A DNA stretch of 64,000 nucleotides, taken from Adineta ricciae. Taxonomy: Eukaryota; Rotifera; Eurotatoria; Adinetida; Adinetidae. Of this stretch, positions 1-64,000 are shown piece by piece. Each line of letters starts with the position of its first letter. Position 1 is the first letter of the stretch. A program made the position numbers and the translations under genes. The stretch spans positions 1-64,000 of the forward strand of contig CAJNOJ010000324.1 of NCBI GenBank assembly GCA_905250025.1. Direction: 5' to 3'. The notes under the pieces are model-generated. The model did not search any database. It saw only the letters and a program-made list of their open reading frames with translations, and was not told the origin of the DNA.

Positions 1-1613
1 TGGGACTACCTGTCAACTGTGGCAGGAACAGGAAGTGAAGGATCAACATCAACAACACTTCGAAATCCTCGTGGAATATTTCTCGATGAGAATAATTCAA
101 CTCTCTTTGTTGCTGATTGTGGAAACAATCGAATACAGAAATTCCGCTTTGGTTCATTTCAAGGTGAGACAATTCTTTCGAATGGAACATTTCAACTGAA
201 CTGTCCAAATGGAATCACTCTGGACGGTCAAGGTTTTGTATTTGTCGTTGATTCTAACAATCATCGAATCATCGGACAAAATTCGAATGGTTTTCATTGT
301 TTGATCGGATGTAATCAATCAGCGGGATCTAATCCGAGCCAATTGAGTTCTCCGTCAAATCTTCAATTTGATTCATTTGGAAATCTTTTTGTCGTTGATC
401 AGCAAAATCATCGGGTTCAAAAATTTGATCTAATTATCATTTCAAGACGTAAGTTGAAAGGAAAAATCAAAGAAACAAATCATTTTCAATTGGAAACTGT
501 CTGAAACTGTTTCATTCGGAAAGTTTTCCACGGATTTTGTGAAAATTAACGAAAGTCTAGTTTTATATGAAAGAAAAGTTTGCTTTTGTATTGTCATTCT
601 CATTTCGAAGATTTTGGGAAGAAAAAAAAATCGAGTTTTGAGTTTGTGTTTGTTTAGAATGGAAATCAACTGGAACGATGAGTGTTGTACGAAAGGATCA
701 TACAGCATCGATTTTAACAAATGGAAAAGTCTTAGTCACTGGTGGGCAGACTAATAGTGTTTATCTGAATAGTGCTGAATTGTATGATCCATCTACAGGC
801 AATTGGACAACAACTGGAAACATGAGTGTTGCACGAGTATATCATACAGCATCGCTTTTATCAAATGGAAAAGTCTTAGTCACAGGTGGAGCGAATAGTG
901 TTTCTCTGAATAGTGCTGAATTGTATGATCCATCAACAGGCAGTTGGACAACAACTGGAGCGATGAGTGTTGTACGAAAGGAACATACAGCATCGATTTT
1001 AACAAATGGAAAAGTCTTAGTCACTGGTGGATGGACTGATAGTGCTGAATTGTATGATCCATCAACAGGCAATTGGACAACAACTGCAACGATGAGCGCT
1101 GCACGGTATCGTCATACAGCATCGCTTTTAACAAATGGAAAAGTCTTAGTCACTGGTGGGCAGACTAGTAGTGTTTATCTGAATAGTCCTGAATTGTATG
1201 ATCCATCAACAGGCAATTGGACAACAACTGGAAACATGAGTGTTGTACGAGTGTATCATACAGCATCGATATTATCAAATGGAAAAGTCTTAGTCACTGG
1301 TGGGCAGACTAGTAGTGTTTCTCTGAATAGTGCTGAATTGTATGACCCATCAACAGACAATTGGACAACAACTGGAAATATGAGTGCTGCACGAGTGTAT
1401 CATACAGCATCGATATTATCAAATGGAAAAGTCTTAGTCACTGGTGGTGTTTCTCTGAATAGTGCTGAATTGTATGATCCATCAACAGGCAGTTGGACAA
1501 CAACTGGAACGATGAGTCTTGCACGGTATCGTCATACAGCATCGCTTTTATCCAATAAGACTATATTAGTGACAGGTGGATGTTGTTATTTCAGCAGTGC
1601 CGAATTGTATTGA
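1..1613 (+). CDS. NHL-repeat / Kelch-repeat fusion protein (5' end outside window)
   Basis: The frame is open from base 1 and encodes NHL-type propeller repeats (ADCGNNRIQKF, VVDSNNHRI, VVDQQNHRVQKF). A canonical GTAAGT donor follows base 448 and a TTTAG acceptor ends at 657. Joining C(448) to AA(658-659) gives one Gln codon and continues in frame as WKSTGTMSVVRKDH, so NHL and Kelch parts belong to one transcript (exons 1-448 and 658-1613). The Kelch part has seven units starting at 678, 822, 963, 1092, 1236, 1380 and 1512; each carries a HTAS segment, a KVLVTGG strand and an AELYDPS motif. The last unit stops right after AELY, where TATTGATC replaces the TATGATCC of the other units. NHL and Kelch units form beta-propellers that usually bind other proteins. 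Ligand and location are unknown because the N-terminus is outside the window. Confidence 0.8.
678..1611 (+). repeat. Tandem Kelch-unit DNA repeat, 129-144 bp unit
   Basis: Seven consecutive coding units are nearly identical at the DNA level. Unit spacings between internal ATGs are 144, 141, 129, 144, 144 and 132 bp, all multiples of three, so unit loss or gain keeps the frame. Length differences all fall in the loop between VLVTGG and the AELYDPS motif. The low divergence points to recent expansion or gene conversion. Confidence 0.85.
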
Positions 1614-2470
1614 TCAATAAACACGTTCAACTGAAAACTTTTTTCTTTTTCAAACTAAAAACAAGAAATTGTGAAAATGGAAAACATGTTGAGCTGAGAA
1701 AAGATTAAATAAATTGTGACTGAAAAGATCTATTTTTCATTTCTGTTTCAACTTCGAACGAAATTAGCACGAAGAACTTGAAGGAAACAAATGATGTTTT
1801 GATGAAAATCAAATTGAAAAGTTGATTTGTCGATAGAAAAAATTCTGACGAAATTGATTTTATTTTGCAAAGACAATTAATGAAACACAAATCTTTCGTG
1901 AACAATCTTTGCTTTTTTTCATGTAAAAATACAAATTGTGATGAATTAATGAGAAACATTCGAATCGAAGAAGATTTCACATGAGAGTGAAATCTGTTTG
2001 CAAAGAGTTTGTTGATGATTTTAGTCAAGAAAAAGGAAATTTCTGCGGCGAATGAAGATTTCCCCAATGAATTTCTTTTATTTATTGTTTAATAGAATTT
2101 GTTGATCGATGAAAATGAGAAGAATTGAGAAATGGATTTGTTTTGATGATTATTGAAGCAATGTGTCTTGAAATGAATATTTTCACATGTGAGAAGTATA
2201 TCTCATGTTAATCAATTTTTATGAACAGAATGAAAGAATAAATGAAACGATTCGAATTAGGAATAACATGTTTTTTCGATTAGATCGAATCGAAATGCCA
2301 TTGATCTTCGCTGTTATTATTGCGTACAAATCAAATGGTCAATATTTTAGTGTGAACGTTCAGTAAAATGTAATTAGTATTTATTGTATGTGATCAATGT
2401 CACGTCTTGAAAACTAATGAAATGTTTATGTGGAAATTAACAGCAACTGAGCCCACAACATAGAAAACGT
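1614..2470. other. Intergenic region, no convincing gene
   Basis: AT-rich sequence with AATAAA-like motifs just after the Kelch stop. Most of it aligns with 10575-11450, where the B copy has about 80 bp extra near 10625-10700. The minus frame at 1705-2067 has no recognisable domain and is not preserved in the second copy, so I do not call it. Confidence 0.6.
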
Positions 2471-2523
2471 TTGGCTATATATATATAGGATAAGGCAGAG
2501 GAATATTACTTTGAGAATATTCC
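2471..2523 (+). promoter_or_regulatory. Likely core promoter of the B-box/propeller gene (TATA run plus perfect hairpin)
   Basis: A TATATATATATA run lies at 2476-2487. It is followed by an inverted repeat with 8 bp arms GGAATATT (2500-2507) and AATATTCC (2516-2523) around an 8-nt loop. The arm pair also contains GAATATTC, which resembles a heat-shock-element dimer. In the second copy the TATA is a plain TATATAA at 11454-11460 and one arm base has changed. The role is inferred from position only. Confidence 0.4.
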
Positions 2524-2783
2524 CTAAGGACTACATGGAGTGTTTTTGTAGGATATTTCCTAGGAAGACAAGAGATCCTATTGTGATGTCAGTACGTCAC
2601 AAATGTGTATGTTGGAAAAACGACGTTCTTTTCTTTTGACGTTGCGTCGATGTATGTGTGACGGAGAAAATGTTTTATTCGTCACACGGTGTGCAGTATA
2701 CATCAGAATCGCATTAACGACACCTTATGCAAATATTGCGTTCTTATTAGTCGCAAAATGCGCCACATACTGTAAAATAAGTC

Positions 2784-4064
2784 ATGTCTTCTTCGATTCG
2801 TACTTGCGCCATTACTAAATGCGAAAATTCGTCTTTTGCTTTATGCAATTGCTGCCAAGAACTTATCTGCATTGATCATTTGAAAGTACATTCTGATCAG
2901 TGTAATGCACAACTTCTACCAATAGCCGATGAAGTCAACCAATTACTAGAACGACTGAACGAAGTGAATTCGACCGAATTAATATGTGTGAAACAATTGG
3001 AAGAATGGAGACAAGCTGCACATAGATTAGTCGATTCATTTTGTGAGCAAAAACGTCATGCCTTGCTCAATAGGGTGCACAAACGAGAACGAGAAAAACT
3101 TGACAATTGCCGAGGTAAATTAAACGAACTAATTCGAAAGAAAGGTGGCACTCCAGAAAATATAGAGTCGTTGAGAAATGATATTCGATTAATCGAACAG
3201 AATCTCAATGAGCTCAAACACTTTCAATTAGAATTACAACCATTAGTCATTGACAGCGATTTAATTACTATTCCACGATTGAATCAAAATATTCTTCAAC
3301 TTTCGATTCCCGATAAAAAAATCGAGTGCGTATCACCGCATTTCTACCTCTTGGCTAGTAATGACCAATACTTGTTGGCTGATATCGGTACCGCTTTGTG
3401 TCTGCTCGATCTTGATTTAAACATTGTGAAAGAAATAGATTTTACGTATGGTAGCATATGGGATATGTTTTGGTCTTCGAAAATCAGTCGATTTTTCGTA
3501 ATGACTAAAAACAGAATATTGACATTCGATATAGTGACAATGAGTATTCAATTATGCGGGATTCCTTGTGATTCAGACAGTTTATGGACTCGTGGAACAT
3601 GTTCTGATGCGAGCTTGTACTTGTCAGCGATATCAAACGAAGACAGTGCATTTATTCATGAATTCACGTTACCCTTAACTTCATTCGTCAGAACACATCG
3701 GCTACCTTCAAGCTCAAACGTCGGTAACTCAATTCGAGATATAAAATTTCGAAGTGATTCATTCATTATCATACGAGGTGATTGGAAACCACACTCCGCC
3801 ACGTGTCTTGAGCTGCGTTCAGCAATAACACTTGATTGTCTGTGGTCAGTTCCAATTGACACTGCGGGTCGCTGCTATTATATGAATAAGAATAATTGGA
3901 TAGTTGTCGATTACTACAAGGAGCAACTCCTTCGTATCTCCATGGATGGAGCAATCGTAGAACAAAGTAAATATGTGCCAGGACCAACAGACGTACTTCC
4001 ATGGAATGATGACTTACTCATAGTGCGAACTGCGAAACAAATAAACCTGCATGTGCTTCAATGA
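2784..4064 (+). CDS. B-box-like zinc finger / coiled-coil / beta-propeller protein, copy A
   Basis: A single-exon 426-residue protein. Residues 8-40 form a B-box-like zinc site with C8, C13, C21, C24, C29, H32, H36 and C40, followed by a long charged helical stretch (about 50-150) likely to be a coiled coil. The rest is a beta-rich propeller-like domain with repeated D/N-rich turns (YLLADIG, FFVMTKNRILTFD, WIVVDYYKEQLLRIS). The layout resembles TRIM-NHL proteins without a RING. The start is the first ATG before the zinc site. AATAAAGAATAAA follows at about 4160. The second copy at 11782 differs at about 15 of 426 residues with no indels, so both copies seem to be under selection. A role as a scaffold or in ubiquitin-type signalling is inferred. 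Confidence 0.8.
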   Translation: MSSSIRTCAITKCENSSFALCNCCQELICIDHLKVHSDQCNAQLLPIADEVNQLLERLNEVNSTELICVKQLEEWRQAAHRLVDSFCEQKRHALLNRVHKREREKLDNCRGKLNELIRKKGGTPENIESLRNDIRLIEQNLNELKHFQLELQPLVIDSDLITIPRLNQNILQLSIPDKKIECVSPHFYLLASNDQYLLADIGTALCLLDLDLNIVKEIDFTYGSIWDMFWSSKISRFFVMTKNRILTFDIVTMSIQLCGIPCDSDSLWTRGTCSDASLYLSAISNEDSAFIHEFTLPLTSFVRTHRLPSSSNVGNSIRDIKFRSDSFIIIRGDWKPHSATCLELRSAITLDCLWSVPIDTAGRCYYMNKNNWIVVDYYKEQLLRISMDGAIVEQSKYVPGPTDVLPWNDDLLIVRTAKQINLHVLQ

Positions 4065-4229
4065 ATTCTGTGTAATGTGAATGCGAGTGTGCTTTGAAAG
4101 TATTTAGTGGAAACAAAGAACCATATTGAATCTTAATTAGTCCTGCGACACATATATTTAATAAAGAATAAAGAATAATACTGCTACTGATGGTTTTATG
4201 AGAAGGCATAGTTCAGGAAAAACTGTGTA

Positions 4230-5330
4230 TTATATAATTGTATGAGAAAAGAAGTCTTTATTGTTCAGTTGATTTAACATTCTGATCATTGACTGTGAAC
4301 AATCGCATGAAAATGAATGCGATAAGAAAATTAATTTATGTCGAAAACGAGCTGTATTCGTATCTGCTACTGATCGCCATGTATTTGAGCGGTAGCCGTA
4401 AACTTCAGCTGAGCGAAGAAATATGTAATCACTGCATGACCAGTCCCCACTGAGAAGCACAAAACCAGACAGGAATAAAACGGCACTAGGTTCAATGTGT
4501 CCTTGAATTGTGTTTGCATCAGGGACAAACGAATTTCTTATTGGATTGTATAAACATGTGGTAATATTAGCCTCAGCACCACCAGTGTTCAGAGATGGCA
4601 GATACATAGCGGTAACGTGTGTTCGCTTGCTAATCATCGATGTTGGCATTGTCCACTTATTGGAAGTGAAATCGTATAAGCCACAGGATTGAAAAGTGGC
4701 CGATGTGCAATCGTAGTCTCCCATTACTAGAATTTTTATTTATCAATGTAGGTAAGTAGACCGTTGAACTTATATTACAGTCATGACCGATTTTGGTGTT
4801 CGGTTGTAATGGTAGAATAGCTTTTTGATCCATTTCTGGTCAGATCATGCGGGTCATAGTGTAAAAGAGACGAGTAATTGTATGGTAGACCGAGAGTGTC
4901 TGCTACTGCTTTAGAGAGTTGTTCGAAATTCTTCTGAAAGTAGCTTAGAAATTAAACGTGCCACCATCATAAGATGCTAGACAAACGAGAAGTACCTGGA
5001 AGAGCGGTGTCGTTATCGATTCGAACATATGTGTCATGATCTGGACGTGACAGATACCTAAATAAAATAAGATATTTAAGATTTAAAAAACTGTTGATCA
5101 TATCGCAAAGTTACTTGCCTAATGTGCGCATTAATTCGTCCATAATTACTCCAGATCTGAGCAAAATCGCAATTATCGTCCTACTTTTCCCAAATGATGT
5201 AGCATCCGATCATGATATTCTACAATTTTAAAATGAAAAGAAATAACATAAGCGCAATGTTCCTCAATAGCTATAACTTACGTGTTTCTCGTAGTTTTTA
5301 TGATAAAGCTATCGGGATCTGAGGGGGCAT
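4230..5330 (-). pseudogene. Decayed astacin (M12A) + Kelch locus, copy A
   Basis: Read on the minus strand. Small exon-like pieces match astacin: GVIMDELMRTLG (about 5115-5160) joins in frame to KYLSRPDHDTYVRIDND (4996-5057), matching the zinc-site helix and the SRPDRDxYV segment. A third piece ending in LGLPYNYSSLLHYDP (high end 4933) matches the Met-turn region. The zinc motif HExxHxxGxxH is destroyed: both helix His are gone (D and R), the third is lost, and SxMHY reads SLLHY. The second junction also breaks frame. A Kelch-like exon follows (4230-4724: LYDFTSNKW, M..R, AEVYGYRSNTW). The locus cannot encode an active peptidase. Whether astacin and Kelch formed one gene is inferred from strand, spacing and a TTCTAG acceptor before the Kelch part. 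Confidence 0.6.
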
Positions 5331-6625
5331 TAAATATGAATATTCAATGTGCGGAATTCGATCGTATCGGTACTGTAGAAGCATAGAAGTTTGTTGGAAT
5401 AACAATGCACAATGCGAACTATATTGAAAGTAGCGGCAACCATTCTTTGCGCTAAAAAATTGTATTCACAAATGTAAAGAAACTCGTTTTAGCGCACGTC
5501 TTTATATAATCTGTTCAATAGTGGTCAACGGTAGAAATCGAACATGACCTTCAGAAATTAGTAAGACATCATTTATGGTAAAAAAGGGATTGATTTTTCA
5601 CTCTTTTAACAGATGATTTGAAAGTGTTTATATAGCATCTTGATATGTCATCACTTCCTCGGATTTCAGATCCGAAAAATATTCCGCTTTGAGGAAGATT
5701 GAATGAAAGAGAACAATGTATTACAAAACTGCTCTTTGGTGTAGTCATTTTTCAATTACCATTTCATAATCTCTCTACTATTATTTTATTCGTCTTGAAT
5801 TTCGCAATTACTTCAAGTTCAGCTTCAAGAAATAATTACGTTGGTCTGGCGCTTACTATTGATTCTTATTTTATTAGTTTCACATTGACGAATATTTATT
5901 GTGGGAAGAGTGTGGAATGAATATCAGGAAGTGCACGCAATAAGTTCTTGCCCAAGCCATCAGAAAGGAAACTTCATTTACAAAGAACGAACTCTTAGTA
6001 CAAAGAATATCATTCATATTAAGTTAGAAAATTTATTACATCATCTCTTTGAGTCTTCAAAAAAAAATCTTGAATTGTAACTGTTCTTCTTCGTTCGAGA
6101 ACAAAACATGGCAAAACTGTTCATAATAGATAGTATGAGAAACTACTTATGATCTTTCGTTGCATTGAAATGTCAACCATTTAGAAAGAATACATACAAA
6201 ATAGTTTAAGCTAAGGAATCGAAGAGAAGTCGTCGGTCGTCCCGAAGGTTAAACGAACCATCGTCTGATTCGAAGCACTTCATTTTTTTAAAATAAGATT
6301 ATTTTGATGAACAGAAATTCTCAAAGTTCGTGTGATAAGCAGATAATGGACTTTTTATATTGAAGTCTGTGCAGTTGATGCTTTGGTTCGTTTTAGTTTT
6401 GTTCGTTTTTCCATTTCAATCAAATTACTGTTTTCGCTTGGTAACAATTCCGTTGTGAGCGAGAAATATTTTCTCGTGTTTTTTAATAGTATTTTTCTCC
6501 TCCTTACAATGACTTCTTTTAGAAAAAAAAAGCATACAACTTTTCTGTTCTGTGACTTCTGAGTAAATTTTGTTGACGTTGAATCCACGTTGTTATGTAG
6601 TCACTCTCATTTGCAACGAAGACAA
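5331..6625. other. Intergenic region, possible 5' remnants of the minus-strand astacin locus
   Basis: The stretch 5500-5780 aligns with 14319-14570, where the B copy has an 81-codon minus-strand reading frame. In A the same frame is broken by a one-base change in an A-run near 5580. It could be a former 5' exon of the astacin locus. The plus frame at 5699-5920 is probably a shadow. The rest is AT-rich with no gene seen. Confidence 0.5.
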
Positions 6626-7611
6626 ATGGCGTCTACAGAAGAGAGAAGCTTTTGCAAAATCTGTAACAAAGAAAAACGAACTGTGAGATGCGATGGATGT
6701 TTACAATCATTTTGTTATGCTCACTTAACCGATCATCGACAAGGATTAAACATTCAATTGGACTTAATCGAAAGCAACTGTGATCTATTTCGACAAACAC
6801 TCAATGATCATACAAGCAATCCTCAAATGTCGTCCATGATGCAAAAAGTCAATCAATGGGAAAAAGAATCGATGGACAAAATTCAACAAACAGCAGATGA
6901 ATGTCGAAGATTGATTACTGAACATTTAGATAAGAACATTCATGAAATCGAAGCTGAGTTCAGAAAGTTTGCTGATCGAGTCAAATACATTCGCAAAGAA
7001 GATGATTTCAACGAAATTGATTTGAATGAATTTGATACTAAATTAAAACAATTACAACAACAACTTCATCAACCATCTATGTTTTCTATTCAACAAAACT
7101 CGACTTCACTTATCAACAAAATTCAGATTGTGACATCTTCTGGTGAGTCAGTTATATATTTCTGTATGAGAATAATGAAAACGGAACATACAGGACGTGA
7201 GAATTTGCGAATATAGACTGAATATCCATGAAATCAACGAAGTAGATGTTTTTGTTTAATTAGAGGCAAAACATCAAATAAAGAGCAAGAATATAGCTGT
7301 GCAAGTCAAAACTCCACTAGCAGCACCACTTTGGTATCAACCATTTCAAGTATCTAATGTTCGAAGGTACATGAATACAATATTCTTTACTGCCTCACCA
7401 CGGATTTTTAAGTTATTTTAGAACAGACTCAAACTATCCAGAATGCAAAACTAGTACGACACAATATTCAGTCGAAGATTGTGTTGATGATCCTCGAACA
7501 GAGAACAAGGACAATGATATCAACCTTGAGACATGTCCGATGTGTTATTGGCAATTTCCACCATCTATGTCAATGCCGGCAAAACACGAGCATATAGAAA
7601 GTCATTTTTAA
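6626..7611 (+). CDS. B-box / coiled-coil protein with C-terminal UBZ-type zinc finger, copy A (intact)
   Basis: Three exons: 6626-7142, 7264-7366 and 7422-7611 (269 residues). Donors are GTGAGT and GTACAT, acceptors TTAG and TTTAG, and phase is kept at both joins. N-terminal Cys/His cluster (FCKICNKEKRTVRCDGC, FCYAH, DHR) is B-box-like. Residues about 45-160 are helical and charged. The C-terminus TCPMCYWQFPPS...HEHIESHF is a CxxC...HxxxH finger closely matching the C-terminal fingers of TAX1BP1, NDP52 and TANK, which bind ubiquitin in autophagy and innate signalling. The start is the ATG before ASTEERSF; the frame extends upstream only through a TTG codon. The last two exons are missed if introns are ignored. 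Function in ubiquitin-linked signalling is inferred from the two zinc domains. Confidence 0.8.
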
Positions 7612-7979
7612 TAAGATTAACAAACTACACTACGTAGTTGACTTCAAATTTTCTTTCTGATGGAATACAATTTCAATATTGAGAACACGTATGCAATTCT
7701 ATCATTCACTTTCTCATCTAGTCTAGATGTAATATGATACTGAGTGAAATAAAATAAACTGTCTGAGACATTTTTTAACTGTATGAATATCTTCAATTGG
7801 AAAAAACCCAGGTGTGTGTTTATTTAAGAAAAGTATTGTTTACTTTTCTTCTAATATCTTATGACAGGTAAAAAAAATCAACCATGACCGATTTCAGGAA
7901 GAGAATCGATAAATATACCTTGTGTAGAGGTAAAACTTACCTTAAAAGCAACAGATTAATCACTTTCTATACATACAGC

Positions 7980-9816
7980 ATGTTATGCACGGATGCGACC
8001 GTAGTCTTAGATGTAATGAATACAGATGCCAATAAAACAGTTGATCAAGAAGAACAAATTAGATGCAGAACGATCGCTATTCGTCGGCTTATTCGAAAGA
8101 TCGACTGGCGATTTATTCCATTTTTGTTTCTTCTCGAAATGTTACAGTATCTTATTCGTATTAGTATTGGTAGATAATTTCAACATGAATAGTTCCTTAT
8201 CAACGAATCTAATGTTATTCTTTAGGTCACGCTAAATTAATGGACATCGGCAAGGATATAGACCTATCAACGACTGATCAGCAATTAGCGGTTTCACTTT
8301 TCTTCGTAGCTTATGTAAGACAATCTGTATAAATCAATTCAAATATATTTATAATATGTGATTTCGTTCAGCTGATCTTTGAGCTACCCAGTATTTTCCT
8401 GATGCGTTATCTGGGACCAGCTTCGTATCTTCCCATCAGTATTTTTGCATGGGGTTCCCTCACTGTTGGCATGGCTTTCGTTAATAATGCTCAAGCACTC
8501 TTTGCAGTTCGATTTCTTCTCGTAAGTGAATTAAAACTTCAATAATGACACTTCTATTTCTCAATCCGAAGGGTATCGCTCAAGCAGCATTTTTTCCCGG
8601 TCTCGTCATATACATCTCAATATGGTATCCTAAAAAGTATCATATGATGAGACTTGCAATTCTCTATGGCGCTGCGATCACTGCTGGTGCATTAGGTAGC
8701 ATTCTCGTATGTATTTCTGATAATCTCATGCTTAACCAATTACTCTACTTTTGATTTACAGGCATATGGTTTCAAAAAGATGGATGGTAGTAGAAATCTG
8801 AATGGATGGCAATGGATGTTCTTGATTGAAGGTTTACCAATGATTCCCCTTGGTATTGCTACGTTCTTTCTGCTTAGTAACATACCCGATAATGCAGATT
8901 GTAAGAACTTCAAAACTAGGACACATGTGTTTACATCGATTTTGCTTCTAAAAAGGGTTAACTATGCACGAGAGGAACCTTTTGATCAATATTCTCCTTC
9001 AAGATACACCTGTCGTTCAGTTCGATCATCGTCGACTTTCCTGGCGACAAGTTTCTCATGCATTTATTGATCATCGAGTTTATCTCTATGTTTTGATCAC
9101 AACTGGTGTTTTAGGTATTATCAAATACCTTTCAACATATCTCCCATCGATTATCAAAGACATGGGCACTTCAACCGAAGTGGTACAATTAATGACAGCA
9201 CCACCATACGGTTTTGCATTTCTAATGTGTTTACTAGTTGCGTATTCATCTTCAAGAAAAAATGAACATGGATTTCATTTAGTGTTCTGCCTATTTGTTG
9301 CTCTACTGGGTTTTATCCTTCTAGCTGCTGTAAACAATTTTAGTCAAACAGGAATGTATGTGATCGGTTGTGTTATTTGTTGTGGCGTATTTTCCGCACT
9401 TCCTATATTATTATCCTGGGCGACGAACAATATCGATGGTCACACAAAGAAATCAATCGCTATCGGATTCATGATTGGTGCTGGCCAACTCGGTGGTATC
9501 ATATTCCCTCTAGTAAGAAACCATTGTAGTCAATATTGATGATAAACTTGTTTTTATAGATTAATGATGACATCTCAACTAGTCGACGCAATAATCTTAT
9601 TTGTCTTGGAATATTAGCAGTTAGTTTAATTGCGACGATTATTTTACGTGTTTGCTTGATAGTTGAAAATCGACGACGAGAAAGACTAACCCCGGAAGAA
9701 TATGAATATGAAGCAAATATTAAAGAACCGTGTGATTGGGTAAATTCGTAGAAAAATTTCTCATTTCTTTATCTTTTTCTATTTTATAGCATCCCAGTGT
9801 TCGATACACCCTTTGA
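7980..9816 (+). CDS. MFS transporter, Dal5/Tna1-like (anion:cation symporter family), copy A
   Basis: Eight exons: 7980-8169, 8226-8314, 8372-8521, 8572-8706, 8762-8900, 8956-9512, 9560-9739 and 9790-9816. All joins keep phase; the protein is 488 residues. The sequence follows the ACS layout: RKIDWRFIPFLFLLE (TM1), SLFFVAYLIFELPS, the GPASYLPI loop, RFLLGIAQAAFFPGLVIYIS (joined across an intron), then GWQWMFLIEGLPMIPLG, a WLT loop and the second six-helix half. Fungal members carry allantoate, nicotinate or similar organic anions across the plasma membrane. The substrate here cannot be read from sequence. An upstream in-frame ATG at 7884 would add 32 residues, but its partner in the second copy is GTG, so 7980 is preferred. 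Fungal-like similarity makes horizontal origin possible. Confidence 0.85.
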
Positions 9817-10176
9817 AATTTCAATCAAAGCGAGTTTCGTGTCTGTGAAAATATCGTTTTTCGTTTTTAAATATTTTCTAAAAATAAATTATATGTGATA
9901 TATTACTTCCTTTTTCCAACATAGACAAAGGGCGAATAGAAAAGTCGATTGATCGTCAAAACAAAACTGATTTCTATTTGTGGACACCCATCGCATACAC
10001 CTATTTCATCATAAAAGAAAAAGGGATTTTTCCTCGTGATTATAATAGAAAACGATTATATTATTCATCATGTATGCTTTTATCGGTACTGACGCAAACG
10101 TTTGTAATTACAAAGCATTGATTTAAAGCATCCTCTATTGTATTCAGATTTGCACTGAGCTTCTCGCCTAATTATC
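9817..10176. other. Intergenic region between MFS and WWE-ART genes
   Basis: AT-rich with no reading frame of note. It aligns with 18483-18871, where the B copy has a short extra AT-rich stretch. It should hold the MFS 3' end and the ART promoter. Confidence 0.6.
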
Positions 10177-10510
10177 ATGTCACTTGATGAAGCCGCTCCT
10201 AGATACGGCTACATATGGGAATATCGAAGCGATGCAGATCCGTGGGATACAGAACGAGTTCCCCAGTGGACACAATATTCTAGTGCTACATCACTAGCAA
10301 TTGAAAACGCCAAGAATCAACAATCCAAGGAGATATTTATTGAGAATAATTATCGTATTGACTTGGAAAAATATGTTCAGCAGCATACGATAGACTTACA
10401 TAGACAAAGACCTATTCGGCGACGACGACAACTGTTACAGCACGATTTAATCAATAATTCCTCAGATAGCGAAAGTATTAAATCTCACCGAGAACGGATG
10501 TCATACTGTT
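10177..10510 (+). CDS. WWE-domain ADP-ribosyltransferase, N-terminal half only (cut at N 10511)
   Basis: The first 111 residues match the complete copy at 18872 almost exactly. They contain the whole WWE domain (YGYIWEYRSDADPWD, SLAIENAKNQQSK, NNYRIDLEKYVQQ, RPIRRRR). The reading frame runs into the single N; sequence after it is unrelated non-coding DNA. The missing catalytic half matches the fragment starting at 42395. Position 10510 aligns with 19205 of the full gene and 42395 with 19574, so about 368 bp would be missing between the halves. This looks like an assembly break, not a decayed gene. Confidence 0.8.
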
Positions 10511-10511
10511 N
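10511..10511. other. Single ambiguous base N, probable contig join
   Basis: The only other N in the window is at 42394. Each N cuts an ART gene of the same family, and the two Ns bracket a block homologous to its own flanks. They are best read as join marks. Confidence 0.75.
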
Positions 10512-11781
10512 CATTGAATACAGATTGATCAGTTTTATACTCTATTAATAAAGAAACTCGATAATTTCAAACAAAAAACGAAAAATGGGAAACTTGTTGA
10601 ACCGAGAAAATATTAAACAAATTGAAGGGAAATCAGACTCTACTGACTTCCTGAGTAAATCTTTGTGGAAAGAAGAGAAAACAGGAAGATCGATAAGAAA
10701 ATGATTGAAGAAATTTATTTTTCATTTCTGTTTCAATTCCGAACGAAATTAGCACGAAGAACTTGAAGAAAACAGATCAAGTTTTGATGAAAAACAGCTT
10801 GAAAAGTAGATTTGTGAATGGCAAAAAATCTGTTGAAAATGATTTTGTTTCGAAAAGAAAAATAAAGAAACAAAAACCTTTCGTGAACAATCTTTGCTTT
10901 TTTTCGTGTAAAGATGCAAATTATGATGAATCAAGGAGAAACATTCGAATCGAAGAAGATTTCACATGAGAGTGAAGAATTTTTGCAAAGAGTTTGTTGA
11001 TGATTTTTGTCAAGAAAAAGAAAATTTTCTGCGGCGAATGAAGATTTCCCCAATCAATTCCTTTTATTTGTTGTACATAGAATTTGTCGATCAATGAAAA
11101 TGAGAAGAATTGACAAATGGATTTGTTTTGATGATTATTGAAGAAATGTGTCTTGAAATGAATATTTTCACATGATAAATATTTCTCATGTTAATCAATT
11201 TTTATGAACAGAATGAAAGAAAAAATGAAACAGTTCGAATTAGAAATAACATGTTGTTTCGATTAGATCGAAACGCCATTGATCTTCGCTGTTATTATTG
11301 GGTACAAATTAAATGATCAATATTTTAGTGTGAACGTTCGGTAAAATTGAATTAGTATTTATTGTATGTGATCAGTGTCACGTCTTGAAAACTAATGAAA
11401 TGTTTATGTCGAAATAAACAGCAACTGAACCCACAACATAGAAAACGTTTGGCTATATAAGGCAGGGGAATATTACTTTGAGAATATTTCCTAAGGACTA
11501 TGAGTATATGGAGTGTTTCTGTAGGATATTTCCGAGGAAGACAAGACAACAATGACATCTATAGAAGAAGACATTCTATGTGATGTCGGTATGTCACAAA
11601 TATGTATGTTGGAAAAACGACGTTCTTTTCTTTTGACGTTGCGTCGATGTATGTGTGACGGAAAAAAATGTTGTATTCGTCACGCGGTGTGCAGTATACA
11701 TCAGAATCGCATTAACGACACCTTATGCAAATATTGCGTTCTTATTAGTCGCAAAATGCGCCACATACTGTAAAACAAATC
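10512..11781. other. Intergenic region upstream of B-box/propeller gene copy B
   Basis: From about 10575 it aligns with 1650-2783. It holds a TATATAA at 11454-11460. A 73-codon Cys-rich frame (11552-11773) ends 8 nt before the main ATG at 11782. In copy A this frame has lost its ATG and carries a one-base indel, so it is more likely an upstream ORF than a gene. Confidence 0.5.
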
Positions 11782-13062
11782 ATGTCTTCTTCGATTCGTA
11801 CTTGCGCCATTACTAAATGCGAAAATTCGTCTTTTGCTTTATGCAATTGCTGCCAAGAACTTATCTGCATTGATCATTTGAAAGAACATTCTGATCAGTG
11901 TAATGCACAGCTTCTGCCAATAGCCGATGAAGTCAACCAATTACTAGAACGACTGAACGAAGTGAATTCGACCGAATTAATATGTGTGAAACAATTGGAA
12001 GAATGGAGACAAGCCGCACATAGATTAGTCGATACATTTTGTGAGCAAAAACGTCATGCCTTGCTCAATAGGGTGCACAAACGAGAACGAGAAAAACTTG
12101 ACAATTGCCGAGGTAAATTAAACGAACTAATTCGAAAGAAAGGTGGCACTCCTGAAAATATAGAGTCGTTGAGAAATGATCTTCGATTAATCGAACAAAA
12201 TCTCAATGAGCTCAAACACTTTCAATTAGAATTGCAACCATTAGTCATTGACAGTGATTTAATTACTATTCCACGATCGAATCAAAATATTCTTCAACTT
12301 TTGATTCCAGATAAAAAAATCGAGTGCGTATCACCGCATTTCTATCTCTTGGCTAGTAATGACCAATACTTGTTGGCTGATATCGGTGCTACTTTGTGTC
12401 TGCTCGATCTTGATTTAAACACTGTGAAAGAAATAGATTTCACGTATGGTAGCGTATGGGATATGTTTTGGTCTTCGAAAATCAGTCGATTTTTCGTAAT
12501 GACTAAAAACAGAATATTGACATTCGATATAGTGACAATGAGTATTCAATTATGCGGGATTCCTTGTGATTCAGACAGTTTATGGGCTCGTGGAACATGT
12601 TCTGATGCGAGCTTGTACTTGTCAGCGATATCAAACGAAGACAGCGCATTTATTCATGAATTCACTTTACCCTTAACTTCATTCGTCAGAACACATCGGC
12701 TACCTTCAAACTCAAACGTCGGTAACTCAATTCGAGATATAAAATTTCGAAGTGATTCATTCATTATCATACGAGGTGACTGGAAACCGCACTCTGCCAC
12801 GTGTCTTGAGCTGCGTTCAGCAATAACACTTGATTGTCTATGGTCAGTTCCAATTGACACTGCAGGTCGCTGCTATTATATCAATAAGAATAATTGGATA
12901 GTTGTCGATTACTATAAGGAGCAACTCCTTCGTATCTCCATGGATGGAGCAATCGTAGAACAAAGTAAATATGTGCCAGCGCCAACAGACGTACTTCCAT
13001 GGAATGATGACTTACTCATAGTGCGAACTGCGAAACGAATAAGCCTGCATGTGCTTCAATGA
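11782..13062 (+). CDS. B-box-like zinc finger / coiled-coil / beta-propeller protein, copy B
   Basis: A 426-residue single-exon protein colinear with the gene at 2784. The eight zinc-ligand positions (C8, C13, C21, C24, C29, H32, H36, C40) are all kept, as is the helical middle and the propeller-like C-terminal part. About 15 substitutions separate the copies (for example V35E and an R for Q near the C-terminus) and there are no indels. Such conservation against broken neighbours suggests both copies are functional. Its upstream region has a TATATAA box about 325 bp before the ATG. Likely a cytosolic scaffold of the TRIM-NHL type without a RING; the partner is unknown. Confidence 0.8.
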   Translation: MSSSIRTCAITKCENSSFALCNCCQELICIDHLKEHSDQCNAQLLPIADEVNQLLERLNEVNSTELICVKQLEEWRQAAHRLVDTFCEQKRHALLNRVHKREREKLDNCRGKLNELIRKKGGTPENIESLRNDLRLIEQNLNELKHFQLELQPLVIDSDLITIPRSNQNILQLLIPDKKIECVSPHFYLLASNDQYLLADIGATLCLLDLDLNTVKEIDFTYGSVWDMFWSSKISRFFVMTKNRILTFDIVTMSIQLCGIPCDSDSLWARGTCSDASLYLSAISNEDSAFIHEFTLPLTSFVRTHRLPSNSNVGNSIRDIKFRSDSFIIIRGDWKPHSATCLELRSAITLDCLWSVPIDTAGRCYYINKNNWIVVDYYKEQLLRISMDGAIVEQSKYVPAPTDVLPWNDDLLIVRTAKRISLHVLQ

Positions 13063-13084
13063 ATTCTGTGTAATGTGAATGCGA

Positions 13085-13098
13085 GTGGGTGTGGGTGT
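13085..13098 (+). repeat. Short telomere-like tract GTGGGTGTGGGTGT in copy B only
   Basis: Just after the B-box stop, copy B reads GAGTGGGTGTGGGTGTTTTG where copy A (about 4082) has GAGTGTGCTTTG. The added bases make about two units of TGTGGG, the repeat reported for bdelloid telomeres. It may be a repair scar or a chance G/T slippage tract. Confidence 0.4.
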
Positions 13099-13189
13099 TT
13101 TGAAAGTATTTAGTGAAAACAAGGAATCATATTGAATCTTAACTAGTCCTGTGACACATATATTTAATAAAGAATAAAGAATAATACTG

Positions 13190-14180
13190 CACTAGGTTCA
13201 ACGCGTCCTTGGATTGTATAAATATGTGGTAGTATTGACTTCAGCACCACCAGTGTTCAGAGATGGCAGATACATAGCGGTAACGTATGTTCGTTTGCTA
13301 ATCATTGATGTTGATATTGTCCACTTATTGGAAGTGAAATCATATAAGCCATAGGGTTGAAAAGTGGCCGATGTGCAGTCGTAGTCTCCCATTACTAGAA
13401 TTTTTATTTATCAATGCAAGCAAGTAGATCGTTTGAATGTCTATTGAATTTAGATCACAGTCATGTCCGATTTTGGCGTTCGGTTGTAATGTAAAAGAGA
13501 CAAGTATTCGTATGGTAGACCGAGAGTGCCTGCTACTGCCTTAGAGAGTTGATCGAAATTCTTCTGAAAGTAGCTTAGAAATAAAATGTACATATGTGTC
13601 ATGATCTGTACGTGACAGATACCTAAATAAAATAAGATATTTAAGATTCAAAAAACTGCTGATCATATCGCAAAATTACTTGCCTAATGTGTGCATTAAT
13701 TCATCCATAATTACTTCAGATCTGAGACAATCTTGAGAGCGATGAAACTTCGTGGTTGATTGCTGAACTAGAAAGCATTCCAGCCTAGAACCGTAATAGA
13801 ATACATTGTGAATTATTCACAGCGGTACCACTTTCCATTTTGCTCATTACACGAACAACAGTTGCTTTTTGTTCTTCAGCTAAAAAGTAAATACCGTACT
13901 GTGTCGCGTCGAGATCTGATAAAGAATGATGCCATTTGTCCAACGAGAGTATCATGATCACGTATTGCTACTACATGTTTTGCTCTCTAAAAAAATATAA
14001 TCTAGACTACAATTGCAAAATCGCAATTATCGTCTTACTTTTCCCAAATGATATAGCATTCGATCATGATATTCCACAATTTTGAAATGGAAAGAAATAG
14101 CATAAGCGCAACGTTCCTCAATAGCTTTAACTTACGTGTTTTTCGTAGTTTTTATGATGAAACTACTGGAATCTGAGGGG
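13190..14180 (-). pseudogene. Decayed astacin (M12A) + Kelch locus, copy B
   Basis: Partner of 4230-5330, with more of the upstream catalytic region kept. On the minus strand one continuous frame reads YYGSRLECFLVQQ ... QDCLRSEVIMDELMHTLG (ending near 13680), matching the GC.S.VG and zinc-helix part of astacin. Here the second helix His is kept but the first is Asp. An earlier piece (KWHHSLSDLD, AEEQKATVVRVMSKME) matches the astacin N-terminal part in another frame, so a frameshift separates them. The following exon is cut by a deletion that removes its donor. The Kelch part is only 13198-13392; relative to copy A about 300 bp of its 3' half is missing. Clearly non-functional as a peptidase. 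Confidence 0.6.
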
Positions 14181-15329
14181 GCATTAAATATGAATATTCA
14201 ATGTGCGGAATTCGATCGTATCGGTACTGTAGAAGCATAGAATGAAAGTAGCGGCAACCATCCTTTGTGCTAAAAAATTGTATTCACAAATGTAAAGAAA
14301 CTGTTTTAGCGCACGTCTTTATATAATCTGTTGAATAGTGGTCAACGGTAGAAATCGAACATAACCTTCAGAAATTAGTAAGACATCATTTATGGTAAAA
14401 AACCGATTGATTTTCACTCTTTTAATAGATGATTTGAAAGTGTTTATACTGCATCTTGATATATCATCACTTCCTCGAATTTCAGATTCGAAAAATATTC
14501 CGCTTTGACGAAGATTGAATGACAGAGAACTATGTATTACAAAACTGCTCCTTGGTGTAGCCATTTTTCAATTACCATTTCATAATCTCTCTACTATTAT
14601 TTCATTCGTCTTGAATTTCGCAATTACTTCAAGTTCAGCTTCAAGAAATAATTACGTTGGTCTGACGCTTACTATTGACGAATATTTATTGTGGGAAGTT
14701 CCATCCATTTCTGATAGACATTTGAAATAATCGAGTGTTCTGCAGAATGAATATCAGGAACTGCACGCAATAAGTTCTTGTCCATAAGCCATCAGAAAGG
14801 AAACATCATTTGCTAGAACGAACTCTTAGTACAATTGAGTATCATTCATATTAAGTTAGAAGATTTATTGCATTATCTCTTTGAACCTTCAAAAAACATC
14901 TTTGGATTGCAACTGTTCATAATACATGGTACGATAAACCACTTACGATTCTTCGCTACATTGAAATGTCGACCATTTAGCAAGAATCTTTTTTAAAATA
15001 AGATTATTCTGATGAACAGAAATTCTCAAAGTTCGTGTGACGAGCAGATAATGGACTTTCTATGTTGAAATCTGTGCAGTTGATGCTGTGGTTCGTTTCA
15101 GTTTTGCTCGTTTTTCCATTTCAATCAAATTACTTTTTCCCCTTGGTAACAATTCCATTGTAACCGAGAAATATTTTCTCGTGTTTTTGAATAGTATTTT
15201 TCTCCTCCTTATAATGACTTCTTTTACAAAAAAAAGCATACAACTTTTCTGTTCTGTTACTTCTGAGTAATTTTTGTTGACGTTGAGTCCACGTTGTTAT
15301 ATAGTCACCGTCATTTGCAACGAAGACAA
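14181..15329. other. Intergenic region; 81-codon minus frame of uncertain status
   Basis: A minus frame at 14319-14564 starts with ATG and may be an old first exon of the astacin locus; its A-copy partner is frameshifted. No domain is recognised. The rest is AT-rich spacer aligned with 5780-6625, with a deletion of roughly 200 bp relative to A near 14980. Confidence 0.4.
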
Positions 15330-16305
15330 ATGGCGTCTACAGAAGAGAGAAGTTTTTGCAAAATATGTAACAAAGAGAAACGAACTGTGAGATGCGATGG
15401 ATGTTTACAATCATTTTGTTATGCTCACATAACCGATCATCGACAAGGATTAAACATTCAACTGGACTTAATCGAAAGCAGCTGTGATCTATTTCGACAA
15501 ACACTAAATGATCATACAAGCAATCCTCAAACGTCGTCCATGATACAAAAAGTCAATCGACGGAGAAAATTCAACAAACAGCAGATGAATGTCGAAGATT
15601 GATTACTGAACATTTAGATAAGAACATTCATGAAATCGAAACTGAATTCAGAAAGTTTGCTGATCGAGTCAAATACATTCGCAAAGAAGATGATTTCAAC
15701 GAAATTGATTTGAATGAATTTGATACTAAACTAAAACAATTACAACAACAACTTCATCAACCATCTATGTTTTCTATTCAAGAAAGTTCGACTTCACTTA
15801 TCAACAAAATTCAGATTGTGACATCTTCTGGTGAGTCAGTTATACATTTCTGTGTGAGAATAATGAAAACGGAACATACAGGACGTGAGGATTTACGACT
15901 ATATAGACTGAATATCCATGAAATCAACGAAGTAGATGTTTTTGTTTAATTAGAGGCAAATCATCAAATAAAGAGCAAGAATATAGCTGTGCAAGTCAAA
16001 ACTCCACTATCAGCACCACTTTGGTATCATCCATTTCAAGTAACTAAGGTTCAAAGGTAAATGAGTACAATATACTTTACTGCTTCACCACGGATTTTTG
16101 AAATTATTTTAGAATAGACGCAAACTATCCAGAATGCAAAACTAGTACGACACAATATTCAGTCGAAGATTGTGTTAATGGTCCTCGAGCAGAGGACAAG
16201 GACAATGATATCAACTTTGACACATGCCCGTTATGTTATTGGGAATTTCCACCATCTATGTTAATGCTGGAAAAACGCAAGCATATAGAAACACATTTTG
16301 CATAA
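15330..16305 (+). pseudogene. B-box / coiled-coil / UBZ zinc-finger gene, copy B, frameshifted
   Basis: Same three-exon structure as 6626-7611 (15330-15830, 15954-16056, 16113-16305) and the same splice sites. In exon 1, near 15560, a 16-nt segment present in copy A (AATGGGAAAAAGAATC) is missing. It is flanked by AATC on both sides in A, a typical microhomology deletion, and shifts the frame, so translation ends at a nearby stop (15602). Downstream exons still encode an intact CPLCYWEFPPS...HIETHFA finger, so the lesion is recent. A short B-box-only protein could still be made. Confidence 0.75.
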
Positions 16306-16645
16306 GATTAACAAACTACACTACGTAGGTGATTTCAAATTTTCTTTCTGATGGAATACAATTCTACCGTTCACATTGTCATCTAGTCTAGATACAATGC
16401 GATACTGAGTGAAATAAAATAAACTGTCTGAGACATTTTTTTAATTGCATGAATATCTTCAATTGGAAAAAACCCAGATGTGTGCTTATTTAAGAAAAAT
16501 ATTGTTTACTTTTGCTCTAATATCTTATGTCAGGTAAAAAAAATCAACCGTGACCAATTTCAGGAAGAGAACCGATAAATATACGTTGTGTCGAGGTAAA
16601 ACATATATTAAAAGCAATAGATTAATCATTTTCTGTACATACAAC

Positions 16646-18482
16646 ATGCTATGCAAGGATGCGGCCGTAGTCTTAGATGCAATGAACATAGATATCAATA
16701 AAGCAATTGATCAAGAAGAACAAATTAGATGCAGAACGATTGCTATTCGTCGGCTTATTCGAAAGATCGACTGGCGATTTATTCCATTTTTGTTTCTCCT
16801 CGAAATGTCACAGTATCTCATTCGTATTAGTATTGGTAGATAATTTCAACATGAATAGTTCCTTATCAACGAATCTAATGATATACTCTTTAGGTCATGC
16901 TAAATTAATGGACATCGGCAAGGATATAGACCTATCAACGACTGACCAGCAATTAGCGGTTTCACTTTTTTTCGTAGCTTATGTAAGACAATTTGTATAA
17001 ATCAATTCAAATATATTTGTCATATGTGATTTCGTTCAGCTGATCTTTGAGCTACCCAATATTTTCCTAATGCGTTATCTGGGACCAGCTTCGTATCTTC
17101 CCATCAGTATTTTTGCATGGGGTTCCCTCACTGTTGGCATGGCTTTCGTTAGTAATGCTCAAGCACTCTTTGCAGTTCGATTTCTTCTCGTAAGTGAATT
17201 AAAACTTCAATAATGGCACTTCTATTTCTCAATCCGAAGGGTATCGCTCAAGCAGCTTTTTTCCCCAGTCTCGTCATATACATCTCATTATGGTATCCTA
17301 AAAAGTATCATATGATGAGACTTGCAATTCTCTATGGCGCTGCGATCATTGCTGGTGCATTAGGTAGTATTCTCGTACGTATTTCTGATAATCTCATGCT
17401 TAACCCATTAATCTACTTTTGATTTACAGGCATATGGTTTCAAAAAGATGGATGGTAGTAGAAATCTGAATGGATGGCAATGGATGTTCTTGATTGAAGG
17501 CTTACCAATGATTCCCTTTGGTATTGCTACGTTCTTTCTGCTTAGTAACATACCCGATAATGCAAATTGTAAGAACTTCAAAACTAGGATACATGTGTTT
17601 ACATCGATTTTGCTTCTAAAAAGGGTTAACTATGCATGAGAGGAATCTTTTGATCAATATTCTCCTTCAAGATACACCCGTCGTTCAATTTGATCATCGT
17701 CGACTTTCCTGGCGACAAGTTTCTCATGCATTTATTGATCGTCGAGTTTATCTCTATGTCTTGATCACAACTGGTGTTTTAGGTATTGTCAAATACCTTA
17801 CAACATATCTCCCATCGATTATCAAAGACATGGGCACTTCAACCGAAGTGGTACAATTAATGACAGCACCACCATACGGTTTTGCATTTCTATCGTGTTT
17901 ACTAGTTGCATATTCATCCTCAAGAAAAAATGAACATGGACTTCATTTAGTATTCTGCCTATTTGTTGGTCTACTGGGTTTTATCCTTCTAGTTACTGTA
18001 CACAATTTTAGTCAAACAGGAATGTATGTGATCGGTTGCGTTATTTGTTGTGGCGTATTTTCCGCACTTCCTATATTATTATCTTGGGCAACAAATAATA
18101 TCGATGGTCATACAAAGAAATCAATCGCTATCGGATTCATGATTGGTGCTGGCCAGCTCGGTGGTATCATCTTCCCTCTAGTAAGAAACCATTGTAGTCA
18201 ATATTGATGATAAACTTGTTTTTAGATTAATGATGATATCTCAACTAGTCGACGCAATAATCTTATTTGTGTTGGAATATTAGCAGTTAGTTTAATTGCG
18301 ACGATTATTTTACGTGTTTGCTTGATAGTTGAAAATCGACGACGAGAAAGATTGACCTCGGAAGAATATGAATATGAAGCAAATATTAAAGAATCGTGTG
18401 ATTGGGTAAATTCGTAGAAAACTTTCTCATGTCTTTATCTTCTTCTATTTTATAGCATCCCGGTGTTCGATACACTCTTTGA
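16646..18482 (+). CDS. MFS transporter, Dal5/Tna1-like, copy B
   Basis: Eight exons colinear with copy A: 16646-16835, 16894-16982, 17040-17189, 17240-17374, 17430-17568, 17624-18180, 18226-18405 and 18456-18482. Every exon has the same length as its partner, and all phases are kept, giving 488 residues. The upstream ATG of copy A (7884) is GTG here (16550), so this copy must start at 16646 or make a shorter N-terminus. All transmembrane signature segments (SLFFVAY, RFLLGIAQAAFFPSLVIY, GWQWMFLIEGLPMIPFG) are present. A plasma-membrane organic-anion carrier by family; the substrate is not known. Confidence 0.83.
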
Positions 18483-18871
18483 AATTTCAATCAAAACGAG
18501 TTTCGTGTCTGTGAAAATGTCGTTTTTCGTTTTTAAATATTTTCTAAAAATAAATTATATGTGATATTCAAAAATGATTATTTCATCTTGATATATTACT
18601 TCCTTTTTCCAACATAGACAAATCGCGAATAGAAAAGTCGATCGATTTATCAAAACAAAACTGATTTCTATTTGTGGACACACATCGCACACACCTATTT
18701 CATCATAAAAGAAAAAGGGATTTTTTCCTCATGATTTGAATAGAAAATGATTATATTATTCGTCATATATGCTTTTATCGGTATTGACGCAAGCGTTTGT
18801 AATTACAAAGCATTGATTTAAAGCATCCTCTATTGTATTCAGATTTGCACTGAGTTTCTCGCTCAATTATC
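18483..18871. other. Intergenic region between MFS and WWE-ART genes
   Basis: AT-rich with no gene seen. Aligned with 9817-10176 and slightly longer. Confidence 0.6.
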
Positions 18872-20026
18872 ATGTCACTTGATGAAGCCGCCCCTGGATA
18901 CGGCTACATATGGGAATATCGAAGCAATGCAGATCCGTGGGATGCAGAACAAGTTCCCAAGTGGACACAATTTCCTAGTGCTACATCACTAGCCATTGAA
19001 AACGCAAAGAATCAACAATCCAAGGAGATATTTATTGAGAATAATTATCGTATTGACTTGGAAAAATATGTTCAGCAGCATACGATAGACTTACATAGAC
19101 AAAGACCTATTCGGCGACGACGACTACTGTTACAGCACGATTTAATCAATAATTCTTCAGATAGTGAAAGTATTAAATCTCACCGAGAACGGATGTCATA
19201 CTGTTTGGGAGCACCACAGCGGTGTAGCACCACTCGGGATATGTCTTACTATGGTTCATCGTTTGTAGATGATTGGCTATTCTTATTTTCCCATGGGAAA
19301 CTGGCAATTACTTTCGATACTATCTTTCCTGCCCTTTTCAATGGTTTGATTACTGAAGGAAAAAATCAGGAGACACATATACTCAATGACATCGAAAAAT
19401 CGCTACGCACAGCTCAGCAAAAAACCAATGGACAACCTGACGAAGATAGAATAACTGAATTAGAAGTTTGCTGTGCACGACTTTATACCAAAGAGTCTTA
19501 TGTATACTGCATGACAAATAATGCATTACGTGACGATGACCGAACGAAGTTAGTCACACTCGGACCGTTTTGTTATCTTCTATTCAATTACATTGCTCGA
19601 TGTCTCAAACAGAAACCATCCATTCGACATCGTCTTCGACAATTTTTACATTCGAATAAAACAGACACGATTATTCTTTATCGCGGCGACAGAGCCTCAG
19701 AAAACACTATACATGAGTATCGGCAGGCAGCTGGAGATAAATCTCAATATTTCAAATGGCTTCCATTCATTTCGACTTCACGGAAAAAGGAAGAAGCAGA
19801 TAAATTTGCACAGGATGTTATGTACATAATTGCAATTGAATCTCAGTTGTCCAACGAAGACAGATTTGCATTTATGGCACCGATCAGTGAGTACATCAAC
19901 GAAGACGAATATCTACTACTGCCAGGTCTGCAATTTCAAGTGAAGAAAGTCGAATTTAACAACACGCAAGGTTTATATTACGTTCATATCAAGATCATTT
20001 CATCGTACATCTCAAAACTACACTAA
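18872..20026 (+). CDS. WWE-domain mono-ADP-ribosyltransferase (R-S-E type), complete
   Basis: 384 residues, single exon. Residues about 8-85 form a WWE domain (YGYIWEYRSNADPWD, NNYRIDLEKYVQQ, RPIRRRR), a fold that binds ADP-ribose polymers or ubiquitin-system partners. A linker follows, then an ARTC-type catalytic domain (about 130-375) with all three signatures: Arg271 in LYRGDR, S301-T-S303 in FISTSR, and E344-D-E346 in NEDEYLLLPG. An ExE with Glu at both positions suits arginine-directed mono-ADP-ribosylation. No signal peptide is seen, so it should act inside the cell. The start is the only good ATG before the WWE domain. Two further partial copies of the family (10177 and 42395) belong to the other haplotype. 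Confidence 0.88.
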   Translation: MSLDEAAPGYGYIWEYRSNADPWDAEQVPKWTQFPSATSLAIENAKNQQSKEIFIENNYRIDLEKYVQQHTIDLHRQRPIRRRRLLLQHDLINNSSDSESIKSHRERMSYCLGAPQRCSTTRDMSYYGSSFVDDWLFLFSHGKLAITFDTIFPALFNGLITEGKNQETHILNDIEKSLRTAQQKTNGQPDEDRITELEVCCARLYTKESYVYCMTNNALRDDDRTKLVTLGPFCYLLFNYIARCLKQKPSIRHRLRQFLHSNKTDTIILYRGDRASENTIHEYRQAAGDKSQYFKWLPFISTSRKKEEADKFAQDVMYIIAIESQLSNEDRFAFMAPISEYINEDEYLLLPGLQFQVKKVEFNNTQGLYYVHIKIISSYISKLH

Positions 20027-20225
20027 TTGTTTCATTTGAAATTATTGAATAGAAAAATAGATATATTCAAAGGACAAAGGACACAACGCGAAAAAGGTGT
20101 CATTAGTCGAAGCTCGAATATTTCAAGTGCATCCAGGGATTGTTCACGCTTAGTCCAGCTTTTTAAAGTCTAATTTCATTGTTTCTCGATAGATCACGAA
20201 ATCATACGAAAAGTGCCTTAAATCC
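19574..20225 (+). repeat. Homologous block 2, B side (partner 42395-43060)
   Basis: Covers the catalytic half of the WWE-ART gene and the tail of the LRR gene. Confidence 0.8.
20040..20225 (-). pseudogene. Remnant of LRR gene 3' end (copy B)
   Basis: This stretch aligns with 42861-43060 of the LRR gene, including segments that encode its final helix and C-terminal tail. It carries small deletions (for example in the run near 20155) and homology stops at about 20225, so only the tail of the gene is left in this copy. Confidence 0.65.
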
Positions 20226-20451
20226 TTGATTATAATTGATCATCAAAATGAAAAACTCCACGCATGATTCCGTCATCTATCGATTATAAGATAGATTCAA
20301 ATATATCAGTGTACTATTGTGATTTTGAAGACAACAGTTGTCGCTCTGGAATGTTTTAAGTGCATACTAAAAATACCATCTGTGTGTCACATATCAGTAT
20401 TTTGCTCTTGATTTACATTCTTATATTATAAAATTTAAAAAAAAACGCTTT
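20226..20451. other. Junction region at the edge of the B-specific deletion
   Basis: Homology with A2 is lost at about 20225 (A 43060) and resumes at about 20320 (A 53950). The roughly 95 bp between is unique to B. No gene seen. Confidence 0.5.
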
Positions 20452-21277
20452 TTAATCACTCGAATATGACGGCCGGTCACAAGTGCACATTTTGGGAAAA
20501 TATCCTGCTAAACAAACGCCTTCATATTTATAATTACAAGCTTTCGACGGCGATACACCCGGACGAGTACGTATCAACAGTTGACGAGCAGCCTCTTTGG
20601 CTTTTTCATCGTCCTGAAATACGTAAAGCAGTATTATAGATATAGTTCACATCCCTGTAGCTAATTACTTTATATTTCAAATACAGTTGCATCGATGCTT
20701 TCGCATCTTGAGTAGCCAAATGTCCGTTAGAAGCATTTAAATTCACATGTAATAATGTCAACGCTTCATGCGCTAATGAAGAGAAACTATAGATGGACAG
20801 AGTGCGCAATGTAATTTTCTGTACGTCTAACTTACTTGAAGTTGCCAAAACGTGGATTATATGCTTTGAACCAATCGCTAAGGTCGATAACATCGGAATA
20901 GTGTGTGCCCTTTTGTAGGTGTAACCATTTAATATCATTTTTTGGACTTTGTCCGACAATGATTGTCGTCGGACCGAAAAAAGGATATATCTATGTAAGA
21001 TAAAAGTTGAGTTCATACTAAAGAAATTATTCATAGCTACTTTTTGTAAAACTTCGTCGAGTGGCGGTGCTTGTTCGAGATCTTTGATTTTTAACCCTGT
21101 AAATGGATATAGATCACTTACAACTTTTTCTGTTGGTCTAATCAATGACGAATAAATTATTTCACAACGATCATTAACAATCGCTACGCTGCATGGAGCT
21201 CGATCTTCATGTGTGTAACCCGTTGCGACACATTCAACATCAATTGCAAGAACATGGTGATTATTTGAAGTAGCCAT
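20452..21277 (-). CDS. DEDDh 3'-5' exonuclease (RNase T / ISG20-REX4-like), copy B
   Basis: Four exons read on minus: 21041-21277, 20836-20990, 20669-20786 and 20452-20613; 223 residues, all joins in phase. Catalytic residues are visible: D13 and E15 (AIDVECV), D98 (VGQSPKNDIKWL), and the DEDDh pair H153 and D158 (HLATQDAK). Exon 2 lies in a different frame from the long raw reading frame, so the second motif only appears after splicing. The C-terminal exon adds a conserved Cys cluster (ACNYKYEGVC, MCTCDRP) that may bind metal. The family removes nucleotides from RNA or DNA 3' ends; ISG20 members are antiviral and REX4 members act in rRNA maturation. Which applies here is open. The start at 21277 is the first Met before the catalytic core. 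Confidence 0.82.
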
Positions 21278-21568
21278 CTGGAATTCACAAAATGGATGTC
21301 TATGACTTGCGAGCTGCAATAGAATCTTTCATCAACGACGTTTTTATAATAAGGTCACTGTGTATTTCCCTGTTAATACTGTGTAAGTTTAATCGATAAT
21401 ACGAGTAATATTGACAAAATGAGTCTTACAGGTGAAATTTTCGACTGCTCTGTTTTGTCGAAAAAATAGAAATATAGAAAAATGACACAATAGATGTCTT
21501 TGCAAGTCGCTCCCCTATTTATTTATTATTCGATTCGTTAATAGTTCGTAAATATGACACACTTCATA

Positions 21569-23767
21569 TCAAAGTAAGCGTAGCAAGAAGAAAAATGCCA
21601 TGATTGATTTATAGCTGAGTAGAACACAAACTGTGCCAGAATGAACTGGTGAAAGACGATCTTCAGCAATCTATACATAGAAGAATAATTAATAGTGTAA
21701 TTATAAAACGTAATCGTATTACTAACATGAAAAACAATAGCCATTCCTCGATCTAGATGAGGTTCTGTATGACAGTGAAAGAGCCAAACGCCAGGATTTT
21801 GTGCACGAAAGCGGATGCGCATATATCTAAAATGAGATTTTTCTCATTTTTATTAACTTTCCTTCTCGTAAACAATCCTCACCCTCCTTTTGGTAGCTGA
21901 ATCGTATCCTTGACTAATCGCATGTTATTCGTCCCACACGTTCTATCTTCGGATTGACATGTGCACACAGCATGTTCATCGCATACTATCTTAGGATTGT
22001 TTGACATGATTTCTCCTGTTGTCTTGTTCAATACTGAAAGACCTTGCTCCACAATATGGAAATAAGAACCGTGTAAATGCAGCGGATGTTGATCGTCATC
22101 GTGATTGACAACAAGCAATTCAATGACATCGTTGTATTGGGCGACGAGAGCGTGATAGCATTTCTCGCCATCATCCTCAGCTAATGATCGTCCGGAACAT
22201 GGAAGAAGTTCTCTAGCGCGTCGAGGATTGGACAGAACCGACTCCTTTAATGGAGGATATTTCATACCAATATAATTAAACGATTCAAAACCGGCTCGAT
22301 TATCATTTCCTTTGACCATCGTTAACGAAAGTGTATGATTGATATTAATTCGAATATTCTCACTAAATAATTCCTCATCGAGATGATCAGCATGGGTACT
22401 AATGTTCAATGGTGTTAGGCAAATGAAAGTATTCCTTCCATCACTATCGCCTGGCCCATATTGAATGAATGGACAATTCAAAATTTGACATGGTTGCGAT
22501 AAACTACATGTTCGAGGAACGGTTGTAGGTTTCGTTTCAGTTTCTGCATACTGTAGAATAGCATAACTGTGCCATCTACTGTTATTATTCCTACCCATCG
22601 TATTCACTCGAATCCAATAGTTGACTGAAGTATCGATTCCGGTAAAGTTATCTATAAGGAGATCGTATCGTTCACCAACACCAATAATTAGCTGATCGAC
22701 AATCATCGGCTGGGCGAATGGTACGCCATCGGAACTGATCACTTTCAAAAGATGTTTATCAATGGAGAATTTCAACGAGAATACACTACCCCCATTGATG
22801 AGGCGAAAACGATAGGATTTATTAACCTGTGTGGATGGAACTTTCAGACGTTCGAAAGGTGTCGTGCTAGAACCACTCGTTCCATTTCGCGTGTCGATAT
22901 ATTGGCCACGGCCATTGATTAATATTGAAGTAACTAACGCTTCGGCAGCTCTCGATCCATCCACTGATTGAAAGAAATCAATAGTTTCAGATTTCGTTAA
23001 TGATTCTAGATCATTCGGATAAAACTGACCACTTTCAATCAGTAAATATTGTTGTTCGCTGGTGTAAAAATGCTGCCAGTCATTTAGAAGAAGGACGAAT
23101 TCACCATCATCAGCCGCGCTCGGTTTAACTCTCGGATGCACTACAAATCCACCCATGAGACCCATGGCTGTTTGTAAATGCATATGTGAATGGTACCAAA
23201 AAGTACCTTCATCGGTGGCAACAAATTCATGGAGAAAATCAGCACCAGGTAATATCGAGATTTGTGTTAACTGACCAATTCCATCGCTCTCAGGCGTGTT
23301 CACCTGTCGAATACCATGAAAATGTACACTCAACGATTCTGTCATCATGTTATTGTAGATGCGCACGCGCACAGTTTGATTTTGATAAACATGTAGAACA
23401 GGTCCTGGCAATGAATTATTGAAGACATATACCTAGATGAAACATAACTGAAGAACCCAATTCATTGTTGTTAAAGATGAAAACCTACTAGTTTTGGATA
23501 ACCATCAGCAGTGATAATATCGCTCATTGGAAATGTTCGATTCACGTCAGCGTAATGATGTAACATACCTTCATCAGTAGCAACAACACGAAAGAGGTCT
23601 TTATAGAACATGGTCATCGTTGCTGAAGCATGTAACTCAAAAGAACAAATCGACATCGAACTTTGGCAAAGATTATTATCTTCGTATGGTCTGTATATCT
23701 CCAGTGTTTGAACATATTGCTGACAAAGCTGCAATGCATTCAGTAGCATAAAAAACAATCCGTACAT
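21569..23767 (-). CDS. Secreted multicopper oxidase (laccase-like), copy B
   Basis: Four exons on minus: 23489-23767, 21883-23432, 21727-21826 and 21569-21670; 676 residues, phases all agree. An N-terminal hydrophobic stretch ([17 protein letters not shown]) is a likely signal peptide. All copper ligands are present: HFHG at 130-132, WYHSHMH at 174-178, HPLHLHG at about 542-548, and [12 protein letters not shown] at 627-638 (type-1 Cys628, axial Met638). The last exon is a short hydrophobic tail ([11 protein letters not shown]) after the copper site, perhaps a membrane or GPI anchor. Laccases oxidise phenols or metals with O2 reduced to water. It is divergent from the NACHT gene across a shared 643 bp region. 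Confidence 0.88.
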
Positions 23768-24410
23768 CGTGTGAGAGGATCAACTGAAACTGATATTTCA
23801 GTGAATGACAACAGAACGAGAACCTTTTACCTATACGCCGTGTGTATCTACAGATTTTATATCACCGCCCTGTGTAAATATTTTGAGATATTTAACTCTT
23901 ATAGATACGAAGAGAAGCAGCATATATCGTAAAATAAATTCAGAAATTCTACGCCCTTCGAAGATTTAAACGCGTAGTGATTTGAAATCTGTCTTCAGTA
24001 TTTGAACGAAAATTTCTCAAAGAAACACTGAATTAAGTTTTCAGAGCGATTTCCTATTTCGTGTAGTAGGCGTTATTCACCATATAAGGCGCAATAAGAA
24101 AGATCGAGAGTGAATATGCAGTCACAAAGAAAACCACTGCTGATATATTGCGCTTTCGTTATACATAAATACGTGTAGTCATGTATGGAATCCAAATGGG
24201 AAGAATGAAGACGAGAACAATAGTAGCACATATACCATTACAGTGTGCATTTATTTTTTTAACGCTTCTGTCCTGTACGCCACAGTAAACCATATAGGAC
24301 GTAAAAGAAAAGAACATAATATTGACTTTTAACTCGATGATGAAAACTGCACATGGCATGCAGCGCTTTTTCTTCATCTTATTTTAACGACAACATCAGT
24401 AGGAATCAAC
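23768..24410. promoter_or_regulatory. Divergent intergenic region, laccase (-) and NACHT (+)
   Basis: The two genes start back to back. The region aligns with 57402-58044 at the same length to the base. It contains AT-rich tracts but no motif I can name. The minus reading frame at 24159-24377 is not kept well in the second copy and is taken as chance. Confidence 0.45.
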
Positions 24411-27400
24411 ATGAGCGACGATGAAACAATCTTAACGGCGATCGATATGATCGATCGAAAGATCGAATCGTTGAATGGTCAAGGAAAAGAGTCTTCTTAT
24501 TATATTGCTAAATTGATGGTTGTTCGGGAAGATCTTGAGAAGCTCTTCAGTTTAACATCTTCAACGAATACTTTAGTTCATCTATTTTGTCGACGAATGA
24601 ACCGACTGATAAAATACAACAATCCAATGCTGATCAACGACTGGCTCAACTTACATGCGGACCTTCTGCTCGTTTTAGAACATCATGACGAATCAATTGA
24701 AAAGCTTGACTTGATGCAATGTTTATCGTTGTTGAAGTTAGAAATTAAGATGGAGGAACGTGAAATACAATTCGAGAAGAACTTCGGCCGCCGAAAGACA
24801 TTCCTTGAATTAGCTGAACAACATCGAGTTTTACTTGATGAATATCTCCAAGCATGTTACTCACTTCATTCAAAGATTCAAATACAAGGTCTGGTCGAGA
24901 ACGTCGACGGATTTCTTCGAGAGATGTCTTGCACAGCAGATGTTCAAACTAGCGATCGGCTTGAAACAAGATTGAATTCGATTGACATTCCACTGATATG
25001 TCCTTATCAATTATTTCAGTCCTGTACACCAAGATCTTTCTTAGATTTTCAATCGCGTCATCAATCGACCGATGGTGAAAACGTCTTCTTGCCCGGCATG
25101 GATGAGATAAAAATAAACTATGATGCGGGTATGTTAAAAATCCATCAGAGACTACTCGAATCTCGATGGCTTGTCGTTCTCGGCGATCCTGGAAGTTCCA
25201 AAACGACGTTGTTACGATACATCACGCAACTATTCGCTTCGGCAGTTCTTCAAGGGAAAACACATGTCGCAACCGATGCAGACAATTGCGGTCCACTTCG
25301 AATTCCGATTTTAGTTCGAATAGGCGAGTTCTCTGAACGGCAGAATATCGATCCAAACCTGACTTTGTTCGATTACATTGGTAAACACACGTGGTTTTCG
25401 CAATTGTACGGTGATGATAACATTGGGAGTGTATTAAAAGACTTTATCCGTCATGGCCATGCACTCGTTCTTTTGGACGGTCTCGACGAGATTTCTGCAT
25501 TCGAACAACGAACACAAATCGTCAAACTTATTCGCGAGTTTATTCACGAGTACGTTTATGGCGACGATTTCATCTCTGCATTTGATGATGTTCCAAAAGG
25601 CTTCAATACAGAATCTCGAAGACCAATGGCAAATGAAAAAAAATCACCCGATGATTGGAGATTCAGAGAGATGCATCCACCATCGCTACCTGGTGGCAAT
25701 CAAATTGTTATAACAAGTCGCATCGTCGGTTGCAATTTATATCGATTCAATAGTCGATTAATTGATTACTACAATTTACTTCCTATGTCGAGCAAAAATG
25801 CGAAATTATTCATCGAACAATGGTTCACCAGTGTTGATCAGGAAGTGCGTAACGTCCTAACAAGCGAAAACATTCATTTCGACAAGGAAAAAATGGATAA
25901 ATCCAGACGACAACGGCAAGATGTCCTCGATAATATACATACCGACATGCAGAAGTCTTTCTTATCACATCCATTGATGCTGTCTCTGATGTGTTCATGT
26001 ATATTCAAACTGCTGGATGACAGTCAATTACCAAAAACTGTGACTGAATTGTACGATAAAACTATACGGTCCGTACTAGGCTATAGGACGATCTCGCGTC
26101 AGTCGAGAATATCTCAAGATATTATGATCAAACTTCAGAGCAATCTTGCGTTGTATCTTCATGCGCATTCATCGTCTGGTGTCATTGATGAATTCGATTT
26201 CAAACGAATCTGTGGTTTAGTATTAAAACAAGAAAATGTCGCGAAAACCAAGGCGGAATTGAGTCGATACACGGATGAATTGTTAACATTAATTAGTTCG
26301 AACAATAGTATGATCGTCGAACGAGGATTGAAGGTATTCAGTTTCACTCACCTATCGTTTCAAGAGTATTTCGTTGGCTTATCTCTTATCGATCAGTCGT
26401 CCATCGAGAAGACGATTCAACGTATTCTTATCTACGCTGTCAAGCCTCGTTCTCGTGAACCCATACGGTTCGCGCTTGGTTGGATTAATCAGACATGGCC
26501 ATCAAATGATCGGCAGGAGCTCTGCAGAAGACTAGTGACTGAAACAATCAATTCCGTACTTCCGTTAGGCGCTATCTTATTTTTCGATGTTATTCATAGC
26601 ATCGAACAGTCACTCTCAAACTGTGCAGTTTACGCAGCACTAGATCAGCTTATCGATCATCCTTCTATGTTGATCTCGATTGGATTCTTAGGAAAAAGTT
26701 GGCCTGTATTACCACTGAATGCAATACTCAGGTGGATGGAGTTAACTTTAACTAATGATAAACGTGTTGTGAAATTCTGTAAATCATTTTTATTCTCAAT
26801 TTTTCTTATCGAACATCACACGTTGTGGAGACAAAGAAATAACGAATTACCGGCTGTTTGCCAACGATTATGGTCGTTACATTCCATGAGTTCAGATGTT
26901 GAAGTCTGTATTACCCAAACATTGTACCGTATCGTGACGTCATTACGTTCACCATGTTCTATTTTTCAACGTGTGTTGCCTCAGTATCTTCAGACACATA
27001 AGATGGCTTTGTCTCAATGTCATCCATTGGTAACAAGCGTTATTATTGCATTGTATGGTGGGGCTTACAAGACGAAGGATGAAATGGGGTTTTCTCACAC
27101 GTATATCTATCGCAATTCCATAGTCGGTAAGCCAATTCTCGACTATTTGACCAATACGAACGACTCTTACTCAATCAAGGTTTCAAACCTTATCGAACAA
27201 TACGAAGATATGCTACGAAAATATTCATCTGATGATGTTTCGAACAATGTTATTGATATTCTCATTGCTCTTATTTGTTTACGTGGCCTCTCACAATCGT
27301 TAATAAATTATAAATTCGGTGTATATCGAGCATTGCCGCTGGCTTTGGATAGGTTTAAAGTTATATTATTTCTTTTGAGAGACGATTCAAGATTCGTATG

Positions 27401-30400
27401 GGATAGAACAACACAAGTGATGTTTTCTGGAGTGAAATTAATCATAGATATATTCGCTTCACAACCTGGCCAAACAATTGAGCAATCCAAACGATTTACA
27501 CTAGCATGTATAGCCGCATGTGATCGACTCAAAATTGATTGGACACCCTATTCATCAAGCTTAGGGAATCTATTCGACAACAATACTTATCAGTCGCATC
27601 GATTACGAAAATATTCTGATAACAACGGATTCAAAACGCAAGGTACTCACGTTCGCCAAAAGTCAACCGTTCAATTAGTAGAAGAAGTTTATTCATCCCA
27701 TGAGCAGTTATTGACTCTGCTGAAGTTTGTGCCCAGTTTCGTTCAACGTCTGTACTATCGTCTATTGATGAACCAAGGTGAACAACACGGCTCTCCACTG
27801 TTTATTGTTCTTTTATCACAATGTTTGACTTTTTTCGATGCTAATATTGAACTAGATGAGATACTGGTAACTTTGAACGGCTTATTACCATTGTTCAGGA
27901 TGTACAACATGCAAAACTATGTACTAGCTCTGTTTTGGGAAAGTAAATTTCGATATATGAGCGATCCAAAGGGCCTGGATGACGGTTATCACCGGAGATT
28001 TTCGACAAATTATTCGGAAAACTATGAAGATCTGATCGTCGAAGAACAACGACGAATTTTACAAGCAAATGTGTCGAACGATGTTCGTGACAAAGATTTT
28101 CAACTTTTTACTGCATCACTTTCACTTGCACGATTGTATCAAATTCGATTCCGTTACGGCACAAACGCAAATTTATCAGCCGATGAAAGCGAACATATTC
28201 AATCCGCAATAGAAAATATCAACGACCAAGTTTTATATATCGTAGCCATGAACATTATTTTAAACATGAACCAGCCATCTATTTTCGATACCAACCTCCA
28301 CGATACCTTAAGATCAAAATTAGTTTCTCGATTATTAGAAGTGTTGCCTAATCTACTCGTCTTAACAGGCGCTTTACTACTTTTCCGATGCCAAGTAATA
28401 GGCCAATCCTTTCCATTAATTTTCCAACAACTCGTTCATATAATTGGTGAACAATTGCTTACAATTCCATTAGATGAAGACATGTTGGAAAATCAGAAAG
28501 CAGTCTATGTCGCGCTTAGCTCAATAGAGAACTCTTCACTTAACAGTCTCTTGATCGAATTCAAAAAGCAAGTTCATGATGACGAAGAATTTCTTGATGT
28601 GAACTCGGTGGTGTTTCATCGTTACTTAACCAGTACAGAATCGTTTGGTGAATTGGATGATATTCTTTTGTGTAGCATGTACCTAAGCGAACTAGCAGTG
28701 GATGCTCAAAATTTGCGAAAATATATGTTTAACAATGAACAACAGAATACGGTTTCTTTGTCCGAAAAATTCCAGCAATTGTTAAAAGTTTCGAAGAACG
28801 TGATTACATCTGAAATTGCGACATTAATCGTCACTTGTGTAGCGAATGGCAGTGAAAAAGATTTTGATGTGATTGACAATGAGCTAATTAATTGTAATCT
28901 TGTCGAAAAAGACGCTCAACCAGTGCTCCTCGAAATATTCAATCTGCCGATGAAGGAATCAAGCCAATCGTTAGTTTATTACATTGCACTATTATTAGCT
29001 AAAGATGGTTCAAACACACCAGCATCCATCGACTATATTAGAAATTTTTGTCAAGCTGCTATCAATAAGAAATTCGAGGGTATTATCAAACAATTTCTCG
29101 AATTATCCAACATACATTCGGTATCAATACGTCAGGTGTTAGAGACATTACTTCGTTGTATGCGTCGTTCATCATTTCACATTCGTGCTACTATTCGCTC
29201 CCGTGAAATTATGCAGTTAATCTTACAACTGGAAAATGAAGAATCTCGAACAGATGGTAGTTGCGTTTTATCCGATTCGTTTTTAATGCTAATCGATGGT
29301 TGTTCATTCGAAGTACAAAACTATCTTTTAGAATATCTTAATGCAGACAGTGATCTACAAGGCAGTGTGAAAGAACAGCGTCTGATTAGAATGATCACAT
29401 GGGTTATGCAACACTTCGCCACGAAAGAATGTCCGGTCTCTGATCTGCTTTATAAACATATCGTATCACTTTTTCAGGATCGAAACTTCTCGTGCGTACA
29501 AGAAACGATTATCGATAGTCTTCGATATATATTTCTCGGAGAATTTCAGAAGAACGTTTTCACCAACAAAGATGTCAAACAACTCTTGGAGAAGACTATT
29601 AATCACTGTGTAAAAGTAGCCGATTCTTCTTCTGAAAAGCTCTTAGCAAACTGCTTGAACACTTACGGATGTTGCATCCGCTTCTACAAAGCTTGTCGAA
29701 ATGAAAATCCATCAGATGAGATGATCAATTTATTCACAAGGCTTTTTCAAACATCTTCATCGTCACTCGTCGCTACACGAGCAAGTCAATGTTTGCTAAA
29801 AATCGAACTGTATGTTCATAGTGGTTCGATTGATAGTTGGCTCAGCAAAACTAATCTGAATCCCGAGCAGCTATATAATATATTCATACGATGTACATTC
29901 GATGAATGTCAATTGTGGAGAGATTCAGAGAGAGAGAAAACATTGGCTCACATTATACTACAACATCCGACAGACTTGCTTCCGAAATTCGTCAACGAAA
30001 TGTACGTTTATCTGAAAAGCACACCAATGACCTGCAAACTTTCCAAGGATCTATTTTCTTATGTCACTACAGCTAATCAATTATGTGTTACAAATTTTAC
30101 CATGTTTCGTACTGCCGTAGAAAAACAATTTCATAACGCTAAGGAACTCAAATTATTACTTTATCAAATAAGCAAACAAGGCGATGATGGCTTTCGAAAC
30201 GAATGCATATCATTATACGCTTATTTTGGTGAGATTACGTCGGATCTTATCGATATGATACTAACCAGTGATTTGAAACAATGGGCATTTTTATCAAACC
30301 GAATAGAGTCCTTGATAACTGGTAAACAAATATCATTAGATCGAGAGATAGTTGAGAGTTTATACGAAGCATTAGAAACGCCATCGAGAGGGAAACCTGC

Positions 30401-30674
30401 AGCACAATTTCTGATATGGCTTGTGAACGCTGGTTTTATATCGGTTTTGGAAGTATTTCAGAGAATATCAAGTATCGTTAGCAAACAATATTTACAAAAT
30501 GAGGATAAATATCAAGCAGACTGTGAACATTTGTTCGAAACCTTACTGAAGTTGACTTGTATTCAGCTCGGCACTGTATCTAGTACAGATTTACAAGGGC
30601 TGCTTTCTAGAGAAAATAAATTAGGAATATCTACGCAAAAGAGAATATATAAGCGTTTTCATAATTCAAATTGA
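24411..30674 (+). CDS. Giant NACHT NTPase with alpha-solenoid C-terminus, copy B
   Basis: One uninterrupted 2,087-residue frame without introns, rare in this window. Residues 1-230 are helical with no recognised death or effector domain. The NACHT module follows: Walker A GDPGSSKTT at 258-266, Walker B LVLLDGLDEI at 352-361 with the second acidic pair, sensor-type VITSR near 433, a helical stretch with SHPLMLSLMC, and the WHD-type FSFTHLSFQEYFVG near 643-656. The remaining about 1,400 residues are helical with Leu-rich, HEAT-like periodicity and should form a long solenoid. STAND proteins of this kind are ATP-driven switches in innate immunity and cell-death signalling; the solenoid would be the sensor. 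No transmembrane segment is evident. The start is the first ATG after the promoter region. Confidence 0.85.
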   Translation: MSDDETILTAIDMIDRKIESLNGQGKESSYYIAKLMVVREDLEKLFSLTSSTNTLVHLFCRRMNRLIKYNNPMLINDWLNLHADLLLVLEHHDESIEKLDLMQCLSLLKLEIKMEEREIQFEKNFGRRKTFLELAEQHRVLLDEYLQACYSLHSKIQIQGLVENVDGFLREMSCTADVQTSDRLETRLNSIDIPLICPYQLFQSCTPRSFLDFQSRHQSTDGENVFLPGMDEIKINYDAGMLKIHQRLLESRWLVVLGDPGSSKTTLLRYITQLFASAVLQGKTHVATDADNCGPLRIPILVRIGEFSERQNIDPNLTLFDYIGKHTWFSQLYGDDNIGSVLKDFIRHGHALVLLDGLDEISAFEQRTQIVKLIREFIHEYVYGDDFISAFDDVPKGFNTESRRPMANEKKSPDDWRFREMHPPSLPGGNQIVITSRIVGCNLYRFNSRLIDYYNLLPMSSKNAKLFIEQWFTSVDQEVRNVLTSENIHFDKEKMDKSRRQRQDVLDNIHTDMQKSFLSHPLMLSLMCSCIFKLLDDSQLPKTVTELYDKTIRSVLGYRTISRQSRISQDIMIKLQSNLALYLHAHSSSGVIDEFDFKRICGLVLKQENVAKTKAELSRYTDELLTLISSNNSMIVERGLKVFSFTHLSFQEYFVGLSLIDQSSIEKTIQRILIYAVKPRSREPIRFALGWINQTWPSNDRQELCRRLVTETINSVLPLGAILFFDVIHSIEQSLSNCAVYAALDQLIDHPSMLISIGFLGKSWPVLPLNAILRWMELTLTNDKRVVKFCKSFLFSIFLIEHHTLWRQRNNELPAVCQRLWSLHSMSSDVEVCITQTLYRIVTSLRSPCSIFQRVLPQYLQTHKMALSQCHPLVTSVIIALYGGAYKTKDEMGFSHTYIYRNSIVGKPILDYLTNTNDSYSIKVSNLIEQYEDMLRKYSSDDVSNNVIDILIALICLRGLSQSLINYKFGVYRALPLALDRFKVILFLLRDDSRFVWDRTTQVMFSGVKLIIDIFASQPGQTIEQSKRFTLACIAACDRLKIDWTPYSSSLGNLFDNNTYQSHRLRKYSDNNGFKTQGTHVRQKSTVQLVEEVYSSHEQLLTLLKFVPSFVQRLYYRLLMNQGEQHGSPLFIVLLSQCLTFFDANIELDEILVTLNGLLPLFRMYNMQNYVLALFWESKFRYMSDPKGLDDGYHRRFSTNYSENYEDLIVEEQRRILQANVSNDVRDKDFQLFTASLSLARLYQIRFRYGTNANLSADESEHIQSAIENINDQVLYIVAMNIILNMNQPSIFDTNLHDTLRSKLVSRLLEVLPNLLVLTGALLLFRCQVIGQSFPLIFQQLVHIIGEQLLTIPLDEDMLENQKAVYVALSSIENSSLNSLLIEFKKQVHDDEEFLDVNSVVFHRYLTSTESFGELDDILLCSMYLSELAVDAQNLRKYMFNNEQQNTVSLSEKFQQLLKVSKNVITSEIATLIVTCVANGSEKDFDVIDNELINCNLVEKDAQPVLLEIFNLPMKESSQSLVYYIALLLAKDGSNTPASIDYIRNFCQAAINKKFEGIIKQFLELSNIHSVSIRQVLETLLRCMRRSSFHIRATIRSREIMQLILQLENEESRTDGSCVLSDSFLMLIDGCSFEVQNYLLEYLNADSDLQGSVKEQRLIRMITWVMQHFATKECPVSDLLYKHIVSLFQDRNFSCVQETIIDSLRYIFLGEFQKNVFTNKDVKQLLEKTINHCVKVADSSSEKLLANCLNTYGCCIRFYKACRNENPSDEMINLFTRLFQTSSSSLVATRASQCLLKIELYVHSGSIDSWLSKTNLNPEQLYNIFIRCTFDECQLWRDSEREKTLAHIILQHPTDLLPKFVNEMYVYLKSTPMTCKLSKDLFSYVTTANQLCVTNFTMFRTAVEKQFHNAKELKLLLYQISKQGDDGFRNECISLYAYFGEITSDLIDMILTSDLKQWAFLSNRIESLITGKQISLDREIVESLYEALETPSRGKPAAQFLIWLVNAGFISVLEVFQRISSIVSKQYLQNEDKYQADCEHLFETLLKLTCIQLGTVSSTDLQGLLSRENKLGISTQKRIYKRFHNSN

Positions 30675-30805
30675 CTCTTTACAAATATTTTAATGAACAG
30701 AATCAATGCTTTTTCCAGTTTTTTCTTTTTATTTCCTGCTAAATAAAGTTCACTTTTTTATCTTTACAACTTTAAAGTACATAAATTTCGTTATAAAGAT
30801 TATAA

Positions 30806-31036
30806 TCAACATTCGCAGAAATCAAGAATCCAAACGCCATGTTCATTAACTCTGCCATGACCATCGTCACATGTGGCACCCTCGTGAAGTACCCAACGAT
30901 CACCATTGTAATACCAATCGCGACATTGACCACATTTATTACAAGCACGACCATTACAACCTGACGCCTTTTCATGAAAACTTTCTGACTGCTGGACTAT
31001 GTTAGCAGGTTTTTTGTCTAAAGTGAAAATCTCCAT
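30806..31036 (-). CDS. Small Cys-rich protein (76 residues), unknown family
   Basis: A short frame starting at a real ATG. The second half contains eight Cys in a tight pattern, C-x4-C-x2-C-x2-C then a gap and C, C-x-C at the end (GRACNKCGQCRDWYYNGDR ... FCEC), with Gly/His-rich loops. No signal peptide is seen in this frame, but an upstream exon could supply one. The pattern suggests a disulfide-rich or metal-binding fold. I do not recognise the family. No second copy lies in the window. It ends 131 bp after the NACHT stop on the opposite strand. Confidence 0.5.
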   Translation of the reverse strand: MEIFTLDKKPANIVQQSESFHEKASGCNGRACNKCGQCRDWYYNGDRWVLHEGATCDDGHGRVNEHGVWILDFCEC

Positions 31037-31669
31037 TATTTCTATGTTTACCAGGTGACTTGGACGATTGTTGCATTTAAGTCGTAGTTGATGAAGACGC
31101 TTTCTTGTTAGTCTTACTCGTTTTTGTCGATGACGTTATTGTTCGATCTGCATGCAGCGAGATAAATGCTAAAATCGCCGTGTATTGATGTAAAATAATC
31201 TATTTAAACACATGTATGAATAGTTTGTTGTGAAGTTTCAGAAAAGTAGCTTTTCTCTGTTCTCTTCCATTCGCTGATGTCAAAAGAATGCAAAATTTCT
31301 CTTCTTCTAATGCAATTCCAATGTTTTGCATAAGTAGAAGTATCGTTCTTGGGATCAATCGTTGAAATATTCATCAGGAAAAAAATCAGGAGTGGAAGCG
31401 AGCGGTATTTATTTTACTCTAGATGAAATTTTCATAGATAACTATATAAAAGTATATCAAACAAAAATAGCAACTATAAAATAAAAAAAATTTCGCATAA
31501 TCCGGTATATTAAAAATATTTTCTACACTTCAACAATTAGTCCGTTACGACTGTGTTTGATAATTGTCTGTAGATGAAAATAAAATGCTGGTATATTGTA
31601 GCTAAGATTTGCATATGTCATCAGGTGAATTGCATATCATATTAGTCTACATCTACACGAAGAAAAAAG
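31037..31669. other. AT-rich intergenic region, no gene seen
   Basis: Contains long A/T runs near 31440-31510 and no reading frame with domain support. It may hold the 5' exon of the Cys-rich gene and the 3' UTR of the Ly6-like gene. Confidence 0.5.
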
Positions 31670-32299
31670 TTAGATCGTAATCAAACGGGAAAAAATGAGA
31701 GCAACGCAGATTATGAAAGTTGAAAAAGAGATAGATGAAAGTGAGTTATGTTTTTGTAATGTTTGATCATTCAATTCACTCGGACTCTTGGCATATGCGG
31801 TATTTCGATAAGCAGCATCGTCATAGCGTTGAACTTGCGTATTGGAATTCACAAGTTTCGTAACTTTTCCCGGTTGATCATTACATCGATCTGTGGCACA
31901 ACAAGTTAAATCGAGATACTTTTGAGAATGTTGACGCATCTCTTGACATTTCCTCAATGATGTTAAACCACGATGCCATTTAACATTTCCATTACGACGA
32001 TCGGTGTCCGTACATGGAGAGTAATGATTTGGGTCATACGATGAATGAGAACACGCAGCTCGATAGCTAAAACAAGCACAACCAACAGTAGCACATTGTT
32101 CGCCTTCGGGTGTGGCATATTGCGTCATTTCAGCTTGTGAATATGCATAGCTTAACACATCACTTGATGCTTGATTTCTTGTCTCTTCATGTTCATATTT
32201 TGTATAGCATGTTAACGGTGTCTGATAGTAATTTTGCGATGAAACGTATGAGAATAGTACGAGCAAGAAGCAAAGCGTAAGTTGATGGGAAACAACCAT
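31670..32299 (-). CDS. Ly6/uPAR-like GPI-anchored cell-surface protein
   Basis: 209 residues. A clear signal peptide (LTLCFLLVLFSYVSSQ) is followed by a single three-finger-type domain with paired Cys (LTCYTKYEHEE, CATVGCACFSYRAAC) closing with the Ly6 hallmark CCATDRCN. A Ser/Asn-rich stalk and a C-terminal hydrophobic tail (FIICVALIFSRLITI) fit GPI attachment. It should sit on the outer face of the plasma membrane. Ligand unknown. It faces the alpha/beta-hydrolase-like gene across a 444 bp divergent region. Confidence 0.8.
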   Translation of the reverse strand: MVVSHQLTLCFLLVLFSYVSSQNYYQTPLTCYTKYEHEETRNQASSDVLSYAYSQAEMTQYATPEGEQCATVGCACFSYRAACSHSSYDPNHYSPCTDTDRRNGNVKWHRGLTSLRKCQEMRQHSQKYLDLTCCATDRCNDQPGKVTKLVNSNTQVQRYDDAAYRNTAYAKSPSELNDQTLQKHNSLSSISFSTFIICVALIFSRLITI

Positions 32300-32743
32300 C
32301 GTTGTTCGTCGAAATGAAGATAATTATATTTCCAAACATTCTTGTGCGTATATTTATCTATCGTACTTAACGCCTTTCTTCTTTCTTCTTCTTCTATTTC
32401 TACTTCAACCCACACATCAAGTATAAATAGTTTTGTATATCTAACAAAAGATAACTGCTACATGTCATTCGCCTCCACATATACGTTTGTTTTTCTTCGC
32501 ATTCTCGATGCTATTCTGATCATATACATAGAACGAACTCTTATATTCCGTTATCAGAAAACACTAAAATGGACGCTGTTCTATTTCTCTTCAGTGTGAA
32601 TCATCACTGAGTACACCATATATTTTTTTTACGATGACGTGTCATTGCCTTCCTTCTCTCATAAATTGTGAGTCATTCTTTACTTTCTTTATCAAATAGT
32701 AAAAACACAGAGATGCATAGGCAAGAGAAGAAAAACATTCAAC
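32300..32743. promoter_or_regulatory. Divergent region between Ly6-like and hydrolase-like genes
   Basis: Pyrimidine-rich tracts and a TATATTTTTT stretch near 32618 are seen. The short plus frame at 32342-32599 has no domain and is taken as chance. Confidence 0.4.
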
Positions 32744-33640
32744 ATGGTGTTGGTTACATTATTGATTGTAGTTTTCATCACCATAGTGTTGGCAATTGTT
32801 TATTTACAATATTTTTCCAAAAGCCGTTATCGATTTCGTTATTTGTCGAAAATATCAGGTTTAACTTCAATCAAATTTTCTGTGCTCGAACAAAATCGTC
32901 AAACATATTATCCAGCGAATCCCGAATGTCGATGTCATCCGAATCACGCTTCAATTATTGTACCGCAAACTAATTGTCCTCATAGATCTGAGACATTATT
33001 TATTAGCTTTGCCGGCGCTGCACTACTCGTCGGAGGATTCACATTTACAGAATGGAAATCTACAATTAAACTATTGGACTCGCAAGCGGACATATTATTT
33101 TTAACTGATCCTGCTCAGTCGTTCTTTCTACAAGATTCCACTTATTCATGGCAAGGATTGACATATTGTCGTTCATTAGTTCGAAACTATTCTAAATTGT
33201 ATAGAAAGGTTGTATTAATCGGTGCTTCAATGGGAGCGAGTATGGTTTGTATGTGTAGCGATCTTGCTACACTCTCAATTGCATTCAACCCGATATTCAA
33301 TCCGTCATTGGTGGCGAATGCATACTACTTTTATAGGGTATTATGGAAATATCCAAAAACACTCATTTTGAAACAAGTGCAAACCAACATCGATAAGATT
33401 ACGAATGAAAATCTACCGTCTATTTTACATGTACATTGGAGCAAGAATTCACATGATGATATCATTCAAGCAAATTTTATTTCAAATCTAAATTTTATGC
33501 ACTTCACGGATGTGAAGGAGTGTACTAAACAGCAAGGAGTATATTTTTGGTTGCATAAGTGTGATAGTCATGGTTTACCCCAATACTTGAAAAATGAAGG
33601 AATTCTAGCTGATATTTTGCGATCTCATGTAAGCGCGTGA
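32744..33640 (+). CDS. Membrane-anchored alpha/beta-hydrolase-like protein
   Basis: 298 residues, single exon. Residues 3-24 form an N-terminal transmembrane anchor (LLIVVFITIVLAIVYLQYF), giving a type II topology. The rest has an alpha/beta-hydrolase pattern: a strand with LFISFAGAALLVGG as possible oxyanion loop, a nucleophile elbow VVLIGASMGASM (Ser in GxSxG), and a C-terminal His in CDSHGLPQYL. The acid member is not obvious. I cannot assign a substrate, and a catalytically dead relative is possible. AATAAA lies shortly after the stop, and the next gene converges 70 bp away. Confidence 0.6.
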   Translation: MVLVTLLIVVFITIVLAIVYLQYFSKSRYRFRYLSKISGLTSIKFSVLEQNRQTYYPANPECRCHPNHASIIVPQTNCPHRSETLFISFAGAALLVGGFTFTEWKSTIKLLDSQADILFLTDPAQSFFLQDSTYSWQGLTYCRSLVRNYSKLYRKVVLIGASMGASMVCMCSDLATLSIAFNPIFNPSLVANAYYFYRVLWKYPKTLILKQVQTNIDKITNENLPSILHVHWSKNSHDDIIQANFISNLNFMHFTDVKECTKQQGVYFWLHKCDSHGLPQYLKNEGILADILRSHVSA

Positions 33641-33710
33641 ATATTTTTTTTGAGATCATAAAAGCAGAATAAAGAGGTTTTTGAAGTCAGACGTGAATAA
33701 ACGTTTATAG

Positions 33711-35153
33711 TCAATGGCATGCACAAGTATTCAATAGAACGAACATGGCACCAGCAGTGTCATCTGAAGCGAGTATATCTTGACAATGATCGTTGTTAAA
33801 ATCGCCAACAACGATCCAAGTATAGCTGCCAGTTAATCCTGTTGAAAAGATCATTTGTGTATCGAAGTCCCCATCACCATATCCAACTAGAATATAGATA
33901 ACAGACCGGGAAGTCGGATTGACAGCTATATCTGATATACCATCGTTATTGAAATCACCAGTGGCAGGTCGTGTATAGTATGTTTTATTTCCTACAATAT
34001 ATTTTTCCACCGGACTCATCGTTCCATCACCATTGCCTAATAGGACACCAATTCGTTTACCACCGCTGTAGGAAACAACAGCATCCGAATGATTATCTCG
34101 ATTGAAATCACCAATCGCAATGTACGATGGATAATAATTGCCACCAACAAATGAGGTCTTTTGCGGTTCAAATGTTCCGTCACCTCTGCCGAGCAACACA
34201 CCAAAGCCTCGGCTATTAATCGTATTGTAACTAATATCTTGATGACCATCACCATTAAAATCAGCTTGATCCACTGTTGATGGATTTGCATTAAGCCCGG
34301 TATAGTATGTTGTCCTATTTCGAAACGATCCATCTCCATTTCCTAATAAAACAATGAGTATGTTAAACGATGGAGCAGACACAGCTATATCATTGTTATT
34401 ATCACCATTAAAATCATAAGCAATAATACCTCGTAAATTCGTACTGTCTCCCATATAAAACTTCGCTAACGATCGAAATGTTCCATTGCCATTACCAAAC
34501 ATCATGTATATGTAAGCTAGACTTTCACTAGTCATTACGACATCAGGTATTTTATCATTATTAAAGTCGCTTACTGCTAAACCGAAATACCATGTGTTAA
34601 ATGTCATTACGAAAGTTTTCATTTCGTTTGTGTAGTATCCACGACCATCCCCAAGCAAAACATGAATGCTGCTAGTTTTATAATTGAAAAAAGCAATGTC
34701 AGCTAGATTATCTCCATTCAGATCAGCGATAACAGGAGATTTGAGTCCAGCATTCGAAGTATTATTATAGCGAACTGCTATTTGAAACTGCAACTGACAC
34801 ATGGGTACTATGTTAAAATGAAAAAGGAAAGTTCGTTTAAGATTTTCTCTATACATGGCAAATTAGATTACTATGTGCCGTCGAAGTTGAAGTTGTTGTT
34901 GTGGTCATTGTACTTGTCGCCATCGTACTTTCATCGATGTTAATTGTCGTAGGCAATGAAAATTCTATGTAAACATATTTAAAATGTATGGAAATTCGAA
35001 TAGTTCGAATATCTCACCATCTGGATTAGTTGTCGTCTTCTTCGACCGAAGGACATAAATCGAAAAGAGTGTAAGACAAGCGATTGTAATCGTAATTATT
35101 AAACATATTGAAATCGCATTCATATACGATCGGTTTGATCGTTGAACACTCAT
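33711..35153 (-). CDS. Type II membrane protein with FG-GAP/VCBS beta-propeller
   Basis: Three exons on minus: 35018-35153, 34872-34964 and 33711-34807; 441 residues with phase kept. Exon 1 encodes a short cytosolic tail and a transmembrane segment (ISICLIITITIACLTLFSIYVL). Exon 2 is a Thr/Ser-rich stalk (TMATSTMTTTTTSTSTAH). Exon 3 holds about seven FG-GAP units with calcium-loop motifs such as DLNGDNLADI, DFNNDKIPDV, DFNGDNNNDI, DFNRDNHSDAV and DFNNDHCQDI, as in integrin-alpha heads. The head should be extracellular. The ATG at 35153 lies only 54 bp after the stop of the three-module gene on the same strand, preceded by a pyrimidine-rich tract and an AG at 35158-35159, which suggests trans-splicing of a downstream operon gene. 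Confidence 0.82.
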
Positions 35154-35207
35154 AGTTCTTAAAACGAGAGGGTTCTTTCACAAAAATGAAATAGTGCAAA
35201 AAATCTC

Positions 35208-38200
35208 CTACTCGAATGAAGTGCTCGTTGATTGTGTATCCGTCGATGCTGTCGGATGAATAGTTTGCGAGTATTTCTTTCTGATGATTCGAACTATTTT
35301 TGGACAGATCCATTCTAAAACAATGGAAAGACCACCTTGAAGACCAAGCATAACAGTAATAGTGTAGAGCACACTGAACGGCTGATTATAAGTATATGAA
35401 CACAACAAAGGCAAACATTGCTCGAAATATAATGAATAATTAATTGTTGTTGCCCACTGTTCGACAAATAGTTCGTCCATAAGTTCAGCAACAGTGGTGT
35501 TGATGAAAAATCGACTATCTGCTATTGATAGCGGTGTTGACGAGTTGATTAGTATTGTTGCATTCGTATATTTTTGAACCAGATTCAGACACGATTGATC
35601 ATAGAAGCATTCGAGCGTTGACGAACGGAGAGATTCACTTGGTAAGCAGCCCATTTTTAAACCTTTAATTGGAATTGCAGCAGACAGTTTTTGTTCATCA
35701 ATAAAATTAGCTTGAGTAGTACAATTGGAATGTAATCCACATGAACAGTTGCCATCATAGATAATCGCTCGACTCGGAATAAATGGAACGTAGACACTCG
35801 ATGTAAACCAAGTGGAGAGATACTCGAAATTTGTGCCATAACTGGAAACGAATGCATTGCCATGATTAACACTTCGAATCAGGAAGAAAAGACGTGTCAA
35901 TGTTTTCGAAGCGGTCGATTTCTTCTGTTTGATTGATAAATTCAGACGTGAGTGAAAGTCATTTTCTCTTAAAAGTTCAGTTGTTATGAATAATGACGTG
36001 AGAAATTGTTCAATAGTGCTCTGAATAGATTGAATGGAAAGTTGACATAAACCTTGAAGATATTGTAAATGAGCTGCAAGAAAACGACGATAATCTTGTT
36101 GTCCGTAAATCGATAAGTTTGAGACAAGACCATTGGAAATTTCATACCGCCATTGATCGGATGTCATCGGACTTGTGCAAATCTACAACATTCGGATGTA
36201 AACTTCACGAATACTAAACAAATATTTCTCACTTTATGAAATTCTGCATTGATCTTAGTAAATTCATTGTATTTTGTTGCAATTTTCGAACATGTACATT
36301 TAAATTTCTCTCCATACTTTTGTTCCAACTGTGTATAACTTTTAAACGATGGTTTATCGAATGTGGTTGTTACAGTTTGAGGTTGAATGATAGTATACAA
36401 TGTGAGAATAGTAAGACCAAGGATCAAAAGAACAAAGTAGAGACGTGTTGCCCATTTGCCAAGATGTTTCGCTGTCGCTCGATCAGCATGGCTACCAAAA
36501 TCTCGTATGGAAAATACATTCAACTGAATGACAGTTTCATATATAAACAAGAACACTTCTCTACTAATTCTTTTCAAATGGCTGCAACTGATTCGACAAG
36601 CTATAGAAAAATAAAGAAAAGAGGCCTAAGAATTAACGTACAAGTAATATAGTATCTGCAATTTGACTTTCACTTATGATACTACTGAGAGTTTTTCTTC
36701 TACGTAGAACAAAGTATACTTACCGAATTGTTGTTGATGCTGTTGCTTGTGAAAAATGTATCTAAATAATTTACGTATACCACTCACCAATATTGGTGCG
36801 AAAATTTGTAATGCAAAAGTCAGACCACCGATCATCGAAATGAGAATGATCACCACTTCCACAATCGTTTTGGTGCGCATTCGTAGAGAATAAGTGCAAT
36901 ATTTCGGTGCACACAAGCCATAAAAGTACTTATAAGAATAAGATGGGTTCCACTGTTCGATCATAATTTGTTCGACTATTGTTGAAATTGATGTGTTAGG
37001 CGGATAACGACTGGCATTTGGATAATAAATAAGCGGATTGGCTTGGTACCATTGTGGAAATTCCACATTTTGATAATAACTGTCTTTCATATAGGTCATT
37101 AGAATCGAATAACAATTCGATTCGGAATAGTAACAAAACAGTTGTGAAAATAGAAGAGAACTGAATGTTGAACAGCTAGCAAGCGAACCAGGAACGATGT
37201 AACTTATATACGCATAGATACGTGAATTCCAAACACTATCCATTTGATAAACAGCTACTGAAGTTTGACAAGAAGAATTTGTTGCACAAATGCAATTGAT
37301 CGATGACAAATTTACATAACGAGTTCCCGGTAAGCTAAATGCTATCTAAACAACGAGAGAATGTGAGTATCTTGAAAACAAGAAGATCTACTTGTAATGT
37401 GAGGTTATTCGGTTGAATAACTCCTGTTAAGAATGGATCTTGGATTGTGTCCCAATCGTTTTTTCTCGATCCTAGATAGAATTGGTCGACTTGGGTGAGT
37501 AGTCGGGCGATGTTAACTAAAGAACCAAATGAAGTGATAGTTGATTGAGAAAACTGATTCAGTGTTGCGTCTAATTGAGTGCGAAATTCCATCTCCGAAA
37601 GAACACTAGCAATAATCAACGATTGAGAAAGAAAGTGATGAACGGCATCATCGATTGTATTCTTCGCTAATTGGCAAAGATTCGATAGTAACTTAAATTG
37701 TAAGTATGCTCGGTTTCGCCAATCTTCTGTGTTGTAATCAACGACATATTGCAAGATGGAAAGCCAACGATCGGAAACCCAATCGCTCGAGCAAACTTGA
37801 TGCAAAACTGGGGATAGACTTAGGAACTTTTCATAAGGTATAGTTGTTGTTGAACAAGGACACAGCAATGTGTTGGGATGCAAGATTTGTAATTCTTCGT
37901 AAGTTAATAAAGACGGATTCGCTTCGGTTATTGTTGCGATTTCTGTACTTAGTGAAGTGAAGATTAGAAGAATGGTGAATGAAACTAGAGAAAGTCAAAT
38001 CTTCGAGATTATCCATACGGCGAAAAGAAACTCACCTCCTAAGAGAATCAAATAAACTCGCGTGATCAGTCTCTGTTTTCTGATATCCTCTTCCGATCTT
38101 TTCTCGATATGTTTGTAAAGATTGACTTGCTGAATCGATCGAAAGAGCTTCTTTGGATGAATATTATGACATAAAATAAAAAGATTCTTATCTTCGACAA

Positions 38201-39683
38201 CTTCTTTGAATTTGAGAAACATTTCGAATAGAAATGGCGCAACTAAACGAAGAATGATTATTAAACCACCGTATAAACTAATAAACATTGTAATCGCATA
38301 AGGAAGATTAGTTCGAGCGGTTGTTATATAGGAACATGATGATGGCAAGCATTCGGCAAAATATTCCGCATAATTCACTTCGGTGGACCATTCTTTGACG
38401 AAAAGATCGCGCAGATAATCATACACAGTGATGTTCTGTTGCTCGCCTGGCAAAATTTCACTTGTCCAGTTGAAATTCAGCTAAAATAGAGAGAAGAGAT
38501 TAATAACGAAATGTTGGCTTCTACGAACTTTGTCGAGATTTAGAAAATAGGTGATCAGTATCTGGATGCACTTAATATCATATAAACAATCGAGTGTACT
38601 TGGTAGGAGAGCTTCGAGCGGAGTGCATCCAGCAAAGAATCCATCGACAAATATCATATTTGATGGCGGTCTTGACCACCCGGCTATAACAAACAATCCT
38701 ATCACACCGGATCTTGATGAGAAACTTGTAGGACTAACTGGATTTTGCGTGCCACACATCAACGTTTCAGGTGTCGTAACAAAAATGGTCGTATCTTCAG
38801 TAAATTGTGTCTGTAGTTGATGAATGGTATATTGATTATTGAGATAGTAACTTCCAAAGATGAGATTTGTATTCAATGCTGAGACTACATAGTTGCCGCG
38901 AACATAGACGCGAAGGTAATTCAGAAATGATATAATCTGTGTCGAGATGCTGTTCTTGATGAGATTGATCGTCGCATTAACTTCCAATTGCAGGCGTTCG
39001 GCAGACTGAAGATGAATTGTAAGATATTCATCATTGTCGAAATCGATTTGACTCTGAGAAACTGTATCACTCGAGATTGAGCACAGATCGGCCAGAAGTT
39101 GAAACTAGTGAAGAGAAATTTGAGATTTACGAATTATTGAAAATGGATTTACTTGAGATCGGGCTGTTGTCCGAAAGTCGGAAGGTCCGTAGTCGCTTGC
39201 ATTGATCAAGTATAATGCTTCTATCCAAGGTTTGCTAACAAAAACACTCGAACAAATTGAGTGAAAGGTAATTGTATTTGAAACAAAGTTCTTGTAAGGT
39301 ATTGTAACTGTTGAACATGGACATGAAAGCGTTTCTTTATGATTCGAATAAAGTTCAGTGAAAATATTTGGATTAATTTCATAAATCGTGATCGTTTGAG
39401 AATGTGGATTCATTAAGGTGATGTAAAACAAAACATAGAGTGAAACTAAACATTGAACTAAAAGAGCAAACTATCGATGAGTGTGATAGGACTTACCCAT
39501 GAGGAGAAGAATGTATAGTCGGGTGGTATATTTTTGATGTTTGAGGGCAATGACTGGATCTTTCGAGTGATTTTCTTCATAGTAGTCATTTTCTTCCAAC
39601 ATGAATAGATTATAATTTCTCCACCAATCATAAAACCATTGTAAAACGACTCTCATTTGCATCGTAGCCGTACGGAAAATCAT
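35208..39683 (-). CDS. Three-module six-TM protein: tandem [TM-ectodomain-TM] units
   Basis: Eight exons on minus: 39497-39683, 39153-39445, 38529-39104, 38036-38480, 37392-37984, 36724-37345, 36233-36600 and 35208-36182; 1,352 residues, all seven joins in phase. Raw frames look like three separate genes, but splice donors after each module's second TM (GGTGAG, GGTAAG) join in frame to the next module's first TM. Each module has a cytosolic lead, TM1 (TRLYILLLMVS, TRVYLILLGVS, TRLYFVLLILG), an ectodomain starting with CPCS or CTCS, Y..F, H..CSS and W, a second Cys cluster (GC.P.E.L..STL.C.YD..C), a VEQW.....Y...C.P..C.Y segment and TM2 with GG. The single-module family is one I know only as unnamed rotifer proteins. 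DEG/ENaC-like topology is superficial; no channel motif is seen. The weakest join is the GTTCGT donor at 38528. Confidence 0.7.
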
Positions 39684-40121
39684 GCGTGCTAGCCGCAAGT
39701 TATTTAATCAACATTTTCTATGTGACGTGGAATAGTTCAATGAGCTATTTACTAAAAATAAAATTTGGTAATTTGAAAATTGTTGAAGGAGCAACTAATG
39801 AACTACATAGACCAGATGTTGTTAGGAGTTCTACGTAATAGAAAGTGTTTTTTCATCAACAGAGAACCGTTGCGACGTTTTTAATCTGTTATTGTTTGTG
39901 TAAAAAACTGTTTTTCATCATAGCATACGTATGCTCTTGATGTCAATTTATAATTTATGTTGTGAAGCAAATAGAAAACTTCAGTTTTCTTCTCTTCCGA
40001 GCAAATGTTCGGAGAATTGTGTCGTTCGATAGACAGCGGAGAACGAAGAACAGAAAGAATATGATTTCATTTCACTCGCAAACTTTTTGTCAAAGAATAG
40101 GCTGTTTGTGTCGAAGATTCG
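39684..40121. promoter_or_regulatory. Divergent region between six-TM gene (-) and PARP-like gene (+)
   Basis: AT-rich. No named motif. Both genes probably start from here. Confidence 0.4.
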
Positions 40122-41886
40122 ATGGCGAGTCAAAGACGTGTCAAATCTGCCAACAATTTAGAAAAGATTTATCAATGCAGTCGCGACATACGAGAATGTC
40201 GTCTAGGTGCTCTATTTATGGCTGAGAAAGAACAAGAGCGAGGGTATCGAATCAATGCAACCGACGTTCAAAATACTGAACAGATTCAGATACGAATGAT
40301 CCGATTACATTTACTTCAACAGAATGAATTAATCAGAGGCTATTCGGGTGGTGTTGTCAAACGTGAAGTGCCAAAGATACCGAAATTTCCCGACATTGGC
40401 ATGCCTGCGGAGAAAAAATGGCCCAAGCCCGCTAAGAACAATCATTCGATACGAAAATATACTAGCACAAGATCAAAAGGCAACTCCGGTGCTCATCGAC
40501 CAACATCACCAGTTCCAGTACTGAAAGTAGAACGCGTTGTTTTCGAAAAAAACCGAGCTGTCATCAATATGAAAATGCAACAAGCCGAATCGAATGATGC
40601 CGATGTTAATGATAAGAATAATATTGTTGACGATATTGTTTACCCACCCGGAGTCAAAGATCGTCGTCCATATGATATAGTTGCTAAATATCGAAAATTA
40701 GCAGGAAAAACAACTGATTTCACTGCCGAACCTCTTGACGTCGGCGAAGACAAAGCAGAAACAACTGTTCTCGGTTTAAGTAGTTTCGCTGAAGCACACA
40801 GTTGCGAGTTGATATTCACTGATGAAGAGCATCGATTTGATAATAGTATCTATCGGGCTGCTTGCGGTGTAGCTGACTTAGGAAGTATTCATCTCTTGGC
40901 TACGGATTCAGTTCAAACAGCAACGTTTTGCTTCTTTATGAATTTCGATTTTAACAGTGAATTCGAAGAATCGTCAGAAAGAGTCGAAGCTTTCGTGGTC
41001 GACTTTTGTCAAGCAATCGCGACAGTTCTCGAATGTAATACGAATAATGTTCGCATGTTCTCAGTTGGTAAAATGGGTAAAGAAAAGAACAAAAGTGAAG
41101 TGAACTTTGGAATAACAACGGGAGAAACGAAAAAGACCGAGCAACTTGCAAATGCATTAAAAGTAAACGTTTTTCAGAGTTATCTTGCCAGTAATAACAA
41201 TTTTAAATTCGTTTTTTTTCTCATTCTTTCAGAGCCGTGCTCGTTCAGGTTTTACTAATGATAAAGTGCTTGAACGCGTTCTCGCGAAAGACTATGAGTA
41301 CGAATGGAGAACAGCACTACAAGCTTTGAGATTGCAAATCAGCGATCTTGATCCTACGTATAACTTTGACTATAGACCTGACCATACACCTAACGAAGAT
41401 AGTCGCGGAGGCCATGCCTACTATCTACCTCGTGGTTGGTACCGACATGCTCTTCGGGTTGAACACAAGTATGAAAAGGATTCACATTGGTTGGACAATA
41501 CAAATGCGAAAGGTGAGTGGCCGGTCGCCTTCCACGGAACAAAAGATTGGGCAGTATCAAGTATTGCTAAGGAAGGTTTGAAAACAACTGCCGTTAAAAC
41601 TGATGCCATGCGATTGGAAGCCATTCAACAAATGGGAAATGAAGCGGATCGTCCAGGTCTATATGTAGCCACGCATTGTGATGGTGGAGCAAGCATTTAT
41701 ACGGAAAAGTTCACCGTCACGCCATTTCCAGACCAAACTGAAACCTTTCGTATTGTTTTTCAATGCCGTGTCAAACCCGAAAAGTATACAGTTCATACAA
41801 GCCCTGTGAATCAAGGGCACGCATGGCGTTATGTTGACCCAAGTTCCATCCGTCCATATGGTATTTTGTTAAAAAAAGAGAACTAG
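40122..41886 (+). CDS. PARP-superfamily-like protein with long N-terminal extension
   Basis: Two exons, 40122-41162 and 41233-41886, joined in phase 0; 564 residues. Residues 1-215 are basic and low complexity, likely disordered. A middle domain (about 225-365) has an unknown alpha/beta pattern. The C-terminal part carries a PARP-like core: H448 in VAFHGTKDWAVSSI, G-L-Y491 in RPGLYVATHCD, and a terminal IRPYGILLK strand. The third residue of the H-Y-E triad is not evident, so mono-ADP-ribosylation or no activity is as likely as polymer synthesis. No signal peptide. This family is separate from the WWE-ART genes, which use R-S-E chemistry. It converges with the SLC5 gene. Confidence 0.65.
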
Positions 41887-42006
41887 ACCCTGTCGGTTCT
41901 TTCTACGATATACTTCGCAAAGACGAATTTGATTTTCTATCTTCCATTATTCTTTACTTTTATTCTATCAAAGAAACCAAGAGAATGATTGTATAGAAAA
42001 AAAATA

Positions 42007-42393
42007 CTATGAAAGCAGTGCTTCTCGTTTGTCATCAGATTCATCGGAAGCGTTAGTTGTGTGCAATGTCTGACTTTCTGTTGACCCGCAACAATATTTA
42101 CATATATCATTCATTCTAATAATTAACTTCCAATCGATGTCATTTGGCTGGATAGGATTATGCAAATAAGACACAATTCCACCAATGATAACTACAGTTC
42201 CGACAGCAATCGTCGTATACCACATGTAACTCACCGAGTACAGCCCAAAAAATAATTCAGATCTAGAATTGAAAAGATGTCAGCTATGATCGAAAGCTAT
42301 CATCACTTACTTAGCATCCACCAAACTTCCTGTAAGGGTGGCGTTTCTGTTCGTTCTACTAAATATATCGATATCAGTACAGTTCAGTATTGA
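42007..42393 (-). CDS. SLC5-type sodium:solute symporter, 3' exons only (cut at N)
   Basis: The final exon (42007-42262) encodes SELFFGLYSVSYMWYTTIAV and a hydrophobic helix GTVVIIGGIVSYL with a cytosolic tail, matching the last transmembrane helix of SLC5A vitamin/iodide-type carriers. It joins in phase to a preceding exon (42311-42393, NRNATLTGSLVDAK), which runs into the N at 42394. The rest of the gene should lie upstream on the true contig. Substrate unknown. Confidence 0.65.
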
Positions 42394-42394
42394 N
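42394..42394. other. Single ambiguous base N, probable contig join
   Basis: To its left an SLC5 gene is cut; to its right a WWE-ART gene begins in mid-frame. Partner of the N at 10511. Confidence 0.75.
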
Positions 42395-42847
42395 TACCTT
42401 TTATTCAATTACATTGCTCGATGTCTCAAACAGAAACCATCCATTCGACATCGTCTTCGACAATTTTTACATTCGAATAAAACAGATACGATTATTCTTT
42501 ATCGCGGCGACAGAGCCTCAGAAAACACTATACATGAGTATCGGCAGGCAGCTGGAGATAAATCTCAATATTTCAAATGGCTTCCCTTCATTTCGACTTC
42601 ACGGACAAAGGAAGAAGCAGATAAATTTGCACAAGATGTTATGTACGTAATTGCAATTGAATCTCATTTGTCAAACGAAGACAGATTCATATTTATGGCA
42701 CCGATCAGTGACTACACCTACGAAGACGAATATTTATTACTACCAGGTCTACAATTTCAAGTGAAGAAAGTCGAATTTAACAACACGCAAGGTTTATATT
42801 ACGTTCATATCAAGATCATTTCATCGTACATCTCAAAACTACACTAA
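42395..42847 (+). CDS. WWE-ART ADP-ribosyltransferase, catalytic half only (starts at N)
   Basis: An open frame from the N encodes 150 residues that match residues 235-384 of the complete gene at 18872. The R (LYRGDR), STS (FISTSR) and ExE (YEDEYLLLPG) signatures are all kept, so this is the end of a functional gene, not a relic. It lacks WWE and linker sequence. The N-terminal half at 10177-10510 comes from the other side of the inserted block and is the best candidate partner. It converges with the LRR gene 5 bp away. Confidence 0.8.
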   Translation, partial: YLLFNYIARCLKQKPSIRHRLRQFLHSNKTDTIILYRGDRASENTIHEYRQAAGDKSQYFKWLPFISTSRTKEEADKFAQDVMYVIAIESHLSNEDRFIFMAPISDYTYEDEYLLLPGLQFQVKKVEFNNTQGLYYVHIKIISSYISKLH

Positions 42848-42852
42848 TTGTT

Positions 42853-43434
42853 TCATTTGAAATTATCGAATAGAAAAATAGATATGTTCAAAGTGCAAAG
42901 GACACAACGAGAAAAAGGTGTCATTAGTCGAAGCTTGAATATTTCAAGATGCATCCAGGGGATGTTCACACTTAGTCCAGCTCTTTCAGCAGCTTTGTTA
43001 AGTCTAATTTCATTTTTTCTCGATAGATCACGAAACCATACGAAAAGTGCCTTCAATCCTTCATCACTGAAATCGTTTTCATGTAAGTCCAAATGAATCA
43101 ATGTTTTGTTCATCTTCACCATCAGAGCAAGACCTTCTGCGCCTTTATTTGTAAGACCGATATTTGCTACTCTTAATTCTTTGAGTATATTGCTATTGAT
43201 TGATAATGCTTTGGTAATATATTGAATGCCTAGATCACTTATTCGAGTGCCGGAAAGATTTAATAATTTCAACGTTGAATTATTCTTCAAACCGGCGGCT
43301 AAAATAACTGCATCTTTTGATGTAATCGAATTGTTTATTAAATTCAGTTTTGCACATTGTTTTTTGATAATTACTTCTTTAACTACGGTTACCATGTCCG
43401 AATCGATTAATCTGATACATCTGGGAGCGACCAT
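42853..43434 (-). CDS. Leucine-rich-repeat protein (RNase-inhibitor type)
   Basis: About 193 residues from the first in-frame ATG at 43434. Three to four LRR units of about 28 residues are visible (LKLLNLSGTRISDLGIQYI, LKELRVANIGLTNKGAEGL, LIHLDLHENDFSDEGLKAL), the RI-type consensus with alternating LxxLxLxxN and GxxxL helix. A possible upstream exon joins at a TTTAG acceptor at about 43488. The C-terminal tail overlaps the ART 3' region and may be readthrough. The B haplotype keeps only its tail (20040-20225). Confidence 0.6.
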   Translation of the reverse strand: MVAPRCIRLIDSDMVTVVKEVIIKKQCAKLNLINNSITSKDAVILAAGLKNNSTLKLLNLSGTRISDLGIQYITKALSINSNILKELRVANIGLTNKGAEGLALMVKMNKTLIHLDLHENDFSDEGLKALFVWFRDLSRKNEIRLNKAAERAGLSVNIPWMHLEIFKLRLMTPFSRCVLCTLNISIFLFDNFK

Positions 43435-43569
43435 ACGACTGACGAATGATTTTTTTGAAGTTTTACATTTCGATAAGCAATGAATTCTAAACAAAGATAA
43501 ACATTTGACTTCATTACACGAAAATTCGATCCTACCTATACCAGAAACACCACTTATTTTACTGTTCTT

Positions 43570-45000
43570 CTAAGCATTGAACGATGGATATTTTTCTCGA
43601 ATTTCCAATGTCTTATTATACCATTGAATACTGACGTCATAATGACCTTTATGTGAAGTTATATCACCGAGATCTCCATACAATTTGATGAGAGATGGAT
43701 TATTATTCGATGGAATTTCACCGATCAATCGAAGATAGTATTTTTCGGCTAAGTTAAATTTTCCCATTTTCCAAATAATCTTCACTAAAGTTGAAAGAAC
43801 TGCTTTGCCATTCCCATTTTGATCTTTCATATGCGATAAGACTTGTTTCAAGTCATGATCATTATCGCTATACAACATCATCGTGATGATCCATAAGGGA
43901 TCGTCTTCGAGACTGACATTATTAGGACGAAATATCGATCCTAACATGAAAAGTACTTCAGTTTCAAGGGGAACATCACTATCAGAGAAAATATCAGCAA
44001 ATGGTTTCATCGACACAACACGAGGATCGGCGTCGATCTCGAATAAAACCCGTTCTAGATTGTCCGTCGGATCGCGTTCGCCCCTGAAGAACAATGCGGT
44101 TTCACGTTGTCCGGTCGTCGATAGAAACGAATTAAGAGAAATAAACTGACCGATGTTTCTCTTTAATCTATGAATTTCCTCTTTCGCCATCAGTTGACTT
44201 CGGTAAATACGTGTCGAAGTTTGTAATTGATAGAGTTGCAACTGATGATACATGTCGAAAATGTATGAACGAAATAGAAACAGCATTTCGATATTCTGCA
44301 CACGTAATGTTTTGTTCAGAACTTTGTGGAAAAATGAATCTCGTGTATACCACCATAGAACTTTTACCGGTGAGTAGTCATTTTGAAATTCGTAAAGTTG
44401 ATTAAGTAATCGATTGTTTCCTTGATAATCGTGTCGACAAATGGATAATCAGTTCGTTTTTGTCTTGTTCATTTGGCTCTATTCGAAGAAGACAATCAAT
44501 CAGTAGTTGAGAAGATATTGATCAACCATGGTTGTTCATCTTTCATTCGTTTTCAGTGATCCAATCGAATTCGAGCAACGAGCTCATTAAATTCAATATT
44601 GACTGATTTGATCTAGAACAAACAAAGTGCATCATACAGCGACGAAAATTGATCGCGATTTGGTACTTTAGAAAATTTTGCAATCATTCTCTGTTGACGA
44701 ACGTGTTTTGACAATAAATATAAGTTGCGTAAGTTTGCTGTAATTGATGAATACGAGACACCAGTGTAAGTATTCAATATGATTCGATCTTCTTCTGGGC
44801 CGTTTCCCAATATATTCTTGGCAAGTGTCTTCATTTTGAAATGCTATAAGATGTTTGCTGATCGAACGCATGTTTTTATTCATATTTTCGCCTTCATCAC
44901 AAGTGGTGCTAGTTCTATCATCGAGCCAAACAAGACTGAATGTTTCAAGATTGTCGTTAATACTATGCGATTCATTGGTTGGAGGCACTGCTTCAGCCAT
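43570..45000 (-). pseudogene. ART-TPR ADP-ribosyltransferase pseudogene
   Basis: Read on minus, the family order is visible: an N-terminal segment (NLETFSLVWLDD at about 44940), a middle helical part (IEFNELVARIRLD), the ART core with IYRSQLM (Arg), FLSTTG and LETEVLFMLGS (ExE), then a TPR pair (LAEKYYLRLIGEIP, YDVSIQWYNKTLEIREKYP). The frame is broken: a shift near 44810, in-frame TAG at 44613-44615 and TGA at 44553-44555, and another shift near 44410. The 3' half (43570-44301) is still a clean frame with a good R-S-E core. Recent decay; no second copy in the window. Confidence 0.7.
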
Positions 45001-45182
45001 TCTTCTTTTTCATAAAGCAACACAATTGCAAACAAACGAATTCACTAACACATCGACCACATCTTTTGCTCTGTTTGTATCAAAATACACAACTTGAATG
45101 GTTTTTTTTCATAGTCAGATGTGTATCAGTATAACAGTGTGCATCACTTGAAAACCAACGAACGTGGTAAAAACTTCAAATA

Positions 45183-45818
45183 ATGGATGTGTTCGATGAA
45201 ATTTTATCTACGATCGAACTAGATACAAATGCGTTAGTCGAAGAACCGCCGAGATTTACTCTTCCATCCTATTTATGAAGGTCCAAGTTAACGGTACACC
45301 TGATCGATTTAGGTTGTGCAATTCTTTCACTAGTTTTTATACTCGTTGCACTTATTGTCACGCTCCCAGTTTATATGATCTTTGTTGGAAGCACAAATAT
45401 CGGTAATTGTTCAATCGAAAGAAAAATTCCTATTTATCTAATTGTTACCGGACTGGTATCGATTGTTTCTTTGTTACTCTCGGTTGGAATCGTCGTAATT
45501 AAATTGAATAATACTGTAGAGATACTGGGCGTTTGCTTATTTTACCTACAACACATGCTGCATGTATTTTGGATAACTTGCATCGATTTCGGACTAACAT
45601 GGATGATCAATGTAGAGTCATCAGTGCAACATACGAATATTCTACTACCAACATACTGCGCTGAGGATGTATTCAAAGTTTTTAGAGCATCTGCACCCAT
45701 CCAGAGCGGTATCGCACTGTTACCAATCCGTTATTCTGCACTTTTCTGTGTTCTTGGTTTTCAATGTGCAGTCAGACGTGTGGTCAAGAGGATCCAACCA
45801 CCTCCTAAGGAACACTAA
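45183..45818 (+). pseudogene. TMEM272-like four-helix membrane protein with in-frame TGA
   Basis: From ATG 45183 the frame reads MDVFDEILSTIELD... and meets TGA at 45276-45278, then continues in the same frame as KLTVHLIDLGCAILSLVFIL and on to 45818. Four hydrophobic helices and the pattern GSTNIGNC...IPIYLIVTG, TWMINVES, LPTYCAEDVFKVF resemble TMEM272-type proteins. One nonsense base separates start and body, so it is a young pseudogene, a sequencing error or a recoded stop. A shorter protein from the ATG at 45375 would lack the first helix. Confidence 0.55.
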
Positions 45819-45882
45819 TACCTATCCCCCATTGGACTAAGCTAAAAATCGTGTGTACAACTTTGGTTTTTATTAAAATAGA

Positions 45883-48682
45883 TCATTTTTGGAAGAGAAA
45901 AGCAATTTTTCTCACGACTAGAGTATCGCGATAACGAGGGCGAAAACGTTGCATGCGCTTTTTGGTTTGCTTGTCTCGCTGAGCTCGATCTAGATCTTGT
46001 ATGGAGGGTTCAATATGAAACCCATATTTTAATATATCCATAATAATAACCAACATTACGACAGTTATCATTGCCATAATTGCTATGTAAACAAATGATT
46101 TAGAAAGAATCCGATGAATTTTTGTTGTACTAGCCACTATTTCGCAATGGCGACCGGAAAAACTACCGGCAAGACATTGACATTGATAATCGAGTACTAA
46201 TGGTCGGCAAACGCCATGATTGTAACAAGTGACATTGCTGCAATAATTCACTTTTGTCTTACATCGATCATCTTGCCAACCAGGTTGGCAGTAACAACTG
46301 TACGTTGTATTTGATGTTTCACTACACGTTCCTACAAATAAAACATTTTTCTTAGATTTGTTTGCAGCACAAAGAAAACAACGTACCATTGTTCCAACAC
46401 GTATCTAATCGACATAATCTTTTATCGAGTTGACATTGGTCACCGGTGAAACCATATGGGCATAAACAATAAAAATTATTTACGTTACTGTTGTTATTAT
46501 AGCAAAAACCATTGTGATAGCACGGTTGAAGATAGTCGCATGCCTTATCAGAAATGTTATAATACAAACCAATGCCCGTAGAATTCTTCCAGGTTGACTG
46601 CGAAGATTGAGCCGAGTACAATGTTGTTGTAATATCAGTTGTGAAACTTACGGCCATCGAAGTATCTAATAAAAACACATTCATTATTGACAGTATCGAT
46701 CTATTTGACCATGACTAATGAAAATACTGAATTTACTTACAACATGAATTTGTTAAGAAAATAAATTTTTGAATTCGATTGTTGTTTATATCGCTGACAA
46801 ACATATTTCCATACGTATCGAAACTAAGAGCCAATGGCCAATATAACTGATCAGCTTCTGCACCAGATATTCCGGTACATCCAACTAAGCAACGAAATCC
46901 ATATGGACCAGATCCAACAATGCGCGCATTTATTTGATCCACAATAAAAAGATAATTTTCAGCATCGAGAACAATACCTGCGGGACAGTTAAGTGAAATT
47001 GTCTGAATTGTAGATTGATTGCCTGCTACAGTCGTTCCATTTATTATACCCAATTGGAACAATTGAATTCTATCATTACCGCAGTCTGCCACATATAGAT
47101 CAAAATTGACATCCACAAATATACCCAAAGGGTAGTCGAGTGCATCTGGTGTGGCTGCAGCTGTGCCTTTCCCGGCAACAGTTGTGGATGTGGACGTATT
47201 ATCATTGAACTGACTTCGAACAACTATATTGTTATCTCTCATTGAACAATACAAGTTATTATTGACATCAACAAAGAGTCCATAGCAAGAGCTACTGGAA
47301 TGCATCCTAGTGCTCCACGCATTTGTGTCTGCGCTGTATTTTCTCACTTGGCTGCCATATAAATCACTGCTACTATAAATATCGCCGTTAGATGTAACGA
47401 ATATGGAATACATAAGCGATAGATTGCCCACAAATACGTTCGTCACATTTACGCTATTATAAAGCCACATAAAAATGATGCCATTATTTAAATTAGCAGA
47501 ATACACGCTATTGTTTGTATTAACAAAAACAGCGTGAGGTTGCGAGCCAACTATAGTATTTGTTGCAAAAGTCGTTGCATTTGGATTCCATTTTGCTTTT
47601 GCACAAAACTTTGGTTGATTGTATGAAACGACTGTATAAATACATAAAAAAAATTATTTGATGTATCTTAATAGTCAACGTACCACACGAATTTGTAATT
47701 AAGAAAAATTTTTGTATACGATTATTATCTTTGTCGTTGACTATTAGATTCCCGTAACTATCGAATGCAAAGCTGAATGGGTACTGAAGTTGATTTGGTC
47801 CTGAACCAGGTGTTCCTGAACATCCAATGATGCATCGAAAAACATGAAATATATACTGAAGAATTCGGTGGTTATCCAGATCAACAATGAACATACATCC
47901 ATCGGCATCGAGAAGAACATCAGTTGGTCTCGATAGTGTTATTGATCCCGCTCCGGTTATGCTGGTTCCATTCAACTGATTTGGATAGAAATATTGAATC
48001 CTATCGTTTCCATAATCAGCTACGTATAGATTAAACTTATTGTCAACAAATATTCCATTGGGATAAGATAGTAGAGAAGGTTCTGATCCATTAGTACCAT
48101 TACCAGCAGCAGTAACCACTGTATTTGTATGATTTTTCAGGGACATCTTAACGACTTTGTGTTCGGTATCGTAAGCACAATAAAGTGTATCGTTTGTGTC
48201 AATGAAGAGACTTGAACATTCACTAGTTGTATTCATAGCAATGACACCGCTCGTTGCATTCAATGCCCATTTCTCTACCCGATGAGTGATACCACCATTT
48301 GCAATGTAAATATCTCCGTCACTCGTAACAAAAATACCAGATGGATGAAATAAACCAGTCGATATGTTCCGAGTAGCGACATTACTTCCTTCGGGCACAA
48401 CCATTGTTCGATTGAGATTTTTAGACGTTACATAGAGAGTACTGTTATTATCTACGAAGATTCTTGTAGGTTTTACGCCTACAAGAGTAGAAGTTGCAAT
48501 GGTTGTACCATTTGGATCCCAAGCAGCGCAGAAAGAAAATTCCAATTGATTGTAGGATAGTTTTGCAACTATACAGCAACATATAATAGGAACTCTTGTT
48601 AGTAAAGGACAAATCTACCTGTCGTTTGTTCAAATATTAACTGAACAATGAATCCTATGATCAAACTGGGAATCAGATTCAT
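45883..48682 (-). CDS. NHL-repeat / EGF / single-TM receptor-like protein
   Basis: Five exons on minus: 48619-48682, 47684-48568, 46741-47631, 46387-46665 and 45883-46331; 855 residues, every join in phase 1. Exon 1 supplies a signal peptide (MNLIPSLIIGFIVQLIFEQ). Exons 2 and 3 each encode one NHL propeller-type array of about 295 residues (YVADYGNDRIQYF, FIVDLDNHRIL, YVADCGNDRIQLF, FVSDINNNRIQKF) and each ends with TNSC at the splice. Exons 4-5 encode three EGF domains (about 661-773), a transmembrane helix (about 787-808) and a basic cytosolic tail. It is a type I surface protein, probably for adhesion or ligand binding. Unusually each propeller equals one exon, pointing to exon duplication. 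Confidence 0.85.
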
Positions 48683-50249
48683 GTATTCTTGCGTTGGGTG
48701 AAACTTCGAAAGAAAATAATGCTGATAATAAATGTAAAAAATTTGTTTTCTCTGTCAATTCAAATCAGTTCTTTTCTACTAAAATCTTCATTGTCAGCAT
48801 AAAAAGATAAACAACGAGAAAAAAGTGTTCTGCACTTGTAAAAACTTACATATCCTTTGACACGATCGTTTTTATTTGTTTAAACTTCATGCACGAAGAA
48901 ATCATTTATTGCCGAAGGTAAACTAACACCTTCCGGAGAATGAAGAGTGCAAGTTTTACCAAAGAGAAGAGCAAAGGTTTTGCCCGATGTATCATCGTCA
49001 CCTTACCGATTGTAATTGTGGGCACACTTATTCATGAACCACTTCATCGTCAAATATTCACGCACCAGATATCTAATCAAAATTCAAGCAACGAAAACCT
49101 GAACATTGGAAAAAGGCTGGCGCAAGAAAGCAACACTTGGTGTATAACCGCTTATACCCAACCAATTCAAGATTACAATACGGCCATCTTATCGACAACA
49201 TCTTCGCGACCAACGGAATGAACATATACCACTCGTCATCAGTCCCGCAATTTTAGTTGTTTTATCGACACCATGTCTGATCATATCTTTGCTATCGGAA
49301 TGCATAAACATGACTCGTCATACATGGTTGTATGCTTGCAATTATTTTATTTCATTTACACCCTCGATACTTATCCTCGTTGTATTTGTTATATCTTCAA
49401 ACTCTTATTGGAAAACTTTCAAAGAATCATTTTTTTCGCATTTGTAGAAGGCAGTAATTATAGAATAAGTCATTAATTGTTCTTTCCTTTCGTAACCTAT
49501 TTGAAATACGATACAATAAATTGTATTCGCTCTTTTCCCGGCCCAAAAACTGAGTAATACTATACATTCTGTATTCGGGGTGATGTGCTTCACCTTTAAA
49601 GTATTTAGCTCCCTTATAAGTATACGTTTAGCAAATACTACCTGTTTGTTTATCAATACGACAGAGAAAGTTCTACCTATCAGTTCTAATGTATTGACAA
49701 CGACTATTTTTTTTCTTTTGTAATGTGTGACGTAAATCAAATGGATCTTTACCGTTTAGTCAAAAATTTTTAGTTTCAATCGTTGACTTTTGGTTAACTG
49801 TATACTACAATGATATCGATGTTTCTCGGTGATATTCTCACATGAGTAGAAAAAACAAACAGTATGGTTGGTGAGTGTTGAAAACGAATGAAATTGCATC
49901 TAGGTCTGTCAATCTGTACGTTCGTTCGTTATTTTTGTCATACATTACTTATGAAAAAGAAGCATTTCAAATAGTTAGCGTTGTAATAACAATTCCTACT
50001 GATACACTGTGATGCCTATAAACTAGATCGTTCGGCAGTTGTTCAGATAAAACTCGTCATTTTTACATGGATCTGATGTAAAGTTGCACCTTATCTGACG
50101 ATAAGAAAATAAATTAATGCAAAAACAAAAATTTTTTCACCTTTTCTTTGCTATGCGTTTCGTTCAATCAACCCAAATTTAGTTTATGTGCAATGTGGGC
50201 TGCGAATGCTACGATATTCGTCAATGCAAGTGTGATTGATCTAGCGAAC
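48683..50249. other. Intergenic region, no supported gene
   Basis: Only weak frames (48940-49221 plus, 49405-49740 minus) without domains. This lies in the part of haplotype A that is absent from B. Confidence 0.5.
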
Positions 50250-51250
50250 GACTAATACCCTATCCTTAACAAGTCACTCCCAGCAGATTCAATAAATCCA
50301 TGCAGTATATTTGTGACGCACAACAATGTTACCTATGTTGATCGATGCATACTGAATATTACATACAGTGGCAAGTTTCCGAGCAATAGGCGCTGTTATC
50401 TCACTGAATTGACCAACAAGTGTGATTCCCGACAGTAGAAATTATCGAATTATACGTTCGATGGCGAATGGATTTGAATGTTTATTTGGGTGTTCAGGCA
50501 GCAGTGGAATATCAATGGACCAATTGAACACACTGTTGACAATGGCTTTTGATAAACATGACAATATGTGTGTCACTGATTTCAATAATCAGCGCGTTCA
50601 AGTGTTTAATCTCATTCGAAATTCATACAGTAAGTATATAGATTAGTACATACTACTTTTTAAAACTAATGTGCAGTACAAACAATCGGAGAATCAAATC
50701 TTGTCATTCCTAATGGACGGCTGATATTATAGTGGTGGAATGACACAAACTTATTAGAATAACAGTCTCAACAATCAGATCTTACTGACGTCAGAGTCAT
50801 GGTAGATAACGATTATTAAGTGAATTTTATCTTATAATATGGATATTCTTCTATAGTGATCGTGGACAATGTCATTTAGATGGTCACGATACAACGAATT
50901 TCTTCATCGTGGCAATATGTAAATAGGACGCCAACAATTGATCCCAGTTACATTGATAATCAGAATGTTTACTATAATTGTTGCGCATGACTTCGTGGAT
51001 ATGTTAATCAAAATGACAATGCTCGGACTGATTTGACATTCATCAGCCAAGCGCAAATACACAAGTAGGGTCAATTATCACTCTTGAATCAACCTTGACT
51101 GCGGATCGCGATGATATAACGTCACTAGTTTTCCGTCAAGTAAGTGGTGTCGCTCCTGTTTGCTTAATAAAAGTCATCCTAAATAATGGGATCGGATAAT
51201 GTAGTGATGGAGCTGTTGATAACATTCAGTTACACTTCAATCAATAATTT
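50250..51250 (+). pseudogene. NHL-repeat protein relic
   Basis: A short NHL part is clear (PDSRNYRIIRS, CLFGCSGSSG, VTDFNNQRVQVFNL at 50422-50640), with a broken earlier piece (SIFVTHNNVTYVD) in another frame at about 50300. A further piece at about 51060-51230 (GSIITLESTLTADRDD, LVFRQVSG) is interrupted by stops. It is an old NHL gene in decay. Confidence 0.55.
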
Positions 51251-53949
51251 AATAATGAGTACATACTTTGTATTAGAGATGTGTAGAATAAACGTGTTTG
51301 CATTCTAATGCTACACCCTCTTATCCTACAGCTCGTTTACTCTAAGTTTTTTCTACCCGGCAAATCTCTCGCACGTATGTATTTGTGTCTACCTGCTGTA
51401 CTGCAATAAATAAAAGTCAGGATCAAAGACTGAACCAGGTCGTAACTGGTTTAAAATATATAAGTACTTTTTGAACGAAAATATCTTTTTAATTTGGTAA
51501 GAAATAGTCCCTAAGACAGTAAGTTAAAGGTTCTGTAATAACGAGCATGGAAAGAAAAGATTCAAGTGATGATGACTGACTCCGATAAGAGAAAGAAATT
51601 TAATTCTATTTCATTTAGCTGAGAATTCAGCAAGATTCTCTCAACGAGCAGCATTAGAAAAACAACTATTCTATGTGGCAGCTCTCGAAAGTATTCGTGG
51701 GAAGTTCTGTAACAATCATAGGAATAGAATTGACTATGATGAAATAAATTTATAATAGCAACAACTGTTGTAAAATAGTCAATGTTGATAAATACTTCAT
51801 TTAATTCACACCCTCAAGAATTTTAAACGACGCTATATGAAGTTTTTCACTTATTAACAAAAATCTTAATTGTCTATCTGCATGGCATGGTTTTTGTCTA
51901 CAATACACGAAGGAAAGAGTTATTTAATGTCATTGACAAAACATTTTTATTGCAAAAGGACTTTAAAAAATAGAATAATACTTTCTTGATACTATATTCA
52001 TTTTTTTCAGGTTTTAATCCTTATAAGTAATATACGAACAAACTTACGTCATGAATTCTAGAAAGAACAAAATATGTGTTTGTAACGTAAGATGCGAAAG
52101 GCAACTTTATTCAAATAGTGTTTTTCCTATCACTTTAGACTATTTTGAATCCTTCGAATCAAGGAGACATGATAACAGTCAGACCAGAAACATCGTAGGT
52201 ATCTTCCTGAAAAACTATAATCACGAGATTGTGATTAGATGAAACTGACATACGATTAGTAAATAACAAAATAAATGTTACATTTGTTTAGATTTGGATC
52301 GAATAAGAAAAGCTCATTATCCAAATTTTAATCACTTTGCTTGCAGATATCATGCTAATACTGGGGGTACCACGATTCCGTTGAGCATGATTAGAAAGAA
52401 GAAAGGTGGTTCATCAATGAAAATAACAAGAACAGCAAACAAAAATCATCCAATACAGTAAGACCCTTCAAATTTCGATGAATGCACAATTTCATAAAAG
52501 AATTTGATCTCGTTTTGAACTTCTTCGAAAACGAAAACTTAATGTAGATAAAGAAATTAGTTTACTCTTGCTTTGCATCTTATCAGTCACTAATGAATTC
52601 ATTGGAATTTTAATTAAGAACATTCACTAAATAAAGAGAATAAATGTAACAACGTGAAGGAGTACATACGTATACAAACTCAAAAGACGAGTTTAAAATT
52701 TGTATGTCTAGAACACGGATATGCGGGTCAGAGTGCGACAGTCGACAACGTTGGAAACTGAAAACTGGTGTGTCTGAGCTGAAGCGTAACCAATGAGAAT
52801 CGATTTCCAATAGCTTGCCAGTATAAAAGTGGTTTCTGTCGGGAAGTAAAGTGATTGTTTAGTTATCCGATAAAGTCCTTGAACTCCTTTCTTCAAGAAC
52901 ACAACCAAATGATTGTGGCTTTGATCCAGTGAAGATTGTGTATCCATCGTTCCATGCGCCGCAAGATCTCTCGTATGAGGCAAAAAATCGTGCATCTGAC
53001 TTACTCCATGTTTTTATGTGATAGTTAAAACTTTCGAAATATTAAAAATTACTTACTAAACCAGACAATTTATTACAATCTTCGAAATCTCTAGACGCAT
53101 TCAGTGTGACTAAAGCAAGTGAGTTTTAAATGATATTGAGAAGAAATTCTTGAAGTTTATCGTAACGTCTTCCATATTTATATTTTAATTCAAGACGTAA
53201 TTTTTCCAGATGTTTTGCAGAAAAGAAAATTTATTGATAAATTTGTTTCTGTTAAATTCAGCATTTGCGTGAAGAGTATCGATAAATCACTGTTGAAGGA
53301 GTGATACGTTATAACGATGAGATGATCAATAACTAAAAAGTTGAAGATATTTAAAATAGAGTGACAGCATTTTCAATGAATATCTTCAAGTGAAAAAACG
53401 ACGGTGACGATAGCGTGCGATGCGCTGACAAATTCGTGGAACTCACTACTTTGGAAAAAGTGACCAATAAATGGCAAGTATGGTTTGTCCAAGTAGGAGA
53501 AGTCAAATTTGATTTGTATAAGCAGCGAAAGATAGTCGAAACTATTTTAATAAATAAGAGCTTCCAAAACCGTCATTTTCAAAGTTTTTAAGTGCTAACA
53601 TGAAGAATTGTAGACAGACGCTGCAAGATATACACACAAGGAAAAGAAATGATTTTCCAGTCGAAATATTTCTAGTTCTTGAAGAAGTTACACTGAGGAA
53701 TAAAATAAGACTAAACAAATGTTCGAAGAAAGACTTTGCTACTCTCTATTGTCACCATGAGAATGTAATTTCTTTCGCGCAGAAACGTAAAAAATGAAAA
53801 TGATATATGTTATTGCACAATGTTGTACAATTCTCTTTTCATTCGTCCGTGTTCTCCACTTGCCTTTTATTTTATGTTGTTGTTTTTTTTCGTTGATTCG
53901 CTCGAGCTGCAAACTTTAAGAATGCGAATCAGATATTTCACACTTTCCG
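51251..53949. other. AT-rich, gene-poor stretch with short unassigned frames
   Basis: Short open frames occur (52610-52995 minus, about 53415-53590 plus, 53600-53797 plus), none with a recognised domain. There are no transposon ends or tRNA-like sequence that I can see. It ends where homology with the exonuclease block resumes (about 53950). Confidence 0.45.
52051..52460 (+). other. Possible two-exon small gene or gene relic, family unknown
   Basis: An ATG frame from 52051 (CVCNVRCERQLYSNS) meets a GTATCT donor at about 52199. Splicing to the TTTAG acceptor near 52290 keeps frame and continues as DLDRIRKAHYPNFNHFACRY, ending at a good GTAAGA donor near 52459. No later exon is found. It is not recognised and may be a decaying fragment. 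Confidence 0.25.
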
Positions 53950-54081
53950 GAATGAAGACAACGGTTGTCGCTCTGCAATGCTCTAAGTATACATACTAAA
54001 AATACCATCCGTGTGTCACATATCAGTATTTTGCTCTCGATTTTTGCATTCTTATATTATAAAATTTAAAAAAATCGCTTT

Positions 54082-54907
54082 TTAATCATTTGAATATGAC
54101 GGTCGATCACAAGTGCACATTTTGGGAAAATATCCTGCTAAACAAACGCCTTCATAGTTATAATTACAAGCTTTCGACGGCGATACACCCGGACGAGTAC
54201 GTATCAACAGTTGACGGGCAGCCTCTTTAGCTTTTTCATCGTCCTGAAATACGTCAAGCAATATTATAGATATAGTTCACATGTCTGTAACTGATTACTT
54301 TATATTTCAAATACAGTTGCATCGATGCTTTCGCATCTTGAGTAGCCAAATGTCCATTTGAAGCGTTTAAATTAACATGTAATAATGTCAATGCTTCATG
54401 TGCTAATGAAGAGAAACTATAAATGGACAAAGCGCGCAATGTAATTTTCTGTATGTCTAACTTACTTGATGCTGCCAAAACGTGGATTATATGCTTTGAA
54501 CCAATCGCTAAGATCGATAACATCGGAATAATGTGTGCCCTTTTGTAGTTGTAACCATTTAATATCGTTTTTTGGACTTTGTCCGACAATGATTGTCATC
54601 GGACAGAAAAAAGAATATATCTATGTAAGATAAAAGTTGATTTCATACTAGAGAAATTATTCATAGCTACTTTTTGTAAAACTTCGTCGAGCGGCGGTGC
54701 TTGTTCGAGATCTTTGATTCTTAAGCCTGTAAATGGATATAGATCACTTACAACTTTTTCTATTGGTTTAATCAATGACGAATAAATTATTTCACAACGA
54801 TCGTTGACAATCGCTACGCTGCATGGAGATCGATCTTCATGTGTGTAACCCGTTGCGACACATTCGACATCAATTGCAAGAATATGGTGATTATTTGAAG
54901 TAGCCAT
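54082..54907 (-). CDS. DEDDh 3'-5' exonuclease (RNase T / ISG20-REX4-like), copy A
   Basis: Exons 54671-54907, 54466-54620, 54299-54416 and 54082-54243 have the same lengths as those of copy B and keep phase (223 residues). Catalytic positions D13, E15, D98, H153 and D158 are all kept. Substitutions include IYSFFCPM for IYPFFGPT just before the second motif. Function as for copy B: exonuclease of RNA or DNA 3' ends. It again sits downstream of the laccase gene on the same strand. Confidence 0.82.
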
Positions 54908-55197
54908 CTGGAATTCACAACATGGATTTCTATGACTTGCGGACTGCAATAGAATCTTTCATCAACTGCGTTATATAATAAGGTCACTGTGTATTTCCCT
55001 GTTAATACTGTGTAAATTTAATCGATAATACGAGTAGTGTTGACAAAATGTGTCTTACAGGTGAAATTTTCGACTGCTCTGTTTTGTCGAAAAAATAGAG
55101 ATATAGAAAAATGACACAATAGATGTCTTTGCAAGTCGCTCCCCTATTTATTTATTATTCGATTCGGTAATAGTTCGTAAATATGACACACTTCATA

Positions 55198-57401
55198 TCA
55201 TAGTAAGCGTAACAAGAAGAAAAATGCCATGATTGATTTATAGCTGAGTAGAACACAAACTGTGCCAGAATGAACTGGTAAAAGACGATCTTCCGCAATC
55301 TATATATAGAAAAGTATTTAACAGTATAACTAACTTATAAAACGTAATCGTATTACTGACATGAAAAACAATAGCCATTCCTCGATCTAGATGAGGTTCT
55401 GTATGACAGTGAAAGAGCCAAACGCCAGGATTTTGTGCACGAAAGCGAATGCGCATATATCTAAAATGAGATTTTTCTAATTTTTATTAACTTTCCTTCT
55501 CGTAAACAATCCTCACCCTCCTTTTGGTAGCTGAATCGTATCCTTGACTAATCGCATGTTATTCGTCGCACACGTCCTATTTTCTGATTGGCACGTGCAC
55601 ACAGCATGTTCATCGCATACTATCTTAGGATTGTTTGACATGATTTCTCCTGTTGTCTTGTTCAATATTGGAAGGCCTTGCTCGACAATATGGAAATAAG
55701 AACCGTGCAAATGCAGCGGATGTTGATCGTTATCGTGATTGACAACAAGCAATTCAATAACATCGTTATATTGGGCGACGAGAGCATGATAGCATTTCTC
55801 GCCGTCATCCTCAGTTAATGATCGTCCGGAACAAGGAAGAAGTTCTCTGGCGCGTCGAGGATTGGACAGTACCGAATCTTTTAATGCCGGATATTTCATA
55901 CCAATATAATTAAACGATTCAAAACCGGCTCGATTATCGTTTCCTTCGACCATCGTTAAGGAAAGTGTATGATTGATATTAATTTGAATATTCTCACTAA
56001 ATAATTCTTCATCGAGATGATCAGCATGGGTACTAATGTTCAATGGTGTCAGGCAAATGAAAGTATTCCTTCCATCACTATCGCCTGGTCCATATTGAGT
56101 GAATGGGCAATTCAAAATTTGACATGGTTGCGATACACTACATGTTCGAGGAACGGTTGTAGGTTTCGTTTCAGTTTCCGCATACTGTAGAATAGCATAA
56201 CTGTGCCATCTGCTGTTATTATTCCTATCCATCGTATTCACTCGAATCCAATAGTTGACTGAAGTATCGATTCCGGTAAAGTTATCTATGAGGAGATCGT
56301 ATCGTTCACCAACACCAATAATTAACTGATCGACAATCATCGGCTGAGCGAATGGTACACCATCGGAACTGATCACTTTCAAAAGATGTTTGTCAATGGA
56401 GAATTTCAACGAGAATACACTACCGCCGTTGATGAGGCGAAAACGAAAGGATTTATTAGCCTGTGTGGATGGAACTTTCAGACGTTCGAAAGGTGTCGTG
56501 CTAGAGCCACTCGTCCCATTTCGCATGTCGATATATTGGCCACGGCCATTGATTAATATTGAAGTAACTAACGCTTCGGCAGCTCTCGATCCATCCACTG
56601 ATTGAAAGTAATCAATAGTTTCAGATTTCGTTAATGATTCTAGTTCATTCGGATAAAACTGACCACTTTCAATCAAAAAATATTGTTGTTCGCTGGTATA
56701 AAAATGTTGCCAGTCATTTAGAAAAAGGACGAATTCACCTTCATCAGCCGTGCTCGGTTTAACTCTCGGATGCACTACGAATCCACCCATGAGACCCATG
56801 GCTGTTTGTAAATGCATATGTGAATGGTACCAAAAAGTACCTTCATCTGTGGCAACAAATTCATGGAGAAAATCAGCACCAGGCAATATTGAGATTTGTG
56901 TTAACTGACCAATTCCATCGCTCTCAGGCGTGTTCACCTGTCGAATACCATGAAAATGTACACTCAACGATTCTGTCATCATGTTATTGTAGATGCGCAC
57001 GCGTACAGTTTGATTTTGATAAACATGTAGAACAGGTCCTGGCAATGAATTATTGAAGACGTATACCTACATGAAACATATCTGAAGAACCAAACTCATT
57101 ATTGTTAAAGATGAAAACCTACTAGTTTTGGATAACCATCAGCTGTAATAATATCGCTCATTGGAAATGTTCGATTCACGTCAGCATAATGATGTAACAT
57201 ACCTTCATCAGTAGCAACAACACGAAAGAGATCTTTATAGAACATGGTCATCGTTGCTGAAGCATGTAACTCAAAAGAGCAAATCGACATCGAACTTTGG
57301 CAAAGATGATTATCTTCGTATGGTCTGTATATCTCCAGTGTTTGAACATATTGTTGACAAAGAAGCAATGCATTCAGTAGCATGAAAAATAACCCGCACA
57401 T
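55198..57401 (-). CDS. Secreted multicopper oxidase (laccase-like), copy A
   Basis: Exons 57123-57401, 55517-57066, 55361-55460 and 55198-55299 have lengths identical to those of copy B (279, 1550, 100, 102) and keep frame (676 residues). All copper-binding motifs ([28 protein letters not shown]) are present, as is the signal peptide, here starting MCGLFF. The hydrophobic tail exon is also kept. The copies differ by scattered substitutions only. Both should be active secreted or surface oxidases. Confidence 0.88.
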
Positions 57402-58044
57402 CGTGTGAGAGAGGATCAACTGATATTTCAGTGAATGACAACAGAAAGAGAACCTTTTACCTATACGCAGTATGTATCTACAGATTTTATATCACCGCCC
57501 TGTGTAAATGTTTTGAGATATTTAAGTCTTATAGATACGAAGAGAAGCAGCATATGTCATAAAATAAATTCAGAAATTCTATGCTCTACGAAGATTTAAA
57601 CGCGTATAATATTTTGAAATTTGTCTTCAGTATTCGAACGAAAATTTCTCAAAGAAACACGGAATTAAGTTTTCAGAGCGGTTTCATTTTTCGTTTAGTG
57701 AGCGTTATTTCACCGTATAAAGCACAATAAGGAAGATCGAGAGGGAACATGTATTCACAATGAATACCCCTGATGCCATATCGCATTTTCTGTTGTACAT
57801 AAATTCGTGTAGTTATGTATGGAATCGAAATAGGAAGAATGAAGACGAGAAAAATATCAGCACACATATCATTACAGTGTGCATTTATTTTTTTAACGCT
57901 TCTATCCTATACGCCACAGTAAACCATATAGGATATAAAAGAAAAGAACATAATATTGACTTTTAATTCGATGATGAAAACTGCACATGGTATGCAGCGC
58001 TTTTTCTTCATCTTATTTTAACGACAACATCAGCAGGAATCAAG
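57402..58044. promoter_or_regulatory. Divergent region, laccase (-) and NACHT (+), copy A
   Basis: 643 bp, the same length as the copy B region, with scattered substitutions and compensating small indels. No motif is named. Confidence 0.45.
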
Positions 58045-61000
58045 ATGAGCGACGATGAAACAATCTTAATGGCGATCGCTATGATCGATCGAAAGATCGA
58101 ATCGTTGAATGGTCAAGGAAAAGAGTCTGCTTATTATATTGGTAAATTGATGGTTGTTCGGGAAGGTCTTGAGAAGCTCTTCAGTTTAACATCTTCAACG
58201 AATACTTTAGTTCATCTATTTTGTCGACGAATGAATCGACTGATAAAATACAACAATTCAATGCTGATCAACGACTGGCTCAACTTACATGCGGACCTTC
58301 TGCTCATTTTAGAACATCATGACGAATCAATTGAAAAGCTTGACTTGATGCAGTGTTTATCGTTTTTGAAGTTAGAAATTAAGATGGAGGAGCGTGAAAT
58401 ACAATTCGAGAAGAATTTCGGCCACCGAAAGACATTCCTTGAATTAGCTGAACAACATCGAGTTTTACTTGATGAATACCTCCAAGCATGTTACTCATTT
58501 CATTCAAAGATTCAAATACAGGGTCTGGTCGAGAACGTTGATGAGTTTCTTCGAGAGATTTCTTGCACAGCAGATATTCAAACTAGCGATCGGCTTGAAA
58601 CAAGATTGAACTCGATCGGCATTCCCATGATATGCCCTTATCAATTATTTCAGTCGTGTACACCAACATCTTTCTTAGATTTTCAATCGCGTCATCAATT
58701 GACCGATGGTGAAAACGTCTTCTTGCCCGGTATGGATGAGATAATAATAAACAATGATGCGGGTATGTTGAAAATCCATCGGAGACTACTCGAATCTCGA
58801 TGGCTTGTTATTCTCGGCGATCCCGGAAGTTCCAAAACGACGTTGTTACGATACATCACGCAACTATTCGCTTCGGCAATTCTGCAAGGGAAAACACATG
58901 TCGCAACCGATGCAGACGATTGCAGTCCACTTCGAATTCCGATTTTAGTTCGAATAGGCGAGTTCTCTGAACGGCAGAATATCGATTCAAACCTGACTTT
59001 GTTCGATTACATTGGTAAACACACGTGGTTTTCGCAATTGTACGGTGATGATAACATTGGAAGTGTATTAAAAGACTTTATCCGTCATGGCCATGCACTC
59101 GTTCTTTTGGATGGTCTCGACGAGATTTCTGCATTCGACCAACGAACACAAATCGTCAAACTTATTCGCGAGTTTATTCACGAGTACATTTATGGTGACG
59201 ATTTCATCTCTGCCTTTGATGATGTTCCAAAAGGCTTCAATAGAGAATCTCGAAGAACAATGGTAAATGAAAAACAATCACCTAATGATTGGAGATTCAG
59301 AGAAATGCATCCACCATCGCTGCCTGGTGGCAATCAAATTGTTATAACAAGTCGCATCGTCGGTTGCAATTTATATCGATTCCATAGCCGATTAATTGAT
59401 TACTACAATTTACTTCCCATGTCGGACACAAATGGGAAATTATTCATCGAACAATGGTTCACCAGTGTAGATCAGGAAGTGCGTAACGTCCTAACAAGCG
59501 AAAACATTCATTTCGACAAGGAAAAAATGGACAAATCCAGACGACAACGGCAAGATGTTCTCGATAATATACTTACCGACATGCGGAAGTCTTTCTTATC
59601 ACATCCATTGATGCTGTCTCTGATGTGTTCATGTATATTCAAACTGCTGGATGACAGTCAACTACCAAAAACTGTGACTGAATTGTACGATAGAACTATA
59701 CGTTCAGTACTAGGCAATAGGACGACCTCGCATCAATCGAGAATATCTCAAAATATTCTGATCAAACTTCAGAGCAATCTTGCGTTGTATCTTCATGCGC
59801 ATTCATCGTCTGGTGTCATTGATGAATTTGATTTCAAACGAATCTGTGGTTTAGTATTAAAACGAGAAAATGTCGCGAAAACCAAGGCGGAATTGTGTCA
59901 ATATACGGATGAATTGTTAACATTGATTAATTCGAACAATAGTATGATCGTCGAACGAGGATTGAAGGTGTTCAGCTTCACTCACTTATCGTTTCAAGAG
60001 TATTTCGTTGGCTTATCTCTTATCGATCAATCGTCCATCGAGAAGACGATTCAACGTATTCTGATCTACGCTGTCAAGCCTCGTTCTCGTGAACCCATAC
60101 GATTCGCGCTTAGTTGGATTAATCAGACATGGCCATCAAATGATCGGAAGGAACTCTGCAGAAGACTAGTGACTGAAACAATCAATTCCGTACTTCCGTT
60201 AGGCGCTATCTTATTTTTCGATCTTATTCATAGCATTGAACAGTCACTCTCAAACTGTGCACTTTACACAGCACTGGATCAGCTTATCGATCACCCTTCT
60301 ATGTTGATCTCCATTGGATACTTCGGAAAAAGTTGGCCTGTATTACCACTGGATGCAATACTCAGATGGATGGAGTTAACTTTAACTAATGATAAACGTG
60401 TTGTGAAATTCTGTAAATCATTTTTATTCTCAATTTTTCTTATCGAACATCACACGTTGTGGAGACAAAGAAACGACGAATTACCGGCTGTTTGCCAACG
60501 ATTATGGTCGTTACATTCCATGAGTTCAGATGTTGAAGTCTGTATTACCCAAACATTGTACCGTATCGTGACGTCATTGCGTTCACCATGTTCTATTTTT
60601 CAAAGTGGGTTGCCTCAGTATCTTCAGATACATAAGATGGCTTTGTCTCAATGTCATCCATTGGTAACCAGTGTTATTATTGCATCGTATGGTGGGGCTT
60701 ACAAGAAGAAGGATGAAATGTGGTTTTCTCACAAATATATCTATCGCAATTCCATAGTCGGTAAGCCAATTCTCGACTATTTGGCCAATACGAACGACTC
60801 TTACTCAATCAAGATTTTAAACCTTATCAAACAATACGAAGATATGCTACGAAAATATTCATCGGATGATATTTCGAGCGATGTTATTGACATTCTCGTT
60901 GCTCTTATTTGTTTACGTGGCATCTCACAACCGTTGATATATTATAAATTCGGTGTATATCGAGCATTGCCGCTGGCTTTGAATAGGTTTAAAGTTATAT

Positions 61001-64000
61001 TATTTCTTTTGAGAGATGATTCAAGATTCGTGTGGGATAGAACAACACAAGTGATGTTTTCTGGAGTGAAATTAATCATAGATATATTCGCTTCACAACC
61101 TGGCCAAACCATTGAGCAATCCAAACAATTTACACTAGCGTGTATAGCCGCATGTGATCGACTCAAAATTGATTGGACACGCTATTCATCAAGCTTAGGG
61201 AATCTATTCGACAACAATACTTATCAGTTGCATCGATCACGAAAACGTTCTCATAACAACGGATTCAAAACGCAAGGTATTCACGCTCGTCAAAAGTCAA
61301 CCGTTCAATTAATCGAAGAAGTTCATTCATCCCATGAGCAGTTATTGACTCTGCTGAATTTTGTGCCTGGTTTCGTTCAACGTCTGTACTATCGTCTACT
61401 TATGAACCAAGGTGAACAACACGACTCTCCACTGTTTATTGTTCTTTTATCACAATGTTTGACTTTTTTCGATGCTAATATTGAACTAGATGAGATACTG
61501 GTAACTTTGAATGACTTATTACCATTGTTCAGGACGTACAACATGCAAAATTACATAATAGCTCTGTTTTGGGAAAGTAAATTTCGATATATGAGTGATC
61601 CAAAGGACCTCGATGACGGTTATCTTCGGAAATTTTCGATAACTTATTCGGAAAATTATGAAGATCTGATCGTCGAAGAACAACGACGAATTTTACAAGC
61701 GAACGAGTCGAACGATGTTCGTGACAAAGACTTTCAACTTTTTGCTGCATCACTTTCACTTGCACGACTGTATCAAATTCGATTCCGTTACAGCACAAAC
61801 GCAAATCCATCAGCCGATGAGAAAAAACAAATTCGATCCGCAATAGAAAATATCAACAACCAAGTTTTATATATCGTAGCCATGAACATTATCTTAAACA
61901 TGAACCAGCCATCTATTTTCGATACCAACCTCCACGATACCTTAAGATCAGAAATAGTTTCTCGATTATTAGAAGTGTTGCCTAATCTACCCTTCTTAAC
62001 AGGTGCTTTACTACTTTTCCGGTGCCAAGTAATAGGTCAATCCTTTCCATTAATTTTCCAAAAACTCGTTCATATAATTGGTGAACAATTACTTACAACT
62101 CCATTAGATGAAGACATGTTGGAAAATCAGAAAGCAGTCTATGTCGCGCTTAGCTCAATAAAGAACTCTTCACTTAACAGTCTCTTGATAGAATTCAAAA
62201 AGCAAGTTCATGATGACGAAGAATTTCGTGATGTGAACTCGGTTGTGTTTCATCGTTACTTAACCAGTACAGATTCATTTGGTGAATTGGATGAAATTCT
62301 TTTGTGTAGCATGTACCTAAGCGAACTAGCAGTGGATGCTCAAAATTTGCAAAAATATGTGTTCAACAATGAACAACAGAATACGGTTTCTTTATCGGAA
62401 AATTTCCAGCAATTGTTAAAAGTTTCGAAGAACGTGATTACATCTGAAATTGCCACATTAATCGTCACTTGTATAGCGAATGACAGTGAAAAAGACTTTG
62501 ACGTGATTGGCAATGAACTAATTAATTGTAATCTTGTCGAAAAAGACGCTCAACCAGTGCTCCTCGAATTATTCAATCTTCCGACGAAGAAATCAAGACA
62601 ATCGTTAGTTTATTACATTGCACTATTATTAGCTAAAGACGGTTCAACCACATCAGCATCCATTGAGTATATTAAAAATTTTTGTCAGACCGCTATCAAT
62701 AAGAAACTCGAGGGTCTTATCCAACAATTTCTCGAGCTACCCAGCATACATTCGGAATCAATACGTCAGGTTTTAGAGACATTACTTCGTTGTATGCGTC
62801 GTTCATCATTACACATTCGTGCTACTATTTGTTCCCGTGAAATTATGCAGTTAATCTTACAACTAGAAAATGAAGAATCTCGAACAGATGGCAGCTACGT
62901 TTTATCCGATTCGTTTTTAATGCTAATCGATGGTTGTTCATTCGAAGTACAAAACTATCTTTTAGAATATCTTAATGTAGACAGTGATCTACAAGGCAGT
63001 GTAAAAGAACAGCGTCTGATTAGAATGATCACATGGATTATGCAACACTTCGCCACGAAAGAATGTCCGGTCTCTGATCTGCTTTATAAACATATCGTAT
63101 CACTTTTTCAGGATCAAAACTACTCGTGGGTACAAGAAACGATTATCGATAGTCTTCGATATATATATCTCGGAAAATTTCAGAAGAATATTTTCACCAA
63201 GGGAGATGTCAAACAAATTTTGGAGGAGACTATTAATCATTGTGTAGAAGTCGCCGATTCTCCTTCTGAAAAGCTCTTAGCAAACTGCTTCAACACTTAC
63301 GGATGTTGCATCCAATTCTACAAAGGTTGTCGAAATGAAAATCCATCAAATGAGATGATCAATTTATTGACAAGACTTTTTCAAACGTCTTCATCGTCAC
63401 TCGTCGCTGCACGAGCAGGTCAATGTTTGCTAAATATCGAACTATATGTTCATCATGGTTCGATTGCTAGTTGGCTCAGGAAAACTAATCCGAATCCCGA
63501 GCAGATATATAATATATTCATGCGATGTACATCCGATGAATATCAATTGTGGAGAGAATCAGAGCGAGAAAAAATATTGACTCATATTATACTACAACAT
63601 CCGACAGACCTGCTTCCAAAATTCGTCAATGAAATGTACGTTTATCTTAAAAGCACGCCAATGACCTGCACACTTTCCAAGGATATATTTTCTTATGTCA
63701 TTAGAGCTAATCGGTTATGCGCTACAAATTTTACCATGTTTCGTACTGCCGTAGAAAAACAATTCCATGACGCTAAGGAATTTAAATCTTTACTTTATCA
63801 AATAAGCAAACAAGGTGATGATGACTTTCGAAATGAATGCATATCATTATACGCCTGTTTCGGTGAGATTACGTCGGATCTTATCGATATGATCCTAACC
63901 AGTGATTTGAAACAATGGTCTTTTTTATCAAAGCAAATAGAGCCATTGATAGCTGGTAAACAAACATCATTAGATCGAGAGATAATTGAGAGCTTATACG
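58045..64000 (+). CDS. Giant NACHT NTPase, copy A (3' end outside window)
   Basis: Starts with the same MSDDETIL as copy B and runs to the end of the window. Start and end positions are both 5,955 nt apart in the two copies (58045 to 64000, 24411 to 30366), so there is no net indel, and I see no stop; about 1,985 codons are present. Walker A GDPGSSKTT, Walker B LVLLDGLDEI and the FTHLSFQEYFVG WHD motif are all kept. Substitutions are scattered over the N-terminal and solenoid parts (for example N-terminal IDMID to IAMID). About 100 residues of the C-terminus lie beyond the window. Role as for copy B. Confidence 0.8.
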   Translation, partial: MSDDETILMAIAMIDRKIESLNGQGKESAYYIGKLMVVREGLEKLFSLTSSTNTLVHLFCRRMNRLIKYNNSMLINDWLNLHADLLLILEHHDESIEKLDLMQCLSFLKLEIKMEEREIQFEKNFGHRKTFLELAEQHRVLLDEYLQACYSFHSKIQIQGLVENVDEFLREISCTADIQTSDRLETRLNSIGIPMICPYQLFQSCTPTSFLDFQSRHQLTDGENVFLPGMDEIIINNDAGMLKIHRRLLESRWLVILGDPGSSKTTLLRYITQLFASAILQGKTHVATDADDCSPLRIPILVRIGEFSERQNIDSNLTLFDYIGKHTWFSQLYGDDNIGSVLKDFIRHGHALVLLDGLDEISAFDQRTQIVKLIREFIHEYIYGDDFISAFDDVPKGFNRESRRTMVNEKQSPNDWRFREMHPPSLPGGNQIVITSRIVGCNLYRFHSRLIDYYNLLPMSDTNGKLFIEQWFTSVDQEVRNVLTSENIHFDKEKMDKSRRQRQDVLDNILTDMRKSFLSHPLMLSLMCSCIFKLLDDSQLPKTVTELYDRTIRSVLGNRTTSHQSRISQNILIKLQSNLALYLHAHSSSGVIDEFDFKRICGLVLKRENVAKTKAELCQYTDELLTLINSNNSMIVERGLKVFSFTHLSFQEYFVGLSLIDQSSIEKTIQRILIYAVKPRSREPIRFALSWINQTWPSNDRKELCRRLVTETINSVLPLGAILFFDLIHSIEQSLSNCALYTALDQLIDHPSMLISIGYFGKSWPVLPLDAILRWMELTLTNDKRVVKFCKSFLFSIFLIEHHTLWRQRNDELPAVCQRLWSLHSMSSDVEVCITQTLYRIVTSLRSPCSIFQSGLPQYLQIHKMALSQCHPLVTSVIIASYGGAYKKKDEMWFSHKYIYRNSIVGKPILDYLANTNDSYSIKILNLIKQYEDMLRKYSSDDISSDVIDILVALICLRGISQPLIYYKFGVYRALPLALNRFKVILFLLRDDSRFVWDRTTQVMFSGVKLIIDIFASQPGQTIEQSKQFTLACIAACDRLKIDWTRYSSSLGNLFDNNTYQLHRSRKRSHNNGFKTQGIHARQKSTVQLIEEVHSSHEQLLTLLNFVPGFVQRLYYRLLMNQGEQHDSPLFIVLLSQCLTFFDANIELDEILVTLNDLLPLFRTYNMQNYIIALFWESKFRYMSDPKDLDDGYLRKFSITYSENYEDLIVEEQRRILQANESNDVRDKDFQLFAASLSLARLYQIRFRYSTNANPSADEKKQIRSAIENINNQVLYIVAMNIILNMNQPSIFDTNLHDTLRSEIVSRLLEVLPNLPFLTGALLLFRCQVIGQSFPLIFQKLVHIIGEQLLTTPLDEDMLENQKAVYVALSSIKNSSLNSLLIEFKKQVHDDEEFRDVNSVVFHRYLTSTDSFGELDEILLCSMYLSELAVDAQNLQKYVFNNEQQNTVSLSENFQQLLKVSKNVITSEIATLIVTCIANDSEKDFDVIGNELINCNLVEKDAQPVLLELFNLPTKKSRQSLVYYIALLLAKDGSTTSASIEYIKNFCQTAINKKLEGLIQQFLELPSIHSESIRQVLETLLRCMRRSSLHIRATICSREIMQLILQLENEESRTDGSYVLSDSFLMLIDGCSFEVQNYLLEYLNVDSDLQGSVKEQRLIRMITWIMQHFATKECPVSDLLYKHIVSLFQDQNYSWVQETIIDSLRYIYLGKFQKNIFTKGDVKQILEETINHCVEVADSPSEKLLANCFNTYGCCIQFYKGCRNENPSNEMINLLTRLFQTSSSSLVAARAGQCLLNIELYVHHGSIASWLRKTNPNPEQIYNIFMRCTSDEYQLWRESEREKILTHIILQHPTDLLPKFVNEMYVYLKSTPMTCTLSKDIFSYVIRANRLCATNFTMFRTAVEKQFHDAKEFKSLLYQISKQGDDDFRNECISLYACFGEITSDLIDMILTSDLKQWSFLSKQIEPLIAGKQTSLDREIIESLY

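What the first reader, a model, noticed from the sequence alone, without database searches (positions are those of the whole stretch)
10511..42394. A 31.9 kb block between two single Ns looks like the second haplotype inserted into the first
The only two Ns in the window sit at 10511 and 42394. The WWE-ART gene is cut at both: its N-terminal half ends at the first N and its catalytic half starts at the second. Using the complete copy as a ruler (10510=19205, 42395=19574), only about 368 bp would be missing if the block were removed. The block itself repeats the gene order of both flanks. This fits an assembly that placed one bdelloid haplotype inside a small gap of its homologue. If so, the apparent direct duplications are alleles and gene counts are doubled.
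Basis: partly seen in the sequence, partly recalled or inferred. Interest (0 to 1): 0.75.

Follow-up and report, generated by a model that had tools for sequence, protein, structure and literature searches.

The report
Two rotifer haplotypes zipped into one
The apparent large duplication in this rotifer sequence is an assembly mistake in which the two parental versions of one stretch of chromosome were cut up and laid alternately into one scaffold, so the doubled genes are alleles and not extra copies.

Summary
Apart from one Kelch repeat array, self-BLAST found no piece holding two copies of a stretch. The pieces sort into two haplotypes of about 54 kb: B-D-G and A-C-E-F. Pieces that are NOT neighbours share exact 221-base end overlaps (B to D, D to G); neighbours share none. 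So B continues into D, not into C. A and C are one allele with 368 bp unassembled inside a WWE-ADP-ribosyltransferase gene. Divergence equals published A. ricciae allelic divergence: 5.8% mismatches against 5.5%, Ks about 0.13 against 0.135. Three tested stretches have no third close copy in the held contigs. Two other scaffolds show the same signature (exact overlaps of 208 and 172 bases jumping over an allelic piece). Pieces lie in order of their start on one haploid coordinate. This is a same-scaffold haplotypic ("heterotype") false duplication. No reads could be examined.

The parts
1..10510 (+). Piece A, haplotype 2, left part; ends inside the WWE-ADP-ribosyltransferase gene
   Evidence: 1717-10510 matches B 10702-19205; the last fragment (10159-10509) encodes only WWE
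10511..10511 (.). Single N, scaffold join A|B (judged false)
   Evidence: no exact suffix-prefix overlap of 16 bases or more between A and B
10512..42393 (+).
18854..20023 (+). Uninterrupted WWE plus ADP-ribosyltransferase reading frame in haplotype 1 (390 codons, stop to stop)
   Evidence: PF02825 at 1.4e-06, PF03496 at 3.6e-06
19206..19573 (+). 368 bases whose haplotype-2 counterpart is missing between A and C; no other copy found in the held contigs
42173..42393 (+). 221-base exact overlap with scaffold 76091-76311 (start of piece D): the true right neighbour of B; 6 mismatches against the allelic end of C
42394..42394 (.). Single N, scaffold join B|C (judged false)
   Evidence: no exact overlap of 16 bases or more between B and C
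42395..64000 (+). Piece C (runs on to 76089 of the scaffold), haplotype 2, continuation of piece A; begins inside the ADP-ribosyltransferase gene
   Evidence: 42395-43064 and 53953-76089 match B 19574-20230 and 20326-42393
43065..53952 (.). 10.9 kb present in haplotype 2 only (haplotype 1 has 95 bases there); frames with LRR, TPR, EGF and NHL repeats in its first part

Best explanation
It is an assembly artefact. The two haplotypes of one roughly 54 kb chromosomal stretch of a bdelloid rotifer (most likely Adineta ricciae) are about 6% different and were assembled as separate contigs. A scaffolder then laid the contigs of both haplotypes on one axis in order of where each starts and joined them with single Ns. 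The true paths are haplotype 1 = B (10512-42393), D, G and haplotype 2 = A (1-10510), a 368-base hole, C (42395-76089), a hole of about 2.5 kb, E, a hole of about 2.3 kb, F. Shown here: the allelic correspondence, the exact end overlaps that skip neighbours, the divergence, the lack of a third close copy for three tested stretches, and recurrence in two other scaffolds. Inferred: the species, the hole sizes after C and E (from the match coordinates), and the sort-by-start rule of the scaffolder.
For: (1) Exact 221-base suffix-prefix overlaps B to D and D to G, and none of 16 bases or more between any two neighbouring pieces. Among 2,816 exact runs in four allele alignments (B-C, A-B, D-E, D-F) only 2 reach 221 bases, and the allelic end of C differs from the end of B at 6 of 221 sites. 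(2) A ends and C begins in the same gene, 368 bases apart on the intact copy. (3) B and C end at the same homologous base, each at an N. (4) Apart from the Kelch array 660-1623 in A, self-BLAST (E 1e-10, 100 bases or more) found no second copy of any stretch within any of the 7 N-free pieces. (5) Ungapped mismatch 5.8% against 5.5% published allelic divergence for A. ricciae. Pooled Ks 0.132 in 20 of 28 frame pairs (Ka/Ks below 0.5 and at least 120 aa) and mean 0.126 in all 28, against published 0.135 for homologs and 1.27 for ohnologs. (6) Only two close copies in the held contigs of 9000-10500 and 26000-30000; 19100-19700 is found whole once, with its two ends in A and C. (7) Same signature in C261 (exact 208) and C233 (exact 172). 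(8) The last 85 bases of F match the start of a piece on scaffold C418 at 98.8%, which suggests that haplotype 2 continues on another scaffold.
Against: No reads or depth were available. C carries 10.9 kb that B lacks, and D 76312-78842 has no close second copy, so the haplotypes are not fully matched; allelic indels and unassembled gaps would explain this. Two short segments between A and B are only 78 and 83% identical. At the left end the picture is less clean: B 10512-11711 matches A at 87% and other contigs at up to 82% over part of it, B's first 190 bases do not align to A, and A 1-1159 has matches of 86-87% on C406 and C261. D and F share a 510-base exact run, so long exact matches between alleles do occur. 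The F to C418 overlap is not exact. The screen does not list a stretch that is its own reverse complement; G has one such imperfect palindrome. Small contigs appear not to be held, so copy counts are for the held contigs only. The ordering rule is inferred from three scaffolds that were not a random sample.
Confidence: 0.96

Rival explanations
1. A real direct (tandem) duplication on one chromosome: homologous blocks physically linked, as proposed for the ameiotic architecture of the 2013 A. vaga genome.
For: Copies are in direct orientation on one scaffold. Linked tandem homologous blocks were reported for two A. ricciae scaffolds in the 2018 paper.
Against: Every duplicate pair found between pieces spans an N, and no N-free piece was found to hold both copies. 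Exact overlaps bypass the neighbours. The left copy stops, and the right copy resumes, 368 bases apart in one gene, which a duplication would not be expected to produce. No third close copy was found for three tested stretches, although a duplicated chromosome plus its homologue should give three or four. The 2018 authors themselves suspected that some breaks at Ns are scaffolding errors.
Confidence: 0.02
2. The block is an ohnolog (ancient whole-genome-duplication copy) or another paralogous region wrongly joined, not the allele.
For: Bdelloids are degenerate tetraploids, so a second related region exists for many genes.
Against: Ks is about 0.13, against 1.27 reported for A. ricciae ohnologs, and the order of matching segments is the same over the whole scaffold. 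The left end has more distant relatives on other contigs (for example C406 at 82% and C331 at 79%); whether these are ohnologs was not tested.
Confidence: 0.01
3. The two sequences come from two different clones in the sample, not from two haplotypes of one animal.
For: The assembly that fits by size used DNA from about 200 animals (passage).
Against: [quoted passage not shown] Divergence matches the intragenomic values published for A. ricciae from an earlier assembly and reads, and the later sample is from the same clonal culture.
Confidence: 0.01

Closest known systems
Heterotype (haplotypic) false duplication on the same scaffold (Genome Biology 2022, PMC9516828; purge_dups, PMC7203741; passages read)
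   Same: Divergent alleles assembled separately, kept in one assembly, separated by assembly gaps, and inflating gene counts.
   Different: Here the two haplotypes alternate piece by piece over a whole 108 kb scaffold, and part of the haplotype phase can be read from exact end overlaps left in the assembly.
Linked homologous blocks reported in bdelloid assemblies (A. vaga 2013; A. ricciae scaffolds ARIC00305 and ARIC00659 as tandem repeats, PMC5916493, section 9 read)
   Same: Homologous collinear blocks in direct orientation on one scaffold, most likely in the same species.
   Different: The assembly here appears to be the later ARIC003 one; whether this scaffold corresponds to ARIC00305 could not be tested. 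Here the joins are judged false from the sequence itself.

Membership tests
Heterotype false duplication (criteria as listed in PMC9516828) | Assembly gap between the duplicated pair on the same scaffold | tested here: met
   every duplicate pair found in C324 spans at least one N; no piece was found to hold both copies except the Kelch array
Heterotype false duplication (criteria as listed in PMC9516828) | Divergence at the level of heterozygosity (follows from the copies being alleles; not one of the paper's four listed characteristics) | tested here: met
   against 39, 54: 5.8% against 5.5%; Ks about 0.13 against 0.135
Heterotype false duplication (criteria as listed in PMC9516828) | Half (haploid) read depth over the copies | not testable with these tools
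   no reads held
Heterotype false duplication (criteria as listed in PMC9516828) | Discordant read pairs at the joins; one-copy k-mers in the reads | not testable with these tools
   no reads held; exact contig overlaps that skip the neighbours serve as an indirect substitute
True linked tandem homologous block (ameiotic architecture) | Contiguous sequence running from one copy into the other | tested here: not met
   none found in the 7 N-free pieces
True linked tandem homologous block (ameiotic architecture) | More than two close copies per diploid genome | tested here: not met
   two close copies only, for three stretches, in the held contigs
Ohnologous (whole-genome duplication) pair | High Ks and degraded gene order | tested here: not met
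   Ks about 0.13; collinear

The most novel reading that the evidence does not exclude
Zipping of haplotypes, ordered by start coordinate on a haploid axis, runs through many N-containing scaffolds of this assembly. It accounts for the tandem linked homologous blocks reported in A. ricciae and inflates local gene families, and the exact end overlaps left in the file (172 to 221 bases in the four seen here) would allow the haplotypes to be re-sorted without new sequencing.
Probability: 0.5. Interest if true: 0.4.

Novelty: not a real feature. Interest (0 to 1): 0.3.

Why it matters
Whether homologous blocks lie on the same chromosome was a central argument for a bdelloid genome architecture incompatible with meiosis. 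This scaffold shows, from the sequence alone, how such linkage can appear without existing. Gene counts, tandem-duplicate calls and broken-gene calls from this scaffold (and from at least two others) are unreliable: the two 'truncated' WWE-ADP-ribosyltransferase genes are one allele cut by a gap. The test used here (exact overlaps between non-neighbouring pieces) needs no reads and can be run on any scaffolded heterozygous assembly.

Tried and rejected
It lies inside B 20326-42393, which matches C 53953-76089, mostly beyond the window.

A fixed assembler k-mer as the cause of the 221-base overlaps: considered when both overlaps proved to be 221, dropped when C261 gave 208 and C233 gave 172.

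The 2018 A. ricciae assembly as the source: set aside, since it is 174.5 Mb with N50 276.8 kb at rank 176. The 2021 ARIC003 assembly (135.6 Mb, 4,302 sequences, N50 283.8 kb at rank 129, GC 35.5%) fits the held 130.46 Mb in 1,033 contigs, with C128, C129 and C130 of 283,933, 277,305 and 281,877 bases (so not strictly in order of length) and C1033 of 10,113 bases, assuming that contigs under about 10 kb are not held. How ARIC003 was scaffolded is not stated in the section I read, so the responsible program is not named.

Ordering by piece ends or midpoints: rejected for C324, where E would precede D. Order by starts fits all 7 pieces (1 of the 35 interleavings that keep both haplotype orders) and, by my own reading of the match coordinates (no separate call), also C261 and C233.

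Neighbour of B's left end: its first 55 bases recur exactly at C332:99537-99591 on the other strand. That place is inside a piece, 968 bases from the nearest N in the 8 kb fetched, so no left neighbour was established.

Right end: 840 of 2,896 bases of G 101105-104000 match C418 at 93%; the overlap of that C418 piece with F is 85 bases at 98.8%. For G 104001-108000 only repeat-like partial matches were found.

The three further scaffolds with split duplicates (C261, C233, C331) were found because they carry relatives of the left end, so they give no rate. The first 10 kb of C323 and of C325, fetched as neighbours in the list, have no N.

The 28 frame pairs used for Ks are stop-to-stop frames and not gene models; some overlap or lie on opposite strands of one stretch, so they are not all coding or independent. 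Eight of 28 were left out of the pooled value; all 28 are.
Full report
What was checked. The two Ns of the window are at 10511 and 42394 and are the only ones. The window is the first 64,000 bases of contig C324 of an unnamed assembly of 130,461,839 bases in 1,033 contigs, and the contig is 108,000 bases long. I fetched the rest of it. It has six Ns, all single (10511, 42394, 76090, 89683, 95171, 99534), giving pieces A 1-10510, B 10512-42393, C 42395-76089, D 76091-89682, E 89684-95170, F 95172-99533 and G 99535-108000. The 17 N runs that I saw, in eight contigs, are each one base long, so either the assembly or the stored copy writes its gaps as one N.

Anatomy. A 1717-10510 matches B 10702-19205. 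B 19574-20230 matches C 42395-43064. B 20326-42393 matches C 53953-76089 over 22,170 columns at 93.7%. D 78844-84076 matches E, D 86675-89682 matches F, and the tail of F matches the head of G. B and C end on the same homologous base, each at an N. The matches listed are direct and collinear. Apart from one Kelch-repeat array in A (660-1623), self-BLAST of each piece (E 1e-10, 100 bases or more) found no stretch twice in one N-free piece. That screen does not list a stretch that is its own reverse complement; G holds one imperfect palindrome at 106103-106436.

The deciding result. Testing all ordered pairs of pieces in both orientations for exact suffix-prefix overlaps of 16 bases or more gave two joins only: the last 221 bases of B equal the first 221 of D, and the last 221 of D equal the first 221 of G. 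No two neighbours in the scaffold overlap. The homologous end of C differs from B at 6 of those 221 bases, and among 2,816 exact runs in four allele alignments (B-C, A-B, D-E, D-F) only two reach 221 (244 and 510). The assembly therefore still carries a trace of the true order: B-D-G is one haplotype (53,498 bases after removing overlaps). The complementary pieces A-C-E-F form the other (54,054 bases). From the match coordinates its holes are 368 bases between A and C, about 2.5 kb between C and E and about 2.3 kb between E and F. For A-C-E-F there are no exact overlaps to show the phase; the grouping rests on complementarity to B-D-G. The 108 kb scaffold is one locus of about 54 kb written twice, zipped.

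The interrupted gene. In B an uninterrupted frame at 18854-20023 has WWE (PF02825) and ADP-ribosyltransferase (PF03496) domains. The A fragment that ends at the first N has WWE only (107 of 117 residues equal to B). The C fragment that starts after the second N has the transferase only (143 of 150 residues equal). The 368 bases between them have no other copy in the held contigs. Complementary halves of one allele are what an unfilled gap gives and not what a duplication would be expected to give.

Divergence. Ungapped mismatch over the 11 aligned segments of at least 300 columns is 5.8%; the allelic heterozygosity published for A. ricciae is 5.5% (PMC7953838, passages). Ks between frame pairs: 28 pairs, mean 0.126, SD 0.052, range 0.037-0.262. 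The 20 of 28 pairs that pass Ka/Ks below 0.5 and at least 120 aa pool to 0.132, mean 0.141. These are stop-to-stop frames, some overlapping, and not gene models. Published A. ricciae means are 0.135 for homologs and 1.27 for ohnologs (PMC5916493, section 7).

Copy number in the held contigs. 9000-10500 has two places, both in C324. 26000-30000 likewise. 19100-19700 is found in full once, with its two ends in A and C. A real duplication on one chromosome plus its homologue should give more. Results that go the other way in detail: 76312-78842 (D) has no close second copy, and 43065-53952 of C has none in the two stretches searched. I read these as unassembled or allele-specific sequence. The left end is less clean: B 10512-11711 matches A at 87% and C406 at 82% over part of its length, and A 1-1159 has matches of 86-87% on C406 and C261, in a gene family with many members.

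Recurrence. Three other scaffolds that came up as relatives of the left end show split duplicates. C261: piece 7660-10954 overlaps the piece starting at 12382 by exactly 208 bases, jumping over 10956-12380, in which 10958-12076 is 92% identical to 8738-9848. C233: the piece ending at 72803 overlaps the piece starting at 85035 by exactly 172 bases, jumping over 72805-85033, which matches 62160-72159 in segments of 90-94% identity. C331: 101406-103167 and 103550-105321 are 89.9% identical across an N; no end overlap with other fetched pieces was found, and the contig ends there. The last 85 bases of F match the start of a C418 piece at 98.8%, and that C418 piece is 93.8% identical to G 101020-101944, so haplotype 2 probably goes on in another scaffold. 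These cases were not sampled at random, so no rate can be given.

How it most likely arose. On one haploid coordinate the pieces start at -1526, 0, 9062, 31661, 34414, 42137 and 45032 for A to G, which is the scaffold order; ends or midpoints would put E before D. Of the 35 interleavings that keep both haplotype orders, this is the one sorted by start. I infer that a scaffolder placed contigs of both haplotypes on one axis (a collapsed reference, long reads or linked reads) by start and did not test whether neighbours were alternatives. Which program did this is unknown. The assembly fits Adineta ricciae ARIC003 by its statistics (PMC7943196, section 5, first of two parts, Table 1); the methods section that I read does not say how that sample was scaffolded.

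Relation to what is known. This is the same-scaffold heterotype false duplication described for vertebrates (PMC9516828, passages): gaps between the copies are met, divergence is at the level of heterozygosity, while depth, read-pair and k-mer criteria could not be tested. For bdelloids, the 2018 paper reports two tandem linked homologous blocks in A. ricciae and warns that breaks at Ns may be scaffolding errors (PMC5916493, section 9). Whether C324 corresponds to one of those scaffolds is not known. That a later chromosome-level A. vaga assembly shows homologous chromosome pairs I know from its citation in PMC10665377 (passages) and from recall; that paper itself was not read.

Verdict. The duplication is not a real feature of the genome.

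Noticed in passing
window 43065-53952: About 10.9 kb present in haplotype 2 (N-free piece C) and replaced by 95 bases in haplotype 1 (20231-20325). Its first part has frames with LRR, TPR, EGF and NHL repeats, and the two stretches searched (43065-47000, 48700-52600) have no close copy elsewhere in the held contigs, so it looks like a hemizygous gene-bearing segment, or a deletion in haplotype 1.
   Followed up: partly
scaffold C324: D 86675-89682 against F 95280-98285: The alleles share a 510-base exact run inside a 96% stretch, while the longest B-C segment is 93.7%; possibly a gene-conversion tract.
   Followed up: no
window 642-1610: Kelch-repeat frame built of near-tandem units of about 144 bases (84% matches); 1-1800 gives 51 matches in the held contigs, itself included, with only 40 of 243 candidates scored.
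   Followed up: no
window 24333-30671 and 57967-64000: A single uninterrupted frame of 2113 codons with a NACHT domain, present in both alleles; at DNA level 26000-30000 was found nowhere else in the held contigs.
   Followed up: no
window 10512-10566 and C332:99537-99591: The first 55 bases of piece B recur exactly (opposite strand) inside another scaffold; 55 is, by recall, a default SPAdes k-mer length, so this may mark a graph junction.
   Followed up: partly
scaffold C324:106103-106436: A sequence of about 360 bases with imperfect two-fold symmetry, listed on many contigs, mostly at 82-88% on one strand (capped list); probably a short mobile element.
   Followed up: no
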